DNA of 64,000 nt from Variovorax paradoxus (GTDB lineage Bacteria > Pseudomonadota > Gammaproteobacteria > Burkholderiales > Burkholderiaceae_C): the NCBI GenBank assembly GCA_016806145.1, contig CP063166.1:2976001-3040000 (forward strand), read 5' to 3'. The notes below the pieces were generated by a model. That model was not told the DNA's origin, did not search any database, and was given only the letters and a program-made list of their open reading frames with translations. Shown one piece after another: positions 1 through 64,000 of the stretch. Each line of letters begins with the position of its first letter. The stretch's first letter is position 1. The translations under genes were made by a program, and so were the position numbers.

Positions 1-39
1 CCGGCAGGGTCCGCCGCGCGTGCGCCGCGCGGTGGCTAA
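1..39 (+). CDS. Possible C-terminal end of an upstream phage gene
   Basis: Frame 1 is open from the window edge to a TAA at 37-39 and would encode a Gly/Ala/Arg-rich tail. Nothing in so short a piece identifies the product; it may be chance in high-GC sequence. A gap of about 100 bases follows before the next ribosome binding site. Confidence 0.2.
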   Translation, partial: PAGSAARAPRGG

Positions 40-141
40 GCGGGCGCGCCCGACCTGGCCGGTGACCAGCACCACTCCTCCCCGCCATGGCAAGGGGTTC
101 CCGCCGATAGCCGCGGCACACCACCTCGGAGGTTCTCCCTC

Positions 142-432
142 ATGGCTCACGCCCGTTCGTTCCGCTCGTTCGCCGTTCTCGTCGCTGGCTGCATGCTGGC
201 CGTGGCCGGCGCCTGCTCCACCGCGTTCCACCAGGCGCGCTGCATCGTGGTCGCCGCGCGCGACTTCGCGATCGAGACCGCGCGAGCCGTGGTGGAGAAG
301 TTCGAGCAGCCGGCGCTGCGCCTGGCCGCCCGCCCGGTCGATCTGGTGCAGGCCTGCGCCCACGCCTTGAGCCTGGCCAAGCGCGAGCGGCCCCGCCTCA
401 TGCCGGGCTGGCACATGTGCCCGTCGACCTGA
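142..432 (+). CDS. Small hypothetical protein with N-terminal signal-like segment
   Basis: 96 aa. ATG at 142 has a good ribosome binding site (GGAGG at 126-130). The N-terminus is basic then hydrophobic (about residues 9-25) and ends at a Cys in the context AGAC, a weak lipobox, so an exported or lipoprotein product is possible. No family recognised. Oddity: the frame ends at 432 with a short, unconvincing tail, while the frame starting at 417 continues in a more protein-like way (VPVDLITPKGKPL) to a TAG at 454-456. A frameshift near 400-417, or programmed slippage, would make a slightly longer protein. It lies upstream of the terminase genes in probable phage accessory sequence. Confidence 0.45.
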   Translation: MAHARSFRSFAVLVAGCMLAVAGACSTAFHQARCIVVAARDFAIETARAVVEKFEQPALRLAARPVDLVQACAHALSLAKRERPRLMPGWHMCPST

Positions 433-544
433 TCACCCCGAAGGGCAAGCCGCTGTAGCAAGAGCAGGGCCGGAGGCAACCGCTGACCTTTCGAGAATCG
501 CCCTCTCTGTCAGAGAATTGACCTTCTAATGTTTTGGAGGGTCG

Positions 545-1258
545 ATGGTTGAAGATGAAGACGCGAAAGTTCGGCGCAACTTGGTCGCTGTGTCCTCTGT
601 AATCTTGCTGCTGGCTTGGCTCGATGTGCCGCTTTCGGCTATTGCTGGAAGACTTCTCGGCGAAAAGCCTGAGTCCGCCACTTTTGTATTGCCAGCCTGG
701 AAAGTTTGGTTAGCAGGTTTGGTACTGCTGAACTATTGCCTCGTGAGGTACCTGTACTCGGATGAGGCAGAAAAAGGAAGGAGTGCGCTTGCGATCGCTC
801 AGCAGGCGCGGTTTGCGGAACTTCTAGAAAGGCATATCGCTCGACTCGGCCGCGCTATCGAGCGACGAGCGCTCCCACCAGGCGCGTTCCGTGACTCCAT
901 CAATTCGTTCATCGAGCAAGTGGGGCGCAATCGTGGTCGGTCCGACGACTTTCGAACGGCTCGAATTCACGCGAAGCTGTCCCGTGCCAGTGGAGGGCCG
1001 CCAGCACTTGGACTGGACCACAATCTGTCGATCGTTCTATCGTTTGACAGAGACCTGGGCGCTAATGCCACCAGGAGCGTCACTCGCTATTCGATGAGTC
1101 CGCGGTTGAATTGGTGGATGAATCGGCGCGCAGAAGTGGAGGCCGCCGTACTGTCGAAGGGAGCTGTCGCGCATGCGTGGCCGCTGGGGATCGCTGGCGT
1201 GGCGGTCGCGGTAATACTCTGGAAGCTTGGGCGCGCAATCCTTGATCTGCTGATCTAG
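545..1258 (+). CDS. Hypothetical membrane protein, probable phage accessory gene (moron)
   Basis: 237 aa. The start at 545 follows a strong TTTGGAGG site. Hydrophobic segments lie at about residues 13-35, 50-68 and 208-236, leaving a charged middle of about 140 residues that probably faces the cytoplasm. No family recognised. Base composition is clearly less GC-rich than the flanking late genes, suggesting separate acquisition. It stands alone between a non-coding gap of about 110 bases and the 17-nt motif that precedes the terminase genes. A superinfection-exclusion or lysogenic-conversion role is possible from position and topology, but nothing in the sequence proves it. Confidence 0.65.
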   Translation: MVEDEDAKVRRNLVAVSSVILLLAWLDVPLSAIAGRLLGEKPESATFVLPAWKVWLAGLVLLNYCLVRYLYSDEAEKGRSALAIAQQARFAELLERHIARLGRAIERRALPPGAFRDSINSFIEQVGRNRGRSDDFRTARIHAKLSRASGGPPALGLDHNLSIVLSFDRDLGANATRSVTRYSMSPRLNWWMNRRAEVEAAVLSKGAVAHAWPLGIAGVAVAVILWKLGRAILDLLI

Positions 1259-1261
1259 GCG

Positions 1262-1278
1262 ACCCCCACTAAGGTTCG
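1262..1278 (+). promoter_or_regulatory. Repeated 17-nt intergenic motif, copy 1 (candidate phage late promoter)
   Basis: ACCCCCACTAAGGTTCG, one base different from the TAGGGTTCG core of the other four copies. It starts 3 nt after the stop of the upstream membrane-protein gene and ends 34 nt before the terminase small subunit ATG. A perfect stem-loop (CCGGGA-ATCA-TCCCGG, 1294-1309) lies between motif and start codon. It does not resemble a sigma-70 promoter. Confidence 0.55.
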
Positions 1279-1312
1279 CAAGTTCGCACCGCCCCGGGAA
1301 TCATCCCGGCCC

Positions 1313-1975
1313 ATGACAGACGCGCGCGAACCTGAAGACAAGCCGATAGCCCACTGGCCGACCATCGAGGCCGACTTCCGCGCCGGCATCAAGAGCATCC
1401 GCCAGATCGCCCGCGAGCACGGCCTCTCCGAGACGGCGATCCGCAAGCGGGCCAAGGCCGAGGACTGGACCCGCGACCTCTCCGCCGCCATCCAGGCCAA
1501 GGCCGACGATCTGGTTCGCAGGGAAGCGGTTCGCAATGAAGTTCGCGCTGCGAACCAAATCCCCGACAAAGTCGTCGTCGACGCCAACGCGAACGCTGTC
1601 TACCGCGTGCAGATGGCGCACCGCGCCGGGCTGACGAAGCTCTCCGCGCTGCGCGACGGCTTGCTGTCGGAGCTCGAGCAGGCTGCCACGCCGACGGCCG
1701 CGCCGGCGCCAGAGGCCGCCGACGGTGAGAAGGGTGAGGACGCGGCCGACCCGCAGCCCGCGCCAGGCTTGACCCTGCCGACGCGCATCGCTGCTCTGAA
1801 GCAGCTGTCCGAAGTCGACGAGAAGATCCGCCGCGGCGAGCGCGAGGCCTACGGCATCGACAAGATCCAGCCTGACGAAGGCGGCATCGTCAGCAAGCTG
1901 ACCGACGCCGAGCGCGCCAGCCGTCTGGCCGCGCTGTTCGCGATCGCGCGGAAGAGGGCGGCCGATGGCGCCTGA
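1313..1975 (+). CDS. Phage terminase small subunit
   Basis: 220 aa. Terminase small subunits bind the packaging site of phage DNA and recruit the large subunit. Residues about 25-52 form a helix-turn-helix typical of the family (GIKSIRQIAREHGLSETAIR), followed by helical sequence, an Ala/Pro-rich linker (about 122-148) and a C-terminal helical part. The gene is immediately upstream of and overlaps the large subunit by 11 nt, the usual arrangement. There is no Shine-Dalgarno sequence before the ATG; instead a stem-loop (1294-1309) ends 3 nt upstream. Initiation may therefore be weak or regulated, or the true start may lie slightly downstream. Confidence 0.85.
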   Translation: MTDAREPEDKPIAHWPTIEADFRAGIKSIRQIAREHGLSETAIRKRAKAEDWTRDLSAAIQAKADDLVRREAVRNEVRAANQIPDKVVVDANANAVYRVQMAHRAGLTKLSALRDGLLSELEQAATPTAAPAPEAADGEKGEDAADPQPAPGLTLPTRIAALKQLSEVDEKIRRGEREAYGIDKIQPDEGGIVSKLTDAERASRLAALFAIARKRAADGA

Positions 1976-3503
1976 CATCGACGTTCCCGAGCTCGTGAAG
2001 CTGATGCCGTTCCTCTCGGACGGCGAGCGGGCCGAACTCGACCTGCTGCTGACCGACGGCCTGCCGCTGTGGATGCCCCAGGTCGGCCCGCAGATGGCCG
2101 CGCTGGAGTCGAAGGCCGACATCCTCTTCTACGGCGGCTCGGCCGGCGGCGGCAAGACCGACCTGCTGCTGGGCGCGTCGCTCACCGAGCAGGAGCACAG
2201 CATCATCTTCCGGCGCGAGGCCGTTCAGCTGGTCGGCATCGAGGAGCGTATGGCCAAGATCCTGGGCACCCGCAAGGGTTACAACAGCCAGGACGGCGTC
2301 TGGCGCCTGCCGGGCAAGCGCGTGCTCGAACTCGGCAGCGTGAAGGAGCCCGACGACTGGACGAAGTACCAGGGCCGGCCCCACGACGCCAAGCTCTTCG
2401 ACGAGATCACCCACTTCCTGGAGCTGCAGTTCCGCACGCTGATCGGCTGGATGCGCACCGACAACCCGAAGGTGCGCCAGCGCGTGATCTGCGCCGGCAA
2501 CCCTCCGACCAGCAGCGAGGGCGAGTGGGTGATCAGGTTCTGGGCGCCCTGGCTCGACCCCAAGCACCCGAACCCGGCCAAGCCGGGCGAGCTGCGGTGG
2601 TTCGTCACCGACGAGGCCGGCAAGGACATGGAGGTGCCCGGGCCCGAGCCGGTGATGGTCGGCAAGGAACTGATGACGCCGAAGAGCCGGACCTTCATCC
2701 CGTCCAGCGTCGACGACAACCTCTATCTCAGCACCACGGGATACAAGGCCACGCTGCAGGCCCTGCCGGAGCCGCTACGCTCGCAGATGCTGCGCGGCGA
2801 CTTCCTGGCCGGCCGAACCGATCCGGTCTGGCAGCTGATCCCCACGGAGTGGATCAAAGCGGCCCAGGCGCGCTGGAAGCCCAAGGACAAGAAGGGGCCG
2901 ATGACGGCCCTTGGCTACGACGTTGCCCGCGGCGGCCTCGACAACTCGTCGGCCGCGCGCCGGCATGGCAGCTGGATCGACGAGCTCGTGACGGTGCCTG
3001 GCATCGCGACCAACGACGGCCCCAAGGGCGCGGCCTTCGTGGTGCCGCTCATCCGCAACGGGGCGCCGGTGGCTGTGGACGCGATCGGCGTCGGCACCTC
3101 GGTGCTCGACTTCCTCGTGGGTCTCGGCGTGCTCTGCGTCCCCGTCGTCGGCTCGGAGAAGAGCGACGCCATCGACAAGACCGGCAACCTTCGCTTCCGC
3201 AACAAGCGCGCCGAGATGTACTGGCTGCTGCGCGAGGCGCTCGACCCCACGGCCGAGGACCCGCTTGCCCTGCCGCCCGATCCCGAGCTCACCGCCGACC
3301 TCTGCGCCGTTCGCTACAAGGTTGTGCAGCTCGGGCGCTTCGCCGCCATCCTGATCCGTGACAAGGACGAGATCCGCGAGGAGCTCGGCCGCTCGCCCGA
3401 CAAGGGCGACAGCGTCGCGCAGACCTTCCTTTCCGACATCCCCGAAGCCGTCGCTCTAGCCGAGACCTCGCCTCGCGAGGATCCCGACTGGCGCTCTTTC
3501 TGA
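1965..3503 (+). CDS. Phage terminase large subunit (packaging ATPase/nuclease)
   Basis: 512 aa, a normal length. It drives DNA into the prohead and cuts the concatemer. The N-terminal ATPase has a Walker A loop GGSAGGGKT (about residues 57-65), a Walker B ending in the acidic pair of KLFDEITHF (about 144-152), and a coupling-type AGNPP motif (about 177-181). The C-terminal nuclease begins at about 312 with the RNase H-fold strand ALGYDVARGG, whose Asp is a metal ligand; further acidic residues follow. It overlaps the small subunit gene and is followed 8 nt later by the portal gene, so the three are probably co-transcribed. Confidence 0.95.
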   Translation: MAPDIDVPELVKLMPFLSDGERAELDLLLTDGLPLWMPQVGPQMAALESKADILFYGGSAGGGKTDLLLGASLTEQEHSIIFRREAVQLVGIEERMAKILGTRKGYNSQDGVWRLPGKRVLELGSVKEPDDWTKYQGRPHDAKLFDEITHFLELQFRTLIGWMRTDNPKVRQRVICAGNPPTSSEGEWVIRFWAPWLDPKHPNPAKPGELRWFVTDEAGKDMEVPGPEPVMVGKELMTPKSRTFIPSSVDDNLYLSTTGYKATLQALPEPLRSQMLRGDFLAGRTDPVWQLIPTEWIKAAQARWKPKDKKGPMTALGYDVARGGLDNSSAARRHGSWIDELVTVPGIATNDGPKGAAFVVPLIRNGAPVAVDAIGVGTSVLDFLVGLGVLCVPVVGSEKSDAIDKTGNLRFRNKRAEMYWLLREALDPTAEDPLALPPDPELTADLCAVRYKVVQLGRFAAILIRDKDEIREELGRSPDKGDSVAQTFLSDIPEAVALAETSPREDPDWRSF

Positions 3504-3511
3504 GAACCACC

Positions 3512-5806
3512 ATGACAGCCCTGACCACCGAGCTCAACGGCCCGCGCACCGGCGCGCCCGACACCGACATGCAGACCGGCGCGCTAACGCTGCAGGAGTT
3601 CACCGACTTCTTCCACGAGATCGAGGAGCAGCCGGCCTGGCGCGCGAAAGCCGATCGCGAGATGGAGTACTACGACGGCAACCAGCTGAGCTCGGAGATC
3701 CTGCAGAAGCAGCAGCAGATCGGCATGCCGCCCGCGATCGAGCCGCTGATCGGGCCCGCGATCGATGCCGTGCTCGGCCTCGAGGCGAAGACCCGCGCCG
3801 ACTGGCGCGTGCTGCCCGACTCGCAGGATCAGAGCGGCGACGAGGTCGCGCAGGCGCTCAACTTCAAGCTGAACCAGGCCGAGCGCCACAGCAAGGCGGA
3901 CAAGGCCTGCTCGGACGCCTTCAAGACCCAGGTCGCGGCCGGCATCGGTTGGGTCGAGGTCTCGCGCAACCCGAACCCCTTCCAGTTCCCGTACCGGTGC
4001 AAGTCCATCCACCGCAACGAGATCTGGTGGGACATGCTGGCCACGGAGGAAGACCTCAGCGATGCCCGCTACCTGATCCGCCGGCGCTGGACGCCCACGG
4101 TGCAGGCCAAGCTGTTGTTCCCGGCCAAGGCCGACCTGATCGGCCAGGTCGTCAGCGGCTGGCCGATCTACGAAGGCCTAGGGTCCACCGAGGGCGGCAC
4201 GTCGACCGACCTGGTCAGCGCATGGGACCAGCAGCGTGGCTGGAGTGTCGAGGAGCAGCAGTGGCGCGACATGACGGGCAAGCGCGTGTGCCTGTTCGAG
4301 GTCTGGTACCGGCGCTGGAGCCGTGTGCTGGTGCTCAAGATGCCCGACGGCCGCGTCGTCGAGTACGACAAGCGCAATGCCCTGCACGTGCAGTTCGTCG
4401 CCATCGGCGCCACGGTGCCGGAATGGGCGATCGTGCCGAAGATGCGAGTGTCGATGTGGATGGGCCCGCACCGCCTTTCCGACGGACCCACGCCGTACCG
4501 GCACCAGAAATTCCCCTACGTGCCGTTCTGGGGCAAGAAGGAGGATCGCACCGGCGTGCCCTACGGGTTGGTGCGCGGCATGATGTACATGCAGGACAAC
4601 GTCAACGCGACGAACAGCAAGCTGCGTTGGGGCCTGGCCGCGGTGCGCACGACGCGCACCAAGGGCGCCGTCAACGGCACCGATGCCCAGTTCCGGCGCG
4701 AGGTGGCACGCGTCGATGCCGACATCCTGCTCGACCAGGTGCACATGTCCAAGCCTGGCGCCACATTCAAGGTCGAACGAGACTTCGAGCTCAACCAGCA
4801 GCAGTACCAGATGCTCCAAGACTCGCGCGCGGGCATTCAGCGCGTCAGCGGCATCTCGCCGAGCTTGCAGGGCGCACAGAGCGGCGCCAACTCCGGCCTG
4901 CAGGAGGCCACCCAGCTCGAGCAGAGCACCCAGGCCCTGGCCGAGGTCAACGACAACTTCTCGACCAGTCGCGCCGAGGTCGGCGACCTGCTGCTGTCGC
5001 TGCTGGTCGAGGATGTCATTGGCAAGGAAGAGGTCGTCACCATCAAGGGCGACCCGCTGCGCGACGAAAAGCAGGTGCGGCTCAACGTGCCGGCCCAGGA
5101 CGAGGACGGCATCACCTATCTCGACAACGACGTCGAGCGCACGAAGCTGAAGGTCGCGCTCAACGACGTGCCCAGCACCCCGAGCTACCGCAGCCAGCAA
5201 CTGTCGGCCATGTCGGAGGCCTTCAAGGCCATGCCGCCGCAGTTCCAGCAGGTCGCGATGCCGTACCTGATTGCCCTGATGGATCTGCCGAACCGCGAGG
5301 ACATCATCAAGGCCGTGCGCGAGGCCGCGCAGCAGATGACGCCCGAGCAGATGCAGGAGCGCATCGACGAGGCCGTCAATCAGGCCCGCATGGCCGACGC
5401 CCGCGACCTCAAGCTGCAGGAGCTGTCGCTGCGGTATCCGAAGGAGAAGCTCGACGCCGAGATCGGCAAGATCCTGGCCGACTCCTTCAAGACGGTGGTC
5501 GAGGGCCTCTACTCGGCGAACCAGACCGCGGCGACCATTGCGATGAACCCGGAGATTGCGCCGGTGGCGGACGCCGTGGCCGAGGCCGCGGGCTATCGGC
5601 AACCGACGCCGGCAGGTGTCGATCCGAACCTGCCGGTGCCGGCCGGGCTGCCACCTGCTGCGGTGATGGACGCCACGGGGACGCCGGGTGTCGCGGAGAA
5701 CACCAGCCCTGCGCTGCCGCCGGTGGCACCGAGTCCAGGTTCGCCGATGGATGGTGGCGGACGCGGCATCGAGACCGAGCGCACGAGCGATAACGTGCCA
5801 GCCTAA
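3512..5806 (+). CDS. Phage portal protein (P22-like)
   Basis: 764 aa, close to the length of the P22 portal. Twelve copies form the ring through which DNA enters and leaves the head. The N-terminal part resembles the P22 portal family in the stretch from EYYDGNQLS through the DAVLGLEAKTRADWRV region and in WWDMLATEEDLSDARYLIRRRW. The C-terminal third is helical and Gln/Glu-rich (about 600-690), consistent with a barrel or crown, and ends in a Pro-rich tail. It follows terL by 8 nt. Its TAA overlaps the stop codon of the convergent nuclease-like gene by two bases, a very tight junction for an inserted reverse-strand gene. Confidence 0.9.
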   Translation: MTALTTELNGPRTGAPDTDMQTGALTLQEFTDFFHEIEEQPAWRAKADREMEYYDGNQLSSEILQKQQQIGMPPAIEPLIGPAIDAVLGLEAKTRADWRVLPDSQDQSGDEVAQALNFKLNQAERHSKADKACSDAFKTQVAAGIGWVEVSRNPNPFQFPYRCKSIHRNEIWWDMLATEEDLSDARYLIRRRWTPTVQAKLLFPAKADLIGQVVSGWPIYEGLGSTEGGTSTDLVSAWDQQRGWSVEEQQWRDMTGKRVCLFEVWYRRWSRVLVLKMPDGRVVEYDKRNALHVQFVAIGATVPEWAIVPKMRVSMWMGPHRLSDGPTPYRHQKFPYVPFWGKKEDRTGVPYGLVRGMMYMQDNVNATNSKLRWGLAAVRTTRTKGAVNGTDAQFRREVARVDADILLDQVHMSKPGATFKVERDFELNQQQYQMLQDSRAGIQRVSGISPSLQGAQSGANSGLQEATQLEQSTQALAEVNDNFSTSRAEVGDLLLSLLVEDVIGKEEVVTIKGDPLRDEKQVRLNVPAQDEDGITYLDNDVERTKLKVALNDVPSTPSYRSQQLSAMSEAFKAMPPQFQQVAMPYLIALMDLPNREDIIKAVREAAQQMTPEQMQERIDEAVNQARMADARDLKLQELSLRYPKEKLDAEIGKILADSFKTVVEGLYSANQTAATIAMNPEIAPVADAVAEAAGYRQPTPAGVDPNLPVPAGLPPAAVMDATGTPGVAENTSPALPPVAPSPGSPMDGGGRGIETERTSDNVPA

Positions 5807-6834
5807 ACAAGTGTCAGGTTAAAGTTGCCCGTGTTCTGGAAGTCGATCGATCGCTCTCCTAATCCGGGCAACTCGAGCGTCATCCGCATGGCTGAAGTGA
5901 AGGTGCCGACCAGTTCCTGACCTGACAAGTGTCCGATGGCCTCGTATGTCATCTGGAAGTGCATGTCTACCGGCGCGTCGCCTTCTTGCCAAGTGTTGAT
6001 GTCGATTGAAGGGGTTCCTTTCGGCACCACGACTGATTTCGAAGCTCGAAACGTCGTAGGGTGCGCTGGATCGGTCGAAAACACATCCTCATCGGAAAGC
6101 AGCTCGACAAAATTAAGGCCGATCTGCTCGTTCATAGCTTGCAATTTGGCTACAGCCACCTCGGAACGGTAGGTTAATGAGATCCCTCGCTCTGGCCTTC
6201 GGGTAACGAAGCCATCGACGATGAAAAGCGTCAGCCGATCGACCGGGGCAATAGGCGGTTCCAATCTTTCCACCCGGAGACGTCCACTGCTAATGCGCGC
6301 AGTGGACCGCAGTCCGGGCCCGAGAGGCTCTCCTTCATCGATTTGCACGTCAGGGAAGTCGCGCAACAGACTTGCCGGAGCCAAGGTATTGAGGATCGCC
6401 TGCATTCTCGCCTCAAGTTCTTCGAATTGAAATTCCAATGCAGGCGGGGCGTCTGGTCCCCGGTTGGTGACATAGAGCCGGAATAGTCGCCCATTCGTCA
6501 CCAGAAAATAGACAGCCCGGACATCTGGGTGGTTTGCATAGGACCATGCCTGAGCCTCAATCAATTCGTCCAATACCTCGGACGGCGCCTTGGCCTCTAT
6601 CACCCAACGAACCTTTCCACCTGCCTCGAGGATGTAGTCGGCCTTCCCTCGAAGGGGCGGATCGGTCGCTTTCTCGCGTCCGAGTTGCGTCCGGCTATAG
6701 CGCAACTCGAGCTCCCTCCGCACGTTGTGAACGGTGCCGGTTTGATAGCCCAGCCTCCAGATGAGGGGTGCGAGCACTTCTTCTCGAACATCCGCTTCAT
6801 TCATCGCCTCGAACACTGGCGCTTTCGGTCCCAT
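5803..6834 (-). CDS. HsdR N-terminal-type putative nuclease, reverse-strand moron
   Basis: 343 aa from the ATG at 6834, chosen because an AGGAGG site lies 8 nt upstream. Residues about 14-130 look like the PD-(D/E)xK domain of type I restriction subunits: REEVLAPLIWRLGY, then Asp66 in GKADYIL, the Glu80-x-Lys82 pair in VIEAK, and a QxxxY-type element (EAQAWSY, about 94-100). The remaining 210 residues match nothing I recognise and contain no helicase motor, so this is not a complete HsdR. Composition is less GC-rich than the capsid genes, and it is the only reverse gene inside the head module, between portal and scaffold. A defence or anti-competitor role is plausible but inferred. Confidence 0.75.
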   Translation of the reverse strand: MGPKAPVFEAMNEADVREEVLAPLIWRLGYQTGTVHNVRRELELRYSRTQLGREKATDPPLRGKADYILEAGGKVRWVIEAKAPSEVLDELIEAQAWSYANHPDVRAVYFLVTNGRLFRLYVTNRGPDAPPALEFQFEELEARMQAILNTLAPASLLRDFPDVQIDEGEPLGPGLRSTARISSGRLRVERLEPPIAPVDRLTLFIVDGFVTRRPERGISLTYRSEVAVAKLQAMNEQIGLNFVELLSDEDVFSTDPAHPTTFRASKSVVVPKGTPSIDINTWQEGDAPVDMHFQMTYEAIGHLSGQELVGTFTSAMRMTLELPGLGERSIDFQNTGNFNLTLV

Positions 6835-6877
6835 GGTCTGACCCTCCTGCAGCAAGCGTAGCGCAGGGTGAAGTACC

Positions 6878-6894
6878 ACCCCCAGTAGGGTTCG
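6878..6894 (+). promoter_or_regulatory. Repeated 17-nt intergenic motif, copy 2
   Basis: ACCCCCAGTAGGGTTCG, lying between the divergent nuclease-like gene (start 6834) and the scaffold gene (start 7003). On the plus strand it would restart rightward late transcription after the reverse-strand insertion. About 108 nt separate it from the scaffold ATG. Confidence 0.55.
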
Positions 6895-7002
6895 CCCGCT
6901 TGTCCCTCCCTCGACACCATCACGCCCAGCAACGCCATCCCGGCGAAGCAACCACCAAGACCTTTGGCGGCCACGGCGAGATGTGGCAAGGAACTGGAAC
7001 AC

Positions 7003-8097
7003 ATGGCAAACATCGAGCAGCTACTGGAACAGCACGCGGATGCCGACGGCAACGTGAGCGACGAAGCGATGGCGCGCCTCCTGACGGGCGGCCTCGAGGG
7101 CGAAACCGCAGCACCACCGGCTGCGGAAACCGGCGCGCCCACCGCCGGCGCCGACGCAGCGAACCCCGACGACACCCCCGCGGCAGCACCGGCTGCACCA
7201 GCACCCGCGTCTGCAGCGGGCGCACCGGCCTCCGCGCCGGCGGCACCGCCCGCAGATGCTCCGGCACCCACGCCTGCCCCGGCACCCGCTGCAGCTCCGG
7301 CCGCAGCGGAGTCGGAGCAGGTGATCCTGGCAAAGGATGGCAAGCACACCATCCCGTACCAGAAACTGGTGAGCGCTCGGGAAGAAGCGAAGGCGGAGAA
7401 AGCGCGCGCCGACGAGGCGGAGCGCCAGGCGGCGGAGCTGCGCGACCAGCTGGCGAGGGCGAAAGCTCCCGCCGCTGCGCCGGCGCCGGCGCCGGCCGCT
7501 GCGCCGGCGGCGCCCGAGGCGCCGTTCGGCGATTACTCGGACGAGGCGGTGAGGAAGGGCGTGAACCAGCTCGTGGCGGATGCCCTGGGCAAGTTCAAGT
7601 CCGAAGTCGCTGCTGAGCTCGAGCCGGTCAGGAAGCAGGCCGCCGAGACTGCCGCCGAAGCGCACTTCCGCGCCATCTACAGCAAGCACCCCGACACGGA
7701 TTCCGTCGTCGAGAGCGCCGAGTACCAGCAATGGCTCACCGCGCAACCGTCGATCGTGCGTCGTACGTACGAAGCCGTGCTCGAGAAGGGGACCGCTGCA
7801 GATGTGATCGAGATGCTGGATGCCTACAAGGCTGCTCGACCCGCCACCGCGCCCGCGCCGGCGCCTGCCCCCGCCGCGGCACCTGCCCCGGCCGTGGACC
7901 CGCAGAAGAAGGCCGACCAGGTCATCGCCACCGTCAAGCCGAAGACGCCCACCAGCCTGACGGATGTTCCGGCCGGCTCGCAGGCGGTCCACGACGAAGC
8001 GGAAGCGATGGCCGAGATGAGCCCGCTGGACCTCATGGCCAAGTTCGAGGGCAAGACGCCCGCGCAGATCGAAGCCCTGATGCGTCGGCTGGTTTGA
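7003..8097 (+). CDS. Probable head scaffolding protein
   Basis: 364 aa from the ATG at 7003 (AAGGA about 11 nt upstream); a longer frame from 6964 has no ribosome site. Composition is typical of scaffolds: acidic N-terminus, a long Ala/Pro-rich segment (about 30-105), a charged coiled-coil stretch (about 115-155), a second Ala/Pro linker, a helical middle, another Ala/Pro linker, and a short helical C-terminus that could bind coat protein. It sits directly between portal and major capsid genes, where P22-like phages carry the scaffold. No catalytic motif is visible, so identification rests on composition and position. Confidence 0.7.
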   Translation: MANIEQLLEQHADADGNVSDEAMARLLTGGLEGETAAPPAAETGAPTAGADAANPDDTPAAAPAAPAPASAAGAPASAPAAPPADAPAPTPAPAPAAAPAAAESEQVILAKDGKHTIPYQKLVSAREEAKAEKARADEAERQAAELRDQLARAKAPAAAPAPAPAAAPAAPEAPFGDYSDEAVRKGVNQLVADALGKFKSEVAAELEPVRKQAAETAAEAHFRAIYSKHPDTDSVVESAEYQQWLTAQPSIVRRTYEAVLEKGTAADVIEMLDAYKAARPATAPAPAPAPAAAPAPAVDPQKKADQVIATVKPKTPTSLTDVPAGSQAVHDEAEAMAEMSPLDLMAKFEGKTPAQIEALMRRLV

Positions 8098-8123
8098 CCA
8101 CACCCCGCCACACGGAGTCTTGA

Positions 8124-9404
8124 ATGTCGAAAACCAACATCCCGTACGGCTCGCCGCTCGCGCTCAAGGCGCAGTCGGTCGGCCTCTTCGCTGCCACCAT
8201 GCAGCGCCTCACGCAGATCAACCGGCTCACCGGCCAGATGCCCACGCAGGCCGACGCCGAAAGCAAGCTGCGGGTGCAGTCCAGCACCGACATGCCGATC
8301 GTGCGATGCATGGACCTGACCAAGGTCGCCGGTGACGAAGTCACCTTCGACCTTGTGAACCCGATCGGCGGCAAGCCGATCATGGGCGGCCGCATGGCCG
8401 AGGGCCGCGGCGAGCGCCTGGACCTTCAACAGGACAAGCTGCGGATCAACCAGTCGCGCAAACCGATCTCGGCTGGCGACACGATGACGCAGCAGCGCAC
8501 GCCCCACCAACTGCGCCAACTCGCGCGCGCGGCCGGGCAGGGCTACATGCTTCGCCTGGAAGACCAGCGCACGCTGGTGCACCTGGCCGGCGCCCGCGGC
8601 TACCACAGCAACATCGAGTGGGCAGTGCCGCTCGAGACCGATCCGGACTTCCCCGAGATCATGGTGAACCCGGTGAAGGCGCCCACGCGAAACCGCCACT
8701 TCATGTCGACCGGCACCGGTATCGAGCAGATCAAGGCCTCGGGCAACGAGATCTCGATCGCGACCACGGACGTGATGAACATGGACGTGGTCGATGCCAT
8801 CGCGACGGTGATCTCGTCGATCCCGCTGCCGCCCCCGCCCGTCAAGTTCGAGGGCGACTCGATGGCCGACGACGCGCCGCTGCGCGTGCTGCTGGTCTCC
8901 GCCGAGCAGCACATGTCCTTCGTGAAGTCGGGCAACTTCCGCCAGCTGCAGGCCTCGGCCATGGCCCGGGCCCAGCAGGCGAAGAACAACCCGCTGTTCG
9001 TGGGCGATGCCGGCCTCTGGGCGAACGTGCTGCTCGTGAAGATGCCCAAGCCGATCCGCTTCTACGCGGGCAACGTGCTGCGCTGGTGCGCGAGCCTCAC
9101 CGACGAAACCGAGACGACCACCGATGTGGTACCGGCGAGCTTCGGAACCGCGTTCGCGGTCGATCGCGCCATCCTGCTCGGCGGCCAGGCGCTGGCCGAG
9201 GCCTGGGGCAAGAACAGCCGCTCCGGCAACCCGTTCTTCTGGAGCGAGAAGGAGCTCGACCACGGCGACAAGCTGGAAGTGCTGATCGGCTCCGTCGGCG
9301 GCAAGAGCAAGGTGCGCTTCGACGTGAACTACGGCGACAGCTACCAGCCGACCGACAACGGCGTGATCGCGATCGACACCGCGGTCGCCATCGCCGGCCA
9401 GTGA
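8124..9404 (+). CDS. Major capsid protein, N4-gp56/DUF4043 family
   Basis: 426 aa. It is recognised by the family-like N-terminus (IPYGSPLALKAQSVGLFA), the segment DLVNPIGGKPIMGG and the region with ENKNP-type HK97-fold features around AKNNPLFVGDAGLWANVLL. These proteins form the icosahedral shell of podoviruses related to N4 or P22-like transducing phages. The ATG at 8124 follows GGAG. It comes 26 nt after the probable scaffold gene and is followed by a strong hairpin (9411-9430), which may limit read-through or stabilise the abundant capsid transcript. Confidence 0.88.
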   Translation: MSKTNIPYGSPLALKAQSVGLFAATMQRLTQINRLTGQMPTQADAESKLRVQSSTDMPIVRCMDLTKVAGDEVTFDLVNPIGGKPIMGGRMAEGRGERLDLQQDKLRINQSRKPISAGDTMTQQRTPHQLRQLARAAGQGYMLRLEDQRTLVHLAGARGYHSNIEWAVPLETDPDFPEIMVNPVKAPTRNRHFMSTGTGIEQIKASGNEISIATTDVMNMDVVDAIATVISSIPLPPPPVKFEGDSMADDAPLRVLLVSAEQHMSFVKSGNFRQLQASAMARAQQAKNNPLFVGDAGLWANVLLVKMPKPIRFYAGNVLRWCASLTDETETTTDVVPASFGTAFAVDRAILLGGQALAEAWGKNSRSGNPFFWSEKELDHGDKLEVLIGSVGGKSKVRFDVNYGDSYQPTDNGVIAIDTAVAIAGQ

Positions 9405-9410
9405 TCAGTG

Positions 9411-9430
9411 GGGCCGGCTGCGGCCGGCCC
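9411..9430 (+). terminator. GC-rich hairpin after capsid gene
   Basis: A 7-bp perfect stem, GGGCCGG (9411-9417) with CCGGCCC (9424-9430), around a 6-nt loop, starts 7 nt after the capsid stop. No U-tract follows, so it is more likely an attenuator or mRNA-stabilising hairpin than a full intrinsic terminator. Confidence 0.5.
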
Positions 9431-9468
9431 TCCTGACACTTTCCACCAAACGAATCAGGAGCCTCAAC

Positions 9469-9942
9469 ATGGCAACCATCTCCCGCAAGTTCTCGTCGAC
9501 GCAGTTCGGCGGCACGCCCTACGGCAACAAGACCACGCACCACTTCGTGCTCGAGACCAACGCCGCCGGCGCAGTCGTCAACAGCGACAGCACGGCCGCG
9601 ATCGGCGCCACCGACAAGGTGCGCCTCGGCATCCTGCCGCAGGGCTTTCGCCTCGACGACGCCATCGCCATCATCTCGGACGCCTTCACGGCCACCATCA
9701 CCGGTGACCTCGGCTTCGAGTACGTGGACGGCGTCGACGATGCTGCGGTGCCGCAGGACGCCGACTACTTCTTCGCCGACCTCAATGCCGCGGCGACCGG
9801 CCGCACGCGCATGGCGCTGGCGAACAAGCCGGTCACGCTGCCGAAGGACGCCTACCTGATCTGGACCAACCAGGTCGCGGCGCACGCCTCGGTCGGCCGC
9901 GCCGACTTCTACGTCGACGGTGAGGACCGCGGTCCGCTGTAA
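9469..9942 (+). CDS. Phage structural protein, possible capsid decoration protein
   Basis: 157 aa. The ATG at 9469 follows AGGAG. The sequence is mostly beta-prone, with repeated Gly/Thr/Ala segments and no catalytic motif. It lies directly after the major capsid gene and is itself followed by a strong terminator, so it is probably produced at high level with the capsid; that position and size suit a head decoration or cement protein. No family could be named with confidence. Confidence 0.6.
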   Translation: MATISRKFSSTQFGGTPYGNKTTHHFVLETNAAGAVVNSDSTAAIGATDKVRLGILPQGFRLDDAIAIISDAFTATITGDLGFEYVDGVDDAAVPQDADYFFADLNAAATGRTRMALANKPVTLPKDAYLIWTNQVAAHASVGRADFYVDGEDRGPL

Positions 9943-9966
9943 CCCCTTTCGTCGAGGGCCCGTTCC

Positions 9967-9993
9967 GGGGCGGGCTTCGGTCCGCCCCTTTTT
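9967..9993 (+). terminator. Intrinsic terminator after capsid block
   Basis: GGGGCGG (9967-9973) pairs with CCGCCCC (9982-9988) around an 8-nt loop, and five T residues (9989-9993) follow. This is a classic rho-independent terminator 25 nt after the decoration-type gene. The next gene starts only 19 nt later, so its expression needs read-through or antitermination. Confidence 0.85.
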
Positions 9994-10012
9994 ACTTCCG
10001 CAGGAGATACCG

Positions 10013-10810
10013 ATGAACCGAGAACAGATCGCGCAGGTGGCCCACGAGGTGAACCGCGCCTACTGCGCCTCGCTGGGCGACACCAGCCAGCCGGCCTGGG
10101 CCGACGCGCCGCAGTGGCAGCGCGAGAGCGCGCTGGCCGGCGTCGACATGCACCTCAAGAATCCCGATGCGTCGCCCGAGGCCAGTCACCTGAACTGGTA
10201 CGAGGCCAAGCTTGCCGACGGCTGGGTCTACGGCGAGGTCAAGGACACCGAGAAGAAGGAGCACCCCTGCATGGTGCCCTACGAGGAGCTGCCGCCCGAA
10301 CAGAAGGCCAAGGACTACCTGTTTCGCGGCGTCGTGCACGCCCTGGCCGGTGTCGCTGCGGCCGAGCCGCCTGTCGAAGGCAATGTTTCGCCCCCGGCAT
10401 TCCACCCACCCATTCCCGCAGGGCAGTCCGTACCGGCGCAGGGCGTGCGCTACATCGGCCGTCGGGAGACCCACGACGACACGCTGTACGGCTCCGGCAC
10501 GTGGGCGCAGGGCCAGGTCAAGCCGGTGTCCGCCGCGCTCGGCCGCCGGCTTCTGCGCCACCGCGACGTCTTCGAGGAGGTCGAACTCAGCGATCCCGTC
10601 GTGGCCGGCGCGGTCGTGCAGCCCGTCAAGGCGGGCGAGACGCCCGACGAGGCATCCCAGGCGCTGCGCGACCAGGTGCAGAACATGGACAAAGCCGCGC
10701 TGAAGGAATTCGCGCAAACCCACTACCGGGTGAAGGTCGACGGTCGCCTGTCGCTGACGGACACCCGCTCGCACGTCATCCAGCTGATCGACCGCTACGG
10801 CGCGAACTAA
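10013..10810 (+). CDS. RyR-domain phage protein
   Basis: 265 aa from the ATG at 10013 (AGGAG upstream). Residues about 55-110 resemble the RyR repeat (Trp/Gly pattern LNWYEAKLADGWVYG, then EKKEHPCMVPYEELPPEQKAKDYLFR), a module known from eukaryotic ryanodine receptors and scattered in phages and bacteria, where its function is unclear. A Pro-rich middle follows, then a C-terminal helical segment (about 215-262; LRDQVQNMDKAALKEFAQTH) resembling small SAP/HeH-like folds of head proteins. It lies between the capsid block and the Gp49-like gene, so a head-associated or DNA-associated role is likely but unproven. Confidence 0.7.
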   Translation: MNREQIAQVAHEVNRAYCASLGDTSQPAWADAPQWQRESALAGVDMHLKNPDASPEASHLNWYEAKLADGWVYGEVKDTEKKEHPCMVPYEELPPEQKAKDYLFRGVVHALAGVAAAEPPVEGNVSPPAFHPPIPAGQSVPAQGVRYIGRRETHDDTLYGSGTWAQGQVKPVSAALGRRLLRHRDVFEEVELSDPVVAGAVVQPVKAGETPDEASQALRDQVQNMDKAALKEFAQTHYRVKVDGRLSLTDTRSHVIQLIDRYGAN

Positions 10811-10832
10811 TCAGCCACCGAAAGGAATGCCA

Positions 10833-11210
10833 ATGAGCACCGACTCCATTGAGAACGCCATCCTGGCGGCTGGGAAGACCGCCCCGCGCGTCACGCCATC
10901 CGACATCGAGGCCGCCATCACCGGCACCTACTATTTCACGGCAGCAAACGGAGCCGAGGGTGCCCGCCTGGAGCGGCGCGGCCACCTCGCCGGCGCTGGC
11001 GATCAGCACGAAGAGTTGGGGCTGCTGACCTTCTGCGTACTGGTGCTGCGCAACGGTTTCACCGTCACGGGTGAGAGCGCGTGCGCCAGTCCGGAGAACT
11101 TCGACGCCGAGATCGGCCGGAGGATCGCGCGGGCGAATGCGGTGCAGAAGATCTGGCCGCTGATGGGCTACGCGCTCAAGCAGCAGTTGCACGACGCCGC
11201 GAAGGGCTGA
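10833..11210 (+). CDS. Gp49-like (N4 gp49 / Sf6 gp66 family) phage protein
   Basis: 125 aa. Two in-frame ATGs exist (10827, 10833); the second has correct spacing from AAAGGA at 10822-10826 and is preferred. The segment from AILAAGKTAPRVTPSDIEAAI through the LTFCVLVLRNGFTVTG strand and ENFDAEIGRRIARANAVQKIWPLMGY matches the small Gp49 family found in many phages. Its function is not established. It is packed tightly between the RyR-domain gene and the adaptor gene. Confidence 0.75.
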   Translation: MSTDSIENAILAAGKTAPRVTPSDIEAAITGTYYFTAANGAEGARLERRGHLAGAGDQHEELGLLTFCVLVLRNGFTVTGESACASPENFDAEIGRRIARANAVQKIWPLMGYALKQQLHDAAKG

Positions 11211-11213
11211 GCC

Positions 11214-11915
11214 ATGAACCTCGCCGAACTCATCGAATCGTTCCGGGTCGACGCTGACGACCAGTCGAACAGCGTTGGTGGCGGTGACGCAGACGCGCTT
11301 TGGAAGGACACGGATCTGGCGCGCTGGTTCGGCGAGGCGGAGGAGGAGGCGGCCATCCGAAAGCGGCTTCTCTTCGATGACTACACGCTTTCGATCGTGA
11401 GCATCAATGTGGTGGCCGGTCAGAGCTCATACCCTCTCGACTCGCGCATGTTCGAGATTTCCCGGGCACGGCTGCTGAATGCGAGCACCGGCCGATTCCT
11501 CGAGGACCTCTACATCACCAAGCGGGACGCGCTCGACCAGAGCTGCCCGGGCTGGCGTGATGAGCGTCGGAGGCCCAAGACCATCGTGCAGGACGACACC
11601 CGTGTGATGCTCCCCGGCATCGTCGATCGCGCTTACACGCTGCGCCTTGAGGGCTACCGCACGCCGCTGGCGCCGATCACCGCGGACAGCGATCCCGAGA
11701 GCACGACACCCGAGATCGGTGCGGTGCATCATCGCTTTCTTGTGCACTGGGTGCTACACCGGGCATACAGCAAGCCTGACAGCGAAGTCTTCAATCCCGA
11801 GAAGGCGGCAACCGCGCTTGCCGCATTCGAGCAGTACTTCGGGCCGCGGCCGGACGCTGATCTTCGTAAGGATCAGCAGGCTGACCAGCCGCACCACAAC
11901 ACCTCCTGGTGGTGA
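11214..11915 (+). CDS. Head-tail adaptor-type protein
   Basis: 233 aa, starting 4 nt after the previous stop. The opening NLAELIESFRVDADD, the acidic patch around FGEAEEEAAIRKRLLFDD, the strand-rich middle and the late helical segment (HHRFLVHWVLHRAYSKPDSEVFNPEKAATALAAFEQYF, about 172-209) are typical of phage adaptor proteins that dock below the portal of short-tailed phages. Length is in the normal range. Its place between head genes and the tail-hub protein agrees with this role. Identification comes from pattern memory. Confidence 0.7.
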   Translation: MNLAELIESFRVDADDQSNSVGGGDADALWKDTDLARWFGEAEEEAAIRKRLLFDDYTLSIVSINVVAGQSSYPLDSRMFEISRARLLNASTGRFLEDLYITKRDALDQSCPGWRDERRRPKTIVQDDTRVMLPGIVDRAYTLRLEGYRTPLAPITADSDPESTTPEIGAVHHRFLVHWVLHRAYSKPDSEVFNPEKAATALAAFEQYFGPRPDADLRKDQQADQPHHNTSWW

Positions 11916-11932
11916 CCACCCATTAGGGTTCG
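11916..11932 (+). promoter_or_regulatory. Repeated 17-nt intergenic motif, copy 3
   Basis: CCACCCATTAGGGTTCG, immediately after the adaptor gene. A stem-loop (GCCGGG 11947-11952 with CCCGGC 11960-11965) follows and ends at the base before the ATG at 11966, which has no Shine-Dalgarno sequence. The layout resembles copy 1. Confidence 0.55.
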
Positions 11933-11965
11933 ACGGGTCATTGTCTGCCGGGAACACTGCCCGGC

Positions 11966-13210
11966 ATGGCAATGCGCACCGTCGATCTCGGCACCTTCGC
12001 TCCCGGGCTGAACAATCGGCTTCAGCCGACGCAGCTCGGCCGCACGCTGGCCGATCGATCGCGGGCGACCTTCTTGTCCGCGGGCGAGAACATCGACATC
12101 ACTGGCCGCGGCTACCTCAAACGTCGCCGCGGCATAGCGTTGGCGCGCGCCGGCGCGGCAACGCATTCGGTCTGGGGCGATGACGCCGAGGGCTACTGTG
12201 CATTCGGGAGCGACCTCCTGCGCCTGGAGCCGGTTGGCGACGAGCTGGCTGCCACGACCGTGCTGTCCGGCCTGCCCGAGCTGGCGCCGATCAGTTACAC
12301 CCGCATGCCCGATGGTGATGTTGTGTGGTCAAACGGCCAGCGCATCGGCCGACTGCGCGCAGCTGCTGCGCTACCGCTCGCGACACTGCGGCCGCAGGTC
12401 GTGCCGTCGGTCTCGGCGATCGCAGGCGCGCTGTCCGCTGGTCGGTACCAAGTAGCGTTTACCGAGATCGGGCCGCTGGGCGAGTCCGGCTCCACGCCCC
12501 CAGTCGCGATCACGCTGCCGGATTCGGGCGGGCTGCGCATCACTGGCCTCGGCCCGAGCACCATCGTCTACATGACCGGGCCCAACGGCTCGGTTTTCAA
12601 CGCGATCGCTACGGACGGCGACATCGTGACGCTGGCCAACAGCGGGGCCATGCTGCGCACGCTGCTGCTGGCGGACATGCCGGCGGGCTCGACCGTGCGG
12701 CACTACAAGGGCTCGCTGTTGGTCGCGGCCGGCAACCTGCTGTTCAAGTCGGAGCCGTTCCTGTATGGGCTGTTCTCGCCGTCGCAAGGCTACATCCCGT
12801 TCCCGGCCCCCATCACCGTTGTGGAGCCCTGCGAAACCGGAGTCTTCGTGTGCGCGGACCGCACCTACTGGCTGGCCGGCGGCCTGCTCGATACGGCGCC
12901 CGCGGTCGTGCTGCCCTACGGCGGCCTGCAGGGCTCGGGCGGCTCCGTGCGTACGCCGGACGGCCAGGGCACGCAGCAGGCCTTCTGGCTGTCGCCGCGC
13001 GGCCTCGTGATCGGCACGCCCGACGGCGCGGCGAACAACGTTCAGGAGCACGCGCTGAAGTTCGGGCGCGCGCGTGCTGGCGCAACGCTGTTCCGGGAAC
13101 AAGACGGCGCCAACCACATCCTCTGCGCGCGGCAGGAGCCGGCGCGGCCCCTGGGCGCGGCGCAGGGCTTCTTCGCCGTCGAAACCATCGTCAAGGATCT
13201 TGACCCATGA
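11966..13210 (+). CDS. Probable tail nozzle/hub protein (beta-propeller-like)
   Basis: 414 aa of strand-rich sequence with repeated Gly/Asp turns and short hydrophobic strands spaced as in a beta-propeller; no enzyme motif. The N-terminus (FAPGLNNRLQPTQL) and the string of GDLLRLE, GDVVWSNGQRIG and GNLLFKSEPF units resemble proteins that plug or extend the portal in short-tailed phages. Position after the adaptor supports this. The start follows a stem-loop with no ribosome site. The stop overlaps the next start (ATGA). Confidence 0.55.
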   Translation: MAMRTVDLGTFAPGLNNRLQPTQLGRTLADRSRATFLSAGENIDITGRGYLKRRRGIALARAGAATHSVWGDDAEGYCAFGSDLLRLEPVGDELAATTVLSGLPELAPISYTRMPDGDVVWSNGQRIGRLRAAAALPLATLRPQVVPSVSAIAGALSAGRYQVAFTEIGPLGESGSTPPVAITLPDSGGLRITGLGPSTIVYMTGPNGSVFNAIATDGDIVTLANSGAMLRTLLLADMPAGSTVRHYKGSLLVAAGNLLFKSEPFLYGLFSPSQGYIPFPAPITVVEPCETGVFVCADRTYWLAGGLLDTAPAVVLPYGGLQGSGGSVRTPDGQGTQQAFWLSPRGLVIGTPDGAANNVQEHALKFGRARAGATLFREQDGANHILCARQEPARPLGAAQGFFAVETIVKDLDP

Positions 13211-13707
13211 ACCACCCTCAAGCAGGCGTGCTGTACCGCGCGCTTTCGTGGAGCCCGGATGGCCGGCTGCTCGCCGACGACCCGCCCCGGCTGAACCGCG
13301 TGCCCATGGAAGGCCTGAACTTCCTGCTCGGCTTGGCCTTCAAGAGCGTCACCCAGGTGCCGACTTGGTACATCGGCCTCTTCGAGGGCGACTACACGCC
13401 CACTGGCAGCGAGACCGCGGCGACGATCTCCAGCGTCGCAACCGAGTGCACTGCCTATACCGGCGCGCGCAAGGAGTTCGATGAAGGCGCCGTCTCCGGT
13501 GGCTCGGTAAGCAACGCCGCGAGCCTGTCGGAATTCGTCTTCACTGCCGACAAGACCGTGATGGGCGCCTTCATGGTGTCCGCCTCCGCCAAGGGCAGCA
13601 CCGCGGGCGTTCTGCTGAGCGTCGTGCGCTTCGCTTCTCCGAAGGTGCAGGCCAGTGGCTCGAAGCTGCAGGTCTTCGCCGGCCCGACCGCAACCCCCAC
13701 TCCCTGA
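13207..13707 (+). CDS. Phage structural protein, unknown
   Basis: 166 aa, translationally coupled to the preceding gene by an ATGA overlap. After about 40 residues it has a strand-rich region containing TWYIGLFEGDYTPTGSETAATI and FTADKTVMGAFMVSASAKG, typical of small phage tail or head-closure proteins with an immunoglobulin-like or jelly-roll fold. No named family recognised. Its place in the tail module is the main evidence. Confidence 0.6.
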   Translation: MNHPQAGVLYRALSWSPDGRLLADDPPRLNRVPMEGLNFLLGLAFKSVTQVPTWYIGLFEGDYTPTGSETAATISSVATECTAYTGARKEFDEGAVSGGSVSNAASLSEFVFTADKTVMGAFMVSASAKGSTAGVLLSVVRFASPKVQASGSKLQVFAGPTATPTP

Positions 13708-13717
13708 AAGGACCAAC

Positions 13718-14152
13718 ATGCTCAAGCTCTCGACCGGCCTGCGCAACTACATGCTCGACACCGGCGCGCTCAAGGCTGCGCTGGCCGGTGGCGAGATCCG
13801 CATCTACGCCGGGACAGTCCCCGACACCGCCGATGCGGCGCTCGGCGGCGCCACGCTGCTGTGCGTGGTCAAGAACGGTGGCGCGGGCATCAACTACGAC
13901 GCCTCTGCCGCGGGCGGCGTGTTGGCCAAGGCTCCCGGCGAGACCTGGAGCGGCACCAACGTCGCCACCGGCACCGCAACGTTCTTCCGTCACGTGCTGG
14001 CGAGCGATGACGGCACGCTGTCGACCACGCAGCGTCGCATCCAGGGCACGCTGGGCACCGGCGGGACCGATGGCGTCCTGACCAGCGTTGCGCTGGTGAG
14101 CGGCGCACCGCAGGCGGTCGACTTCTACACCACGGCTCTGCCGAGCGGCTGA
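13718..14152 (+). CDS. Phage structural protein, unknown
   Basis: 144 aa from the ATG at 13718 (GAAAGGA upstream). Strand-rich with Gly/Thr turns (IRIYAGTVPDTADAALGG, then VATGTATFFRHVLASDDG). In arrangement and composition it resembles the preceding gene product, and the two could be paralogous tail-surface proteins, although I cannot show clear sequence identity. Functional assignment rests on context. Confidence 0.6.
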   Translation: MLKLSTGLRNYMLDTGALKAALAGGEIRIYAGTVPDTADAALGGATLLCVVKNGGAGINYDASAAGGVLAKAPGETWSGTNVATGTATFFRHVLASDDGTLSTTQRRIQGTLGTGGTDGVLTSVALVSGAPQAVDFYTTALPSG

Positions 14153-14154
14153 AC

Positions 14155-14889
14155 GTGGCGCTGATCTTCGAGGACCTGTTCGCAGGAGCGGTCGACACGC
14201 TCCTGTCGAGCCACACCCCAGACCTCACGGTCGGGCCGCTGTGGCTCGACCGGTTCTCGGACGCGCGCGCCAAGCTCGACGGGGGAGGCCACGCGGTGCC
14301 AGGTGCCTCGGGTGGCATCCCCTACATCCGCAGTCGGCTCGAGTTCGAGCTGACGGGGGAGGAAAGCAAAATCGAGGCGACCGTGGCCTCGCGCTTTGCT
14401 TCCGGCGACGGTCAGCTGCGCCTGCGCCTCTACCGCCTGAGCGGGCCCGACACCACGTTGGGTCCGGGCATCGTCGAGTTCACGACGTTCGTAGAGAACT
14501 TCGGTGGCCACCTAACATTCAACAACACGGTGGGTGTTGAGAGCCTGGCAGGCGTCAACACGAACCAGACCCAGCGCCACGGCAGTTCGGACAGCTACGT
14601 CATCGATAGCTTTCACGTGTTCAAGCTGCTGGTTGACCCGAGCGCGTTGGAGGCCTCGCTGCTGATCGACGGGGTGCTCATCATCAACATGCCTGCCAAT
14701 GCCTTCGCGAGCACGGACGGGCTGCTGACCGACTGGGGCGTGCGCATTGACTGGGACTTCGACGGACAGCCGGGATCCGTGTTCCTGTCCGAAGCCTTTG
14801 GCGTCGACATGGGCACCGACGGCCCCACGCCTCCGGGTCCGCCACCCGACTTCTGGACGAACTTCGTCAACACGCGCGAGGTCGCATGA
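14155..14889 (+). CDS. Phage tail-associated protein, lectin-like fold possible
   Basis: 244 aa with a GTG start 2 nt after the preceding stop. The sequence has the long amphipathic strands and WLDRFSDARAKLDGGG / IEATVASRFASGDGQLRLRLYRL pattern of concanavalin-type jelly-roll domains, followed by a Pro-rich tail (TPPGPPPDFW). It may bind surface glycans or form part of a fibre. It overlaps the next gene by ATGA. No catalytic residues can be assigned. Confidence 0.5.
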   Translation: MALIFEDLFAGAVDTLLSSHTPDLTVGPLWLDRFSDARAKLDGGGHAVPGASGGIPYIRSRLEFELTGEESKIEATVASRFASGDGQLRLRLYRLSGPDTTLGPGIVEFTTFVENFGGHLTFNNTVGVESLAGVNTNQTQRHGSSDSYVIDSFHVFKLLVDPSALEASLLIDGVLIINMPANAFASTDGLLTDWGVRIDWDFDGQPGSVFLSEAFGVDMGTDGPTPPGPPPDFWTNFVNTREVA

Positions 14890-16424
14890 AGCCGGTCAAA
14901 TTCCGCGATGGCTTCAGCGGGCAGGGCGGGATGGATGCGCAGTTCCTGGATTCATCGTCGCCCGTGCCCTTCCTGAAGAAGCGTCGCTTCGACCCGGCGA
15001 CCGGCGGCCAGGTCGTCGCGCACAAACGCGGCGACTTCCTGGAGGTGACCCGCGACGCCGTGCTCGAGGATGGGTTCTACAGCATCGGCATGATCGGCGA
15101 AGAGAAGCGCGTGGTCGGCTCGGCCAGCGCGCGCGGCCGCTTCACCGATCGCGGCACCTTCGTTTCCGACGAGGGCCTGGTCGAGGTCGAGCGCATCCGC
15201 TACTACGGCCTCGGGCTGGGCCTGGACACCACAGCAGCGCTGCTGGGCACGGCAACGGACTTCGACGGCAAGCCCTGCAACGCCTACAAGCTGCAGACCT
15301 ACCGCACGCGCAACGGGCGGCGCTTCGTGCCGTTCTACGACTTCTTGGCCTTCGCGCCTTTCGGGTACGGGACGCAGTTCACCTTCGTGCCGGGCGAGGT
15401 CTACGGGCCGACCGGCGCGCGGCGCTTCCAATCGGCCTACGCCTACCAAGGTCTGACCGAGGCAGGGCAGCACTACCACGCCTTCCTGCGCGATGACGGT
15501 GACGGCCGGGAGCTCGGTGGCACGCTGCACCTGCCCAACCAGCTCGCGAGCTTCCCGACGGTGCATCGCGTGTCGCCCGGGCAGTACGTGATGATGGGCG
15601 CCTACCTGCGGCCGCACTACTCGGGCTCAAGCGTCGACGCCGCCGCGTGCCCAGGCCTGACCTTCCAGTTCTCGAGCGATGGCGGCGCGACATGGGCCGA
15701 GGGCGCGTCCCATGAGCTGTTCTCCGAGTTCTTCGACACCGTCCAGCCGCTGCCCATCGCCGCCTACGCCAGCATGTTCAACACCGCGGTGAACGCCTGC
15801 GGCCTGTACGCGGCGCCGCTGAGCGCCGGTCGCGCGTTGGCCTACGCTGTAGTGCCCTACGCGCCCAATCCTGGCGTCGACTTCGTGCTGCGGGCGAAGG
15901 TGAAGCTGGGCATCATCAACGCGAGCGCACGCACGCTGTTCGGCACGCTCACGCTGTTCGATGGCGAGGTGAACGCCGCGCTCGCGTTCTGGAGCGGCGG
16001 GTGCGTGGGCGTTGCCGGCGGAGCGGTGGTTGTGACGCGACCGTTGGCCTCGGTCTACACCAACATCCAGAACGAGCCGCCGGTGATGCTGTTCACGCCC
16101 GATGGCGTCAGCGTGCAGATGATGCCGCCAGGCCCGCAGCCGAACTACCGCATGGGCGTGGTCACGGCGATTGCGCCGGGCGTGCTGGTCGCGCCGATGT
16201 ACGACGGCGCGCACTCGCTGTATGAGTCGCGCGACCGCGGTGCCTCGTGGCGGCGCCGCGCGTTGCTTACAGACCGCGCGGACGCGCCGGCGCCGGAGGT
16301 CGGGACGTTCCAGCTGCAGCACTTCGCCGCGCTGACGTTCCTGCGCCGCAACGGGCAGCCGGCCGGCGGCACGCCAGGCACGCCGTGGGCGTCGGACAGC
16401 CGCATCGCGCCGCCTGTGCTCTGA
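14886..16424 (+). CDS. Tail protein with sialidase-type Asp-box beta-propeller
   Basis: 512 aa. Two Asp boxes of the S-x-D-x-G-x-T-W type are visible: SSDGGATW (about residues 263-270) and SRDRGASW (about 448-455), the hallmark turns of sialidase/BNR beta-propellers. Strand-rich sequence fills the space between. The catalytic Arg triad of true sialidases cannot be identified, so it may be a binding propeller rather than an enzyme. In a tail module such a protein probably contacts the host surface. Coupled to both neighbours (ATGA upstream, 8-nt gap downstream). Confidence 0.6.
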   Translation: MKPVKFRDGFSGQGGMDAQFLDSSSPVPFLKKRRFDPATGGQVVAHKRGDFLEVTRDAVLEDGFYSIGMIGEEKRVVGSASARGRFTDRGTFVSDEGLVEVERIRYYGLGLGLDTTAALLGTATDFDGKPCNAYKLQTYRTRNGRRFVPFYDFLAFAPFGYGTQFTFVPGEVYGPTGARRFQSAYAYQGLTEAGQHYHAFLRDDGDGRELGGTLHLPNQLASFPTVHRVSPGQYVMMGAYLRPHYSGSSVDAAACPGLTFQFSSDGGATWAEGASHELFSEFFDTVQPLPIAAYASMFNTAVNACGLYAAPLSAGRALAYAVVPYAPNPGVDFVLRAKVKLGIINASARTLFGTLTLFDGEVNAALAFWSGGCVGVAGGAVVVTRPLASVYTNIQNEPPVMLFTPDGVSVQMMPPGPQPNYRMGVVTAIAPGVLVAPMYDGAHSLYESRDRGASWRRRALLTDRADAPAPEVGTFQLQHFAALTFLRRNGQPAGGTPGTPWASDSRIAPPVL

Positions 16425-16432
16425 GGATCTCC

Positions 16433-18256
16433 ATGACGAACCAACTCATCAGAAACGGCTACAGCTACACGGTGCCCGAGGTCCCGTACCAGCCGGCGCG
16501 GCCGGCGTACTGGAGCTCTGAGACGCGCACCGGCGTGCGCATCGGGCCGCCGAACACCACGCGCGGCGCCTGGGTGACCACGACCGACCCGGTGACGAAC
16601 CGCACAAGCACGATCTGGGACCCGAACTACCCCGTCAACCAGTCGCCGCTGATCCCCTACACCTACACGGTGCAGGTCTTCCATCCGGCCAGCGCCGAGG
16701 TGATTGGTTCGCCAGCTTTCGCTGTCGACGTGCCGCCGCAGGGCTGGACCTCCTTCGCGCACTCGATCGCAGCGGCGCGCGGCGGCGCGCGCATCAGCTA
16801 CAAGGTGCCCCAAGGCGTAATGGGCGCGGTAGTCGGGGTCACCCGCGAAGCCGGCGCGCCGCCCGCGGGCTACGGCCACATCCTGAACGGGCTACTCTTC
16901 ACTGGCGGCGTCATCAAGACGCTGACTGGTGCGCCGTTGGCGAGCTACCTGTCCAGCGACACGATCCGGATGGACGTCGCCGCCGGGGGCCTGGCCGTCT
17001 TCCTGAAGAACGGCAACGTGATCGGCACGCAGCTCTCTGCTGTGCCGCCCGGCGCCGACCTGTTCATGGCGGCTACGCTGTTCAGCGCGGGCGACAACGT
17101 CGACGAGCCCGCGATCGGCGTGTACCGTTCGGGCGGCGTCGCGGGTGTCTTGCCGCCGGCGCGCGGGCTTCTCAGTGAAAGTGTGACCGCCTCTCAGTTC
17201 GTCACCTACATGCCTGCGGTCGCGGGCTCCCTGAGCGTCGGCAACGGAATCCGCGCCAGCACGCCTGCGGCGACCGGCTTCCTGGCCAGTATTGACTTCG
17301 CGCAGATCGCGGGCGTGTTGCCGGCGCTACAGGGCGCGATGTACGGCGGCACGCCGGTGGTCGTGTCCAACAACAAGGTGATCGGCTCCATGCCGCCGGC
17401 CTCGGGCGCGATGAACGTGGTGTCCGGCCAGGTCTTCACCAGCGCGGGGCAGGTGAGGGCGGCCAGCGGCTTCCTGTCGGACCATCCGGGCGGCCAGGTG
17501 ATCGGACTCGCCGCGGCGGCGGTTGGCACGCTCGGTGCAGAGTCCTCGCAGACCCTGCGCTACATGCTCGACGGCATCGCCTTCGGCGTGCGCATGGAGG
17601 CCTTCGGCGTCAACCTGGCGGACGCGCGCGACGCCTTCGTGGTCGACATTCCCATGACCGGTCTCGGCGTGGTCGTCGTCGACATGCGCGATGCATTCGG
17701 CTTCGACGTGCCACTGAACATCGCTGGCGGCGTGGACCTTGCCGATATCCGTGAGGGCTTCCTCTTCGATGTTGCGCTGAGCACGCCCGGCGCGGACCTC
17801 GAGGTGCACGTCGTGAACCTCGACGGAAACGGCAGTACGACCTACGCCAACTATGGATTCAACAGCTTCGCATGCATCGGCGGCCGCTACTACGGCGCGA
17901 AGCTGGGCGGCCTGTTCCTGCTCGAGGGCGACAACGACGCTGGCGTGCCGATCCAGGCTGCCATCTGCCCGGGGAAGCTCGACTTCGGGAACAGCCAAGA
18001 GAAGACCGTTGCAGAGGTCTACCTGGGCGTCGCGTCCGAAGCGCCGATGCTGCTGAAGGTCGCGGGGCCAGCCGGCGCCTTCAGCTACGAGGCGATGAGC
18101 CATTCCGCCGAGCTCAAGCAGCACCGCTTCAAGCCCGGAAAGGGCCTCAAGGCGAACTACATCACCCCCGTCTTCTACAACCAGGACGGCGCGGACTTCG
18201 AGATCGACCACATCGAATTCATCGTCGCAGACCTCACGCGAAGGACCAAGGCATGA
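16433..18256 (+). CDS. Large phage tail/fibre protein
   Basis: 607 aa from the ATG at 16433, 8 nt after the preceding stop, with GAGGA overlapping the stop. The open frame extends upstream but only as antiphase sequence inside the previous gene. The protein is Gly/Ala/Val-rich with many short strands. A triple element (FVVDIPMTGLGVVVVDMRDAFGFDVPL and similar, about 395-465) repeats a motif of the form D-x-R-D/E-x-F-x-x-D at about 23-residue spacing, suggesting a fibrous beta region. The C-terminal 130 residues look globular. Probably a tail fibre or spike subunit; receptor unknown. Confidence 0.6.
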   Translation: MTNQLIRNGYSYTVPEVPYQPARPAYWSSETRTGVRIGPPNTTRGAWVTTTDPVTNRTSTIWDPNYPVNQSPLIPYTYTVQVFHPASAEVIGSPAFAVDVPPQGWTSFAHSIAAARGGARISYKVPQGVMGAVVGVTREAGAPPAGYGHILNGLLFTGGVIKTLTGAPLASYLSSDTIRMDVAAGGLAVFLKNGNVIGTQLSAVPPGADLFMAATLFSAGDNVDEPAIGVYRSGGVAGVLPPARGLLSESVTASQFVTYMPAVAGSLSVGNGIRASTPAATGFLASIDFAQIAGVLPALQGAMYGGTPVVVSNNKVIGSMPPASGAMNVVSGQVFTSAGQVRAASGFLSDHPGGQVIGLAAAAVGTLGAESSQTLRYMLDGIAFGVRMEAFGVNLADARDAFVVDIPMTGLGVVVVDMRDAFGFDVPLNIAGGVDLADIREGFLFDVALSTPGADLEVHVVNLDGNGSTTYANYGFNSFACIGGRYYGAKLGGLFLLEGDNDAGVPIQAAICPGKLDFGNSQEKTVAEVYLGVASEAPMLLKVAGPAGAFSYEAMSHSAELKQHRFKPGKGLKANYITPVFYNQDGADFEIDHIEFIVADLTRRTKA

Positions 18257-19287
18257 CCAACCCCATCAATCCTGGAGACCTTGTCTCGATCCCAGACCCG
18301 AGTGGCGGCGGTGCCGGCGCGCCGGTCGTAGTTTCCCAGGTCATCAATGGCAAGTGGCGCAACGCGGTGACGTTGCTGAACGCTTCGTCCGAACGTGCCG
18401 ATGACGCGATCGCGTTGACCGATCCCGCTCCACAGATCCCGCTGGTGGACTTGGACACCAGCTACGTGCCGCCGCTGAAGCCGGTGCTGCCGGACAACAA
18501 CCCGGCCGACGCGAAAGCTATCTTCGACGACGCTCGCGACGAGATCCACGACGAAATCACGCAGGGCTTCGTCGACTACCTGCAGACCTACTTTCCGGAC
18601 CGTTCCTACTTCGATGCCGCGGTCAGCTGGATCAATCGCGCGCTCACCACGGGCGGCAGCGGGATCAACATCGCTGTGGAGCAGCAGCTGTGGGAGCGTG
18701 GGCGCGCGCGCCTGCAGACGGAGGCGCTGCGCGCCGAGAACGACGCCATCCAGAGCTTCGCCAACCGCGGCTTCCCACTGCCTCCAGGAGCGCTCGTGCA
18801 CCAAGTGCAGCTGATCCGCCAGGACACGCGGGACAAGCTCGCCGAGCAGAGCCGCGACATCAGCATCGAGGCCTTTCGCGCCGAGCTGGAGAACGCGCGG
18901 CTGGCCGTGCAGCAGGCGCTCGACGTCTGGATGCGCGCGATCGCCAGCGCGAGCAGCTTCATCACCACGCTGTTGCAGGGCAATCAGGTTGCCTCGAGCT
19001 TGGCCACGGCCATGGTCAGTGTGCGCAGCGATCTCGCGCGCAACCTGGTTGCGCTCTACCAGGCCGAGAGCGCGGCGCTCGAGCCGCGCGTGCGCTTGGC
19101 GATCGCCGATGCGCAGCTCAAGCAGGCCGGCAACGAAGCGAACCTGCGATCGAAGAACCTGACTCTCGGTGACCGGGTGCAGGCCGCGATCGCGGCTTTG
19201 ACGACGACCACCCAAGTCGCAGCCGCGTCGCTCAATGGCATCAGCGCGGGCGCGAGCATCAGCGGGAGCGATTCCTCGCAAGTCTGA
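18253..19287 (+). CDS. Helical phage tail-module protein
   Basis: 344 aa, coupled by ATGA. After an N-terminal Pro-rich part (about 1-90) it becomes almost wholly alpha-helical, with long charged Gln/Glu/Arg/Ala stretches (about 140-320) that predict coiled coil, and a short strand/Gly-rich end. This pattern fits an internal virion or tail-tip structural protein. It is the last gene before copy 4 of the 17-nt motif. No named family recognised. Confidence 0.55.
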   Translation: MTNPINPGDLVSIPDPSGGGAGAPVVVSQVINGKWRNAVTLLNASSERADDAIALTDPAPQIPLVDLDTSYVPPLKPVLPDNNPADAKAIFDDARDEIHDEITQGFVDYLQTYFPDRSYFDAAVSWINRALTTGGSGINIAVEQQLWERGRARLQTEALRAENDAIQSFANRGFPLPPGALVHQVQLIRQDTRDKLAEQSRDISIEAFRAELENARLAVQQALDVWMRAIASASSFITTLLQGNQVASSLATAMVSVRSDLARNLVALYQAESAALEPRVRLAIADAQLKQAGNEANLRSKNLTLGDRVQAAIAALTTTTQVAAASLNGISAGASISGSDSSQV

Positions 19288-19288
19288 C

Positions 19289-19305
19289 ACCCCCCGTAGG
19301 GTTCG
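19289..19305 (+). promoter_or_regulatory. Repeated 17-nt intergenic motif, copy 4
   Basis: ACCCCCCGTAGGGTTCG, beginning 2 nt after the preceding stop. A stem-loop (GTCGGC 19321-19326 with GCCGGC 19332-19337) and an AAGGAG ribosome site follow before the ATG at 19354. Confidence 0.55.
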
Positions 19306-19353
19306 CGCGGAAGCTCTTGCGTCGGCACGATGCCGGCATCCAAGGAGCCTCCC

Positions 19354-19758
19354 ATGACCATCCAGATGGGCGCAACGCTGCGCAACGCGCGCAGCGCCGC
19401 AATCGAAACCACCATCGGTACGACGCCGAAGATCCAGATTCGCACCGGCGCGCAGCCTGCCAATTGCGCGGCGGCCGACAGCGGCACGCTGCTCGCGGAG
19501 TTCACGCTGCCTTCCGATTGGTCGACCCAGGCGAGCGGCGTGCTGACCTTCAGCGGCGTGCCGTTGTCCGCCACGGCTGGTGCCGCCGGTACGGCCGGCC
19601 ACTACCGCATCAAGGACAGCGCGGGCACCACCACGCACATTCAAGGCAGCGTGACCGCCACGGGCGGCGGTGGCGACCTGACCGTCGACAACGCCGTGAT
19701 CGCGAGCGGCCAGACCGTACAGATCACCGGCTGGACCATCACCGAGGGCAACGCCTAA
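19354..19758 (+). CDS. Small phage structural protein
   Basis: 134 aa. The ATG at 19354 is preferred over an in-frame ATG at 19330 because AAGGAG at 19342-19347 fits it. The opening TIQMGATLRNARSAAIETT is a pattern I recognise from many short phage proteins of unknown role; the rest is strand-rich with Gly/Thr turns (GHYRIKDSAGTTTHIQGSV). Probably a tail or fibre accessory protein. The next gene begins 3 nt after its stop, so the two are coupled. Confidence 0.65.
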   Translation: MTIQMGATLRNARSAAIETTIGTTPKIQIRTGAQPANCAAADSGTLLAEFTLPSDWSTQASGVLTFSGVPLSATAGAAGTAGHYRIKDSAGTTTHIQGSVTATGGGGDLTVDNAVIASGQTVQITGWTITEGNA

Positions 19759-19761
19759 GCC

Positions 19762-21036
19762 ATGGCCGATCCCGTCACTTTCAGCGCTTCGCGCAAGGGT
19801 GCGGGGGTAACGCTGAGCGGCGGGGACCTGACCGCCACGTCGTCGCAAGCCGACAGTGTGCTCACCAACAGCTCGAAGACGTCGGGCAAGTGGTATTGGG
19901 AAATTCTGGTCGGCACTCAGAGTCAAGCCGACTACGGCACGGTGGGACTTGCGTTCGTTACCCAGAACACCGGTTCCGGCACTTTGTCCCCGTACTACTG
20001 GCTGTCGGGCGGCAACACGTCCTGGTCGTCCCCCGGAGTGAAGTGGGTGGCCGGCAACGTGCTTGGCTTCGCCCTCAACCTTGACGACCTCGTCAGCGGT
20101 CAGCCCACGAATGCGCGCGAATTTCGCGTCTATAAGAACGGTACGCTCGTCGAAACGGCGTACCCGAATACGAGCACAGCGGCCGTCTCCCCAGCAGTCG
20201 GGGATGTGTACGGCGACACCTCGACCTTCGCCTACACCGGCAAGTTCGCTTCGTCTTCGTTCACGTACACGCCTCCGAGCGGGTTCCAGGCGCTGACGGC
20301 AGACGCGCCGTCTGCTGCCATTGCTGGCGCACAGACACTCGCTGGTGTATCGCAAGCGGCGACGGCCACCGTTGCTGCGGCAGGCACAGCCTCCTTCACC
20401 GCCGTGCAGGCGCTCGCCACCGTAGCCCAGGCGGCCACCGCTGCCGAGCTGGCGAAGCTGGTTGCCACGCAGACCTTGGCTGGTGTAGCGCAGGGTGCAG
20501 TCGCTTCCGTGCAGGCGAAGACCTCGGCCGCTCAGACGCTGGCCGGCGTAGCGCAGGCAGCTACAGGCGTGGTCACCGGCGCGTCGGGATCGTTCTCTGG
20601 CGCGCAGACGCTCGAGGCCGCCGCGCAGCTCGCCGCGGCGGCCGCGATTGCCCGCGCGAGCGCTGGGCAGGCGCTAGACGGCGTAAGTCAGGGCGCGGCC
20701 GCCGCGGCGGGTGCGCGCGTCGCTGCCGCGCAGACGCTGGACGCAGCAGTGGGAGCGGCCACGGCCATCGCGATCGCCAGTGCACACGCCGCGCAGACCC
20801 TGGCCATCGTCTCGCAGGTCGCCACAGGCACCGTGTCCAACACCATCAGCCGCATGGTGGGCGCGCAGCTGCTGGCCGGCGTGCTGCAGGTCGCGCGCGT
20901 GCGTCACGCCTATGCCGTCGAGCGCAACGAGCGCACGGTGCGCGTGATCGCCGAGGACCGCAGCATCCGAGCCGTGCCCGAATCCCGCCGCGTCGCGATC
21001 GTCGGCGAGCGCCGCGCCGCGGCCTTCACCGACTGA
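19762..21036 (+). CDS. SPRY-domain tail protein with nine-fold repeat
   Basis: 424 aa. Residues about 38-172 resemble a SPRY/B30.2 module (SGKWYWEILVG, YGTVGLAFV, FALNLDD, FRVYKNGTLV), a beta-sandwich used for protein or glycan contact. Residues about 191-376 carry nine copies of an element of the form QTLAGVAQ-A, whose first Gln falls at about 191, 216, 237, 258, 282, 303, 324, 345 and 369 (spacing mostly 21 or 24). The C-terminus has three strands with an R-x-V/I pattern (RTVRVIAEDRS, IRAVPESRR). This looks like a receptor-binding head on a rod, hence a probable tail fibre. Confidence 0.7.
   Translation: MADPVTFSASRKGAGVTLSGGDLTATSSQADSVLTNSSKTSGKWYWEILVGTQSQADYGTVGLAFVTQNTGSGTLSPYYWLSGGNTSWSSPGVKWVAGNVLGFALNLDDLVSGQPTNAREFRVYKNGTLVETAYPNTSTAAVSPAVGDVYGDTSTFAYTGKFASSSFTYTPPSGFQALTADAPSAAIAGAQTLAGVSQAATATVAAAGTASFTAVQALATVAQAATAAELAKLVATQTLAGVAQGAVASVQAKTSAAQTLAGVAQAATGVVTGASGSFSGAQTLEAAAQLAAAAAIARASAGQALDGVSQGAAAAAGARVAAAQTLDAAVGAATAIAIASAHAAQTLAIVSQVATGTVSNTISRMVGAQLLAGVLQVARVRHAYAVERNERTVRVIAEDRSIRAVPESRRVAIVGERRAAAFTD
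20332..20889 (+). repeat. Nine coding repeats of 63 or 72 bp
   Basis: In-frame repeats in the SPRY-domain gene, each encoding an element like QTLAGVAQAA followed by an Ala/Val/Thr-rich spacer. Repeat starts are mostly 63 or 72 bases apart (one of about 75), so copy number could vary by slippage or recombination without breaking the frame. Confidence 0.7.
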
Positions 21037-21045
21037 GAGACCTCC

Positions 21046-21381
21046 ATGGCCACCCAGAAGCCCACCACCTACGTGCTCGACCGGGGCGACCTCGTGATCG
21101 AGAAGGATCCGAACGCGGTCCTCGACTACGCCTTCGACTGGTCAGCTTGGCTCGCGCTCAACGGTGGCGACACCATCGCGTCCGTCGAGTTCGTCGTTGA
21201 TCCCTCGCTCACCGTTGTCGACTTCGGCTTCGACGGCACGACCGCGACGGTGTGGCTCTCCGGCGGCGTGAAGCCAGTCAGCGGCCCCAACAAGCTGCGA
21301 GTCACGTGCCGCATCACGACCAACAACAACCCTGCGCGGATCGACGATCGGTCCGTGTTCCTCAAGATCGTGGAGCGGTGA
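21046..21381 (+). CDS. Phage fiber-tail adaptor-type protein
   Basis: 111 aa. The segments TYVLDRGDLVIEKDPNAVLDY, FDWSAWLALNGGDTIASVEF and the final strand-rich part (LRVTCRITTNNNPARIDDRS) match a small immunoglobulin-like family often placed next to tail-fibre genes and annotated as fiber-tail adaptor. It lies between the SPRY-domain fibre gene and the lysis cassette, and its TGA overlaps the next ATG by one base. Confidence 0.6.
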   Translation: MATQKPTTYVLDRGDLVIEKDPNAVLDYAFDWSAWLALNGGDTIASVEFVVDPSLTVVDFGFDGTTATVWLSGGVKPVSGPNKLRVTCRITTNNNPARIDDRSVFLKIVER

Positions 21382-21779
21382 TGGACGAGAAGCCAAGCCT
21401 GGACCCCATCGAGGTCGCGCGCGTCGCAGCCGGACTGCTGATGTCGGCGAAGTTGGCTGCTGTGGTCGGCCCCTACTCGCTGATCTTGCTCGCAGCGATC
21501 GCGGGCGCGGCGATCCGGCTGGCGAATCGCCCGTCGACCGGCCGCTCGGCCTCGTTCTTCTTCTTCCTCGGCGCGACCTTCGCGTCGCTGGTGCTCACAG
21601 TGCCGATCGCGTCCCTGGTGGCCAGCTACAAGGACACGTGGGAGGCGCAGTGGTTCTTCATGCCGCTGGCAGTGGCGCTCGCCTACACCGCCGACCGCTG
21701 GAAGGACATCGCCAACGTGCTGGTCGATGCCGTGAAGACCTTCATCCGCAACTGGGCGAACAAGGGCTCCAAGCCATGA
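21381..21779 (+). CDS. Holin-like membrane protein 1
   Basis: 132 aa. Hydrophobic segments lie at about residues 26-46, 53-75 (Phe-rich, SFFFFLGATFASLVLTVPIA) and 88-105, with a charged C-terminus (about 106-132). Small multi-span proteins immediately before a lysozyme gene are usually holins, which permeabilise the inner membrane at the time of lysis. It overlaps the next gene by ATGA. Which of the two membrane proteins is holin and which antiholin cannot be told. Confidence 0.65.
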   Translation: MDEKPSLDPIEVARVAAGLLMSAKLAAVVGPYSLILLAAIAGAAIRLANRPSTGRSASFFFFLGATFASLVLTVPIASLVASYKDTWEAQWFFMPLAVALAYTADRWKDIANVLVDAVKTFIRNWANKGSKP

Positions 21780-22168
21780 ATTATGACCTCCTGATCCTGC
21801 TGCACTTCGCAGCCAACGGCCTCGTAGGCGGCATCTGCGTCTGCCGGCTCGGGAAGATGCACGGTGTGCTGATGCGGGTAAAAGCCCAGTACATCGGCCT
21901 GCTGGTGATGTCGGCTGCCAACGGGTTCTCTCCGATCCTGTTCTCGCAGTGGCCCACGGCGGTGTCGATCCTCTACGTGCTGTGGGTGTTGTTCATCCTG
22001 TGGAGCGATGGCTACCAGTGGCGAGAGGGCGCGCCGAAGCCAGCGCTCAGCGCAGACCACTGGGTGATGGGCGCCGCGGCGCAGGCCTGGTCGCGGGGGC
22101 GCGAGTTGCTGCGGGAGGCTCGGAAGAAGCTCGTCGAGCTTGCACGGAGGATTCGCCATGGCCGCTGA
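21776..22168 (+). CDS. Holin-like membrane protein 2
   Basis: 130 aa with hydrophobic segments at about 3-22, 38-58 and 60-80, then an Arg/Lys-rich tail (about 105-130). It is translationally coupled to the first holin-like gene and overlaps the lysozyme gene by 11 nt, so it belongs to the lysis cassette as holin, antiholin or membrane partner. No family-specific motif seen. Confidence 0.65.
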   Translation: MNYDLLILLHFAANGLVGGICVCRLGKMHGVLMRVKAQYIGLLVMSAANGFSPILFSQWPTAVSILYVLWVLFILWSDGYQWREGAPKPALSADHWVMGAAAQAWSRGRELLREARKKLVELARRIRHGR

Positions 22169-22733
22169 GCTGCACCTGGGCGCGGAGGGAACCTACCTCT
22201 GCCACTACTTCGAGAAGCTGAAGCTGCGAGCCTATCCCGACCCGCACTCGCCACTCTTCAAGGCGCTGACGGGCGACAGCATCGATCCCTACTCACTGCA
22301 GGCTGTGCCGGCGAAGTTCGCCCAATTCAGCGGCGCGCCGTGGACTATTGGCTGGGGCGACACAGGGCCCGACGTCGTGCCCGGCCTCGTGATCACCGCC
22401 GAGCAGGCTGACCAGCGCTTCGCGCGGCGCATGTCGACGGAGTTCGAGCCCGGGGTGCGTGCGGCCGTGCGCGTGGCGCTGGCTCAGAACGAGTTCGACG
22501 CCCTGGTCTCGATCTTCTACAACGCGGGCGTAGGTGCGCTCGGCAAGTCTACGCTGGTGCGCAAGCTCAATGCCGGCGATCGTGCCGGAGCGGCCACAGA
22601 GTTCTCGCGCTGGAATATGGCCGGCGGCGAACGCAGCAAGGGGCTGGATCGCAGGCGAGAGGCCGAGCGACTGGTGTTCCTGGGCACTGCGGCGCGCGAG
22701 GCCATCGCGACTGCGCTGCGCAAGTTCTCATAG
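22158..22733 (+). CDS. Phage lysozyme (GH24 endolysin)
   Basis: 191 aa; ATG at 22158 preceded by ACGGAGG. It cleaves the glycan backbone of peptidoglycan during lysis. The catalytic Glu19 is followed by Asp28 in HYFEKLKLRAYPDP, and the family Thr is in PWTIGWGDTG. Between Asp and TIGWG there is an insertion of about 35 residues compared with the compact T4/lambdoid form. Later family signatures are NAGVGALGKSTLVRKLN and SKGLDRRREAERLVF. There is no signal peptide, so it should need holin pores. Confidence 0.9.
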   Translation: MAAELHLGAEGTYLCHYFEKLKLRAYPDPHSPLFKALTGDSIDPYSLQAVPAKFAQFSGAPWTIGWGDTGPDVVPGLVITAEQADQRFARRMSTEFEPGVRAAVRVALAQNEFDALVSIFYNAGVGALGKSTLVRKLNAGDRAGAATEFSRWNMAGGERSKGLDRRREAERLVFLGTAAREAIATALRKFS

Positions 22734-22746
22734 GCGGAGGCGACAG

Positions 22747-23259
22747 ATGCCCGACCTGCGCAACTACCTGCTGCTCGCACTGGTGGCGCTGGCCGGCGTG
22801 CTGGGCCTGTCGACCTGGCACTACCGCGGGCAGGCCAAGACGGCGGGCTTGGCGCTGCAGGTTCAGAACGCAGCGGTGGTGGCTACGAACCGCGCCGCCG
22901 CGCAGCTGCTCGAGCAGCGCACCAAGGAACGCGATGCCAAGCAAGCCGCACTCGATAAGCGCCACCAGGCGCAGGAGAAGACCGATGCAACTGCTGTCAC
23001 AAAAATCGCTGCTGACGATCGCCGCCAGCGCAGCGCTCCTGTCGTTGTCCGGGTGCGCGACTGCGCCCGCGATGCCGGGGGCGGTGGTGGAGGCGCCCCA
23101 GGTGGTGCCGCCACCGCCGCCGAAACTGGTGCAGGAGACGCCACCGCGGCCAGTGGGCTACTTTCGGAAGCTGGTGCTCGACGCCTTGCAGACGCCCTGA
23201 CCGAGATCGAAACGATGAGCGCGGCCTATGCGTCGTGCCGAACCCGGGTCGTGGACTGA
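22747..23259 (+). CDS. Rz-like inner-membrane spanin
   Basis: 170 aa from the ATG at 22747. An N-terminal membrane anchor (about residues 6-24) is followed by a coiled-coil periplasmic region rich in Gln/Arg/Lys/Ala (about 30-85), a Gly/Ala-rich linker and a helical C-terminus. Spanins join the inner and outer membranes at the last step of lysis. The partner Rz1 is encoded inside this gene in another reading frame (22985-23200), the classic embedded arrangement. Confidence 0.85.
   Translation: MPDLRNYLLLALVALAGVLGLSTWHYRGQAKTAGLALQVQNAAVVATNRAAAQLLEQRTKERDAKQAALDKRHQAQEKTDATAVTKIAADDRRQRSAPVVVRVRDCARDAGGGGGGAPGGAATAAETGAGDATAASGLLSEAGARRLADALTEIETMSAAYASCRTRVVD
22985..23200 (+). CDS. Rz1-like outer-membrane spanin lipoprotein (embedded)
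   Basis: 71 aa encoded wholly inside the Rz-like gene in a different frame. The ATG at 22985 gives a lipoprotein signal ending in LSLSGC, so the mature protein would start at Cys24 and be lipidated. The rest is short and Pro-rich (VVPPPPPKLVQETPPRP), exactly the Rz1 pattern. It should form a complex with the Rz-like protein across the periplasm. Confidence 0.88.
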   Translation: MQLLSQKSLLTIAASAALLSLSGCATAPAMPGAVVEAPQVVPPPPPKLVQETPPRPVGYFRKLVLDALQTP

Positions 23260-23271
23260 GCGCTGACGCGG

Positions 23272-23667
23272 CTACGCGGAAAGCGTGGTGTCCGAAGAGC
23301 CGCCTTTGAGGATCTGCTCCAGCGCCAGCTTGCCGCCGATCTTCACAAGGTCGAAGGACAGCGCCAGGCCTTTATCCTTGGCGGTCTTCTTCAGCCTTTC
23401 CCAGACGCTCTGCGAGCGGATGGTTGCCAACAACTGGTGACCTTCCCACGTCAAGTCTGGCAGCATCAATCGATCTCTGTCGCTGTCGTCGGCGCGAATG
23501 CCCTTCACGAAACCGGCTTCGCCGAGCAAGAGAACATGGCGCGCCCGGACATCTGCGGCTGTCTCTCCGTCGTAGTCGGCTTCGAAGCTGGCTTCATTTT
23601 TCTGCAGAGCGGACATCTCCTCGATCTCGGTCAAAACATCTCGGACTAGATCCCAATCGAGCTTCAT
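23272..23667 (-). CDS. DUF2513 family protein, reverse-strand accessory gene
   Basis: 131 aa from the ATG at 23667 (GAGGAA upstream). The pattern MKLDWDLVRDVLTEIEE, HVLLLGEAGFVKGI and LPDLTWEGHQLLATIRS.VWE is that of DUF2513, a small winged-helix-like family common in prophages, of unknown function. It is the only reverse gene between the lysis cassette and the ejection genes; its end lies 12 nt from the Rz-like stop. Copy 5 of the 17-nt motif follows on the other strand. Probably a lysogenically expressed moron. Confidence 0.8.
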   Translation of the reverse strand: MKLDWDLVRDVLTEIEEMSALQKNEASFEADYDGETAADVRARHVLLLGEAGFVKGIRADDSDRDRLMLPDLTWEGHQLLATIRSQSVWERLKKTAKDKGLALSFDLVKIGGKLALEQILKGGSSDTTLSA

Positions 23668-23707
23668 GACGTTCCTCGTTCCCGTTCGGAAGCAGCAATA
23701 GTACGAC

Positions 23708-23724
23708 GCCCCCGGTAGGGTTCG
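23708..23724 (+). promoter_or_regulatory. Repeated 17-nt intergenic motif, copy 5
   Basis: GCCCCCGGTAGGGTTCG, between the reverse DUF2513 gene and the first ejection protein gene (ATG at 23775). The leader that follows resembles copy 4 in its ATGCCG and AGGA-rich ribosome-site stretch. Confidence 0.55.
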
Positions 23725-23774
23725 ACCCCGCGCGAGGGCGCGCGAAGAATGCCGCGGAACCTCAGGAAGCTCCC

Positions 23775-25922
23775 ATGGCGACACAACTCTTGCCCGATCA
23801 AACCGGCTACGGCGTGCGCCGGCCGCCCGCGGCGCCCGCCCCCGTTGGCACCGTGCCGCCCCCAGCCGCTGGCGATGTGATTGGCCGCCGGCCGACGATC
23901 AACATGGGGATGGCGGATGTCGTGCCGCCGCCGCAGATCGCGCCGAGCGCCGCAGGTGCTCCGGTCGCTGCGTCTTCGCCTACGGGCGTCGCAACTCAGG
24001 CGCCAGCAGCGGCACCGGCAGGTGAGCTGATCGGCCGACGACCTGCCGTCAACATGGGCGCTGCGGAGGTGGTGCAGCCGACGAGGTTGCCCGCCGTGGC
24101 GAGCGCGGCCGCCGCGCCGGCCGCAGCTTCGGGTCTCGGCCTGCCGGTGGCGCGCGCCGTCGGCGGGGCAGGGGTTGCACTCGGAGTCGGGCTCGAGGGC
24201 AAGCAGGTCTACGACGTGGCGACGAATCCGAATGCGACGGGCCTTGATGTTGCCGCGCAGACCGCACAAGGGGTGGGGCGCCTAAGCGCCGCGGGCGCCG
24301 GCGCGAGTGGCGGTGCGGCCATGGGATCGGCACTCGGGCCTGCTGGCTCCGTCGTGGGTGGCCTGATCGGCGGAGGCCTGGGCTACTTGGCCGCTGACCG
24401 CGCGATAGCCGGTGGCCGGGCAGCGCTGGGCGCGGATCCGCGCGCGCCAGTCGACCGCCTCACAGTTCCGGCGCCGGTTGCTGCGCCCGACCCGCAAGGC
24501 GGCGGTGGTGCAGCATTCGGGATCTACCCGCGGCCGAGCAGCCAGTTCAGCACGAACCTCAACGACGCGGCGCTGCAGCGCGGCGTTATCGCGACGGGAC
24601 CGCGCAGCTTTGCGCCGGCGACGCCGGTCGGCACTGGCGTTGCCGCAGCAGCGCCCGCGGCGCGGCTGAACAATCTGACAGACCCGCGCAGCCTCGAATA
24701 CCAAGGCGGTGCGACGCCCGCGGCCGGGGTGGTGTCCGCAGCACCGGCAGCGTACGGCGAGCCCTTGGCCGACTCGATGGCGGGCCTCGGCGCGCTTCCG
24801 CCTGCCGCGGCACCTGCAGCACCATCCGGTCTTCCTCTCGGCGTCACGCGCAGCGGGAACAGTTTTTCCGGCACGAATGTCGGCACGCCAACGGCTGCTG
24901 ATCCGAATGCCCTCGGTGGATTGGCCGACACGAACGCGCGCCTCGCGCGCCTGCAGGCCTCGAATGCTTCGGTCCCGCAGGGTGCATTGACGGTGATCGA
25001 GAACCCGGGCCCAGCGGCAGCGCAGTCGATGTTCGACGGCGCGGCGCTGCGCACGTTGGCCGCGCGAGGCGCGCCTCCGGGCCGCAATGGAGCGCAGGTC
25101 TTCGCGCAGCAGGTCGATGCTGCTCTGACGCCGCTGCAGCAGCGTGCGCAGGCTGCAGCCCTCGCCACGCGCGAGGCCGGCGACACACAGCGCACCTTGA
25201 TCCAGGAGCGCGCGACTCAGGCGCGCACCGCGGCGCAGACAGCCCAGCAGCAAGAGGCCAACGCGATCGATCGCGCCCGTCTCGGCATCGAGGCCGTGCG
25301 CGCCAGCACCGCAGGCCTGCCAGCCGGCTATCGGCTGAAGGCCGACGGCAGCGGCCTCGAGTTCATTCCTGGCGGCCCGGCCGACCCTGACACCGCCAAG
25401 GGCAAGAACGCGCTCACCGAAGGGCAGAGCAAGGCGCTGCTGTTCGGCTCGCGCATGCAGACCGCCAACAAGATCCTCGGTGACCTGCAGGCCTCCGGGA
25501 AGTTGTTCTCCACGCCGGGGGCAAACACCCCGGTCGTGGGCGGTCTCGTGAACCTGGTGAACAGCGAGCAGGGCCAGCAGCTCGATCAGGCCAAGCGCGA
25601 CTTCCTAAATGCGACGCTGCGCCGCGAGTCGGGCGCCGTGATCTCGCCAGCCGAGTTCGACAACGGCGACAAGCAGTACTTCCCGCAGCCCGGCGATTCG
25701 TCGAAGGTGATCGAGCAGAAGCGCCAGAACCGCGAGGTTGCGATCCGAGGCATCCTTGCCGAGGTGCCGAATTCGGAAGCGCGTGCGGCAACGGTCGTGG
25801 GCAACGCCGGGAACGCCGCCGCGCCTGCCACGCTGCCGGCCGGCATGTCGCGCCAGGTGGGAACCTCTGGCGGCAAGCCGGTCTACGAAGACGCGCAGGG
25901 CCGGCGCTTCATCGGGAGCTGA
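23775..25922 (+). CDS. Probable internal virion / DNA ejection protein 1
   Basis: 715 aa. The N-terminal half is Ala/Pro/Gly-rich and includes a repeated element, IGRRPTINMG (about 36-45) and IGRRPAVNMG (about 87-96). A Gly-zipper stretch (about 170-215, GAGASGGAAMGSALGPAGSV onward) could insert into membrane. The middle is helical and Gln/Arg/Ala-rich (about 430-520). The C-terminal part (LTEGQSKALLFGSRMQTANKIL; RDFLNATLRRESGAVISPAEF) is a pattern I recognise from many phage virion proteins. Ejected proteins of podoviruses form a channel for DNA through the cell envelope; position and composition support this role. Confidence 0.6.
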   Translation: MATQLLPDQTGYGVRRPPAAPAPVGTVPPPAAGDVIGRRPTINMGMADVVPPPQIAPSAAGAPVAASSPTGVATQAPAAAPAGELIGRRPAVNMGAAEVVQPTRLPAVASAAAAPAAASGLGLPVARAVGGAGVALGVGLEGKQVYDVATNPNATGLDVAAQTAQGVGRLSAAGAGASGGAAMGSALGPAGSVVGGLIGGGLGYLAADRAIAGGRAALGADPRAPVDRLTVPAPVAAPDPQGGGGAAFGIYPRPSSQFSTNLNDAALQRGVIATGPRSFAPATPVGTGVAAAAPAARLNNLTDPRSLEYQGGATPAAGVVSAAPAAYGEPLADSMAGLGALPPAAAPAAPSGLPLGVTRSGNSFSGTNVGTPTAADPNALGGLADTNARLARLQASNASVPQGALTVIENPGPAAAQSMFDGAALRTLAARGAPPGRNGAQVFAQQVDAALTPLQQRAQAAALATREAGDTQRTLIQERATQARTAAQTAQQQEANAIDRARLGIEAVRASTAGLPAGYRLKADGSGLEFIPGGPADPDTAKGKNALTEGQSKALLFGSRMQTANKILGDLQASGKLFSTPGANTPVVGGLVNLVNSEQGQQLDQAKRDFLNATLRRESGAVISPAEFDNGDKQYFPQPGDSSKVIEQKRQNREVAIRGILAEVPNSEARAATVVGNAGNAAAPATLPAGMSRQVGTSGGKPVYEDAQGRRFIGS

Positions 25923-25923
25923 G

Positions 25924-27573
25924 ATGGCGCTGAAACCCTTCGACGGTCAACTCGACGCCGCGCCCGCGGCACCCGCGCTGCAGCCGTTCAACGGCCAGCT
26001 CGACACCCCGACGCCGAGCGTCAGTCCGGTCGCCGGGTTCCTGGCTGGCGTCGGCCGCGGCGCCCGCGATGTCATCGACACCGGCGCGCAGCTGCTGGCC
26101 ACCGGCTTCGACAAGGTGGCCGGTACGAAGGAGGGCGAGCGCGTCGCTGCCATCAACAAGGCCGGCACCGACGAGTTCCGGCGCGACTTCGGCGGCAGCA
26201 CGGCCGCCGAGGTCGGCCGCGTGGGCGGGCAGATCGCAACCACGCTGCCGGTGGGAGGCGCGCTAGGCCTTGGTGTGCGCGCAGCTGGCGCCGCGGCCGC
26301 CGCGCCGCGTGTGGCGGCTCTGGGTGAAGCCATCGCTTCGGGCGGACTCAGCGCGCAGGGCGCGGGGTTGGGCGTCCGCACCGCTGGCGGCGCGATCTCG
26401 GGCGGCGTCACGGCCGGCCTGGCTGACCCCGAGCAGGCCGGTACCGGCGCCGCGTTGGGCGCCGCGGTCCCCCCCGTGGCGCGCGGCTTCGGCGTCGCTG
26501 GCCAGGCCATTGGAAGGGCCGTCCGAGGCCCTGAGGTGCCACTGGGCGTGCGGCAGGCCGCACAGGATGCGCAGGCCCTCGGCTACGTCATTCCGCCAAC
26601 GCAGGTCGCGCCCACGCTTGGGAATCGCATCATCGAAGGCTTGGCCGGCAAGATCACCACGGCGCAGAACGCCAGCGCGCGCAATCAGGAGACGACCACG
26701 GCGCTCGCCAAGCGTGCTCTCGGCGTTGCCGACAGCGATCAGCTGACGCCCGAGCTGTTGCAGAACATCCGACAGCGCGCCGGCGCCGCATATGACGCGG
26801 TGGGCAGCACCGGCACTATCACCCCGTCCTCGGCCTATACCAAGGCACTCGACGACATCACGGCACCGTACCGCCGTGCGGCCCAGGGCTTCCCCGACGC
26901 GGCCCCGAACCCGGTCATCGCGCAGATCGACTCGCTACGGTCCGGCGCCTTCGATGCGCGCAGCGCGATCGACAAGATCCGTGAGCTCCGCGGCATGGCC
27001 GATGCGGCGTATCGCCGCGGCGAGAAGGACATGGGCAAGGCCTTCCGAGACGGCGCTGGCGCGCTAGAGAACGTGATCGAGCAGCACCTGGCCACGAATG
27101 GCTTCCCGCTCGTGATGCTCGATGAGTTCCGCAACGCGCGGCAACTGATCGCGAAGACATATTCGGTGGAGCGTGCTCTCAATCCAACGACAGGCAGCGT
27201 CTCGGCGAAGGATCTTGCGGCGCAGCTCAAGCGAGGGCGGCCGCTGTCGGGCGAGCTCCGGCAGGCCGGCGAGTTCGCCACCGCTTTCCCGACCGCTGCG
27301 CAGGTGACCGAGCGCGTAGGCAGTCGCCCGCAGGCCTCGCCGCTCGACTGGGCGCTGGCTGGTGGGCTAGGCGCGATCTCGGGGGGAAATCCTCTGTCGC
27401 TGATCGGCCTCGGTGCGCGACCAGCAGCTCGAGCTGCAGCACTCTCAGGGCCGATTCAACGGGCGCTAGCCGCAGCGCCGCCTGCAGCGCTGCAGCCCGC
27501 GCTTGGCGTCAGTCGCGCTTCTCAGGCGATTGGCCGGGCCGCTCCAGTCGTCCTCTCAAATCGCGACCAGTGA
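25924..27573 (+). CDS. Probable internal virion / DNA ejection protein 2
   Basis: 549 aa from the ATG at 25924, one base after the preceding stop. It begins with two related units, ALKPFDGQLDAAP and ALQPFNGQLDTP, then a Gly/Ala-rich region with potential membrane-active helices (about 90-200), and a long helical region (about 210-440). A final Gly/Ala/Pro-rich segment resembles the start of the neighbouring ejection protein. Paired large proteins like these at the end of a podovirus late module are normally packaged inside the head. Its 3' end overlaps a small antisense gene by 65 bases. Confidence 0.55.
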   Translation: MALKPFDGQLDAAPAAPALQPFNGQLDTPTPSVSPVAGFLAGVGRGARDVIDTGAQLLATGFDKVAGTKEGERVAAINKAGTDEFRRDFGGSTAAEVGRVGGQIATTLPVGGALGLGVRAAGAAAAAPRVAALGEAIASGGLSAQGAGLGVRTAGGAISGGVTAGLADPEQAGTGAALGAAVPPVARGFGVAGQAIGRAVRGPEVPLGVRQAAQDAQALGYVIPPTQVAPTLGNRIIEGLAGKITTAQNASARNQETTTALAKRALGVADSDQLTPELLQNIRQRAGAAYDAVGSTGTITPSSAYTKALDDITAPYRRAAQGFPDAAPNPVIAQIDSLRSGAFDARSAIDKIRELRGMADAAYRRGEKDMGKAFRDGAGALENVIEQHLATNGFPLVMLDEFRNARQLIAKTYSVERALNPTTGSVSAKDLAAQLKRGRPLSGELRQAGEFATAFPTAAQVTERVGSRPQASPLDWALAGGLGAISGGNPLSLIGLGARPAARAAALSGPIQRALAAAPPAALQPALGVSRASQAIGRAAPVVLSNRDQ

Positions 27574-27652
27574 GCCCGCAGTAGATTCCCCAGACCAGAG
27601 CAGCGACGGCTACGAAGATGAGCTTGCCGATCTGGTAGGTGGTGAAGGTCAT
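27509..27652 (-). CDS. Small single-span membrane protein
   Basis: 47 aa. A single hydrophobic helix (about residues 8-28; KLIFVAVAALVWGIYCGL) is followed by a charged tail (RDLRGRLERPGQ). It starts 12 nt after the stop of the secreted nuclease-like gene on the same strand, so the two could be translationally coupled, although no clear ribosome site is seen. Part of it lies antisense to the end of the ejection-protein gene. Too short for a family call; a coherent membrane helix and coupling are the evidence that it is real. Confidence 0.45.
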   Translation of the reverse strand: MTFTTYQIGKLIFVAVAALVWGIYCGLTGRDLRGRLERPGQSPEKRD

Positions 27653-27664
27653 CGCGGGAATGTA

Positions 27665-28207
27665 TCAGGGCTTCGAGCGCCGCTCGCGCCGCCATTCCCA
27701 AGGCGCCATCGCCCGCTTGTCCACCCAGAGCCCGGCGCCCTTCGCTCGGGCCTCCTGCTCGGCGAACTCGTACTGGCCGCGCTCCTGCGGCGTCTGCTCG
27801 CGTGCGTAGTCCCGGTACCACCATGCGAGGCCCAGCGTGATCATGGCCAGGCCGGCGTCGAGCGTAGCCGGGCCGCGCGGCGCCGAGGCTGGAGCGACGT
27901 GCACGCGGCACACGCTGCGGCCGTAGCGATCCGTCTTGCGGCAGTCGAGCTCGACGGTCTTCATGTAGACCAGGTCGGACATCGCCTGCTTCGCGCGCTC
28001 GCCGAATGGCTGCCGCTTTTCCGGCGCGTCGATGCCGTTGAAGCGCACCTTCACCTGTTCGTAGCTGCCCGCGGCGCCGCAGCGCGCGGTGATGGTGTCG
28101 CCGTCGCTGACGCCGACAACGAGGCACGTCCGGGACTCGGCCGCGGCGAAGAAGGGCAGGGCGAGTAGGGCAGCAAGGATGCTTGCTTGCCGGAAAAGTC
28201 TATGCAG
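27665..28207 (-). CDS. Secreted staphylococcal-nuclease-like protein
   Basis: 180 aa if read from a CTG at 28207. The in-frame GTG at 28054 would delete essential residues, and no ATG, GTG or TTG lies between the upstream TAG and the nuclease core. The CTG start yields a convincing signal peptide (basic HRLFRQ, then hydrophobic SILAALLALPFFAAA). The SNase fold is complete: VSDGDTI, then VRFNGIDAPEKRQP (Arg, Asp and Glu of the active site), and DRYGRSVCRV with the second catalytic Arg; the C-terminal GLWVDKRAMAPWEWRR is also family-like. It should be a Ca-dependent periplasmic or secreted DNase/RNase. ATG-to-CTG mutation or genuine CTG use are both possible. Confidence 0.75.
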   Translation of the reverse strand: MHRLFRQASILAALLALPFFAAAESRTCLVVGVSDGDTITARCGAAGSYEQVKVRFNGIDAPEKRQPFGERAKQAMSDLVYMKTVELDCRKTDRYGRSVCRVHVAPASAPRGPATLDAGLAMITLGLAWWYRDYAREQTPQERGQYEFAEQEARAKGAGLWVDKRAMAPWEWRRERRSKP

Positions 28208-28363
28208 GCTGCCCCCAATTTTTCGCTAGTAAAATTTTTGACGCTCGGGCATCCGCTCGACCGTGCGACCGCGATGGCGCACCCGCCGATCGCTCGTGGC
28301 ACGGCGCCCGCTCTGACACTGTGTGCATCGGGGACTCTAAGTTCAACCTTTGGAGTTCCCTGC

Positions 28364-28810
28364 ATGGGCACACATCGCATTTCGACCCTTCGAAGCCTCG
28401 CCTGCAGCGCGCAAGATGGTAAATGTTTTTACTGTTATCGAGCGATGGGTCGCGAGGTCACGGCCGAGCATCTGAAGGCTCGCATGGACGGCGGCCGCAA
28501 CGCGCGCGAGAACATCGTTGCGGCCTGTCGATACTGCAATCAGCAGCGCCACGCGCTCTTTGGCCGAAGCGCGCCAGGCCCTGACACCTATGGGTTCTAC
28601 GTTTTGTTGATGTTGGCTGCTGGTCTCTGGGGGCCTGATCACTCCGGCACCTCGGCCCCGAAGCGAGCAGCAACGATTGCGCGGCCGACAGCGACGCGCG
28701 GCGTGGCCCCTTCCTGCCAGGGCGCTCGGCCGTCCGGGAAGCGGCTTCCAGGTTTGCCAGTGACGATCGCGCACCATGTGTGGCCCTTCCCGGGCATCGG
28801 CGCGACGTGA
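28364..28810 (+). CDS. HNH endonuclease-family protein
   Basis: 148 aa from the ATG at 28364 (TGGAG 9 nt upstream). An HNH module spans about residues 17-63: Cys21/Cys24 (KCFYC), the catalytic-type His in TAEHLKARMDGG, Asn in ARENIVAAC, and Cys55/Cys58 (CRYCNQQRH). The HNH core is less GC-rich than its surroundings. The last 57 residues or so lie antisense to the DUF2591 gene and are not family-like, which suggests that the original stop codon was lost or that overlap was tolerated. Possible roles: homing-type nuclease or packaging cofactor; neither is proven. Confidence 0.7.
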   Translation: MGTHRISTLRSLACSAQDGKCFYCYRAMGREVTAEHLKARMDGGRNARENIVAACRYCNQQRHALFGRSAPGPDTYGFYVLLMLAAGLWGPDHSGTSAPKRAATIARPTATRGVAPSCQGARPSGKRLPGLPVTIAHHVWPFPGIGAT

Positions 28811-28938
28811 ATGGCCTCGCGCTCGAGCAGCCGGTCGAATGCCGGCCAGTCGTTGACGTAGTCGATGACGACCGGCTCGCCCAGGGCCTTCGCGATCCAA
28901 GCATTGAGCGCCGCGCCGGCGAGCTCGGCAGTCTTCAT
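28639..28938 (-). CDS. DUF2591 (NinX-like) phage protein
   Basis: 99 aa. MKTAELAGAALNAWIAKALG at the N-terminus, the YVNDWPAFDRLLEREAI middle and the late GATPRVAVGRAIVAARFG segment are typical of DUF2591, which includes NinX-type proteins of lambdoid phages; function unknown. It is coupled by ATGA to the upstream small gene, in a leftward set of early-type genes. The first part of its sense strand lies antisense to the HNH gene's end. Confidence 0.85.
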   Translation of the reverse strand: MKTAELAGAALNAWIAKALGEPVVIDYVNDWPAFDRLLEREAIHVAPMPGKGHTWCAIVTGKPGSRFPDGRAPWQEGATPRVAVGRAIVAARFGAEVPE

Positions 28939-29192
28939 GCGTCGGGGGTTCCGAGCAGCGCGACCTCGGCGCCGTCGGCCGCGACCATCACGCCGGGCGT
29001 GCCCTCGGTGAGCTCGATCGGCACGCCCATGTGCACCATGCTGTCGGTCGGCGGGAAGCTACCTATGACGCGCAGCCGCTCGTACTCCTTGTGCTGCGCC
29101 GGCGTGAGGATGAACTTCTTCGGGTAGGTGTTGCCCGTGGCCTTCCAGTGCGCAACGAGCTTCTCGGTCATCGAGAGGTAGAGGGATGCCAT
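28935..29192 (-). CDS. Small hypothetical phage protein
   Basis: 85 aa from the ATG at 29192, preferred over a GTG at 29201 because GAGGTGA is correctly placed. The sequence (ASLYLSMTEKLVAHWKATG, then KKFILTPAQHKEYERLRVIG) is compact and globular; the second half has a strand-rich IELTEGTPGVMVAADG stretch. No family recognised. It overlaps the DUF2591 gene (ATGA) and follows the 69-residue gene product, so the leftward genes look like one transcript. Confidence 0.6.
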   Translation of the reverse strand: MASLYLSMTEKLVAHWKATGNTYPKKFILTPAQHKEYERLRVIGSFPPTDSMVHMGVPIELTEGTPGVMVAADGAEVALLGTPDA

Positions 29193-29197
29193 GCCGC

Positions 29198-29407
29198 TCA
29201 CCTCGAGCCGCGGCGGATCTCGACAGGGCCGATGCCACTGTAGACGGTCGAGCCGTCCTTCAACGAGGTGACCGTCCAGCGCTCGCCGGGCGTCACCTTG
29301 TAGTCCCCGGGCGCCAGCCGCAGCTCGGTTTCGTCGTGGGCTTCGGCGCTGTACCAGGTCGGCGTGCGGAGGATCGTGGACTCGGAGGGGAAAAATTCAG
29401 CTTGCAT
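29198..29407 (-). CDS. Small hypothetical phage protein
   Basis: 69 aa with an acidic, strand-rich sequence (LRLAPGDYKVTPGERWTVTSLKDGSTVYSG) that looks like a small beta-barrel or SH3-like domain. No family recognised. Its stop lies a few bases before the next gene's start in the leftward cluster. Confidence 0.5.
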   Translation of the reverse strand: MQAEFFPSESTILRTPTWYSAEAHDETELRLAPGDYKVTPGERWTVTSLKDGSTVYSGIGPVEIRRGSR

Positions 29408-29429
29408 GGTTCGATTGTCGAGGGTCGCA

Positions 29430-29711
29430 CTATCCGAGCTTTTCGCTCTTCATGCCGATGCGGGAGACGAGCCATGCTTGCAACTTTTCTTCTTCAGGTG
29501 TCTTTGCCCTACCGTTGTGCTTGATCTGGTTGCGCTGCATTTCTTCCGCCGTTTCGGGCAGGCTGCGCACCTCTCGGGTGCTCATGATCGGCGTGGCCTC
29601 TGGACATCGCTGCGCCGCTTGCTCGATCGACATCTTGAAGCTCGACGGGTGCGGCTTCTTCTTCCAGATGCTCGGCGGCATCATGAATGTGAAGTACTCG
29701 ACGTCTTTCAT
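29430..29711 (-). CDS. Small hypothetical phage protein
   Basis: 93 aa, opening with an aromatic and Met-rich stretch (VEYFTFMMPPSIWKKKPHPS) then a charged, helical C-terminal half (EEMQRNQIKHNGRAKTPEEE). No family recognised. It begins 2 nt after the stop of the upstream gene, which supports co-transcription. Confidence 0.5.
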   Translation of the reverse strand: MKDVEYFTFMMPPSIWKKKPHPSSFKMSIEQAAQRCPEATPIMSTREVRSLPETAEEMQRNQIKHNGRAKTPEEEKLQAWLVSRIGMKSEKLG

Positions 29712-29713
29712 GG

Positions 29714-29959
29714 TCAGAACGGCACATCTTCTTCACTGGCTGGCCAAGCCTGCGGTGCCGGCGTGTGCGGCAGTTCAGGCTTCGGGCTGTTCTCGTAGTG
29801 CTCCTGCGCGACCTCTTCGGGAGATCGTGCCTTGAGGACCGGGTAGAGGGCTTCTCCAACCTCGATCAGATGCTCGTGATTGGCTTGGCCGTCGGCGGCC
29901 CTGTTCCAGGCATTGGTAAAGCTGGAAACCCAGGCGAAACGGTCTGTGGCTGCTGTCAT
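29714..29959 (-). CDS. Small hypothetical phage protein, first gene of leftward cluster
   Basis: 81 aa; N-terminal helix-rich part (FAWVSSFTNAWNRAADG) and acidic C-terminus (ASEEDVPF). The acidic, aromatic end resembles the tails of proteins that dock on single-stranded-DNA-binding protein, but that is speculation. It is the first gene of the leftward group. The LexA-box match begins 15 nt upstream of its start codon, so its promoter is likely SOS-controlled. Confidence 0.5.
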   Translation of the reverse strand: MTAATDRFAWVSSFTNAWNRAADGQANHEHLIEVGEALYPVLKARSPEEVAQEHYENSPKPELPHTPAPQAWPASEEDVPF

Positions 29960-29974
29960 CGGAATCTCCGAAAG

Positions 29975-29994
29975 TACTGGATGGGTGTACAGTA
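29975..29994. promoter_or_regulatory. LexA (SOS) box between divergent genes
   Basis: TACTGGATGGGTGTACAGTA. It keeps the TACTG...CAGTA palindromic ends of the LexA consensus (CTGT-N8-ACAG with one mismatch in the left half). It sits between the leftward cluster (start 29959) and the SRAP gene (start 30048), so one site could control both directions after DNA damage. Confidence 0.75.
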
Positions 29995-30047
29995 TCTTCT
30001 CGGCCCCGGTTGACCGTCAACGGGTATCCGAGCGCAGAATCTAGACC

Positions 30048-30815
30048 ATGTGCACCCGTTACATTTCCGCTGAGGACCGCGAGATCGAAGCCTTCTGGGC
30101 GATCGACCGGAAGACCAATCGCCGCAACGACTGGAAGAACCTGCTGCAGGTGTTTCCGCTGTCAGGTGCAGCCTTCATACGCCGCGCGCGCGACGTGACG
30201 GAGTACGAGCGGGAGATGGTGTTTGGACAGTGGGGGATGATCCCGCCGTGGTCACCGACGCACATCCCTCAGGCGAAGCAGACGAAGGAGCAGAAGGAGA
30301 AGGACCAGCCGGGCAAGAGGCTCAGCACGGTCAACTCGCGCACCGACCGTATGGAGAAGTCCTTCACTTTTCGCAATGCGTGGAAGCGGGGGCAGCGGTG
30401 CATCATCCCGGCCAGCAGCTTTGATGAGCCCAACTGGGAAACCGGGAAGAACGTCTGGTGGCGCTTCCGTCGCGCCGACGCGAAGCCTTGGGGCCTGGCT
30501 GGTCTTTGGGACGTCTGGAAGGACCCAAAGACCGGCGAAGAGTGGGACAGCTACACGATGCTCACCCTCAACGCGAACCTTCACCCGTTGATGTCGCGCA
30601 TGCACAAGATCGAGATCGATCGGAAGACGGGCCAGGAGATCTTCGACAAGCGGTCGGTCGTGCCGCTCGAGGAGCACAACTTCGATCGTTGGCTGACGTG
30701 CACCGTGGACGATGCGCGGCAGATGCTCGAGCTGCCGTCAGCGGACTTGATGGCGGCCGGCCCGGCTGGAGAAGGCGGAGCGCCAGAGGCCGAGGAAGAG
30801 GCCGCCGAGGCTTGA
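30048..30815 (+). CDS. SRAP-family (SOS response-associated, HMCES/YedK-like) protein
   Basis: 255 aa. The family forms a covalent shield on abasic sites in single-stranded DNA. The catalytic Cys2 follows the initiator Met (MCTRY); further conserved elements are the NSRTDRME segment, the RCIIPASSFDE stretch containing the active-site acid, and the HPLMSRMH motif near 186-193 with the active-site His. The C-terminal 25 residues are an acidic Ala/Glu tail. The LexA-box match 53 nt upstream fits the name of the family. It converges with the last prophage gene with a 3-nt gap. Confidence 0.92.
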   Translation: MCTRYISAEDREIEAFWAIDRKTNRRNDWKNLLQVFPLSGAAFIRRARDVTEYEREMVFGQWGMIPPWSPTHIPQAKQTKEQKEKDQPGKRLSTVNSRTDRMEKSFTFRNAWKRGQRCIIPASSFDEPNWETGKNVWWRFRRADAKPWGLAGLWDVWKDPKTGEEWDSYTMLTLNANLHPLMSRMHKIEIDRKTGQEIFDKRSVVPLEEHNFDRWLTCTVDDARQMLELPSADLMAAGPAGEGGAPEAEEEAAEA

Positions 30816-30818
30816 GGA

Positions 30819-31142
30819 CTACCGCGGCGGCCAGGGCCCGAGGCACCGGGCCAGCCACGGACCCACAGCCTTCAACCTGAGGTTGCGCTCGCGCGCGGCA
30901 ATCTCGGTCTCCAGGAACTCGGGCATCTCGAATGTCAGGGTGACGTAGACGAGCTTCGCAGCTCGCCGCGGCTCACCATCGAGCGCAAGCGGATAGATCG
31001 CGTCGCAGATCGAGTGCAGCCAGTCGTCGTCGACGGCGCCATCGGCAAGTTCGTGGAATTCATCGTGGAACGCTCGCCGCCAAGCCTCCTGCGCGGTGAG
31101 GGGATGGCCAAGCTCGTCGTGTGAATCTGGCGGGGTCCACAT
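30819..31142 (-). CDS. Hypothetical protein at prophage right end
   Basis: 107 aa, beginning MWTPPDSHDELGHPLTAQEAW, helical and acidic throughout, with an FHDEFHELADGAVDDDWLHSICDAIYP segment. No family recognised. The gene reads leftward and converges with the SRAP gene. A short perfect inverted repeat (31185-31202) lies upstream and may be its operator. Confidence 0.55.
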   Translation of the reverse strand: MWTPPDSHDELGHPLTAQEAWRRAFHDEFHELADGAVDDDWLHSICDAIYPLALDGEPRRAAKLVYVTLTFEMPEFLETEIAARERNLRLKAVGPWLARCLGPWPPR

Positions 31143-31184
31143 GGGCCGGATGGTAGCGGCGCGGCGTGTGCCGAACTACTGGAT

Positions 31185-31202
31185 ATTTGGCGACTGCCAA
31201 AT
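31185..31202. promoter_or_regulatory. Perfect inverted repeat, candidate operator
   Basis: ATTTGGC-GACT-GCCAAAT, 7-bp arms, in the gap between the last prophage gene (start 31142) and the tRNA-Asn terminator. It suits a dimeric regulator or a recombination directionality/arm site near the attachment point; nothing distinguishes these. Confidence 0.4.
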
Positions 31203-31222
31203 AAACGGCCTAAAAAGGAAAA

Positions 31223-31249
31223 GCCCTGCTACCTTTTGAGTAGCAGGGC
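31223..31249 (-). terminator. Intrinsic terminator of tRNA-Asn
   Basis: GCCCTGCTAC (31223-31232) and GTAGCAGGGC (31240-31249) form a perfect 10-bp stem with a 7-nt loop. On the minus strand it is followed by a T-rich stretch (TTTTCCTTTTTA), so it ends transcription coming leftward from the tRNA. Confidence 0.8.
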
Positions 31250-31273
31250 ATCCAGAGGCCTTGCGGCTTATAG

Positions 31274-31349
31274 TGGCTCCTCGACCTGGGCTCGAACCAG
31301 GGACCTACGGATTAACAGTCCGGCGCTCTACCGACTGAGCTATCGAGGA
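31274..31349 (-). tRNA. tRNA-Asn (GTT)
   Basis: Read on the minus strand, a 76-nt cloverleaf runs from TCCTCGATAGCTCAGTCGG to an encoded CCA end. The acceptor stem TCCTCGA pairs with TCGAGGA, the anticodon loop is CTGTTAA with anticodon GTT, and the T arm contains GGTTCGA. Its 3' end faces the prophage, the usual geometry for tRNA-targeting integrases. Confidence 0.97.
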
Positions 31350-31360
31350 ACAAGCCTCAG

Positions 31361-31390
31361 ATTATAGCGTCGTTTTTGAGGGTCTGGCAA
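31361..31390 (-). promoter_or_regulatory. Sigma-70 promoter of tRNA-Asn
   Basis: On the minus strand TTGCCA (31390-31385) and a perfect TATAAT (31366-31361) are 18 bases apart, placing the start about 5-7 nt before the tRNA. Confidence 0.8.
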
Positions 31391-31417
31391 ACCGACGCAA
31401 CTTTTCGCTAAAAAAGT

Positions 31418-33559
31418 TCAGAGCGCGATACTCACGCCGAGCCGCAGCGTGCGCGGTGCGCCCGGGAACAGGTAGACGTGGCTGAACTGATAGGGCGATT
31501 CCTTCCAGTAGCGGCGATCGAAGACGTTGTCGACGGCCAGCGACCAGCTGGTGTTCACGCCGTTGAGCCTGGTGTCGTAGCGCAGCACCGCATCGAGACG
31601 CGTCCACGACGGCAGGCGGATCGAACCATCGAGCAGCACGTTGCGCCGGCCTTCGTACGACAGCTGTCCCGCGATCTCGAGGCCCGCCACCGCGGGCACG
31701 CGGTAGGCGACCTGCGCGCGCAGCACCTGCTTGGGCACGTTGGTCGGCGACTGCCCGTTGAGCGCGGGATCGGCCGTGCTGCCGCGGCGCTTCGCATCGA
31801 TGACCGACACGCTGCCGTCGAGCCGCCAGGGTCCCTGGTTCCATTGCGCGCCGGCCTCCAGCCCGCGATGCACGGCGCGGCCGTCGTTGCGCACCGTGCA
31901 CGATTCGCCGCAGGCATCGAGGTTGGTCAGCGGCCGCGAGATGTCGAACCACGCGAGCTGCCAATTGAAGGCCTCGTTGCCGCCCTTGAGGCCCAGCTCC
32001 CATTGCCGCGACGCGAGCGCCGCGAGCGCCTGCCCCGCATTGCTGTAGAGGTCGGGCCGGTTCGGCACCACTTGCGATTCCACGCCCTTGCCCCAGCTCG
32101 CATAGGCCAGCAGCTCGGGCCGCAGCACGTAGCTCACGGCCACCCACGGGGTGGTCACCTCCTGCTTGTAGCCGGTCGGGTCGGAGCCGTCGTTGCCGAT
32201 GCTGCTGCGGTCGAGCCGCGTGTGGCGCACGCCGACCCAGGTGGTGAAGCGCTCGTTCCAGCGGATCGCGTCCTGCAGGGTGAGCTCGGTCGAGCGCTCG
32301 TCGCGGTTGGTCTGCGGCGTGGCGGCGTCGGGCGCCGGCGGCACGAACGAGGTCGCCCAGATGTTGCCGGTGCCCGCGTAGTTGTAGGCCTGGTTCTGGA
32401 AGCGGTTGCGCACGCGGCTTTGCAAGAGGCCGATGCCGAGCTCGTGCCGCACGCTGCCGGTCATCACGTTGCCCTTGAGGTTGAGGCTGCCCGCGGTCTG
32501 CGTGCGGCGCTCGTTCTCGCTGCGGAAGTCGTAGACGTCGAAGGTGCCGTCGCTGCAGTAGCGGTCGTAGTTGCCCTCGGCGCCGCAGCCGAAGGCGTAG
32601 GCCAGGCGGTCGTCGGTGCGCAGCCGCTGCCGGCCGATCTGCGCGCTCCAGCGCCAGTCGGCGTTGATGGCCTGGCTGAAGCGCAAGGTGCCGGTCAGCG
32701 CATCGAATTCCGAAGGCTGCGACCAGGGCTGGTTGTTGAGGTTGATGCGCGGATCGACCGGCGCCGGCAACCGGGCACCCAGCAGGCTGTAACCGTTCTG
32801 GCTCGGCTGCGTCTTGCGGCTCTTCTCGATCTCGAACTCGAGCACCGAGTCGCGCGTGATGCGCCAGTCGGCCGCGAGCGAGAACAGGTTGCGGTTGCCG
32901 TCGAGGTCGTGCACCAGCGGCTTGAGGTTCTCGGCCGCGACGTTGATCCGGTAGCCGAACTCGCGCTGCGCGCCGAAGCGTCCGCCGAAGTCGACCGCGC
33001 CGAGCAGGCTGCCGCGGCTCGTGGTCTCGATGCGCACGGTGCGCAGATCGTGTTCGGTCGGCCGCTTGACCACGTAGTTGACGAGCCCGCCCGGCGCGCT
33101 GGTGCCGGCCTGGATGCCGCTGGTGCCGCGCAGGATCTCGACGCGCTCCTTGTTGTCGAGCGGGATCGAGGTCTCGGCGCTGATCGGCAGGCCCTCGCGC
33201 CGATAGTTGAAGCGGTTGTCGAGCACGAAGCCGCGCACCGTGAGGTAGTCCCAGTAGCCGGCTGAGTTGTAGGCATCGGTCACCGAGGCATCGAACTGCG
33301 TGAGGTCGGCGAGACGGCGCGCGCCGCTCGCGCGCAGCTGGTTGCTGTCGATCACGGTGGCCGACAGCGGCAGCTCGCGCAGCGGCACGTCGCCGAAGCC
33401 GCTGACCTCGGCCGGCGGCGCGACGGCGGCCGGGTTCACGGTCACGGCGGGCAGCGCGGTGGTGTCCTGTGTCTGGGCGAAGGCGCCGTGGGCGGCGAGC
33501 AGGGCGGCCATCGCGCAGGCAATGGGCGTGCGCGAAAGAAGGAGAGAAGGATGCGTCAT
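31418..33559 (-). CDS. TonB-dependent siderophore-type outer membrane receptor
   Basis: 713 aa from the ATG at 33559. A signal peptide (about residues 1-31, ending AAHGAFA) is followed by a plug domain with LRASGARRLADLTQFDASV, TVRGFVLDNRFNYRREGLP and VEILRGTSGIQAGTSAPGG, and a C-terminal beta-barrel ending APRTLRLGVSIAL. The class is usually called siderophore receptor. The gene begins 10 nt after the thiE stop, at the end of thiO-thiS-thiG-thiE, which suggests uptake of thiamine, its precursors or a carrier rather than iron; that substrate is inferred from position only. Confidence 0.85.
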   Translation of the reverse strand: MTHPSLLLSRTPIACAMAALLAAHGAFAQTQDTTALPAVTVNPAAVAPPAEVSGFGDVPLRELPLSATVIDSNQLRASGARRLADLTQFDASVTDAYNSAGYWDYLTVRGFVLDNRFNYRREGLPISAETSIPLDNKERVEILRGTSGIQAGTSAPGGLVNYVVKRPTEHDLRTVRIETTSRGSLLGAVDFGGRFGAQREFGYRINVAAENLKPLVHDLDGNRNLFSLAADWRITRDSVLEFEIEKSRKTQPSQNGYSLLGARLPAPVDPRINLNNQPWSQPSEFDALTGTLRFSQAINADWRWSAQIGRQRLRTDDRLAYAFGCGAEGNYDRYCSDGTFDVYDFRSENERRTQTAGSLNLKGNVMTGSVRHELGIGLLQSRVRNRFQNQAYNYAGTGNIWATSFVPPAPDAATPQTNRDERSTELTLQDAIRWNERFTTWVGVRHTRLDRSSIGNDGSDPTGYKQEVTTPWVAVSYVLRPELLAYASWGKGVESQVVPNRPDLYSNAGQALAALASRQWELGLKGGNEAFNWQLAWFDISRPLTNLDACGESCTVRNDGRAVHRGLEAGAQWNQGPWRLDGSVSVIDAKRRGSTADPALNGQSPTNVPKQVLRAQVAYRVPAVAGLEIAGQLSYEGRRNVLLDGSIRLPSWTRLDAVLRYDTRLNGVNTSWSLAVDNVFDRRYWKESPYQFSHVYLFPGAPRTLRLGVSIAL

Positions 33560-33569
33560 TCGGTCGGGT

Positions 33570-34538
33570 TCAGGGCTTCGCAGCCGATGCGGTGCGGTGG
33601 GCGTCGATGGCGGCCATCCATTGCGCGGCCGTGCCTTCGGGGTCCTCGGCGGCCACCAGCGCGCGCACCACGGCGACGGAACCGACGCCGGTGGCGAGCA
33701 CCTCGGGCAGGCGCAACGCGTCGATGCCGCCGATGCCCACCTGCGGATAGCCGCGCAGCAATCGCGCATAGGCCGCGAGCCGCGCCACGCCCTGCGGCGC
33801 GGTCGCCATCTTCTTGAGCGTGGTCGGATAGACCGCGCCCATCGCGATGTAGCTCGGGCTCACGGCGTCGGCGCGCACCATCTCGGCATAGCCGTGCGTG
33901 CTGACGCCCAGGCGCAGGCCGGCGGCGTGGATCTGTCGCAGTTCCTCGGGCGCGAGCGCATCGAGGTCTTCCTGGCCCAGGTGCACGCCGTAGGCACGCG
34001 CCTCGATCGCCACGCGCCAGTGGTCGTTGATGAACAGCAGCGCGCCGGTGCCCTGCACGGCCTCGACGGCCGCGCGCACTTCGCGCGCCACGGCCGTCGC
34101 GTCCTCGGACTTGAAGCGCAGCTGCACCGTCGGCACGCCCGCGCGCGCCATGCGGCCGACCCAGGCCGCATCGGGCAGCACGGCATAGAGGCCGAGCTGC
34201 TCGGGGCAGGGCGCGAAGGCGTTGTCGCGCGCCGCCGGCGGAAATTCGCGCAGGCCGAAATCGGCGGGCGCATCGGGCCAGCGCTGCGCATCGAAGCCGC
34301 CGAGGCGCTCGCTCTGCGCGCGCCAGGCGCGTGCGATGCATTCGGCGTCGATGCCGATGAAGCCAAGCGCGCCGCAGGCCTGTCGCGCGCCGCGGTAGAT
34401 GGCGTCGTCGGCGCTGTAGGCGATGGCGGCCGCGGGGGCCGAGGTGGCGGCGCCGAAGCGCAGGCCATGCGCCGCGACGATCTCATGCGCGACGCGCGCG
34501 CGGTCCGGTTGCCGTTCGTGGTTCATGGCGCCGCTCAT
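33570..34538 (-). CDS. thiE: Thiamine phosphate synthase with N-terminal extension
   Basis: 322 aa, much longer than the usual 210 or so. ThiE joins HMP pyrophosphate and thiazole phosphate to make thiamine monophosphate. The catalytic TIM barrel occupies about residues 110-322: [61 protein letters not shown] and IGGIDA. The first 105 or so residues ([20 protein letters not shown] and following) form an extra domain not present in standard ThiE. The ATG at 34538 overlaps the thiG stop (ATGA), so translation is coupled; an internal ATG at 34526 is the alternative. Confidence 0.9.
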
Positions 34539-35350
34539 CCCGCGTGATGCCAGAACGGCGTGCCCAGCACCGGCGTGCTGGCCTGCGCCGCATCCTGCGC
34601 GGCCATGGCGCCGGCGCGGCGCGCGGCCCGGCCGGCCTGCACCGCATCGGCGAAGGCACCGGCCATCGCGACCGGGTCCTGCGCGAGAGCGACGGCGGTG
34701 TTCAGCAGCACGCCGTCGAAGCCCCACTCCATCACCTGGCAGGCATGCGAGGGCAGGCCCAGTCCCGCGTCGACCAGCATCGGCACCTCGAGCCGGTCGC
34801 GCAGCACCTGCAGCGCATAGGGGTTGACCGGCCCGCGGCCGGTGCCGATCGGCGCGGCCCACGGCATCACGGCCTGGCAGCCGATGTCGACCAGCCGCTG
34901 GCACAGCACCAGGTCCTCGGTGCAGTAGGGCAGCACCTTGAAGCCGTCGCGGATCAGCTGCGAGGCGGCATCGACCAGGTTCAGCGTGTCGGGCTGCAGC
35001 GTGTAGTCGTCGCCGATCAGCTCGAGCTTGATCCACGGCGTGCCGAACAACTCGCGCGCCATCTGCGCGGTGGCGACCACCTCCTGCACGCTGTGGCAGC
35101 CCGCGGTGTTGGGCAGCACCGGCACCTCGAGCCGGCGCAGCAGCTCCCAGAAGCCGTTGCCGAGCTCGCTGTTGCCCGAGCCCTGGTTGGCGGTCTGGCG
35201 CCGCAGCGAGGCCGTGAGCATCGCGGGCTTCGCGCGCTTCACGGCGGCCTCGAGCAGGTCGGGCGAGGGGTAGCGCGCGGTGCCCAGCAGCAGGCGGCTG
35301 TGGAAGGTCTCGCCGTAGAGCACCAGCGGATCGTTCGGGGTCGTGGTCAT
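34535..35350 (-). CDS. thiG: Thiazole synthase
   Basis: 271 aa from the ATG at 35350 (GGAG 9 nt upstream; an upstream in-frame ATG at 35368 lacks this). It makes the thiazole phosphate ring from deoxyxylulose phosphate, dehydroglycine and ThiS-thiocarboxylate. The family opening [21 protein letters not shown], the imine-forming Lys in [31 protein letters not shown] and [11 protein letters not shown] are all present. Glycine oxidation by neighbouring ThiO supplies the imine. It lies between thiS and thiE and overlaps thiE. Confidence 0.95.
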
Positions 35351-35373
35351 CGGTCTTGTCTCCATCAATGCGT

Positions 35374-35580
35374 TCAGCCGCCCGTCACGGGGCGGATCAC
35401 TTCGACGCGGTCGTCGGGCCGCAGCGCGCGCGCGGCATAGGCCGAGCGCGGCACGAACTCGCGGTTCACGGCCACCGCGAAGGGCGGCGTGGCATTCAGC
35501 GCGGCGAGTGCGTCGGTCAGCGTGGCGTGCTCGGGCAGCGCGAAGGGCTTGTCATTGATCAGGATGTTCATCGTCGTCAT
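35374..35580 (-). CDS. thiS: Sulfur carrier protein ThiS
   Basis: 68 aa from the ATG overlapping the thiO stop (ATGA at 35577-35580); an internal ATG at 35571 would give 65 aa. It is ubiquitin-like: [20 protein letters not shown] opens the beta-grasp fold and the C-terminus ends VTGG, the Gly-Gly needed for adenylation and thiocarboxylate formation. It gives sulfur to ThiG. Its partner thiF is not in the window. Confidence 0.95.
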
Positions 35581-36662
35581 GGGGTCTCCAGGCCGAAGCC
35601 CTGCGCCAGCGGCGAGCGGCCCTGCGCGAGCCACTCCATCGCGACGTCGAGCAGCGCGGGCGCGATCATGAAACCGTGGCGGTACAGGCCGTTGATCTGC
35701 AGCACGCGCGGCCGCGGCTGGCGCAGCGCGGGCAGGTTGTCGGGCAGGGTGGGGCGGCACTGCGTCGCGATCTCGACGATGCGCGCCTCGGCGAAGCCGC
35801 TGTGCACCGCATAGGCGGCACTCAGCAGTTCGAGCGTCGAGCGCACGCTCGCGGGCGACATGTCGTTCGATTCGATCTCGGTCGCGCCGATCACGAACAG
35901 GCCTTCGGGCTTGGGCGCGATGTAGAGCGGATAGCGCGGATGCACGAGCCGCGTGGGCCGCGCCAGCGTCACGTCGGGCGCATGTACGCGGATCACCTCG
36001 CCGCGCACGCCGCGCAGCGCGTTCCACTGCGGCCGGGCACCGAGGCCGCGGCAGTCGATCAGCCAATCGGGCTGGCCCGGCGAACCGGGCGCGAAGTCCT
36101 CGGGCGCGCGCGGCGACTGCCAGTGCAGCGTGACCTTGTCGTCGGCCTGCAAGGTCGCGAGCAAGGCGGCCAACAGCGCGCGGTTGTCGAGCTGGCCTTC
36201 GCCGGGCAGGAACAGCCCGCTGGCGAAGCGCCGGCCCAGCGAGGGCTCGAGCGCCTCGATGCCCGCTCCATCGAGCGTGCGCATCGGCGCCAGCTCGGGC
36301 ACCTGCGTGCCGGTGTGGGCCAGCACGCGCGCGAGCCGCGCGGCCTCGTTCGCATCCTGCCGGTGCCACAGCACCAGCGTGCCTTCGCGCTGGAAGAACA
36401 CCGGCCGCGCCAGCGGAGCGAGCAGCTCGGGCCAGCGTGACAGCGCGTGGTGGCCCATGCGCACCAGCGGCACCGGCGCCACCGCCGACTCGGCCAGCGG
36501 CGCGAGCATGGCCGCCGCCACGCGCGCGGCCGCGCCTTCGGCCTCGGCGCTGCCCGCTTCGTAAAGGTCGACACGGCAGCCGGCCCGCGCGAGCGTCACG
36601 GCCATCAGCCGGCCCATGAGGCCCGCGCCGAGGATCGCCATCGATCGAAAGGGCAGGTTCAT
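35577..36662 (-). CDS. thiO: Glycine oxidase
   Basis: 361 aa from the ATG at 36662, placed 7 nt after GGAG; the ATG at 36668 is too close to that site. FAD-dependent oxidation of glycine to iminoacetate feeds ThiG. The dinucleotide-binding motif is ILGAGLMGRLMAVTLARAG near the N-terminus; LFLPGEGQLDNRALLAALL and the late DNLPALRQPRP / INGLYRHGFMIAPALLD region are typical of DAAO-family oxidases. It starts the leftward thi operon and is divergent from thiD. No TPP riboswitch fits in the 44-bp gap. Confidence 0.92.
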   Translation of the reverse strand: MNLPFRSMAILGAGLMGRLMAVTLARAGCRVDLYEAGSAEAEGAAARVAAAMLAPLAESAVAPVPLVRMGHHALSRWPELLAPLARPVFFQREGTLVLWHRQDANEAARLARVLAHTGTQVPELAPMRTLDGAGIEALEPSLGRRFASGLFLPGEGQLDNRALLAALLATLQADDKVTLHWQSPRAPEDFAPGSPGQPDWLIDCRGLGARPQWNALRGVRGEVIRVHAPDVTLARPTRLVHPRYPLYIAPKPEGLFVIGATEIESNDMSPASVRSTLELLSAAYAVHSGFAEARIVEIATQCRPTLPDNLPALRQPRPRVLQINGLYRHGFMIAPALLDVAMEWLAQGRSPLAQGFGLETP

Positions 36663-36706
36663 CGCCATGCTCCTCGGGCCTTCGAATCGCGTCGATAATT
36701 TTCGGC

Positions 36707-37561
36707 ATGACCCAAGGACCCACCCAGCGCTATGCGCGCGTGCTCTCGATCGCCGGCTCCGACAGCGGCGGCGGCGCCGGCATCCAGGCCGATCTCAAGA
36801 CCTTCGCGGCCCTCGGCTGCTACGGCATGACGGCCATCACCGCGCTCACCGCGCAGAACACGCTCGGCGTCACGGGCATCCACGGCGTGCCGCCGGCCTT
36901 CCTCAAGGCGCAGATCCAGGCCGTGGTCGAGGACATCGGCGTCGACGCGGTCAAGCTCGGCATGCTGCATGCGCCCGAGGTGGTCGAGGTCGTGGCCTGG
37001 GCCATCGACCACTACCGCCTGCCGAACGTGGTGCTCGATCCGGTGATGGTCGCCACCAGCGGCGACCGCCTGATCGCGGCCGAGACGGTGCAGGTGCTGG
37101 TGCGCGAACTGTTCCCGCGCGCCGCGGTGGTCACGCCCAATCTCGACGAGACGGCCCTGCTGATCGGCCATGCGATCGACGGCATCGGCGCGCTCGATGG
37201 CGCGGCCGACGAGCTGCTGGCGCTGGGCGCGCGCGCCGTGCTGCTCAAGGGCGGCCACCTGCCGGGCAGCGAGGTGGTCGACGTGCTGTTGCAATCCAGT
37301 GGGGAACGCACGCGCCTGGCCTCGCGCCGTATCGAGAGCCGCAACCTGCACGGCACCGGCTGCACGCTGTCGTCGGCCATCGCCGCGCACCTGGCATTGG
37401 GTGCTGCGCTGCCCGAGGCGGTGGAGCGCGCACGCGCCTACATCCTCGGCGCGATGGCGGCCGCTGTCGACGTGCGGGTCGGCGCCGGTCATGGCCCGCT
37501 CAACCACGGCTTTGCGCCAGTGCCGACGCAGCGCCTGCCGCTGCGGGCTTCGGCCGGCTGA
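36707..37561 (+). CDS. thiD: Bifunctional HMP kinase / HMP-phosphate kinase
   Basis: 284 aa. It phosphorylates the pyrimidine precursor HMP twice. Family elements: VLSIAGSDSGGGAGIQADLKTF, the VVLDPVMVATSGDRL region, TPNLDETALLIG, LLKGGHL and the anion hole/catalytic Cys segment NLHGTGCTLSSAIAAHLALG. The start at 36707 has no ribosome site; a -10-like GATAAT at 36694-36699 lies 7 nt before the ATG, so a leaderless mRNA is possible. The 3' end overlaps the convergent cytX gene by 62 bp. Confidence 0.95.
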   Translation: MTQGPTQRYARVLSIAGSDSGGGAGIQADLKTFAALGCYGMTAITALTAQNTLGVTGIHGVPPAFLKAQIQAVVEDIGVDAVKLGMLHAPEVVEVVAWAIDHYRLPNVVLDPVMVATSGDRLIAAETVQVLVRELFPRAAVVTPNLDETALLIGHAIDGIGALDGAADELLALGARAVLLKGGHLPGSEVVDVLLQSSGERTRLASRRIESRNLHGTGCTLSSAIAAHLALGAALPEAVERARAYILGAMAAAVDVRVGAGHGPLNHGFAPVPTQRLPLRASAG

Positions 37562-38840
37562 GCCAGGCCAGCACGAAGGTCAGCGCGAGCGTCGGCAGCG
37601 CCGAGCCGAACTGCGGCGCCCACTTCGCGAGCGCGTGGTAGGCCGCAATGCCCGCGATCCAGATCAGCGCCGCCGCCAGGTCGACCTTGGGGCGCGCGCC
37701 GGCCGGCGCCACCGCGCGGCCGCCGCCCAGCCGCCCGAGGATCACGCCGTAGAGCGGCACGAACACCGAGCTCAGCAGCAGCAGGAAGGGCTCGAGCGTG
37801 TGCATCGGTAGCACCAGCGCGAGCGCGATGCACAGCACGGCCAGCAGCAGGCCCCAGCGCTTCACGCTCCAGCGCGGCAGCAGGCTGTGGGTGGAGACCG
37901 AACCCGAATAGACGTCGCCATAGGCGTTGTCGAGCTCGTCGATCAGGATCAGGCCCAGCGCCACCAGCCCGCCCTGCGCCAGCAGCAGCGCCGTGACCAG
38001 GCTGGTGCCGGGCTCGGCCACGCTGACCACCATCACGCCCAGCGCATAGCACCAGATGTTGGCCAGCGCATAGCCGATCCAGGTGCCGCTGAAGGCGCTG
38101 CCGAGCCCGCCGGCGCTGCGCTTGCCGTGGCGCGCATAGTCGGCCACCAGCGGCAGCCACGACACCGGCATCGCGATCACGAGGTCGAGGGCGCCGAACA
38201 TGCCCATGCTGCCGTCGCCCGGGCGCGACCAGAAGGCATCGAAGCCCTTGGCATGCAACTGCGTTGCGAATTGCCAGCTGAGCCACAGCAGCGACAGCAC
38301 CACCAGCGGCAACCCGAAGCGGCTCACGAAGCGCCGCACCAGCTTCACCATCGAGCCCGCGAGCAGCGCCAGCAGCACCGCGCCCCACAGCAGCGTGGTC
38401 GCCACGCCGCCCCAGGCACTGCCCAGCCATGGCCCGGCCACCGACTGGCCGATGGCCTGCGTGCCCTCGCGCATGATCACCAGCTCGAAGGTGGTCCAGC
38501 CCACCAGCTGCACGATGTTGAGCAGCACCGGCAGCCGCGCGAAGGCGCTGCCGTAGGTGGCATGCATCAGGCCCGCGCTGGCCAGACCGCTCTCGCAGCC
38601 CAGGCGCGCGGTCCAGGCCAGCAGCGCGGCGCCGAGGCACGAGCCCAGCGCGATCGCGATCGCCGCGTCGCGCGTGCCCACGGCCGGCACCAGGTAGGCG
38701 CCGATCTGCATCACCAGCAGGCCCACGCCCAGGCTGAACCAGAGCGAGGCATGGTCGTGCCAGCCGAAGACGCGCTGCGACGCCGGCAGCGGCGTCAGCG
38801 CCTCGTTGGCGAGAGGGTTCGATGTGTCGTCGTGTGCCAT
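37500..38840 (-). CDS. cytX: HMP/thiamine-precursor permease CytX-type
   Basis: 446 aa from the ATG at 38840 with GGAG 8 nt upstream. About twelve hydrophobic helices with the NCS1 (purine/cytosine permease) pattern; ASLWFSLGVGLLVMQIGAYL opens the transport core. In many bacteria CytX-type permeases behind a TPP riboswitch are predicted to import hydroxymethylpyrimidine. The riboswitch at 38931-39011 and thiD next door support that role. The last 62 bases overlap thiD in antisense. Confidence 0.88.
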   Translation of the reverse strand: MAHDDTSNPLANEALTPLPASQRVFGWHDHASLWFSLGVGLLVMQIGAYLVPAVGTRDAAIAIALGSCLGAALLAWTARLGCESGLASAGLMHATYGSAFARLPVLLNIVQLVGWTTFELVIMREGTQAIGQSVAGPWLGSAWGGVATTLLWGAVLLALLAGSMVKLVRRFVSRFGLPLVVLSLLWLSWQFATQLHAKGFDAFWSRPGDGSMGMFGALDLVIAMPVSWLPLVADYARHGKRSAGGLGSAFSGTWIGYALANIWCYALGVMVVSVAEPGTSLVTALLLAQGGLVALGLILIDELDNAYGDVYSGSVSTHSLLPRWSVKRWGLLLAVLCIALALVLPMHTLEPFLLLLSSVFVPLYGVILGRLGGGRAVAPAGARPKVDLAAALIWIAGIAAYHALAKWAPQFGSALPTLALTFVLAWLSRPKPAAAGAASALAQSRG

Positions 38841-38843
38841 CCG

Positions 38844-38860
38844 TTTTGCTCCGGGCAAAA
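38844..38860 (-). promoter_or_regulatory. Hairpin over the cytX ribosome binding site
   Basis: On the minus strand TTTTGC-CCGGA-GCAAAA is a perfect 6-bp stem with a 5-nt loop. The GGAG Shine-Dalgarno of cytX lies in loop and stem. Together with the riboswitch upstream, this is a candidate for the translation-blocking part of the switch. Confidence 0.5.
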
Positions 38861-38930
38861 GGTTTGGCAGGTGGGCGAGGCTCCAGCGGCGCGGCCGGCA
38901 CGCGAGAGAACGTGACAGGCCGCCGGACCA

Positions 38931-39011
38931 GCTTCCCTGCGCGAGGATTACCTCAATCAGGTTCAAAGGGACTTTCTCAGCCGGGTCGGCAAGCCGACCC
39001 AACACCCCTAG
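38931..39011 (-). ncRNA. TPP riboswitch (thi box)
   Basis: On the minus strand the conserved elements follow in order: CTAGGGGTG, GGCTGAGA, CCCTTTGAACCTGAT, GGTAATCCTCGCGCAGGGAAGC. These form the pyrimidine- and pyrophosphate-sensing helices of the TPP aptamer. It begins about 170 nt and ends 90 nt upstream of the cytX start. High TPP should lower cytX expression. Confidence 0.95.
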
Positions 39012-39122
39012 CGAACCGCCATTTTAGGCCTGTCGCGGCGTACCGGGGGCATTCCGCGAAGTCCGGGACAATCCGCGCCACAACGAACGCGGGCGCGCAT
39101 GAGCGCGCAGGAAGGGAATCAC

Positions 39123-41057
39123 ATGGCAGACGCTGCTCCATCCGCGGCCCCCACGGAGGCCGGCCGGCCACCCCCGGCCGCCAGCCGCATGCGGCGCTTC
39201 CGGGTCGATGTCGGCACCATCATCTGCGCCGTCGCGCTGGTGCAGTCGCTGCTGCTGGTGGCGCTGGGCTACTGGGGCGCGCAGCGGCTGGTGTCGCGCA
39301 TCGGCGAGTCGGCGCACAAGGTCCACCACGACCGCATCGAGGACAACGTGCTGGCCTTCCTCGCCAAGACCCAGGCGGTGGTGCACGCCGTCGGCGAGTC
39401 GCCGAGCCTGCATCCGCTGGGCGAGGACGGCGAGCGCAGCGCCGAGCTGCTGTGGACCCTGCTCGAGGAAGCGACCGAGCTCGACAGCCTCGGCGTGGCC
39501 AGCGACGACGGCCACCTGCTGATGGCCGAGCGCTACCCGGTGTCGGCGATCCGCCAGGTGGTGCGCGATCCGGCCTTCAGCACCGAGACCTGGGAATACA
39601 AACGTCCGTTCGACGTCGAGGGCGGCGATCCGCGCCAGCGATTCGCGACCACGCGCATCGAGTCCTTCCGCAGCGACCACGACGCCACCGAGCGCGCCTG
39701 GTTCCGCGAGGCGCTGGCGCGGAAGGCGTCGGTGTGGACGCCACCGTTCCGTTTCGACGACGGCGAGGAGCTTGGCGTGAGCTACGCCCAGCCGGCCGAG
39801 CGGCTCGACGACGAGGGGCACACGCCGCAGTCGCTGGTGGTGGTCGGCCACCTGTCGCTGGGCCACCTGTCGACGCTGGTGCGCCAGTTCGGCAGTCGCG
39901 GCCCCGGCGAGAGCGTGCTGCTGAGCGACGACCACCACGTGCTCGCGCGCAGCGACCATCCCGACCCCGTGCGCGAACTGCGGCTGCCCGAGGGCGGCGT
40001 GCTCGGCGCGGTGCATGCGTACATGCTGGCGCACGGCATCTCGGAGAACGTGGAAGACGAGAATTTCGTCGTCACCCACGCGGGCGAGCGCTACCGGGTC
40101 GAGTCTTCGCGCATCGGCCCCACGGGCTGGGAACTGATCAGCTGGGAGCCCGAATCGGTGCTGCTCGCCGGCGTGGAGCGCCTGGTGCGCTGGGGCCTGC
40201 TGCTGACCCTGGCCTTCCTGGTGTTCGCGCTCTTCGTCTCGCTGCGGCTGTCGAAGCTGGTGACCGCGCCGATCGAGAAGCTGTCGCACACCGCGCGCCG
40301 CATCGGCCGGCTCGAGCTCGACGACCTGCCGCAGCAGCCCAGCCGCGTGCTCGAGATCCAGCACCTGAACCAGGCGCTCGACGACTCCGCGCGCAGCCTG
40401 CGGGCCTTCAGCAAGTTCGTGCCGGTGCACCTGATCCGCCAGCTCGTGGCCGAGGGCCATGCGCTGGCACCCGGCGGTTCGCCGCGCCGCATCACCGCGA
40501 TGTTCACCGACGTCGAGGGCTTTACCAGCATCGCCGAATCGCTGCCGGCCGACCTGCTGGTGCGCCAGCTCACCGAGTACTTCAACCTCGCGCAGCGCGT
40601 GTTCGCGCGCCATGGGGGCGTGGTCGACAAGTACATGGGCGACGGCATCATGGTGCTGTGGGGCGCGCCGCTCGAACTGCCCGATGCCGAGTACCGCGCC
40701 TGCCTGGCCGCGCTCGAGCTGCATGCCGAGATGGCCGAGCTCAACCGCCGCTGGCAGGCCGAGGGGCTGCAGCCCTTCCACACGCGCATCGGCATGCACA
40801 CCGGCGTGGTGATCGCCGGCGTGCTCGGGTCCAGCGACCGGCTCTCCTACACCGCGCTCGGCGACGTGATCAACGCCGCGAGCCGCATCGAGGGCAGCAA
40901 CAAGGAGCTGGGCACGCGCACGCTGATGTCCGACACCACGCACGAGGGGCTCGCGGGGCGGCTGCCCACGCGCCGCATCGAGGAGCAGGTGCTGCTGCGC
41001 GGCCGGCAGACGCGCATGGTCCTGCACGAACTGCTCGAGGACCCCGAAGCCTCCTAG
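39123..41057 (+). CDS. Membrane class III adenylate/guanylate cyclase
   Basis: 644 aa from the ATG at 39123 (AGGAAGG upstream). Two membrane segments (about residues 30-52 and 352-375) enclose a periplasmic sensor domain of about 300 residues. A HAMP-like linker follows (about 376-430) and then the catalytic domain (about 455-620). MFTDVEGFTSI and YMGDGIMVLWGAP carry the two metal-binding Asp residues; IGMHTGVVIAGVLGS and YTALGDVINAASRIEG complete the site. The Lys of DKYMGD and the Thr of YTALGD fit an adenylate-type substrate pocket, but cGMP cannot be excluded. It stands alone and is divergent from cytX. Confidence 0.9.
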   Translation: MADAAPSAAPTEAGRPPPAASRMRRFRVDVGTIICAVALVQSLLLVALGYWGAQRLVSRIGESAHKVHHDRIEDNVLAFLAKTQAVVHAVGESPSLHPLGEDGERSAELLWTLLEEATELDSLGVASDDGHLLMAERYPVSAIRQVVRDPAFSTETWEYKRPFDVEGGDPRQRFATTRIESFRSDHDATERAWFREALARKASVWTPPFRFDDGEELGVSYAQPAERLDDEGHTPQSLVVVGHLSLGHLSTLVRQFGSRGPGESVLLSDDHHVLARSDHPDPVRELRLPEGGVLGAVHAYMLAHGISENVEDENFVVTHAGERYRVESSRIGPTGWELISWEPESVLLAGVERLVRWGLLLTLAFLVFALFVSLRLSKLVTAPIEKLSHTARRIGRLELDDLPQQPSRVLEIQHLNQALDDSARSLRAFSKFVPVHLIRQLVAEGHALAPGGSPRRITAMFTDVEGFTSIAESLPADLLVRQLTEYFNLAQRVFARHGGVVDKYMGDGIMVLWGAPLELPDAEYRACLAALELHAEMAELNRRWQAEGLQPFHTRIGMHTGVVIAGVLGSSDRLSYTALGDVINAASRIEGSNKELGTRTLMSDTTHEGLAGRLPTRRIEEQVLLRGRQTRMVLHELLEDPEAS

Positions 41058-42028
41058 AGATCGAGCACCAGCCGCGGCGAACGCGCGCGCGAGCAGCAGG
41101 GCAGGAACTGGTCGTTGGCGGCCTGCTCGGCGGGCGTGAGGAAGAGGTCGTGGTGCGCGACCTCGCCCTCGAGCACGCGCGTGAGGCAGGTGCCGCAGAC
41201 GCCCTGGGCGCAGGACACCGGGATCTCGATCCCCTCGGCCGCGAGCGCGTCCACCACGCTGAGCGCGGCCGGCACGCGCACCACGCGGCCGCTGCTGCGC
41301 AACTGCACCTCGAAGCTGCCGGCCTGCTCGGCGGGCAGCGACGCGCCCGTGAAGCATTCGAAATGCACGCGCTCCTCGGGCCAGCCGAGCGCGCGGGCGG
41401 TGGCGCGCACCGCTTCGATGAAGCCGTTCGGCCCGCAGACGTAGAGATGGCGCCCGGGCGCCGGCGCGCCGATGGTGGCGGCCAGGTCGATGCGCTGCGC
41501 GGGCGGGCCGTCGTCGTCGTGGAAGAAGACCCGGTCGGCGAAGGCCTCCGCCCGCAGCCGCGCACGATACGCCGCACGTGCCGCGCTGCGGCTGCAGCAG
41601 TGCAGCGCGAAGTCGCGGCCCAGCGCTACGAGCCGGTGCGCCATCGCGAGCAGCGGCGTGATGCCGATGCCGCCGGCCAGCAGCAGGCTGTGGCCGGCCT
41701 CTTCGTCGAGCGCGAACAGATTGCGCGGCGCGCTGACCTGCAGCAGCGTGCCCTCGGCCACCGCCTCGTGCAGCGCGCGCGAGCCGCCGCGCGAAGCTTC
41801 CTCGCGCAGCACGCCGATCTCGTAATGGCCGGGCGCTTGCGCGGGCGGGTTGCACAGCGAGTAGGGCCGTACCAGGCCGCCGGGCAGCAGCACCTCGATG
41901 TGCGCGCCGGCCTCGAAGGACGGCAGCGCGCCGCCGTCGGCCGCTTCGAGCCGGAAGCCCGCGATGCCCTCGGCCTCGATCGTCTTGCGCGCGACGCGCA
42001 CCGCGATGCGTTCGACGGCCGCGCTCAT
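41054..42028 (-). CDS. Phthalate dioxygenase reductase-type electron transfer protein (VanB-like)
   Basis: 324 aa. FMN-binding RPYSLCNPP, the NAD-binding LLAGGIGITPLLAMA, and a C-terminal [2Fe-2S] plant-type ferredoxin (CAQGVCGTC with a fourth Cys in FLPCCS) give the order FMN-NAD-Fe2S2 of class IA reductases. It passes electrons from NADH to the Rieske oxygenase encoded just upstream, whose stop overlaps this ATG. The pair resembles vanillate demethylase but the substrate is not known. Its 3' end overlaps the convergent cyclase gene by 4 bp. Confidence 0.9.
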   Translation of the reverse strand: MSAAVERIAVRVARKTIEAEGIAGFRLEAADGGALPSFEAGAHIEVLLPGGLVRPYSLCNPPAQAPGHYEIGVLREEASRGGSRALHEAVAEGTLLQVSAPRNLFALDEEAGHSLLLAGGIGITPLLAMAHRLVALGRDFALHCCSRSAARAAYRARLRAEAFADRVFFHDDDGPPAQRIDLAATIGAPAPGRHLYVCGPNGFIEAVRATARALGWPEERVHFECFTGASLPAEQAGSFEVQLRSSGRVVRVPAALSVVDALAAEGIEIPVSCAQGVCGTCLTRVLEGEVAHHDLFLTPAEQAANDQFLPCCSRARSPRLVLDL

Positions 42029-43257
42029 TCGCCCTGCAGGAAGTTGCCGGCCTCGAAGCGCACCGGCGGCGCATCGGCGTCGAAGCTCACGCCGGCCGGG
42101 TCGCGGCCCTCGCGCAGCGCGTCGAGCTGGCGCTGCAGCAGCCGGCGCAGCATCACGATGCCACGGTCGGAGCTCGCCAGGTGCTCCTCCGAATGCGCGG
42201 TGATCGCGCCCTGGCTCACCTGGGCCTCGTAGTCGCCGGGAAAGCGGCGGTGCTCCTCCTCGCTGAGTTCCTCCCACAGCTTGCCGTTGAGGCGCGAGCG
42301 CACCCGCGCGAGGTCGCCGGGCTCCTTCACCCGGCCCACGGTGTAGATGCGGAAGCTGTGGTCGTCGATCGGCAGCACCCAGCCGATCGACTCGACCCGG
42401 CCATAGGCCGCCACGCGCGGGTTCGGCACCACGCGCAGGGTCGGCAGCACCGGCCCGGCCACGCGGCGGAACACGCGGCCGTCCTCGAGGCGGCGGATCG
42501 AGGTGATCATCACGCCGGTCTCGGTGCTCTCGAAGTTCACCTCGGGCATCTGGCCCATCAGCGCCACGAACTGGGTGCCGCTGAAGCTGCCGTGCAGCAC
42601 CGGCACGTGGAAGGGGTCGGCCACGTTTTCGTAGTGCTGCAGCCAGTTGCAGGGAACGATCCGCGGCCCGCCGCCGCCGATGCTGTTGTCGTCGGCCTCG
42701 AGCGTCTCGCCCTCGTCGAGCACCTCCAGGCAGTCGTAGCGCGGCAGCACCGGCTTCTTCTCGGCCGGGCCGAGGTAGGCCCAGACCAGGCCGTAGCGCT
42801 CCTCGACCGGGTACCAGGGCTGGCGCACGCGGCCGCGGGTGCGCGCGCCGTTCTCGGGCTCGCAGGGCTGGTCGACGCAGTGGCCCTGCACGTCGAACAT
42901 CCAGCCGTGGTAGCAGCAGCGGATGCCGCCTTCCTCCACGCGGCCGTAGTAGAGCGAGGCGCCGCGGTGGGCGCAGCGCCAGTGCACCAGGCCGGGCCGG
43001 CCGCCCTTGTCGCGGAACAGGATCAGGTCCTCGCCGAGCACGCGCACCTGGCGCGGCGTGTCGGTGGCATCGGCGGCCAGCCCGATCGGATGCCAGTAGC
43101 GCCGCAGCAGCTCGCCCATCGGCCTGCCGGCGCCGACCTCGGTCAGCTCGGCCTTGTGGCTCGGCGGCTTGCGGCCGTAGGCGGTGCCGGTGTCGAACGC
43201 GACCGGCTGCCATTCGGACGCGGAAGAGGAAGAAGAGGGGGGAAGGACGGTGCTCAT
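42025..43257 (-). CDS. Rieske non-haem iron oxygenase, alpha subunit
   Basis: 410 aa. The Rieske [2Fe-2S] ligands are in CAHRGASL and CCYHGW (about residues 95-118). The mononuclear Fe site is in the NVADPFHVPVLH stretch, where the two His residues and a downstream Asp should bind iron. Architecture fits phthalate/vanillate-type demethylases or ring hydroxylases. It is coupled by ATGA to the TctC-type gene upstream and to the reductase downstream. Substrate is probably a small aromatic acid, inferred from the family. Confidence 0.92.
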   Translation of the reverse strand: MSTVLPPSSSSSASEWQPVAFDTGTAYGRKPPSHKAELTEVGAGRPMGELLRRYWHPIGLAADATDTPRQVRVLGEDLILFRDKGGRPGLVHWRCAHRGASLYYGRVEEGGIRCCYHGWMFDVQGHCVDQPCEPENGARTRGRVRQPWYPVEERYGLVWAYLGPAEKKPVLPRYDCLEVLDEGETLEADDNSIGGGGPRIVPCNWLQHYENVADPFHVPVLHGSFSGTQFVALMGQMPEVNFESTETGVMITSIRRLEDGRVFRRVAGPVLPTLRVVPNPRVAAYGRVESIGWVLPIDDHSFRIYTVGRVKEPGDLARVRSRLNGKLWEELSEEEHRRFPGDYEAQVSQGAITAHSEEHLASSDRGIVMLRRLLQRQLDALREGRDPAGVSFDADAPPVRFEAGNFLQGE

Positions 43258-44255
43258 TCGGGGGTGACTCCTGCGGCCTTGATCAGGTCCGCGACACGGG
43301 GGAAATCGGCTTTCTGGCCGGCGCGGAACTCGGCCGGCGTGCTGCCCAGCGGCTCGAAGCCGAAGCCGGCCAGCCGCTCCTGCACGTCGGGCTGGCGCGT
43401 GACCGCCTGCAGCGCGGCGACCCATTCGTCGATCACGGGCTGCGGCGTTTTCGCGGGCGCGTAGACGCCGATCCAGCTGTCGAGGTCGAAGCCCGCGAAG
43501 CCCTGCTCGGCGAAGGTCGGCACCTCGGGCATCGAGCGCACGCGGCGCCGGCCGGTGATGCCCAGCACCTTGATGCGGCCGGCCTGCGCCAGCCCGCGCG
43601 CGGTGGCCGGGTTGGCCCAGGCCACGCCCAGCGCCTCGCCGAACAGGTCGTTGTGCGCGGCCGCCTCGGCCTTGTAGGGCACGTGGATCAGGTCGATGCC
43701 GGCCTGGCGCGCGAGCAGCTCGCCGAACAGGTGGGCGTTCGAGCCGTTGCCCCAGGTGCCGTAGCTGATGCCGCGGTGCGCCTTGGCGTAGGCGACGAAC
43801 TCGCGCACGTTCGAGAACGGCGCCGAGGCGCGCGCGATCAGCATCGGCCCGCCGGTCGCGAGCTGCGACAGCGGCTCGAAGTCCTTCACCGGGTCGTAGG
43901 GCAGGCGCGGCTGCAGCACCACGTTGTTGATGTGCGTGAGCGGCAGCGTCAGCAGCACCGTGTAGCCATCGGGCGCCGCCTTGGCGACCGCGTCGGCCGC
44001 GATGGTGCCACTCGCGCCGGGCCGGGGTTCGACGATCACCGGCTGGTTCCAGCGCGTCTTGAGCTTGTCGGCGTAGATGCGCGCGATCGAGTCCATCGGC
44101 CCGCCGCCCGAGCCGAAGGGGATGATGCGCACCACGCGGGTGGGAAAGCTGGGTGGGCTCGCCTGCGCGAAGGCCGGGCCGGCGGCGCCGGCCATGACGG
44201 CGCCGAGAAGGCCGAGCGCGCGTCGGCGCGTCGGCTGGGGTCGCAACGGATTCAT
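43254..44255 (-). CDS. TctC-type tripartite tricarboxylate-family binding protein
   Basis: 333 aa from the ATG at 44255 (GGAG 7 nt upstream). A twin-Arg-like N-terminus (RRRALGLLGAVMAGAAGPAFA) gives a signal peptide. The mature protein shows PTRVVRIIPFGSGGGPMDSIARIYADKL, VVEPRPGASGTIAADAVAKAAPDGYTVLL and the rest of the Bug/TctC fold. Members bind aromatic or carboxylic acids in the periplasm. No tctA/tctB membrane genes are nearby, as is common in Burkholderiales. It is the first gene of an operon with the oxygenase pair, so the ligand is probably the oxygenase substrate. Confidence 0.9.
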   Translation of the reverse strand: MNPLRPQPTRRRALGLLGAVMAGAAGPAFAQASPPSFPTRVVRIIPFGSGGGPMDSIARIYADKLKTRWNQPVIVEPRPGASGTIAADAVAKAAPDGYTVLLTLPLTHINNVVLQPRLPYDPVKDFEPLSQLATGGPMLIARASAPFSNVREFVAYAKAHRGISYGTWGNGSNAHLFGELLARQAGIDLIHVPYKAEAAAHNDLFGEALGVAWANPATARGLAQAGRIKVLGITGRRRVRSMPEVPTFAEQGFAGFDLDSWIGVYAPAKTPQPVIDEWVAALQAVTRQPDVQERLAGFGFEPLGSTPAEFRAGQKADFPRVADLIKAAGVTPE

Positions 44256-44340
44256 CGTGTCTCCAGGTCGTGCTGTACTTGTGGACCCGACGATAAGTAC
44301 CGCCCGTGCCCCGGGCAATTCGAAGCTTTGGATATGAGAT

Positions 44341-45285
44341 ATGGCCCGACGTGATATCCGCAGCCTCGACGTCGGCATGCTGCGGACCTTCGATGCGCTG
44401 ATGCGCGAGCGCAGCGTGTCGCGCGCGGCAACGCGCCTGTTCCTGAGCCAGCCCGCGGTGAGCGCCTCGCTCAACCGGCTGCGCGAGACCTTCGACGACC
44501 CGCTGTTCACGCGCACCGCGCACGGCGTGCAGCCGACCGCGCGCGCCACCGCGCTCGCGGGCCAGGTCGAGCGCGTGCTGGCCGACCTGTCGGCCATGCT
44601 CGAGCCCGACGACCGCTTCCAGCCCGAGCATTCGCAGCGCATCTTCCGCATCTCGGGCGGCGACTACGCGAGCCACCTGCTGCTGCCGCGGCTGGCCAAC
44701 GAGCTCGTGGCCTGCGGCTCGCGCGTGCGGCTGTACTGGGAGACCAGTTCCTTCCTCACGCTGACCGAGCGGCTGCGCAAGGGCGATTTCGACGTCGCCG
44801 TGCTGCCGCGGCTGCAGCCGCCGAGCGACTGCGAATCGGCGCTGCTCTACGAGGACCGCTACGTGGTCGCGGTGCGCCGCGGCCATCCGACCCTGGGCGA
44901 GGCCGCCTCGCTCGACGACTTCTGCGCCGCGCCGCACGTGTTCCTGGGCTACGGCAGCTCGGCGCTCGACGACCTGATCGACCAGGTGCTCGCGCGCCAG
45001 GGCCGTCAGCGCAGCATGAGCGTGGCCATGACCAGCTTCGGCCAGATCGTCGACCTGCTGGCGCAGACCGACCACGTGGCGGTGATGCCGCTGCGCGTGG
45101 CCGCGCGCTTCGACGCGCTGCTCGCGGTGCATCCGCTGCCCTTCGAGCTGCAGGGCTACCGCTCGGTCGTGTGCTGGAACCGGCGCTCGAATTTCGACGC
45201 CGGCGTGCTGTGGCTCAAGGACGCGCTGCTGCGCATCGGGCGCGAGGCCGATACGGTGCCGATGCCCGTGCCTACGTCGGCCTGA
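44341..45285 (+). CDS. LysR-family transcriptional regulator
   Basis: 314 aa. The N-terminal winged helix-turn-helix (about residues 9-66: MLRTFDALMRERSVSRAATRLFLSQPAVSASLNRLRE) and a C-terminal periplasmic-binding-like effector domain are both present. It is divergent from the TctC/Rieske operon across 85 bp, the usual arrangement for a LysR regulator of catabolic genes. The inducer is probably the aromatic substrate or a breakdown product, by inference. The 3' end overlaps the TetR gene by 14 bp. Confidence 0.92.
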   Translation: MARRDIRSLDVGMLRTFDALMRERSVSRAATRLFLSQPAVSASLNRLRETFDDPLFTRTAHGVQPTARATALAGQVERVLADLSAMLEPDDRFQPEHSQRIFRISGGDYASHLLLPRLANELVACGSRVRLYWETSSFLTLTERLRKGDFDVAVLPRLQPPSDCESALLYEDRYVVAVRRGHPTLGEAASLDDFCAAPHVFLGYGSSALDDLIDQVLARQGRQRSMSVAMTSFGQIVDLLAQTDHVAVMPLRVAARFDALLAVHPLPFELQGYRSVVCWNRRSNFDAGVLWLKDALLRIGREADTVPMPVPTSA

Positions 45286-46021
45286 CGCGCCGCGCGAAGG
45301 CCTCGAGGCCGTCGATGGTCATCTGGACGTGGCGCTCGAAGCTGCTGTCGAGCGGCACCGTGCTGCCGTTGTCCCAGCGCACGATGAAGGCGCGGTTGGC
45401 CAGGAGCGGCAGGTTGCGCGAGAGCACCGGGTGGTCGAGCGGGCGGATGGTGTGGACGCGCTCGCGCAGCTCCTCGGCCCAGGTCTGGGTGTTGTCCGAG
45501 GGTAGCGGCGAGAACTCCATCGTGAGGAAGCCCAGCATCGCCGCGATCGTGCAGTTGTAGGCCTCGCGCAGCGGCTCGCCCTCGAAGCCGGCCTCGGTCA
45601 GCGCCGTGAGCACGCCCTCGACCAGCGCGGTCGGCAGGCTGCCGTTGGACACCAGCTGCGCGCCCAGCAGCTGCGCGACGTTGGGATGGCGCCGCACGGC
45701 CGCTCGGCAGCGGCGGAACAGCTCGGCGATCCAGGCCTGCCAGTCGGGCTGCGCGACATCGGCGGGCGGCGCCACCTCGGCCATGACCGCGGCCGCGACC
45801 TCGGCCAGCAGCGCCTCGCGCGAGCTCACGTGCCAGTGCACCGTGGCCGGGTAGACGCCGAGCCGCGCCGCCACCTCGCGCAGGCTGAAGGCGCCGAGGC
45901 CGGCCTCGTCGATCAGCGCCAGCGCGACCTCGGCGATCCGGCCCTTGGTCAGCGCGGCGCCGCCCGCGGGTCGGCCGGCGGTGCGGGGCGGGGGAGCGGC
46001 TTTCTTGCGCGCGGTGGTCAT
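45272..46021 (-). CDS. TetR-family transcriptional regulator
   Basis: 249 aa from the ATG at 46021. After a basic Lys/Pro-rich N-terminus (about 1-23), the TetR helix-turn-helix is seen: IAEVALALIDEAGLGAFSLREVAARLGVYPATVHWHV. The C-terminal helical domain (about 90-230) would bind an effector. It is divergent from the aminotransferase gene, and the 121-bp gap holds an inverted repeat (ATTGTTCG / CGAACAAT) that could be its operator. Confidence 0.9.
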   Translation of the reverse strand: MTTARKKAAPPPRTAGRPAGGAALTKGRIAEVALALIDEAGLGAFSLREVAARLGVYPATVHWHVSSREALLAEVAAAVMAEVAPPADVAQPDWQAWIAELFRRCRAAVRRHPNVAQLLGAQLVSNGSLPTALVEGVLTALTEAGFEGEPLREAYNCTIAAMLGFLTMEFSPLPSDNTQTWAEELRERVHTIRPLDHPVLSRNLPLLANRAFIVRWDNGSTVPLDSSFERHVQMTIDGLEAFARRVRPT

Positions 46022-46033
46022 CGGGTGGGTGCC

Positions 46034-46089
46034 ATTGTTCGGTCGGTGAATTGATTGTATAAACATCGGAAAATTGAGCATCGAACAAT
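46034..46089. promoter_or_regulatory. Inverted repeat in TetR/aminotransferase gap
   Basis: ATTGTTCG (46034-46041) and CGAACAAT (46082-46089) are 40 bases apart in the AT-richest part of the gap, around a TGTATAAAC stretch that could contain a -10 element. Possible operator pair for the TetR protein. Confidence 0.4.
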
Positions 46090-46142
46090 TAATGCTGAGC
46101 CGAGCGCCAATTCCAGCCGTCCCACCCTTTCCAGGAGCCGCC

Positions 46143-47447
46143 ATGACCCTTGCCCCCATCGACCACGCCCTGGCCGAGGCGCACCGCCGCTTTACCGAGG
46201 CCAACCCCGCCAGCCGGCGCCAGTTCGAGGCCAATGCCGAGTCCATGCCCGGCGGCAACACGCGCTCGGTGCTGTTCTACGCGCCGTTCCCGCTGACCAT
46301 CGCGCGCGGCGAGGGGGCTGCGCTGTGGGACGCCGACGGCCACCGCTATGCCGACTTCATCGCCGAGTACACGGCCGGCGTCTACGGCCACTCGGCGCCC
46401 GAGATCCGCGAGGCGGTGATCGAGGCGATGCAGGGCGGCGTCAACCTCACGGGCCACAACCTGCTCGAGGGCCGGCTGGCGCGGACCATCCGCGAGCGCT
46501 TCCCGCAGGTCGAGCAACTGCGCTTCACCAACTCGGGCACCGAGGCCAACCTGATGGCGCTCACGGCCGCGCTGCACTTCACGGGGCGGCGCCGCATCGT
46601 GGTGTTCTCGGGCGGCTACCACGGCGGCGTGCTGGGCTTCGGCGACCAGCCCCTGCCCACCACCGTGCCCTTCGACTTCCTCGTGCTGCCCTACAACGAC
46701 GCCGAGACGGCGCGCGCGCGCATCGCCGAGCAGGCCTCGCAGATCGCGGCCGTGCTGGTCGAGCCGATGCAGGGCGCGGCCGGCTGCATCCCGGGGCAGG
46801 CCGACTTCCTGCGGGCGCTGCGGGAAGCGGCCACGGCGGCAGGCGCGCTGCTGGTCTTCGACGAGGTCATGACCTCGCGGCTGGGCCCGCGCGGTCTGGC
46901 CAACGAGCTGGGCATCCGCGCCGACCTCACGACCCTGGGCAAGTACATCGGCGGCGGCATGTCCTTCGGCGCCTTCGGCGGCCGCGCCGACGTGATGGCG
47001 CAGTTCGACCCGCGCACCGGCGCGCTCGCGCACTCGGGCACCTTCAACAACAACGTGATGACCATGGCGGCCGGCCAGGCGGGCCTGACCCGGCTCTTCA
47101 CGCCCGAGGCAGCCGGCGCGCTGGCCGAGCGTGGCGAGGCGATGCGCGCGCGGCTCAATGCGCTGAGCGCGAAGGAGGGCGTGGCGCTGCAGTTCACGGG
47201 CGTGGGCTCGCTGATGAACGCGCATTTCCTGCAGGGCGAGGTTCGGCGCGTGGCCGATCTCGCGGCGGTCGACGGGCGGCTGCGCCAGCTGCTGTTCTTC
47301 CACCTGCTGAACGCGGGCATCTACACCTCGCCGCGCGGCTTCGTGGTGCTGTCGCTGCCGCTGGGCGACGCCGACATCGAGCGCTACCTGGGGGCCATCG
47401 GCGGCTTCATCGCCGAGTACCGCGCGCTGCTGCCCGCCCTGGGCTGA
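46143..47447 (+). CDS. Class III aminotransferase (glutamate-1-semialdehyde mutase-like)
   Basis: 434 aa from the ATG at 46143 (CCAGGAG upstream). PLP enzyme of fold type I: RFTNSGTEANLMALTAAL (phosphate binding), VVFSGGYHGGVLGFG, VLVEPMQGAAGCIPG, LLVFDEVMTSRLGP with the cofactor-contacting Asp, and TTLGKYIGGGMSFGAFGG with the PLP Lys. Overall similar to GSA aminomutase, but such copies outside haem operons often act on beta-amino acids or other amines. Divergent from a TetR regulator, which suggests inducible catabolism. Confidence 0.88.
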   Translation: MTLAPIDHALAEAHRRFTEANPASRRQFEANAESMPGGNTRSVLFYAPFPLTIARGEGAALWDADGHRYADFIAEYTAGVYGHSAPEIREAVIEAMQGGVNLTGHNLLEGRLARTIRERFPQVEQLRFTNSGTEANLMALTAALHFTGRRRIVVFSGGYHGGVLGFGDQPLPTTVPFDFLVLPYNDAETARARIAEQASQIAAVLVEPMQGAAGCIPGQADFLRALREAATAAGALLVFDEVMTSRLGPRGLANELGIRADLTTLGKYIGGGMSFGAFGGRADVMAQFDPRTGALAHSGTFNNNVMTMAAGQAGLTRLFTPEAAGALAERGEAMRARLNALSAKEGVALQFTGVGSLMNAHFLQGEVRRVADLAAVDGRLRQLLFFHLLNAGIYTSPRGFVVLSLPLGDADIERYLGAIGGFIAEYRALLPALG

Positions 47448-47453
47448 CGTGGC

Positions 47454-48488
47454 TCAGGCCTTGGCGCCGGCCACGCCCAGCAGCTCGTGCAGCCGGGTGC
47501 TGGTGGTCGTGTACTGCAGCGGGATCGCCTTGCCCGGGAACACCAGGGCCGCGGCGCCCCAGGCGGCCAGCGTGGCCTCATGGAAGCCGCAGACGATCAG
47601 CTTTTTCTTGCCCGGGTAGGTGTTGATGTCGCCGACCGCGAACACGCCGGCTTCGCGCGTCTGGTACTTCTCGGTGTCGACCGGCACCTGCTTGCGCTCG
47701 AGCTCGAAGCCCCAGTCGGCGATCGGCCCGAGGCGCGGCGAGATGCCGAGGCAGGCGACCAGCGCGTCGAGCGGCAGCTCGACCGTGCTGGCATCGGGCG
47801 TGGCGATGCGCAGCACGTGGCCGTCGAAGCCGCTGGGCTGGCCGACCTGGAAGCCCAGCCGGCCCTCGGCCACCAGCGCGCGCATCGCGGCCACCGTGGC
47901 CTCGTCGGCCTGGAAGCCGTCGCGCCGGTGCACCAGCGTGACCTGCCTGGCGATGGCCGTCAGCGCGATCGCGGTTTCGAGCGCCGTGTCGTCGCCGCCG
48001 TTGACCACCACGGCCTGGCCCGCGAAGCGGTCGAGCGAGTCGGGGTGATAGAACAGCGATTGGCCTTCGAAGCGGCCGATGTCGTCCAGCGCGATGCGCT
48101 TGGGCACGAAAGCGCCGACGCCGGCCGCGATGAACACCGTCTTCGCGAGGAAGCGGTGGCCGGCCGAGGTGCCCAGCAGCAGCCGCTGGTCGGCCTGGCG
48201 CTCGAGCGTGGCGACCTGCTCGCCGAAATGGAAGACCGGCTTGAACGGCGCCACCTGCGCCAGCAGCGACTGCGCGAGCTCGCGCCCGCTGGTCACCGGG
48301 GTGCCGGGAATGTCATAGATCGGCTTGTGGCCGTACAGCGCCACGCACTGGCCGCCCGCGGCGGGCAGCGCATCGACGATGTGACAGGAGATCTCGAGCA
48401 GGCCGAGCTGGAAGGCCTGGAACAGCCCCACCGGGCCGGCGCCGATGATCAGGGCGTCGGTCTCGATGGGGGCGGGGGACTGGCTCAG
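47454..48488 (-). CDS. Ferredoxin-NADP reductase (thioredoxin-reductase-like type)
   Basis: 344 aa. [19 protein letters not shown] binds [20 protein letters not shown] is the NADPH motif, and [28 protein letters not shown] is the C-terminal FAD contact of this family. The natural start seems to be CTG at 48488 ([18 protein letters not shown]), overlapping the ferredoxin stop as CTGA; the nearest accepted in-frame start is a GTG at 48527 inside the ferredoxin gene. It probably reduces the neighbouring ferredoxin. Confidence 0.9.
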
Positions 48489-48814
48489 CGCACCAGCTCC
48501 GAGATCTTGCCGGCCTTGTCCTTCCACTCGTCGGCGTCGGGCAGGGCGGGCTTGCGCTTGGTGATGCTCTTCCAGCCGTCGGCCTGGGCCAGCTCGGCAT
48601 TGAGCTTGATGAAGGCGATCTGGTCGGCCGGCAGGTCTTCCTCGGCGAAGATCGCGTTGGCCGGGCACTCGGGGATGCAGACCGCGCAGTCGATGCATTC
48701 GTCCGGGTCGATCACCAGCATGTTGGGACCTTCGCGGAAGCAGTCGACGGGGCAAACGTCCACGCAGTCGGTGTATTTGCAACGGATGCAGGCTTCGGAG
48801 ACGACGTGGGTCAT
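48485..48814 (-). CDS. fdxA: Seven-iron ferredoxin FdxA
   Basis: 109 aa. The N-terminal Cys pattern [19 protein letters not shown] and [23 protein letters not shown] bind one [3Fe-4S] and one [4Fe-4S] cluster. A C-terminal extension of about 45 residues is typical of Azotobacter-type FdI. It lies immediately upstream of its probable reductase and beside the sulfur assimilation genes, where six electrons per sulfite are needed, although NADPH-linked sources are also possible. Confidence 0.92.
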
Positions 48815-48856
48815 TTGGCGTTGTATGCGTTCTGTGGTCGGGAAAAACCCTTGATT

Positions 48857-50185
48857 TTAGGCCTTTGCGGCGCTCGGCTGCACGAGCACGGCCGCGGAGG
48901 TGCGATGCGAGGCCGTATCGACCAGCACCAGCGAGCCCAACGTGCGCGAGCGCGTGAACGGCAGCACCGCCAGCGGCTGCTGCAGCGCCAGCACCACGTC
49001 GCCGATGGCATTGGCCTCGAGCTGGGTCGCGGGCTCGGATTCGAGCGTCGTGATGTTGATCCGGTCGACGATGCGCGCGACCTTGGCCTTGACCCAGCGG
49101 TGCCCCTGCAGCGCCCAGTAGACGCGGCCCGCGACCAGCGGCTCGTCGTCGAGCCAGGCCACGGTGGCGGTGATCTCGCGCACCGGCTCGAAGGCCTCGG
49201 GCGCCAGCAGCCAGTCGCCGCGCGACACGTCGACCTCGCGGTCGAGCACGATGCCGGCGCTGTGGCCCGCATGCACGGTCTTCGGCTGGCGCGCGTGGCT
49301 CAGCACCTGGGCCACGGTGGCCGTCTGGTTGCTCGGCAGCACGGTCACGCGCTGGCCCGGCTCGACATGGCCCGAGGCCACGCGGCCCCAGAACACGCGG
49401 CGGCCCTGCGAGGTGTCGGCCGAGGACGAGAACTTCTCGACCCACTGCACCGGGAAGGCGAAGGGCACCGATTCGTCCTGCGCCGTCACCGGCAGCTGTT
49501 CGAGCAGCTCGAGCAGGCTCGGGCCTTCGTAGCCGACCCAGTCGGCATGGCGCGTGGCCACGTTCCAGCCCTTGAGCGCCGAGATCGGCACGATCGCGGC
49601 CACCCGCACGCCCGCTGCTTCGGCGAAGGCGTTGAGCGCGGCCGAGATGCGTTCGAAGGCCAGGCCGGCATCGGCGATGGCGTCGAGCTTGTTGACCGCG
49701 AACACGATCGACTGCACGCGCAGCAGGTGCGTCAGCAGCGTGTGGCGGCGCGTCTGCGGCAGCAGCTCGCGCTTGACGACCGTGCCGTCCTCCACCTCGG
49801 CGGCCCAGGCCAGCTTGGTGGCATCGACCAGCACCACGGCGGCGTCGGCGGCCGAGGCGGCCGTCACCATGTTGCGCGTGTACTGCTCGTGGCCCGGCGC
49901 GTCGCCGATGATGAACTTGCGTTTGGCGGTCGAGAAGTAGCGGTAGGCCACGTCGATCGTGATGCCTTGCTCGCGCTCGGCCGACAGGCCGTCGGTCAGC
50001 AGCGCGAGATCGGTTTCGCCGCCGCGCTGCACGCCAGCGAGCTGGTCCTGCAGCACGGTCTTGCTGTCGACCAGCAGGCGGCCGATCAGCGTGCTCTTGC
50101 CGTCGTCGACCGAGCCGCAGGTGATGAAGCGCAGCGCGGTGCCGGTGTCGGCTGTGATTTCGGGTTGAAGCGTGGTGGCGGTCAT
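48857..50185 (-). CDS. cysN: Sulfate adenylyltransferase, GTPase subunit
   Basis: 442 aa. G1 loop GSVDDGKST, G3 DAPGHEQYTRNM and G4 NKLD are intact; the rest is the EF-Tu-like beta-barrel pair. With CysD it activates sulfate to APS at the cost of GTP hydrolysis. The length shows that no CysC (APS kinase) domain is fused to it. A 106-nt gap with a palindromic repeat separates it from cysD, so read-through may be reduced. Confidence 0.95.
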   Translation of the reverse strand: MTATTLQPEITADTGTALRFITCGSVDDGKSTLIGRLLVDSKTVLQDQLAGVQRGGETDLALLTDGLSAEREQGITIDVAYRYFSTAKRKFIIGDAPGHEQYTRNMVTAASAADAAVVLVDATKLAWAAEVEDGTVVKRELLPQTRRHTLLTHLLRVQSIVFAVNKLDAIADAGLAFERISAALNAFAEAAGVRVAAIVPISALKGWNVATRHADWVGYEGPSLLELLEQLPVTAQDESVPFAFPVQWVEKFSSSADTSQGRRVFWGRVASGHVEPGQRVTVLPSNQTATVAQVLSHARQPKTVHAGHSAGIVLDREVDVSRGDWLLAPEAFEPVREITATVAWLDDEPLVAGRVYWALQGHRWVKAKVARIVDRINITTLESEPATQLEANAIGDVVLALQQPLAVLPFTRSRTLGSLVLVDTASHRTSAAVLVQPSAAKA

Positions 50186-50238
50186 GGGTTTCTTTCGGGA
50201 GACACCGCGGAACCGGCTTTGCCGGGCCGCTGGTGTCG

Positions 50239-50253
50239 CCCCCTTGAGGGGGG
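50239..50253. repeat. Hairpin in the cysD-cysN gap
   Basis: CCCCC-TTGA-GGGGG is a 5-bp stem with a 4-nt loop within about 100 bases that resemble short dispersed repeats of Comamonadaceae. It could damp transcription from cysD into cysN or stabilise the upstream mRNA end. I see no reading frame of interest in the gap. Confidence 0.5.
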
Positions 50254-50291
50254 AGTCGAGCTACACGAAGTGAGCGAGGGACGGGGGTGGG

Positions 50292-51233
50292 TCAGAAGTA
50301 ACCGTCTTTCTTGCGTTTTTCCATCGAAGCTTCGGAGGTCATGTCGTCCATCCGGGTGGCGCCGCGTTCGCTGACGTCGACCGACAGCGTCTCGAGCACC
50401 ACGTCGCCCGCGTCGGCCGCGAGGCTCTCGACCGGGCAGGTGGTCGTGATGTCGCCCACGGTGCGGAAGCGCACGTCGCGCACCTGCACGGTTTCGCCGT
50501 CGCGCGGCGGGGTCAGTTCGGTCACCGGCACCAGCAAGCCGCGGCGCTCCACCACCTCGCGCTTGTGCGTGTAGTAGATCGAGGGCAGGCCGACGTGCTC
50601 GCGCTCGATGTACTGCCAGACGTCGAGTTCGGTCCAGTTCGAGATCGGGAACACGCGGAAGTGCTCGCCCGGCGCCAGGCGGGTGTTGAACAGGGTCCAG
50701 AGCTCGGGGCGCTGGTCCTTGGGCTGCCATTGGCCGAAGCTGTCGCGGTGCGAGAAGATGCGCTCCTTGGCGCGGGCCTTCTCCTCGTCGCGGCGCGCGC
50801 CGCCGATCAGCGCGTCGAAACGGAATTCCTCGATCGCCTCGAGCAGCGTCACCGACTGGTGCGCGTTGCGCGATTCGCCCGGGTGCGCGAGGCGCACCGT
50901 GCCGCGCTTCATCGAGTCCTCGACGCTGCGCACGATCAGCTCGGCGCCCAGTTCCTTGGCGCGCTGGTCGCGGTAGTCGGTCACTTCGGGGAAGTTGTGG
51001 CCGGTGTCGATCATCAAGAGCGGATAGGGCAGGCGGCCGACGCCGAAGGCCTTCTCGGCGCACTTCAGCAGCACCAGCGAGTCCTTGCCGCCCGAGAACA
51101 GCAGCGCGGGGCGCTCGAAGGCCGCGGCCACTTCGCGCAGGATGAAGATGGTTTCTTCTTCCAGCGCATCGAGGTGCGTGTTGGACAGGTGCGCGGGCGG
51201 CAGCAGCAGATCGGATTCGGTACGGGCGTTCAT
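50292..51233 (-). CDS. cysD: Sulfate adenylyltransferase, catalytic subunit
   Basis: 313 aa from the ATG at 51233. The N-type ATP pyrophosphatase loop is LLFSGGKDSLVLLKCAEKAF; IDTGHNFPEVTDYRD, GGARRDEEKARAKERIFSHRD and ISNWTELDVWQYI follow as expected. It transfers AMP to sulfate. The C-terminus (SEASMEKRKKDGYF) is the conserved end of CysD. It lies between cysH and cysN. Confidence 0.95.
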   Translation of the reverse strand: MNARTESDLLLPPAHLSNTHLDALEEETIFILREVAAAFERPALLFSGGKDSLVLLKCAEKAFGVGRLPYPLLMIDTGHNFPEVTDYRDQRAKELGAELIVRSVEDSMKRGTVRLAHPGESRNAHQSVTLLEAIEEFRFDALIGGARRDEEKARAKERIFSHRDSFGQWQPKDQRPELWTLFNTRLAPGEHFRVFPISNWTELDVWQYIEREHVGLPSIYYTHKREVVERRGLLVPVTELTPPRDGETVQVRDVRFRTVGDITTTCPVESLAADAGDVVLETLSVDVSERGATRMDDMTSEASMEKRKKDGYF

Positions 51234-51274
51234 CGGGTGGGGCACTGGAGATTCGGAGTCGGTGGAGCGTGCGT

Positions 51275-51895
51275 TCAATGCGAGAGGTGCAGGCCGCATT
51301 CGCGGTTGTCCTCGCCCTTGGTCGGGTCCACGTAGTCGAAGTTGTTCGGCAGGCCGTGCGCCTCGCAGTAGGTGTAGAGGTCCTTGGACGACCAGTGCAG
51401 GAGCGGCGCGACCTTGATCAGGCCGTCGGGGTTGATGCTGACCGGCTCCATCTGCGCGCGCACGGCCGTGTCGGTGGCGCGCAGCGCGGTGAACCAGACC
51501 TTGGGCGCCGTCTCGCGCAGGGCACGCGCGAAGGGCTCGAGCTTCACTTCCTCGGTGAAGGCGGCATGGCGCGGATCGTCGAGCGCGGGCGTCGGGCCGT
51601 CGACCGCCTCACGGTGCGCGCGCGAGCGGCCCGGCAGGTAGATGTGCAGGTCCAGGCCCAACTGCTTCGTCACCTCGTCGGCGAAGCGGTAGGTGGCCTC
51701 GGTGTTGTAGCCGTTGTCCATCCAGATCACCGGCACGTCGCGCTTGGCGCGCGTCACCATGTGCAGGATCACAGCCTCGAAGGGCCGGAAATTGGTGGTG
51801 ACGATCGCGTTCTGGCCCAGGCCGATGGCCCAGTCCACCAGGCCTTCGGCGTTGCGGCCGAGTTCGGTGTTGATGCGTGCGAGGTCGATGCTCAT
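51275..51895 (-). CDS. cysH: Phosphoadenylyl/adenylyl-sulfate reductase family protein
   Basis: 206 aa, short for the family. It reduces activated sulfate to sulfite. The C-terminal ECGLH motif with the catalytic Cys is present. The Cys-Cys...Cys-x2-Cys ligands for the [4Fe-4S] cluster of bacterial APS reductases are not seen: the segment where CCxxRK would stand reads EEVKLEPFARAL. By cysteine content it is PAPS-reductase-like, yet no APS kinase gene is in the cluster. The gene ends 41 nt before cysD and starts 27 nt after the DUF934 gene. Confidence 0.85.
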   Translation of the reverse strand: MSIDLARINTELGRNAEGLVDWAIGLGQNAIVTTNFRPFEAVILHMVTRAKRDVPVIWMDNGYNTEATYRFADEVTKQLGLDLHIYLPGRSRAHREAVDGPTPALDDPRHAAFTEEVKLEPFARALRETAPKVWFTALRATDTAVRAQMEPVSINPDGLIKVAPLLHWSSKDLYTYCEAHGLPNNFDYVDPTKGEDNRECGLHLSH

Positions 51896-51922
51896 GGATG
51901 AATCAGGCGTTGCTGTGGGAAC

Positions 51923-52318
51923 TCAATTGCCGGCCGCGAAGTGCGGCGCGGTCTGCACCGCGTCGCCCTGGTAGAAGGCCGAGAAGCGGTCGAACTGGCG
52001 CTGCGCGTCGGAGGCGTCCACGCCTTCCTTGAGCACGGCGCTCGAGAAACCGGTGCGTTCCATCTGCACCAGCTGGTCGATCAGCACGTCGCCGGTGGCG
52101 CGGATGTCGCCCTTGAAGCCCAGGCGGCGGCGCAGCAGGAAGGCCTGGCTGTAGGCACGGCCGTCGGTGAACTTCGGGAAGTGCAGGTCGATGCGTTCGA
52201 TGTCCGACAGGCAGACCTCGATCGCGAGCGGATCGGCGTCGTTCGCCAGTTGCAGCACCTTCGGGTCGCCGTCGTCGACGTGTTCCTCGGCCGCGAGGAT
52301 GTTCAGGGTCTTGTTCAT
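51923..52318 (-). CDS. DUF934 family protein of sulfur assimilation
   Basis: 131 aa. IEVCLSDIERIDLHFPKFTDGRAYSQAFLLRRRLGFKGDIRATGDVLIDQL is the conserved core of DUF934, regularly encoded beside cysI and cysH in beta- and alphaproteobacteria; it is thought to support sulfite reductase but its reaction is unknown. It is coupled by ATGA to cysI upstream. Confidence 0.9.
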   Translation of the reverse strand: MNKTLNILAAEEHVDDGDPKVLQLANDADPLAIEVCLSDIERIDLHFPKFTDGRAYSQAFLLRRRLGFKGDIRATGDVLIDQLVQMERTGFSSAVLKEGVDASDAQRQFDRFSAFYQGDAVQTAPHFAAGN

Positions 52319-54093
52319 GCTGCTTCCTCCACCTTGAAACGCGCACCGTTGGCCGCGGCCTTGAACGGGTCGGGTCCCACGCGGCGCAGCGTGTCGATGA
52401 AGTTCTCGCCGTTCTCGCGCGTGTCGCGGTAGGTCGTGAGCACGGCCTCGATCACGCCGGGCACTTCGGCCGCCGAGAACGAGGGGCCGACCACCTTGCC
52501 GGCCTGCGGCGCGCCGCTGAGGGCCGAGCCGTCGGAGCCGCCGAGGGTGACCTGGTACCACTCCTTGCCGTCCTTGTCGACGCCCAGGATGCCGATGTGG
52601 CCGCTGTGGTGGTGGCCGCAGGAGTTGATGCAGCCGCTGATGTGCAGGTCGATCTCGCCGATGTCGTCGAGCTCGTCGAGGTCCTGGTAGCGCTCGGTGA
52701 TCGCCTCGGCGATCGGGATCGAGCGCGCATTGGCCAGCGCGCAGAAGTCGCCGCCGGGGCAGGCGATCATGTCGGTCAGCAGGTGCACGTTGGCGCTCGC
52801 GAAGCCGGCCGCGCGGGCGGCGAGCCACAGCGCATGCAGGTCTTCGGCATGCACCCAGGGCAGCACCACGTTCTGGTCGTGCGTCACGCGGGCTTCGCCG
52901 GCCGAGAAGCGGTCGGCCAGTTGCGCGAGCGTGTCGAGCTGGTCGGCCGAGGCATCGCCGGGCGCCTGCTTCAGGCGCTTGAACGACAGCGTGACCGCGC
53001 GCAGGGCCGGGTTCTTGTGCGGCGCCACGTTGCGCGCGAGCCAGCGCGCGAACTGCACGTCGTCGGCGGCATGGGCGCGCAGCTCGGCGTCGGTCTTCTC
53101 GGCGCCCTGCAGCACGCGGGTGGCCAGTTCCGGCGGCACGAAGGAGGCGGCCACGCGGTCGAACTCTTCCTGCGTGATGGTGTGCGGCGCGCCGTCGTGC
53201 TCGAGGATCTGCTTGTACTCGGCATCGACGTCGTCGATGTAGCGCTGGCCTTCGGCCTTCACCAGGATCTTGATGCGCGCCTTGTAGATGTTGTCGCGGC
53301 GGCCGTAGCGGTTGTAGACCCGGATCACGGCCTCGAGGTAGTTCATGATCTGCTGCCACGGCAGGAACTCGCGCAGCACCGTGCCCACGATCGGCGTACG
53401 GCCCATGCCGCCGCCGACCTGCACGCGGAAGCCGATCTCGCCGGCTTCGTTCTTCACCAGCTTCAGGCCTACGTCGTGCCAGCCCGTGGCCGCGCGGTCC
53501 TCGTCGGCGCCGGTGATCGCGATCTTGAACTTGCGCGGCAGGAACGCGAACTCGGGATGCAGCGTGCTCCACTGGCGCATGATTTCGGCGTAGGGGCGCG
53601 GATCGGCCACCTCGTCGATGGCGATGCCCGCGCGCTCGTCGCTCGTGATGTTGCGGATGCAGTTGCCGCTGGTCTGGATGCCGTGCATGTCGACCGAGGC
53701 CAGCAGGTCCATCACGTCGGCCGACTTGGCGAGCGGGATCCAGTTGTACTGGACGTTCTGGCGGGTCGAGAAGTGGGCGTAGTGGGTGGGCAGCTTCTGG
53801 CTGCCGAGCTGGCCCTGGGTCTCGATGGCCTTCTTGTAGACCTCGGCCTCGGGCTCGTCGTACTCGCGGGCGATCTTCGCAAGCACGCGCAGCTGGCGGC
53901 TCGAGAGTTCGCCGTAGGGCACGGCCACGCGCAGCATCGGGGCGTAGCGCTGCACGTACCAGCCGTTCTGCAGGCGCAGGGGACGGAACTCGTCTTCGTG
54001 GAGACGGCCCTTTTGCCAGCGCTCGAGCTGGTCGCGGAATTGGGCGGCTCGTTGATGAACGAACTGGCGGTCGAAGTCTGTGTATTGGTACAT
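52315..54093 (-). CDS. cysI: Sulfite reductase, hemoprotein (nitrite/sulfite reductase family)
   Basis: 592 aa from the ATG at 54093. Six-electron reduction of sulfite to sulfide. The first half-repeat contains TSGNCIRNITSDERAG; the [4Fe-4S]-siroheme ligands are in CPGGDFC (about residues 457-463) and CINSC (about 497-501), giving the C-x5-C ... C-x3-C pattern. HISGCINSCGHHHSGHIGILG is a signature of the family. First gene of the leftward cys operon; a separate cysJ is not present, so electrons may come from ferredoxin. Confidence 0.92.
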   Translation of the reverse strand: MYQYTDFDRQFVHQRAAQFRDQLERWQKGRLHEDEFRPLRLQNGWYVQRYAPMLRVAVPYGELSSRQLRVLAKIAREYDEPEAEVYKKAIETQGQLGSQKLPTHYAHFSTRQNVQYNWIPLAKSADVMDLLASVDMHGIQTSGNCIRNITSDERAGIAIDEVADPRPYAEIMRQWSTLHPEFAFLPRKFKIAITGADEDRAATGWHDVGLKLVKNEAGEIGFRVQVGGGMGRTPIVGTVLREFLPWQQIMNYLEAVIRVYNRYGRRDNIYKARIKILVKAEGQRYIDDVDAEYKQILEHDGAPHTITQEEFDRVAASFVPPELATRVLQGAEKTDAELRAHAADDVQFARWLARNVAPHKNPALRAVTLSFKRLKQAPGDASADQLDTLAQLADRFSAGEARVTHDQNVVLPWVHAEDLHALWLAARAAGFASANVHLLTDMIACPGGDFCALANARSIPIAEAITERYQDLDELDDIGEIDLHISGCINSCGHHHSGHIGILGVDKDGKEWYQVTLGGSDGSALSGAPQAGKVVGPSFSAAEVPGVIEAVLTTYRDTRENGENFIDTLRRVGPDPFKAAANGARFKVEEAA

Positions 54094-54171
54094 CGTGCGT
54101 GAGTCTTGTCTTGAAGTGCGGTGCGTCCAGCGCGCCAGCAAGAAGCCGGGATTCTGAAAGCGAGCCTTATG

Positions 54172-54193
54172 GAACCAAACTATTTTTTGGTTC
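54172..54193. promoter_or_regulatory. Inverted repeat upstream of cysI, candidate operator
   Basis: GAACCAAA (54172-54179) and TTTGGTTC (54186-54193) are perfect arms 6 nt apart, 79 bases before the cysI start. A second partly palindromic stretch, GATAAGCTTATT, follows at about 54216-54227. The AT-rich, symmetrical context fits control by CysB or a similar LysR protein; the site itself is not a certified CysB match. Confidence 0.45.
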
Positions 54194-54350
54194 GCGCCTT
54201 ATGCGGATAAGCTTATTCGCCAGTGTTCATGCGGGTTTGCGGGCGGTTGGATGCTTATTCTGGATAAGGGCGGGTGCGGGGCGCAGGGTGGATTTTAGGA
54301 AGCCTTAAGGTGGGGTGTTTGGACTGGGTGTTCTCTTTGTTTAGGCTGTT

Positions 54351-55090
54351 GGCCGGGTCTCGCCCCGGCGGGCGAGTCACTTTCTTTTGCTTCGCCAAAA
54401 GAAAGTAACCAAAGAAAAGGCGACCCACTGTCTGCGTCCCTCCGCTTCGCTGCGGGCAACCTGCGGTGCTCGCGTTTCGCGGGGTCTCGCAGAACTCGCT
54501 CCGCTGCGCTGCGCTCAGACAGCTGCGAGCCCTTATCCGCGAAACGCTGCGCTCCTCGGCGCAGCCAGAGGGGGTGGGTCGGGCCTTTGCTTCGCTCGGC
54601 CTTGGAATGCTGCTCGGGCCATCGCTTCGCTCGGCCTTGTGTTTGTCTTGTCCCCTCTCCCTCTGGGAGAGGGTTAGGGTGAGGGCACCGGGCCTCACCG
54701 AGGGTCTGACGGTATCCATCGCCCAGTGCCCTCACCCCAGCCCTCTCCCAGAGGGAGAGGGGGCAATACCAATGCCGAGCGAAGCGATGGCCTGTTAGGT
54801 ACCCGCGGCCGAGCGAAGCGATGGCCCGTTGGGTATGCCAGGCCGAGCGAAGCAAAGGCCCGAATCACCCCCCTCTGGCTGTGCCGAGGAGCGCAGGGGA
54901 AAGCGGGATCAGGGCCGCAGCTGTCTGAGCGGAGCGCAGCGCAGCGAGTTCTGCGGACCCCCGCTTTCCCCGAGCACCGCAGGTTGCCCGCAGCGAAGCG
55001 GAGGGACACAGACAGTGGGGTCGCCTTTCTTTGCTTACTTTCTTTGGCGAGACAAAGAAAGTGAGCCGCCCGCCGGGGCGGGACCCGGCC
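54351..55090. repeat. Imperfect palindrome of about 740 bp
   Basis: The non-coding stretch between cysI and dppA reads nearly the same on both strands around a centre near 54,706-54,720. Outer arms begin GGCCGGGTC (54351) and end GACCCGGCC (55090) and include a run with CTTCGCTGCGGGCAACCTGC on the left matched by GCAGGTTGCCCGCAGCGAAG on the right. Inner arms carry CCCTCTCCCTCTGGGAGAGG, and a unit GCCATCGCTTCGCTCGGCC occurs once on the left and twice (inverted) on the right. Open frames here are mirror images and are not genes. The parts resemble dispersed bacterial intergenic repeats. The remainder of 54,194-55,123 holds nothing else I can name. Confidence 0.85.
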
Positions 55091-55123
55091 TACGGCCTAC
55101 GCAAAAAAAAGAACGCTCAGATC

Positions 55124-55945
55124 TCACCGCAACATCGAAGACATCGCAGAACAGCAGTTCAACATCCGAACCGCACTCTCGACATCTGCAGCCACAAACC
55201 GAAGAGTCACCCCATCGACCCGCTCAAACCCCGGCCACTGGCAAAACAGATCCGCCAGCGCCGCAGTCTGCGCCCTCAGCGTCACAGTCTGCGGCCCTTC
55301 GAACACCAGCGGATGAACCTTGGCCCGCGAAGACAGCGCGACTCGAACCCCCGCCCGAATCGCCTCACGCGACTTCTCAGGCGACAACGAAACCCCACTG
55401 GTATTCCCCGTAGCCTTCTTCGTCTCCACGAACACAGCGTGAGGAAACAAGCCACGGTTCTCGGCAATGAACACATCGTCCCCACTGCCCATCACCACCG
55501 GCACCCCATATTCCCCCGCCAGCGCCCCATAAAGCCCAGCCTCACCCAGCTCCTGCCCGCCGAGCGAGACACCCGCGAACGCAAAGCTGTTGATCGTGTG
55601 CGCCAGAATCCCGCGCCCCTGCGCCCGCGAGTGGTAGCCGATCATGCAGACCGCTTCGACCCCGTCTTCCTCCACCCCCGCCACCATGCTCAGATAGCGC
55701 GGCTTCCCCTGCACCACGCGCGCCCGAGGATCGAGCACATCGGGCGGCATGTTGCGAAACCCTCCGTGCGAGTCGTTCACCAGCACCTCGTCGGCCCCCG
55801 CATCGAAGGCCCCCGCGATCGCCGCATTGGCTTCCTGCGCCATCAGCAGCCGGGCACGTTCGTATTCGGGATTGCCTTGCCGCGTCTGCTCGGGGTGATA
55901 AACACCCGCCACGCCTTCGATATCGGTGGAGATCAGCACTTTCAT
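55124..55945 (-). CDS. dppA: D-aminopeptidase DppA-type (M55)
   Basis: 273 aa from the ATG at 55945. A zinc peptidase that forms a decameric ring in Bacillus and cuts D-Ala-D-Ala and similar dipeptides. Asp8 and Glu10 in STDIEG, His60 in NDSHGG, His105 in GYHS, and the following His in ILAHTI are the family metal/catalytic residues, at nearly the same positions as in B. subtilis DppA. Last gene of the leftward peptide operon, 25 nt after the P1 peptidase gene. Confidence 0.92.
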   Translation of the reverse strand: MKVLISTDIEGVAGVYHPEQTRQGNPEYERARLLMAQEANAAIAGAFDAGADEVLVNDSHGGFRNMPPDVLDPRARVVQGKPRYLSMVAGVEEDGVEAVCMIGYHSRAQGRGILAHTINSFAFAGVSLGGQELGEAGLYGALAGEYGVPVVMGSGDDVFIAENRGLFPHAVFVETKKATGNTSGVSLSPEKSREAIRAGVRVALSSRAKVHPLVFEGPQTVTLRAQTAALADLFCQWPGFERVDGVTLRFVAADVESAVRMLNCCSAMSSMLR

Positions 55946-55970
55946 GAGGGCACCCGGCAAAAGAGAAAAA

Positions 55971-57020
55971 TCAAGAAAAGAGAGAAGGGGACAACAGCTC
56001 GCCCAACGCGGCACGGTGGTTGCCGTCGCGCCCGGTCACCGGCTCGGCCCGCCACAGCGCATGCAGGATCGCCTGCTCGGTCCCATCGGCCGCCGCCTGG
56101 AACAAACCGTCGAGCTGCGTCTCGTGCAGCATCGCCACTGTCGGCATCGCGCGCTCGGCCCGGTCGGGCACGGTGTAGGCGGTCGAGAAGGCCAGCACGA
56201 TGTCCCCGCTGCCGTGGCCGAAGACCGAGCCGGTGCGCGCCAGCCCGGCCCCCGCGCGCAGTGCCAGCCGGCGCAGCTGGCGCGCATCGAGCGGCGCGTC
56301 GGTCGCGACCACGACGATGATCGAGCCCTTCTCGGGCTCCTGCGCCATGGCCGGTTCGGCCACGAGCGCGGCAAGACGGGCGCCCACCGCATGCCCCGCC
56401 AGCCGCAGCTCGGGCTGCCGCCCATAGTTCGCGAGCACCAGCGTGCCCACCGTGTGCGAAGCCGCGCCCACCGGCACGACCCGCGAGGCACTGCCGATCC
56501 CGCCCTTGAGCTGGAAGCTCGACATGCCGCGTCCCGCGCCCACCGAACCCTGCGCGAAATCCGCGCCCGCGTCGGCCAGCGCGCGCTGGTAGTCGGCCTC
56601 GCCCACGGCCAGCCGCTGGATATCGTTGAGAAAGCCGTCGTTGCACTCGAACACCAGCGGATTCACGGTCGGCAGCGAGCGCCCGGTCTCGGGGTTGTGC
56701 GCGATGCAGTCGCGGATCTGCGCGCCCGCCACGGTGCCGACCGAGAAGGTGTTGGTCAGCGCGATGGGTGTCTCGAGCACGCCGAGTTCCGCGAGCTGCA
56801 CCAGCCCGATGCTCTTGCCGAAGCCGTTGAGCACCACGGCGGCCGCCGGCACCTTGTCGCGGAACGGGTCGCCGGCATGCGGGCGAATCACGGTCACGCC
56901 GGTCTGCACCGGGCCCTCGGCGAGGGTGCGGTGGCCCACCGTCACGCCCGCGACGTCGCTGATCGCATCGCGCGGACCCGGGCGCAGCCCCCCGATGCGG
57001 GGCAGGGCGTTCGCGCTCAT
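55971..57020 (-). CDS. P1-family (DmpA-type) aminopeptidase
   Basis: 349 aa. A self-processing N-terminal nucleophile peptidase: after cleavage before a Ser, the new N-terminal Ser is the nucleophile. The probable processing site is in [15 protein letters not shown] (about residues 265-279). [33 protein letters not shown] and [11 protein letters not shown] are further family segments. Relatives hydrolyse L- and D-amino acid amides or beta-peptides. It overlaps gsiD by ATGA, so it is expressed with the transporter. Confidence 0.9.
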
Positions 57021-57946
57021 TGCCGGTCGATCTTCGGATCGAGCGCGTCGCGCAGGGCGTCGCCCAGCAGGTTGAAGGCCAGCACGGTGAAGAAGATCGC
57101 GAGGCTGGGGAACAGCGCCACGTGGGGCGAGGTCACCATGTCGGCGCGCGCCTCGCTGAGCATCGCGCCCCATTCGGGCGTGGGCGGCTGCGCGCCCATG
57201 CCGAGGAAGGACAGGCTGGCCGCGGTGATGATCGAGGTGCCCACGCGCATGGAGAAATACACCACGATCGAGGAGATGGTGCCCGGCAGGATGTGGCGCA
57301 CGACGATGGTCCAGTCCGAGGCGCCGATGCTGCGCTCGGCCTCGATGTAGGTCTGCTGCTTGAGCACCAGCGTGTTGCCGCGCACCAGCCGCGCGAAGGC
57401 CGGCACGCTGAACACCGACACGGCCACCACCACGTTGGTCATGCTGCTGCCGAGGATCGCGACCACGCCCAGCGCCAGCAGGATGCCGGGGAAGGCGAAC
57501 AGCACGTCCGAGATGCGCATCACGATGCGGTCCCACCAGCCTTCGTAGTAGCCCGCGAGCAGGCCGAACGCGGTGCCGACGAAGCCGCCGACCAGCACCG
57601 ACAGGAAGCCCGCCATCAGCGAGATGCGCGCGCCCGCGAGGATGCGGCTGAAGATGTCGCGGCCCAGCGGGTCGACGCCGAACCAGTGCGTGGCCGAGGG
57701 CCCGCTGTTGAGCATGTCGTAGTCGAAGTAGTTCTCGGGATCGAAGGGCACGATCCACGGCGCGAACACGGCGACGAACACCAGCAGCAGCACGAACAGG
57801 GCGGCGACGATGCCCACGGGCTGCTTCTTGAAGCGGCGCCAGCATTCGCCCCACGGAGTGCGGACCTTGCCCGCGGTCTGGAGCGTCGTGACCGGCGCGG
57901 CGGCGGGAAGGGTGGATTCGGCAGGCACGCCGGTGGCTTGGGTCAT
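57017..57946 (-). CDS. gsiD: ABC peptide transporter permease (DppC/GsiD-type)
   Basis: 309 aa from the ATG at 57946. Six membrane spans; the N-terminal OppC-like segment ([21 protein letters not shown]), [19 protein letters not shown] and the EAA loop [23 protein letters not shown] are present. With GsiC it forms the inner membrane channel. The ATG is 10 nt after the gsiC stop. Confidence 0.92.
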
Positions 57947-57956
57947 GGCGGCGGCC

Positions 57957-58877
57957 TCACTTGTAGCGGATGGTCGGGTTGATGAAGCCGTACAGCACAT
58001 CGACCACGAGATTGATCAGGATGAACTCGAGCGAGAACAGCAGCACCAGCGTCTGGATCACCGGGTAGTCGCGCATCTGCACCGCGTCGACCAGCAGGCG
58101 GCCGAGGCCGGGCCAGTTGAACACCGCCTCGACCAGGATCGAGCCGCCGAGCAGGAAGCCGAACTGCAGACCCATCATCGTGACCACCGGGATCAGCGCA
58201 TTGCGCAGGCAGTGCTTGACGATCACGCTGCGCTCGCGCACGCCCTTGGCGCGCGCGGTGCGCACGAAGTCCTCCTGGATCACCTCGACGAACGAGGCGC
58301 GCGTGAAGCGCGCCATCACGGCCGCCACGGCCGCGCCCAGCGTGATCGAGGGCAGGATGTAGTGCTTCCAGGTGGCCGCGCCCACGGTGGGCAGCCAGCC
58401 GAGCTGCACAGAGAAGATCTGCATCAGCAGCATGCCCAATGCAAATGCGGGAAAGGAGATGCCCGACACCGCCAGCGTCATGCCGATGCGGTCGGGCCAT
58501 TGGTTGCGGTACACGGCCGACACGATGCCGATGCCCATGCCGAAGATCACGGCCCACACCATGCTGGTGACGGTCAGCATCACCGTCGGGAAGAAGCGCT
58601 CGGCGATCTCCATCGACACCGGCCGCCGCGTGCGGATCGAGGTGCCGAAGTCGCCCTGCAGCATGTGGGTGAAGAAGTTCGCGAACTGCTGCGGCAGCGG
58701 CTTGTCGAGGCCGAGCTCCGCGCGGACCATGGCCACGGTCTGCTCGTCGGCCTCCTGGCCGGCGGCAAGGCGCGCCGGGTCGCCGGGCAGCATGTGGACG
58801 AACAGGAACACCAGCACCGCCACGATGAGCAGCGTGGGGATCAGGCCCAACAGTCGTTTGAGGAAGTAGTTCAGCAT
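57957..58877 (-). CDS. gsiC: ABC peptide transporter permease (DppB/GsiC-type)
   Basis: 306 aa. OppB-like: [19 protein letters not shown] opening, [18 protein letters not shown], the EAA loop [28 protein letters not shown] and a closing FINPTIRYK. Six spans. Follows the binding-protein gene by about 81 nt and is paired with gsiD. Confidence 0.92.
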
Positions 58878-58958
58878 GGGTAGCAGGGGCCGCGAACGGC
58901 CGGCGGCGGGGTGCCGCCGGCCATCGCGCGGTCAGTCAGGAAACGGAGAGACCCGCGA

Positions 58959-60512
58959 TCAGTTCGCCACCGACATCGCGTCGATGTTGATGTTGGCGTC
59001 GGGCATCACGAACACGCCCGTCAGCCGCTTCGAATGCGCCGACAGGTTCTGCTCCGTCACCAGCGGCAGGCGCGGCAGGTCCTTGCGGATCTGTTCCTGC
59101 GCGGTCTTGTAGAGCGCGGCCTTCTCGGTTTCGTCGACCGACACCAGCGCCTTGGCCAGCGCGTTGTCGACCACCTCGCTCTTGTAGAACGACATGTTGT
59201 TGAGCTTCGGCGCCCACGACTCGGAGGCGAACAGCGGGCGCAGGCCCCAGTCGGCCTCGCCGGTCGACGAGGACCAGCCGGTGTAGTACAGGCGAACCTT
59301 GGCGGTCTTGGGATCGGGCCAGGCATCGACCTGCTCGGTGCGCTGGCCCACTTCGAGCGCCTGCACCTGCAGCTTGATGCCGACCTGCGCGAGCTGCTGC
59401 TGCACGAACTGGATGGTCTTCTGGCTGGTCGTGTTGTTGTAGGCGCTCCACAGCACCGACTCGAAGCCGTTCGGGTAGCCGGCCTCGGCCAGCAGTTCCT
59501 TGGCCTTCTTCACGTCGTAGGGCACGGGTGCCATCTTCTCGGCGTACTTCACGCCCTGGGGCATCACGCCCTGCGCGGGGATCGCATAGCCGCCGAAGGC
59601 CACCTTGGCCAGCGCTTCCTTGTTGATGGCGTAGCCGATGGCCTCGCGCACCTTCTGGTTGTCGTAGGGCTTCTGCAGCATGTTGAAGGCCAGGAAGCGC
59701 GTGATGATCGAGGGCGAGGCCACGACCTCGAGCTTGTCGCTCTTCTTCAGCAGTTCGGCCTGCTCGTAGGGGATCGGGAACGCGAAGTCGGCCTCGCCGG
59801 TCTGCATCATCGCGGCGCGCGTGTTGTTCTCGAGCACCGGCTTCCACTGCACGGTGTCGACCTTCGGGAAGCCCTTCTTCCAGTAGCCGTCGAACTTCTT
59901 GGCCTTGACCGCCTCGGTCTGCTTCCATTCGACGAACTCGAAGGGGCCGGTGCCCACGGGGTGGAAGGCGATGTCCTTGTTGCCCCACTTCTTGAGCGCG
60001 GTCGGCGAGATCATCGCGGCCGAGGCATGGGCCAGCGAGTTGATGAAGGGGCCGAAGGGCTCCTTGAGCGTGATGCGCACGGTGGTCGGGTTCAGCGCCT
60101 CGACCTTGCCCACGCGGTTGAACTGGTTGTAGCGCAGCAGCTTGTTGTCCTGGTTCAGCACGCGCTCGAGCGTGAACTTCACGGCCTCGGCGTTGAAGTC
60201 GGTGCCGTCGTGGAACTTGACGCCGCTGCGCAGCTTGATGGTGTAGACCAGGCCGTCCTTCGAGACCTCGTAGCCCTCGGCCAGCACGTTCTGCACCTTC
60301 AGGTCCTTGTCGAACTGGAACAGGCCTTCGTAGAAGGTCTTGGTCACGGCCGTGGTGATGGTGGTGTTGGTGTTGTACGGGTCCAGCGTCTCGGGCTGGT
60401 AGCCGATGGCGAGCACCACGTCTTTGGCGGCCAGGGCCGAGCCCGAGGCGGCGAGCGCGGCCAGGCCCAGCAGCGCGGATGCCCATCGCAGGGAGGAAGA
60501 GGATGGCTTCAT
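58959..60512 (-). CDS. gsiB: ABC peptide transporter substrate-binding protein (GsiB-type)
   Basis: 517 aa from the ATG at 60512. A signal peptide (about residues 1-28, ending SGSALA) lacks a lipobox Cys, so the mature protein is soluble in the periplasm. It is a family 5 binding protein: DVVLAIGYQPETLDPYNTNTT, LAEGYEVSKDGLVYTIKLRSGVKFHDGTDFNAEAVKFTLERV. In E. coli GsiB binds glutathione; here ligands could be wider, as peptidases for unusual peptides share the operon. Confidence 0.92.
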   Translation of the reverse strand: MKPSSSSLRWASALLGLAALAASGSALAAKDVVLAIGYQPETLDPYNTNTTITTAVTKTFYEGLFQFDKDLKVQNVLAEGYEVSKDGLVYTIKLRSGVKFHDGTDFNAEAVKFTLERVLNQDNKLLRYNQFNRVGKVEALNPTTVRITLKEPFGPFINSLAHASAAMISPTALKKWGNKDIAFHPVGTGPFEFVEWKQTEAVKAKKFDGYWKKGFPKVDTVQWKPVLENNTRAAMMQTGEADFAFPIPYEQAELLKKSDKLEVVASPSIITRFLAFNMLQKPYDNQKVREAIGYAINKEALAKVAFGGYAIPAQGVMPQGVKYAEKMAPVPYDVKKAKELLAEAGYPNGFESVLWSAYNNTTSQKTIQFVQQQLAQVGIKLQVQALEVGQRTEQVDAWPDPKTAKVRLYYTGWSSSTGEADWGLRPLFASESWAPKLNNMSFYKSEVVDNALAKALVSVDETEKAALYKTAQEQIRKDLPRLPLVTEQNLSAHSKRLTGVFVMPDANINIDAMSVAN

Positions 60513-60603
60513 GGGAAGAACTCCAGTCGATTCGTGAAAGAGAGGGAGGAACAAAAAAGCAGGGGGCCCTGCGACGGAAAAACGAAGGAAAAACTCAAAG
60601 GCG

Positions 60604-62496
<1,893 letters not shown>

Positions 62497-62522
62497 GGCG
62501 GTCGGGAAGGGAAGCGGTGGCG

Positions 62523-63521
62523 TCAGGCGAAGATCGCCGTCTTCGGGGTCTCGCGGCCGCGCGCATGGGCGCGGTACATGCCCTCGGTGTTGAAGGGCAG
62601 CGCGAGGTTGCCGTGGCGATCGACGGCGATCAGGCCGCCGGTGCCGCCGATGGCCGAGAGCGACTCCATCACCACCGTGCGGGCGGCGGCTTCGAGCGTG
62701 GCGCCGGCGTAGGCCATGCGCGCGCAGAGGTCGTGCGCGGCGGCGATGCGGATGAACATCTCGCCGCTGCCGGTGCACGAGACCGCGGCGGTGGCGTCGT
62801 CGGCGTAGGTGCCGGCGCCGATCAGCGGCGAATCGCCGATGCGGCCCACGCGCTTGTTGGTCATGCCGCCGGTGGAGGTGGCGGCGGCCAGATGGCCGTG
62901 CATGTCGAGCGCGACCGCGCCGACGGTGCCGAACTTGCGGTCCTCGTCGAGCGGGGCATGCGCGAGCGAGGCCATGGCCGCGCCCTCGTGGTCGACCACC
63001 ACGCGGCCGGTGTCGCGCACGCGGTGCAACTGCTGGCGGCGCGCCTCGGTCGAGAAGTAAGAGGGCTCGACCATCTCGAGCCCGCGCTCGCGCGCGAAGG
63101 CCTCGGCCCCGGCGCCCGCGAGCAGCACGTGAGCGCCGTCCTCGAGCACCGCGCGCGCCAGGCGCACCGGGCGGCGCACATGGCACACGCCCGCGACCGC
63201 GCCGGCGGCGAGCGTGGCGCCGTCCATCACGGCGGCGTCGAGCTCGTGGGTTTCTTCGTGCGTGAAGACCGCGCCGTGGCCGGCGTTGAACAGCGGGCAG
63301 TCCTCGAGCAGTTCGACCGCGAGGCAGGTGGCGTCGAGCGCCGAGGCGCCCTGCAGCAGCGCGGCCTGCGCGGTGGCCACGATGTGGCGCAGCGCCTCGT
63401 GATAGGCCGCCGCCTGTTCGGGCGTGGTGTTGCCCGCGCTGATGGTGCCGGCGCCGCCGTGGATGGCGATCACGGGCACGCGCGGGGTGGAAGCGTTGTC
63501 GTTCTGGGTGGGGCTGTTCAT
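62523..63521 (-). CDS. iaaA: Isoaspartyl peptidase / L-asparaginase (plant-type)
   Basis: 332 aa from the ATG at 63521. An N-terminal nucleophile hydrolase: [12 protein letters not shown] opens the fold; autocleavage at the Gly-Thr of [10 protein letters not shown] frees the nucleophilic Thr; [23 protein letters not shown] and [20 protein letters not shown] carry substrate residues. Removes beta-aspartyl dipeptides. Same order as E. coli iaaA-gsiABCD, so it processes imported peptides. Coupled by ATGA to the regulator gene upstream. Confidence 0.94.
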
Positions 63522-64000
63522 CGGGAGGTCTTCTTCTTCGGGATGCTGTCCGCGGGCGGCGTGGCCTGCTGGGTCGTGCCGTTCGCGCCATTCGTGCGAG
63601 GTCCGTTGCCCCCGTGCAGCCACGGCCGCACCGCCTGCAGGATGCGGCCCGCCGACTGCACCGCGCCCGGCGCGCGCAGCGCCACGGCGCTGGTCAGCGC
63701 CTCGATCAGCGCGAGCACGCTGGTCTCGCAGTTGGGGCGGTAGCTGGTCTCGGTCTGGCAATAGAGCGCCACGTCGGCCAGCGGTGCCAGCGGTGAGCTC
63801 GGCCGGTCGGTCAGCGCGAGCACCGCGCAGCCCTGGCCGCGCGCGATCTGGGCCAGCGCGATGGTGTCGGTGAGGTAGCGCGGGAAGGTCACGCCGATGA
63901 ACACGTCCTGCGGCCCCGCATGCATCAGCGTGCGCGCGGCATGGGTCACGCCGCTCACGCCCGAGAGCAGGCGCACGTCGCTGCAGCTGCTGTCGAGCCC
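63518..64000 (-). CDS. RpiR/MurR-family regulator, C-terminal part (runs off window)
   Basis: Open to the window edge; the N-terminal helix-turn-helix part is outside. What remains is the SIS-type sugar-phosphate-binding domain: [48 protein letters not shown], then [18 protein letters not shown], followed by a Lys/Pro/Gln-rich tail. As first gene of the leftward operon it is likely to control iaaA-gsi and perhaps itself. The ligand may be an amino sugar or peptide-derived signal, unknown. Confidence 0.85.

Follow-up and report, generated by a model that had tools for sequence, protein, structure and literature searches.

What reads a short motif that recurs five times at the head of rightward late genes in a Variovorax paradoxus prophage? 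The copies lie in a window of 64,000 nucleotides (contig CP063166.1, positions 2,976,001 to 3,040,000), in which the initial annotation described a 17-nt candidate phage-specific promoter lacking -10/-35 character. It was proposed to depend on a phage-encoded RNA polymerase, an activator or an unusual sigma factor, with an RNA-processing signal as an alternative.

A two-block element upstream of late genes

All five copies were located on the plus strand, and the intergenic position and rightward downstream gene described for them hold in 5/5 cases. The sole additional place in the window with three or fewer mismatches was a minus-strand match at 8356. Copy 1 (ACCCCCACTAAGGTTCG, 1262-1278, one mismatch) is followed by the gene of the terminase small subunit TerS (phrog_1206, plus strand, 1313-1975), and copy 2 (ACCCCCAGTAGGGTTCG, 6878-6894, zero mismatches) by a rightward phrog_479 gene without an assigned function (7003-8097), which precedes the major head protein gene. 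Copy 3 (CCACCCATTAGGGTTCG, 11916-11932, two mismatches) lies upstream of the head closure gene Hc3 (phrog_8040, plus strand, 11966-13210), copy 4 (ACCCCCCGTAGGGTTCG, 19289-19305, zero mismatches) upstream of a phrog_3758 virion protein gene, and copy 5 (GCCCCCGGTAGGGTTCG, 23708-23724, zero mismatches) upstream of a gene encoding a 715-aa protein (23775-25922). A possible sixth, weaker box was found at 2975721-2975736 of the host contig, 264-279 bases upstream of window position 1. Three neighbouring genes that had been called inserted accessory genes showed a GC content of 56-58%, compared with 67% across window positions 1-31000.

The length of 17 nt proved too short, as a second block located 21 nt further downstream belongs to the element. 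The promoter comprises CCCCC-NN-TAGGGTTCG and, after 21 nt, ANNNT, the -11A/-7T signature of the sigma70 -10 element. This A and T were present 22 and 26 nt past the box in 5/5 window copies, within the plus-strand hexamers AATCAT (1299-1304), CACCAT (6915-6920), AACACT (11953-11958), CACGAT (19326-19331) and AAGAAT (23745-23750) of copies 1 to 5. The absence of -10 character claimed earlier was therefore mistaken, because a sigma70-like -10 element accompanies the box at an identical spacing in all five copies. The signature occurred at the fixed distance in 77/110 viral copies versus 7/74 control sites, for which 80/81 control stretches were used. The -10 elements are weak (NANNAT), and profile positions -36 to -31 read TTCG followed by A/C and C, not TTGACA, leaving no good -35 element. 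Assuming that +1 lies 7 nt past the -10 element, the box extends from about -48 to -33, and its inverted-repeat core (CCC-N4-GGG) has its centre near -41.5, the binding position of class II activators. The layout resembles that of a sigma70-type promoter in which an activator box takes the place of the -35 region, and an activator therefore fits best among the ideas offered initially.

The predicted +1 of copy 1 (near 1311) falls next to the TerS ATG at 1313, which would make the transcript nearly leaderless, and that of copy 3 (near 11965) adjoins the ATG at 11966, with no leader. Copy 2, with a predicted +1 near 6927, would give a leader of ~76 nt up to the ATG at 7003, and in copies 4 and 5 (predicted +1 near 19338 and 23757) a Shine-Dalgarno-like sequence follows the hexamer ahead of the ATG at 19354 and 23775, respectively. 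Roughly every second viral copy has an ATG at the expected transcription start, in the window at TerS and head closure, which implies leaderless mRNAs. At about half of the sites, we infer, transcription starts at the ATG or within ~2 nt of it, and these late genes would be translated from leaderless mRNAs.

This arrangement bears on whether the box works at the RNA level, marking a place of processing or of Q/N-like antitermination on a long late transcript. Antitermination controls late genes in many phages, and the copies are intergenic and on the coding strand, as such a site would be. The fixed 21-nt spacing to the -10 signature and the ATG at the predicted start fit poorly with this role, including the RNA-processing signal raised initially, and there are several copies per genome, not one heading a single operon, with no consistent hairpin. 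A function in RNA is thus very improbable.

Distribution in the host genome and in other phages

The motif search of the host genome and related prophages proposed with the initial annotation was carried out, and its outcome favoured a phage-specific promoter. A box plus -10 pattern, written to fit the five window copies, gave five matches in the 9.4 Mb host genome, all of them the window copies; the reversed pattern gave 0 matches, with ~0.23 expected from base composition. The exact core CCCCNNTAGGGTTCG occurred three times in 9.44 Mb, always in the window, and its reversed control once. For the box alone at three mismatches, the window count was not special, since six were reached in 7/100 shuffles. 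The repeated motif is a real element.

Sites with box and -10 element were also identified upstream of late genes in F116, LKA5, 8P, USP_18, AP1, Y7 and Y11. The site-bearing relatives include phages of Pseudomonas, Acidovorax, Shewanella and Pseudoalteromonas as well as Variovorax prophages, and the spelling of the box varies in concert within one phage. The weight matrix was trained on 95/119 copies, including copies from LKA5, AP1, F116-like contigs and some host-genome sites that were later scanned; none of the training copies came from 8P, USP_18, Y7, Y11 or the regulator loci of G007, G014, G070, G075 and G373, and the Y7/Y11 search pattern was written after inspection of the Y7 and Y11 sites. 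The F116 sites at 13481, 22920 and 44002 scored 15.9-16.3, below the top shuffled score of 17.9 for that stretch, and were retained because LKA5 or USP_18 has a site at the same place.

A single site (in DC33, minus strand) was found in the 313,859 bases available for BPP-1, BcepIL02, DC33, CF418P1, phiARM81mr, PhiR5_2 and 12A4, five of which have related capsid genes without phrog_8117 and two of which share only a related terminase. Kinship with Bcep22/BPP-1 was considered and rejected: terminase or capsid genes are related, yet these phages are nearly site-free. In the part that concerns a phage-specific late promoter, the initial proposal is strongly supported by the placement and strand of the sites, their specificity within the genome, their conservation in distant phages and the fixed downstream element.

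The phage-encoded polymerase of that proposal is not needed. A phage-encoded RNA polymerase, single-subunit like that of T7 or carried in the virion like that of N4, would account for phage-specific sites that recur on one strand at blocks of late genes, and related phages encode very large virion proteins, one of which has an N4 gp50-related match according to the phiC725A paper (PMC5217972). Some sites also have palindromic arms round the -10 element. A hairpin at this position, suggested by CCGGGAATCATCCCGG and similar sequences, was rejected because of inconsistent covariation: the best z was 2.9 of 17 centres in 46 leaderless copies and 3.1, at a different centre, in 32 others, with values scattering down to -2.6. 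No N4 vRNAP-type conserved hairpin with compensatory changes was found in those 46 + 32 copies. Furthermore, the second block carries the sigma70 -11A/-7T signature, and no phage polymerase was detected in the 38 prophage-region ORFs scanned (28 plus 10 from the early region). Such a polymerase accordingly has a very small chance of being the reader.

A candidate activator encoded in the early region

A phrog_8117 gene was found at 2974036-2974545 of the host contig (plus strand), 1455-1964 bases upstream of window position 1. Residues 51-173 of the 205-aa ORF matched the profile at positions 16-138 of 166 with an E value of 1.9e-38. Of the 102 distinct motif contigs, 72 reached 30 kb and were screened for phrog_8117; it was present in 55/72 of these versus 0/35 controls of the same minimum length drawn from 81 control stretches, counts that are inflated by shared ancestry. 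The gene belongs to the rightward early region that precedes the late genes, adjoining TerS in F116 and many genes away from it in 8P and USP_18. No phrog_8117 match was found in 8/60 contigs that carry box and -10 element, namely three fragments of 30-39 kb and five judged to be chance matches. Conversely, phrog_8117 loci without a site at threshold numbered 14/46 (8 of them shorter than 3.5 kb) and 2/12 in another set. For A1, no stretch was sufficiently conserved for locus searches. The families present in 7/7 site-bearing and 0/6 site-free genomes were phrog_8117, Hc3 and phrog_8123. As Hc3 and phrog_8123, both structural by annotation or place, share this pattern, co-occurrence alone cannot name the regulator.

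phrog_8117 is predicted to be a winged-helix protein. The predicted winged helix and long C-terminal helix suggest that it is probably a dimer, although the AF2 pTM of only 0.47 makes the domain arrangement and dimerisation guesses. In fold searches of BFVD and PDB no match reached E <= 0.001, and those returned were to generic winged helices. DtxR-type domains were among the fold matches, and the search by sequence found no solved structure below E 0.17. The family is listed with unknown function, and two records name members AbiEi antitoxins; AbiEi_4 matched 2/4 proteins, both below the curated cutoff, and 24/49 phrog_8117 members at E <= 0.01.

Taken together, these features make it probable that the phages share a family of late promoters in which the motif is the activator box, with phrog_8117 binding this box and recruiting host sigma70 polymerase. 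phrog_8117 would be made from the rightward early region and bind the box, probably as a dimer; once bound, it would recruit host RNA polymerase with the main sigma factor. Packaging, head, tail and lysis genes would then be switched on together, and at about half of the sites initiation at or near the ATG would yield leaderless late mRNAs.

The box might instead be a -35 element, with TAGGGTTCG plus NANNAT read by an unusual sigma factor of the host ECF type or of diverged phage origin, with phrog_8117 as a bystander or anti-sigma factor. Two conserved blocks ~20 nt apart resemble a -35/-10 layout and TTCG overlaps the -35 position, but a 16-nt box that has an inverted-repeat core and reaches -48 exceeds what is expected of a -35 element in length and upstream extent. 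No sigma factor was present in the 10 early-region ORFs scanned, the families with the 7/7 versus 0/6 pattern are phrog_8117 and two structural ones only, and the absence of box plus -10 elsewhere in the host chromosome argues against a host sigma regulon. This reading is unlikely.

Slightly less likely still is that the box is an operator and phrog_8117 a late repressor of otherwise constitutive promoters. A winged-helix protein covering the -35 position could repress, and DtxR-type domains are mostly repressors. However, a separate CI-like repressor gene is present at L238:7792-8460, and the poor -10 elements with no -35 consensus make the promoters look activator-dependent. The place of phrog_8117 in the rightward early region, ahead of the late genes, is where late activators and antiterminators sit in temperate phages.

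Comparison with known activators

In T4 middle promoters, the MotA box replaces the -35 element and the sigma70 -10 element is kept (AsiA/MotA sigma appropriation); the MotA box is centred at -30, 12 +/- 1 bp from an excellent -10 element (PMC2988021). The phage box in the -35 place and the retained sigma70-like -10 element are shared with the promoters described here, whereas in the latter 20 nt separate the -10 hexamer from the G of TTCG, the box centre is at ~-41.5 and the -10 element is poor. MotA binds as a monomer through a double-wing domain, unlike the classic winged helix plus long helix predicted for phrog_8117, and none of the 4 regulators or 10 early-region ORFs gave MotA/AsiA Pfam matches. 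CRP class II promoters and lambda CII likewise have an activator site over a weak -35 region, at ~-41.5 for class II, but differ in protein family and DNA; here, several late promoters are involved and many starts are leaderless. P2 Ogr and Mu C resemble the proposed switch as early- or middle-made activators serving several late promoters through host polymerase, with box, position and protein all different. The zinc-finger protein Ogr binds at around -55.

It is conceivable, though doubtful, that phrog_8117 represents a new class of late activator, in which a dimeric winged helix replaces -35 recognition for host polymerase and promoters fire at the start codon, the leaderless packaging and head-closure mRNAs adding a separate tier of control over late expression. 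Impairment of normal initiation favours leaderless translation.

F116 is a classic generalised transducing phage, and no account of late-gene activation in F116-type phages was found in the titles and abstract starts of the literature searched, which linked phrog_8117 to no late promoters. A text search for TAGGGTTCG gave nothing on phage promoters by title among the matches listed. Nor did these titles and abstract starts, in which subscription literature is only partly covered, describe this late switch, and an earlier description is possible. The word 'promoter' occurs 0 times in the text of the phiC725A paper (PMC5217972). If right, the activator reading would define a promoter grammar of three to six addresses in each phage, name a candidate activator and assign a function to phrog_8117. 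It would also offer a naturally occurring group of virion-gene mRNAs that lack leaders, and corrected terminase small subunit starts. The TerS annotations appear too short by 25 codons in F116 and by 68 in LKA5, and in both the frames are open.

The bipartite element is confined to the prophage in the host genome

The five copies of the 17-nt box lie where the initial annotation had placed them (1262, 6878, 11916, 19289 and 23708), all intergenic and on the plus strand. With up to three mismatches, one extra match was present in the window (8356, minus strand), a total of six that 7 of 100 shuffles also reached, so at this stringency the motif by itself is no proof. Unlike this loose match count, the genome context proves the motif. 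The proposed search of the host genome returned three matches to the exact 15-nt core in 9,439,028 bases, all of them within the window, and one match to the reversed pattern. At up to two mismatches the core was frequent on both strands and no commoner than the reversed control (55 + 42 versus 65 + 65 matches), indicating that specificity resides in the full element.

A conserved second block downstream of the box was first seen in a listing of 153 exact-core matches from relatives and viral contigs. In a profile of 119 non-redundant copies, with the final G of the box taken as position 0, A stood at +22 in 74% and T at +26 in 71%, A occurred at +21 in 46% and at +24 in 47%, and +25 was A or C. 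As read from the sequence, the block matches the pattern of sigma70 -10 elements (-11A, -7T). The letters ATG were over-represented at +34 to +36, the expected place of +1. The motif had been described as lacking -10 character, a view contradicted by all five window copies, which carry both letters at identical spacing (AATCAT, CACCAT, AACACT, CACGAT and AAGAAT for copies 1 to 5). In a sample of at least 120 stretches from a viral collection, both letters accompanied 77 of 110 real boxes; a control search of this collection with the reversed box gave 81 stretches, in which 7 of 74 usable sites had both letters. A start codon stood at +33, +34 and +35 in 11, 29 and 14 of the 110 (control, 2 of 74). 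A pattern of box plus -10, composed to fit the five window copies, matched the genome at exactly these copies, against ~0.23 matches expected from base composition; the reversed form matched nowhere. A possible sixth site, 279 nt upstream of the window, scored 13.3, below a chance match on the other strand in the same scan (15.0); it was retained as possible because another stretch, L260, has a similar, stronger site (22.5). Some chance box matches in viral contigs (L028, L050) resemble tRNA T-loops by appearance.

Sites are conserved ahead of phage late genes

In the window, copies 1 and 3 precede TerS (start 1313) and head closure Hc3 (start 11966), both predicted to be leaderless or nearly so, and copy 2 precedes the phrog_479 gene before the major head protein (start 7003, leader ~76 nt). 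Copies 4 and 5 precede a virion protein (start 19330 or 19354) and a 715-aa protein (start 23775), each with a Shine-Dalgarno-like sequence ahead of the ATG. Overall, 42 of 46 copies in leaderless position opened an ORF of at least 80 codons, and 23 of the 32 remaining copies were followed within 200 nt by an ORF that has a Shine-Dalgarno-like sequence. The accessory genes reported before copies 1, 2 and 5 (545-1258, 5803-6837 and 23272-23667) do adjoin these sites directly; regarding their supposed insertion, they have a GC content of 56-58% versus 67% for the region. Extra genes before such sites also occur in F116, Y7 and AP1, as if cargo were tolerated at the borders of late transcription units. 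An HNH endonuclease gene (28187-28810) lies rightward of the late genes covered here.

At a score of at least 17, a weight-matrix scan of the named phages found 28 sites, each of them on the strand of the late genes: F116 (L147; 7528, 13481, 22920, 24176, 30531, 44002), LKA5 (24104, 28372, 37811, 39067, 45879), USP_18 (2808, 7867, 12690, 26460, 43285), 8P (9836, 24356, 41831), AP1 (L154; 12590, 21280, 27192, 35885, 39544), Y7 (6520) and Y11 (26383 in L343; 5461 and 24605 in L344). According to the gene tables, sites stand ahead of TerS in F116, LKA5, USP_18 and AP1, of the gene preceding the major head protein in F116, LKA5, USP_18 and Y11, and of the holin in F116, 8P, USP_18 and AP1. The remainder precede other late genes, and the set of addresses varies among phages. 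The F116/LKA5 sites 22920/37811 and 24176/39067 and the Y11 site 5461 sit inside the ends of preceding genes. The leaderless ATG is the annotated TerS start in USP_18 and lies 75 nt (F116) and 204 nt (LKA5) upstream of it, in frame and with no intervening stop; TerS thus probably starts 25 codons (F116, L147:7577) and 68 codons (LKA5, L146:24153) upstream of the annotation.

The box spelling shifts jointly within phages, as expected if one trans-acting protein reads all sites. The box ends in GGGCTGG or GGGCTTG in all three 8P and all five USP_18 sites found, and reads CCNCTGTAAGGTT, within one mismatch, in Y7 (Pseudoalteromonas) and Y11 (Shewanella). This last pattern, composed after sites had been seen in both phages, occurred at up to one mismatch four times in Y7 (50.0 kb; 0.17 expected), three and two times in the halves of Y11 (0.10 and 0.07 expected), and not at all in 49.0 kb of 12A4, a Vibrio phage that lacks the candidate regulator phrog_8117. 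The places precede TerS, the gene before the major capsid gene and other late genes in Y11, and, in Y7, three other genes besides the one before the major capsid gene.

phrog_8117 is associated with the sites

Clustering of ORFs of at least 45 aa from 13 phages (n = 5,356; portions analysed: LKA5 50.0 of 64.7 kb, Y7 50.0 of 57.7, BPP-1 38.3 of 42.5, DC33 26.6 of 39.0, CF418P1 49.9 of 58.0, BcepIL02 50.0 of 62.7, phiARM81mr 50.0 of 60.0 and PhiR5_2 50.0 of 61.5) gave three families that the seven site-bearing genomes all share and the six site-free genomes lack: Hc3, phrog_8123, whose gene lies behind Hc3, and phrog_8117, the only non-structural one. The protein is encoded upstream of the late genes, within the rightward early region; in this prophage its gene is 1.5 kb upstream of the window (G000:C1:2974036-2974545). 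The gene adjoins TerS in F116, is a few genes off in LKA5, Y7 and AP1, farther off in Y11 and many genes off in 8P and USP_18. A profile search over 8000 scored candidates yielded 180 homologues at E ≤ 0.001, of which 120 were listed. By tblastn against all 50,697 phage records, phrog_8117 was found in 40 (37 Pseudomonas phages, AP1, Y7 and Y11), and seven site-free phages, including 12A4, were not among them. In BK061585.1 (38598-39083) and BK061591.1 (12941-13429), members are labelled AbiEi, the antitoxin of a type IV toxin-antitoxin system; this name is probably mistaken and due to the shared winged helix.

Among motif contigs of 30 kb or more, 55 of 72 (37/50 and 18/22) encoded a phrog_8117 match, versus none of the 35 control contigs in this size class. 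Box plus -10 occurred with the regulator in 52 of the 72 and without it in 8, the box without -10 occurred with the regulator in 3, and 9 had neither -10 nor regulator (Fisher p = 4e-5). Among the regulator-less contigs with box plus -10, L036, L069 and L092 are 30-39 kb fragments, and the matches in L072, L080, L087, L097 and L142 were judged to be chance. Conversely, of 46 regulator loci, 32 had a site scoring at least 17: 4 of the 12 that were ~3.4 kb long, 4 of the 10 retrieved with the AP1 and P0029 queries, and all 24, many of them near-identical F116 relatives, from searches with the proteins of this prophage and LKA5. The control loci, 686,782 bases in all, gave a background of one match, and the 46 loci reversed gave none. 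Twelve regulator loci with longer flanks held 22 sites in ten, on the regulator's strand in nine of these, and none when the sequences were reversed. Weaker look-alikes near regulators (L280, L281, L283, L284, L287, L289) were chosen by eye and left out of the counts, except that of L287, which is already included in the tally for the 46 loci; L288 had none near its regulator. In L357 (genome G373), box and -10 lie upstream of the regulator, 123 nt before the start of its match, possibly as an autoregulatory site. A strong site upstream of the regulator in L348 (G018) is on the opposite strand, unlike at other loci.

A predicted activator mechanism

We propose that phrog_8117 would bind the box, its core centred at about -41.5, and recruit polymerase carrying the main sigma factor; transcription would start ~7 nt after the -10, and many late genes may be translated leaderless. 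The poor -10s are expected on this proposal, since the activator would do the work. T4 middle promoters, in contrast, require an excellent -10 (PMC2988021). The element would act in the manner of promoters driven by class II or MotA-type activators, but its spacing is not that of MotA promoters, and the protein is predicted to differ. Activator-driven phage late promoters are a known kind; in searches confined to open-access literature we found no description of this box, its candidate activator of an uncharacterised family or the many leaderless starts. Among 10 early-region ORFs scanned, all downstream of the stretch L237, no RNA polymerase or sigma factor was found. These ORFs include a CI-like repressor, a helicase-methylase, a replication protein and a NinB-like protein. 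In the upstream stretch L238, an 884-aa protein (10382-13036) matches a DNA helicase family and, C-terminally, an N6/N4 DNA methylase, and an HslV-family peptidase-like gene (phrog_1040, 19266-19730) separates the regulator gene from the possible sixth site.
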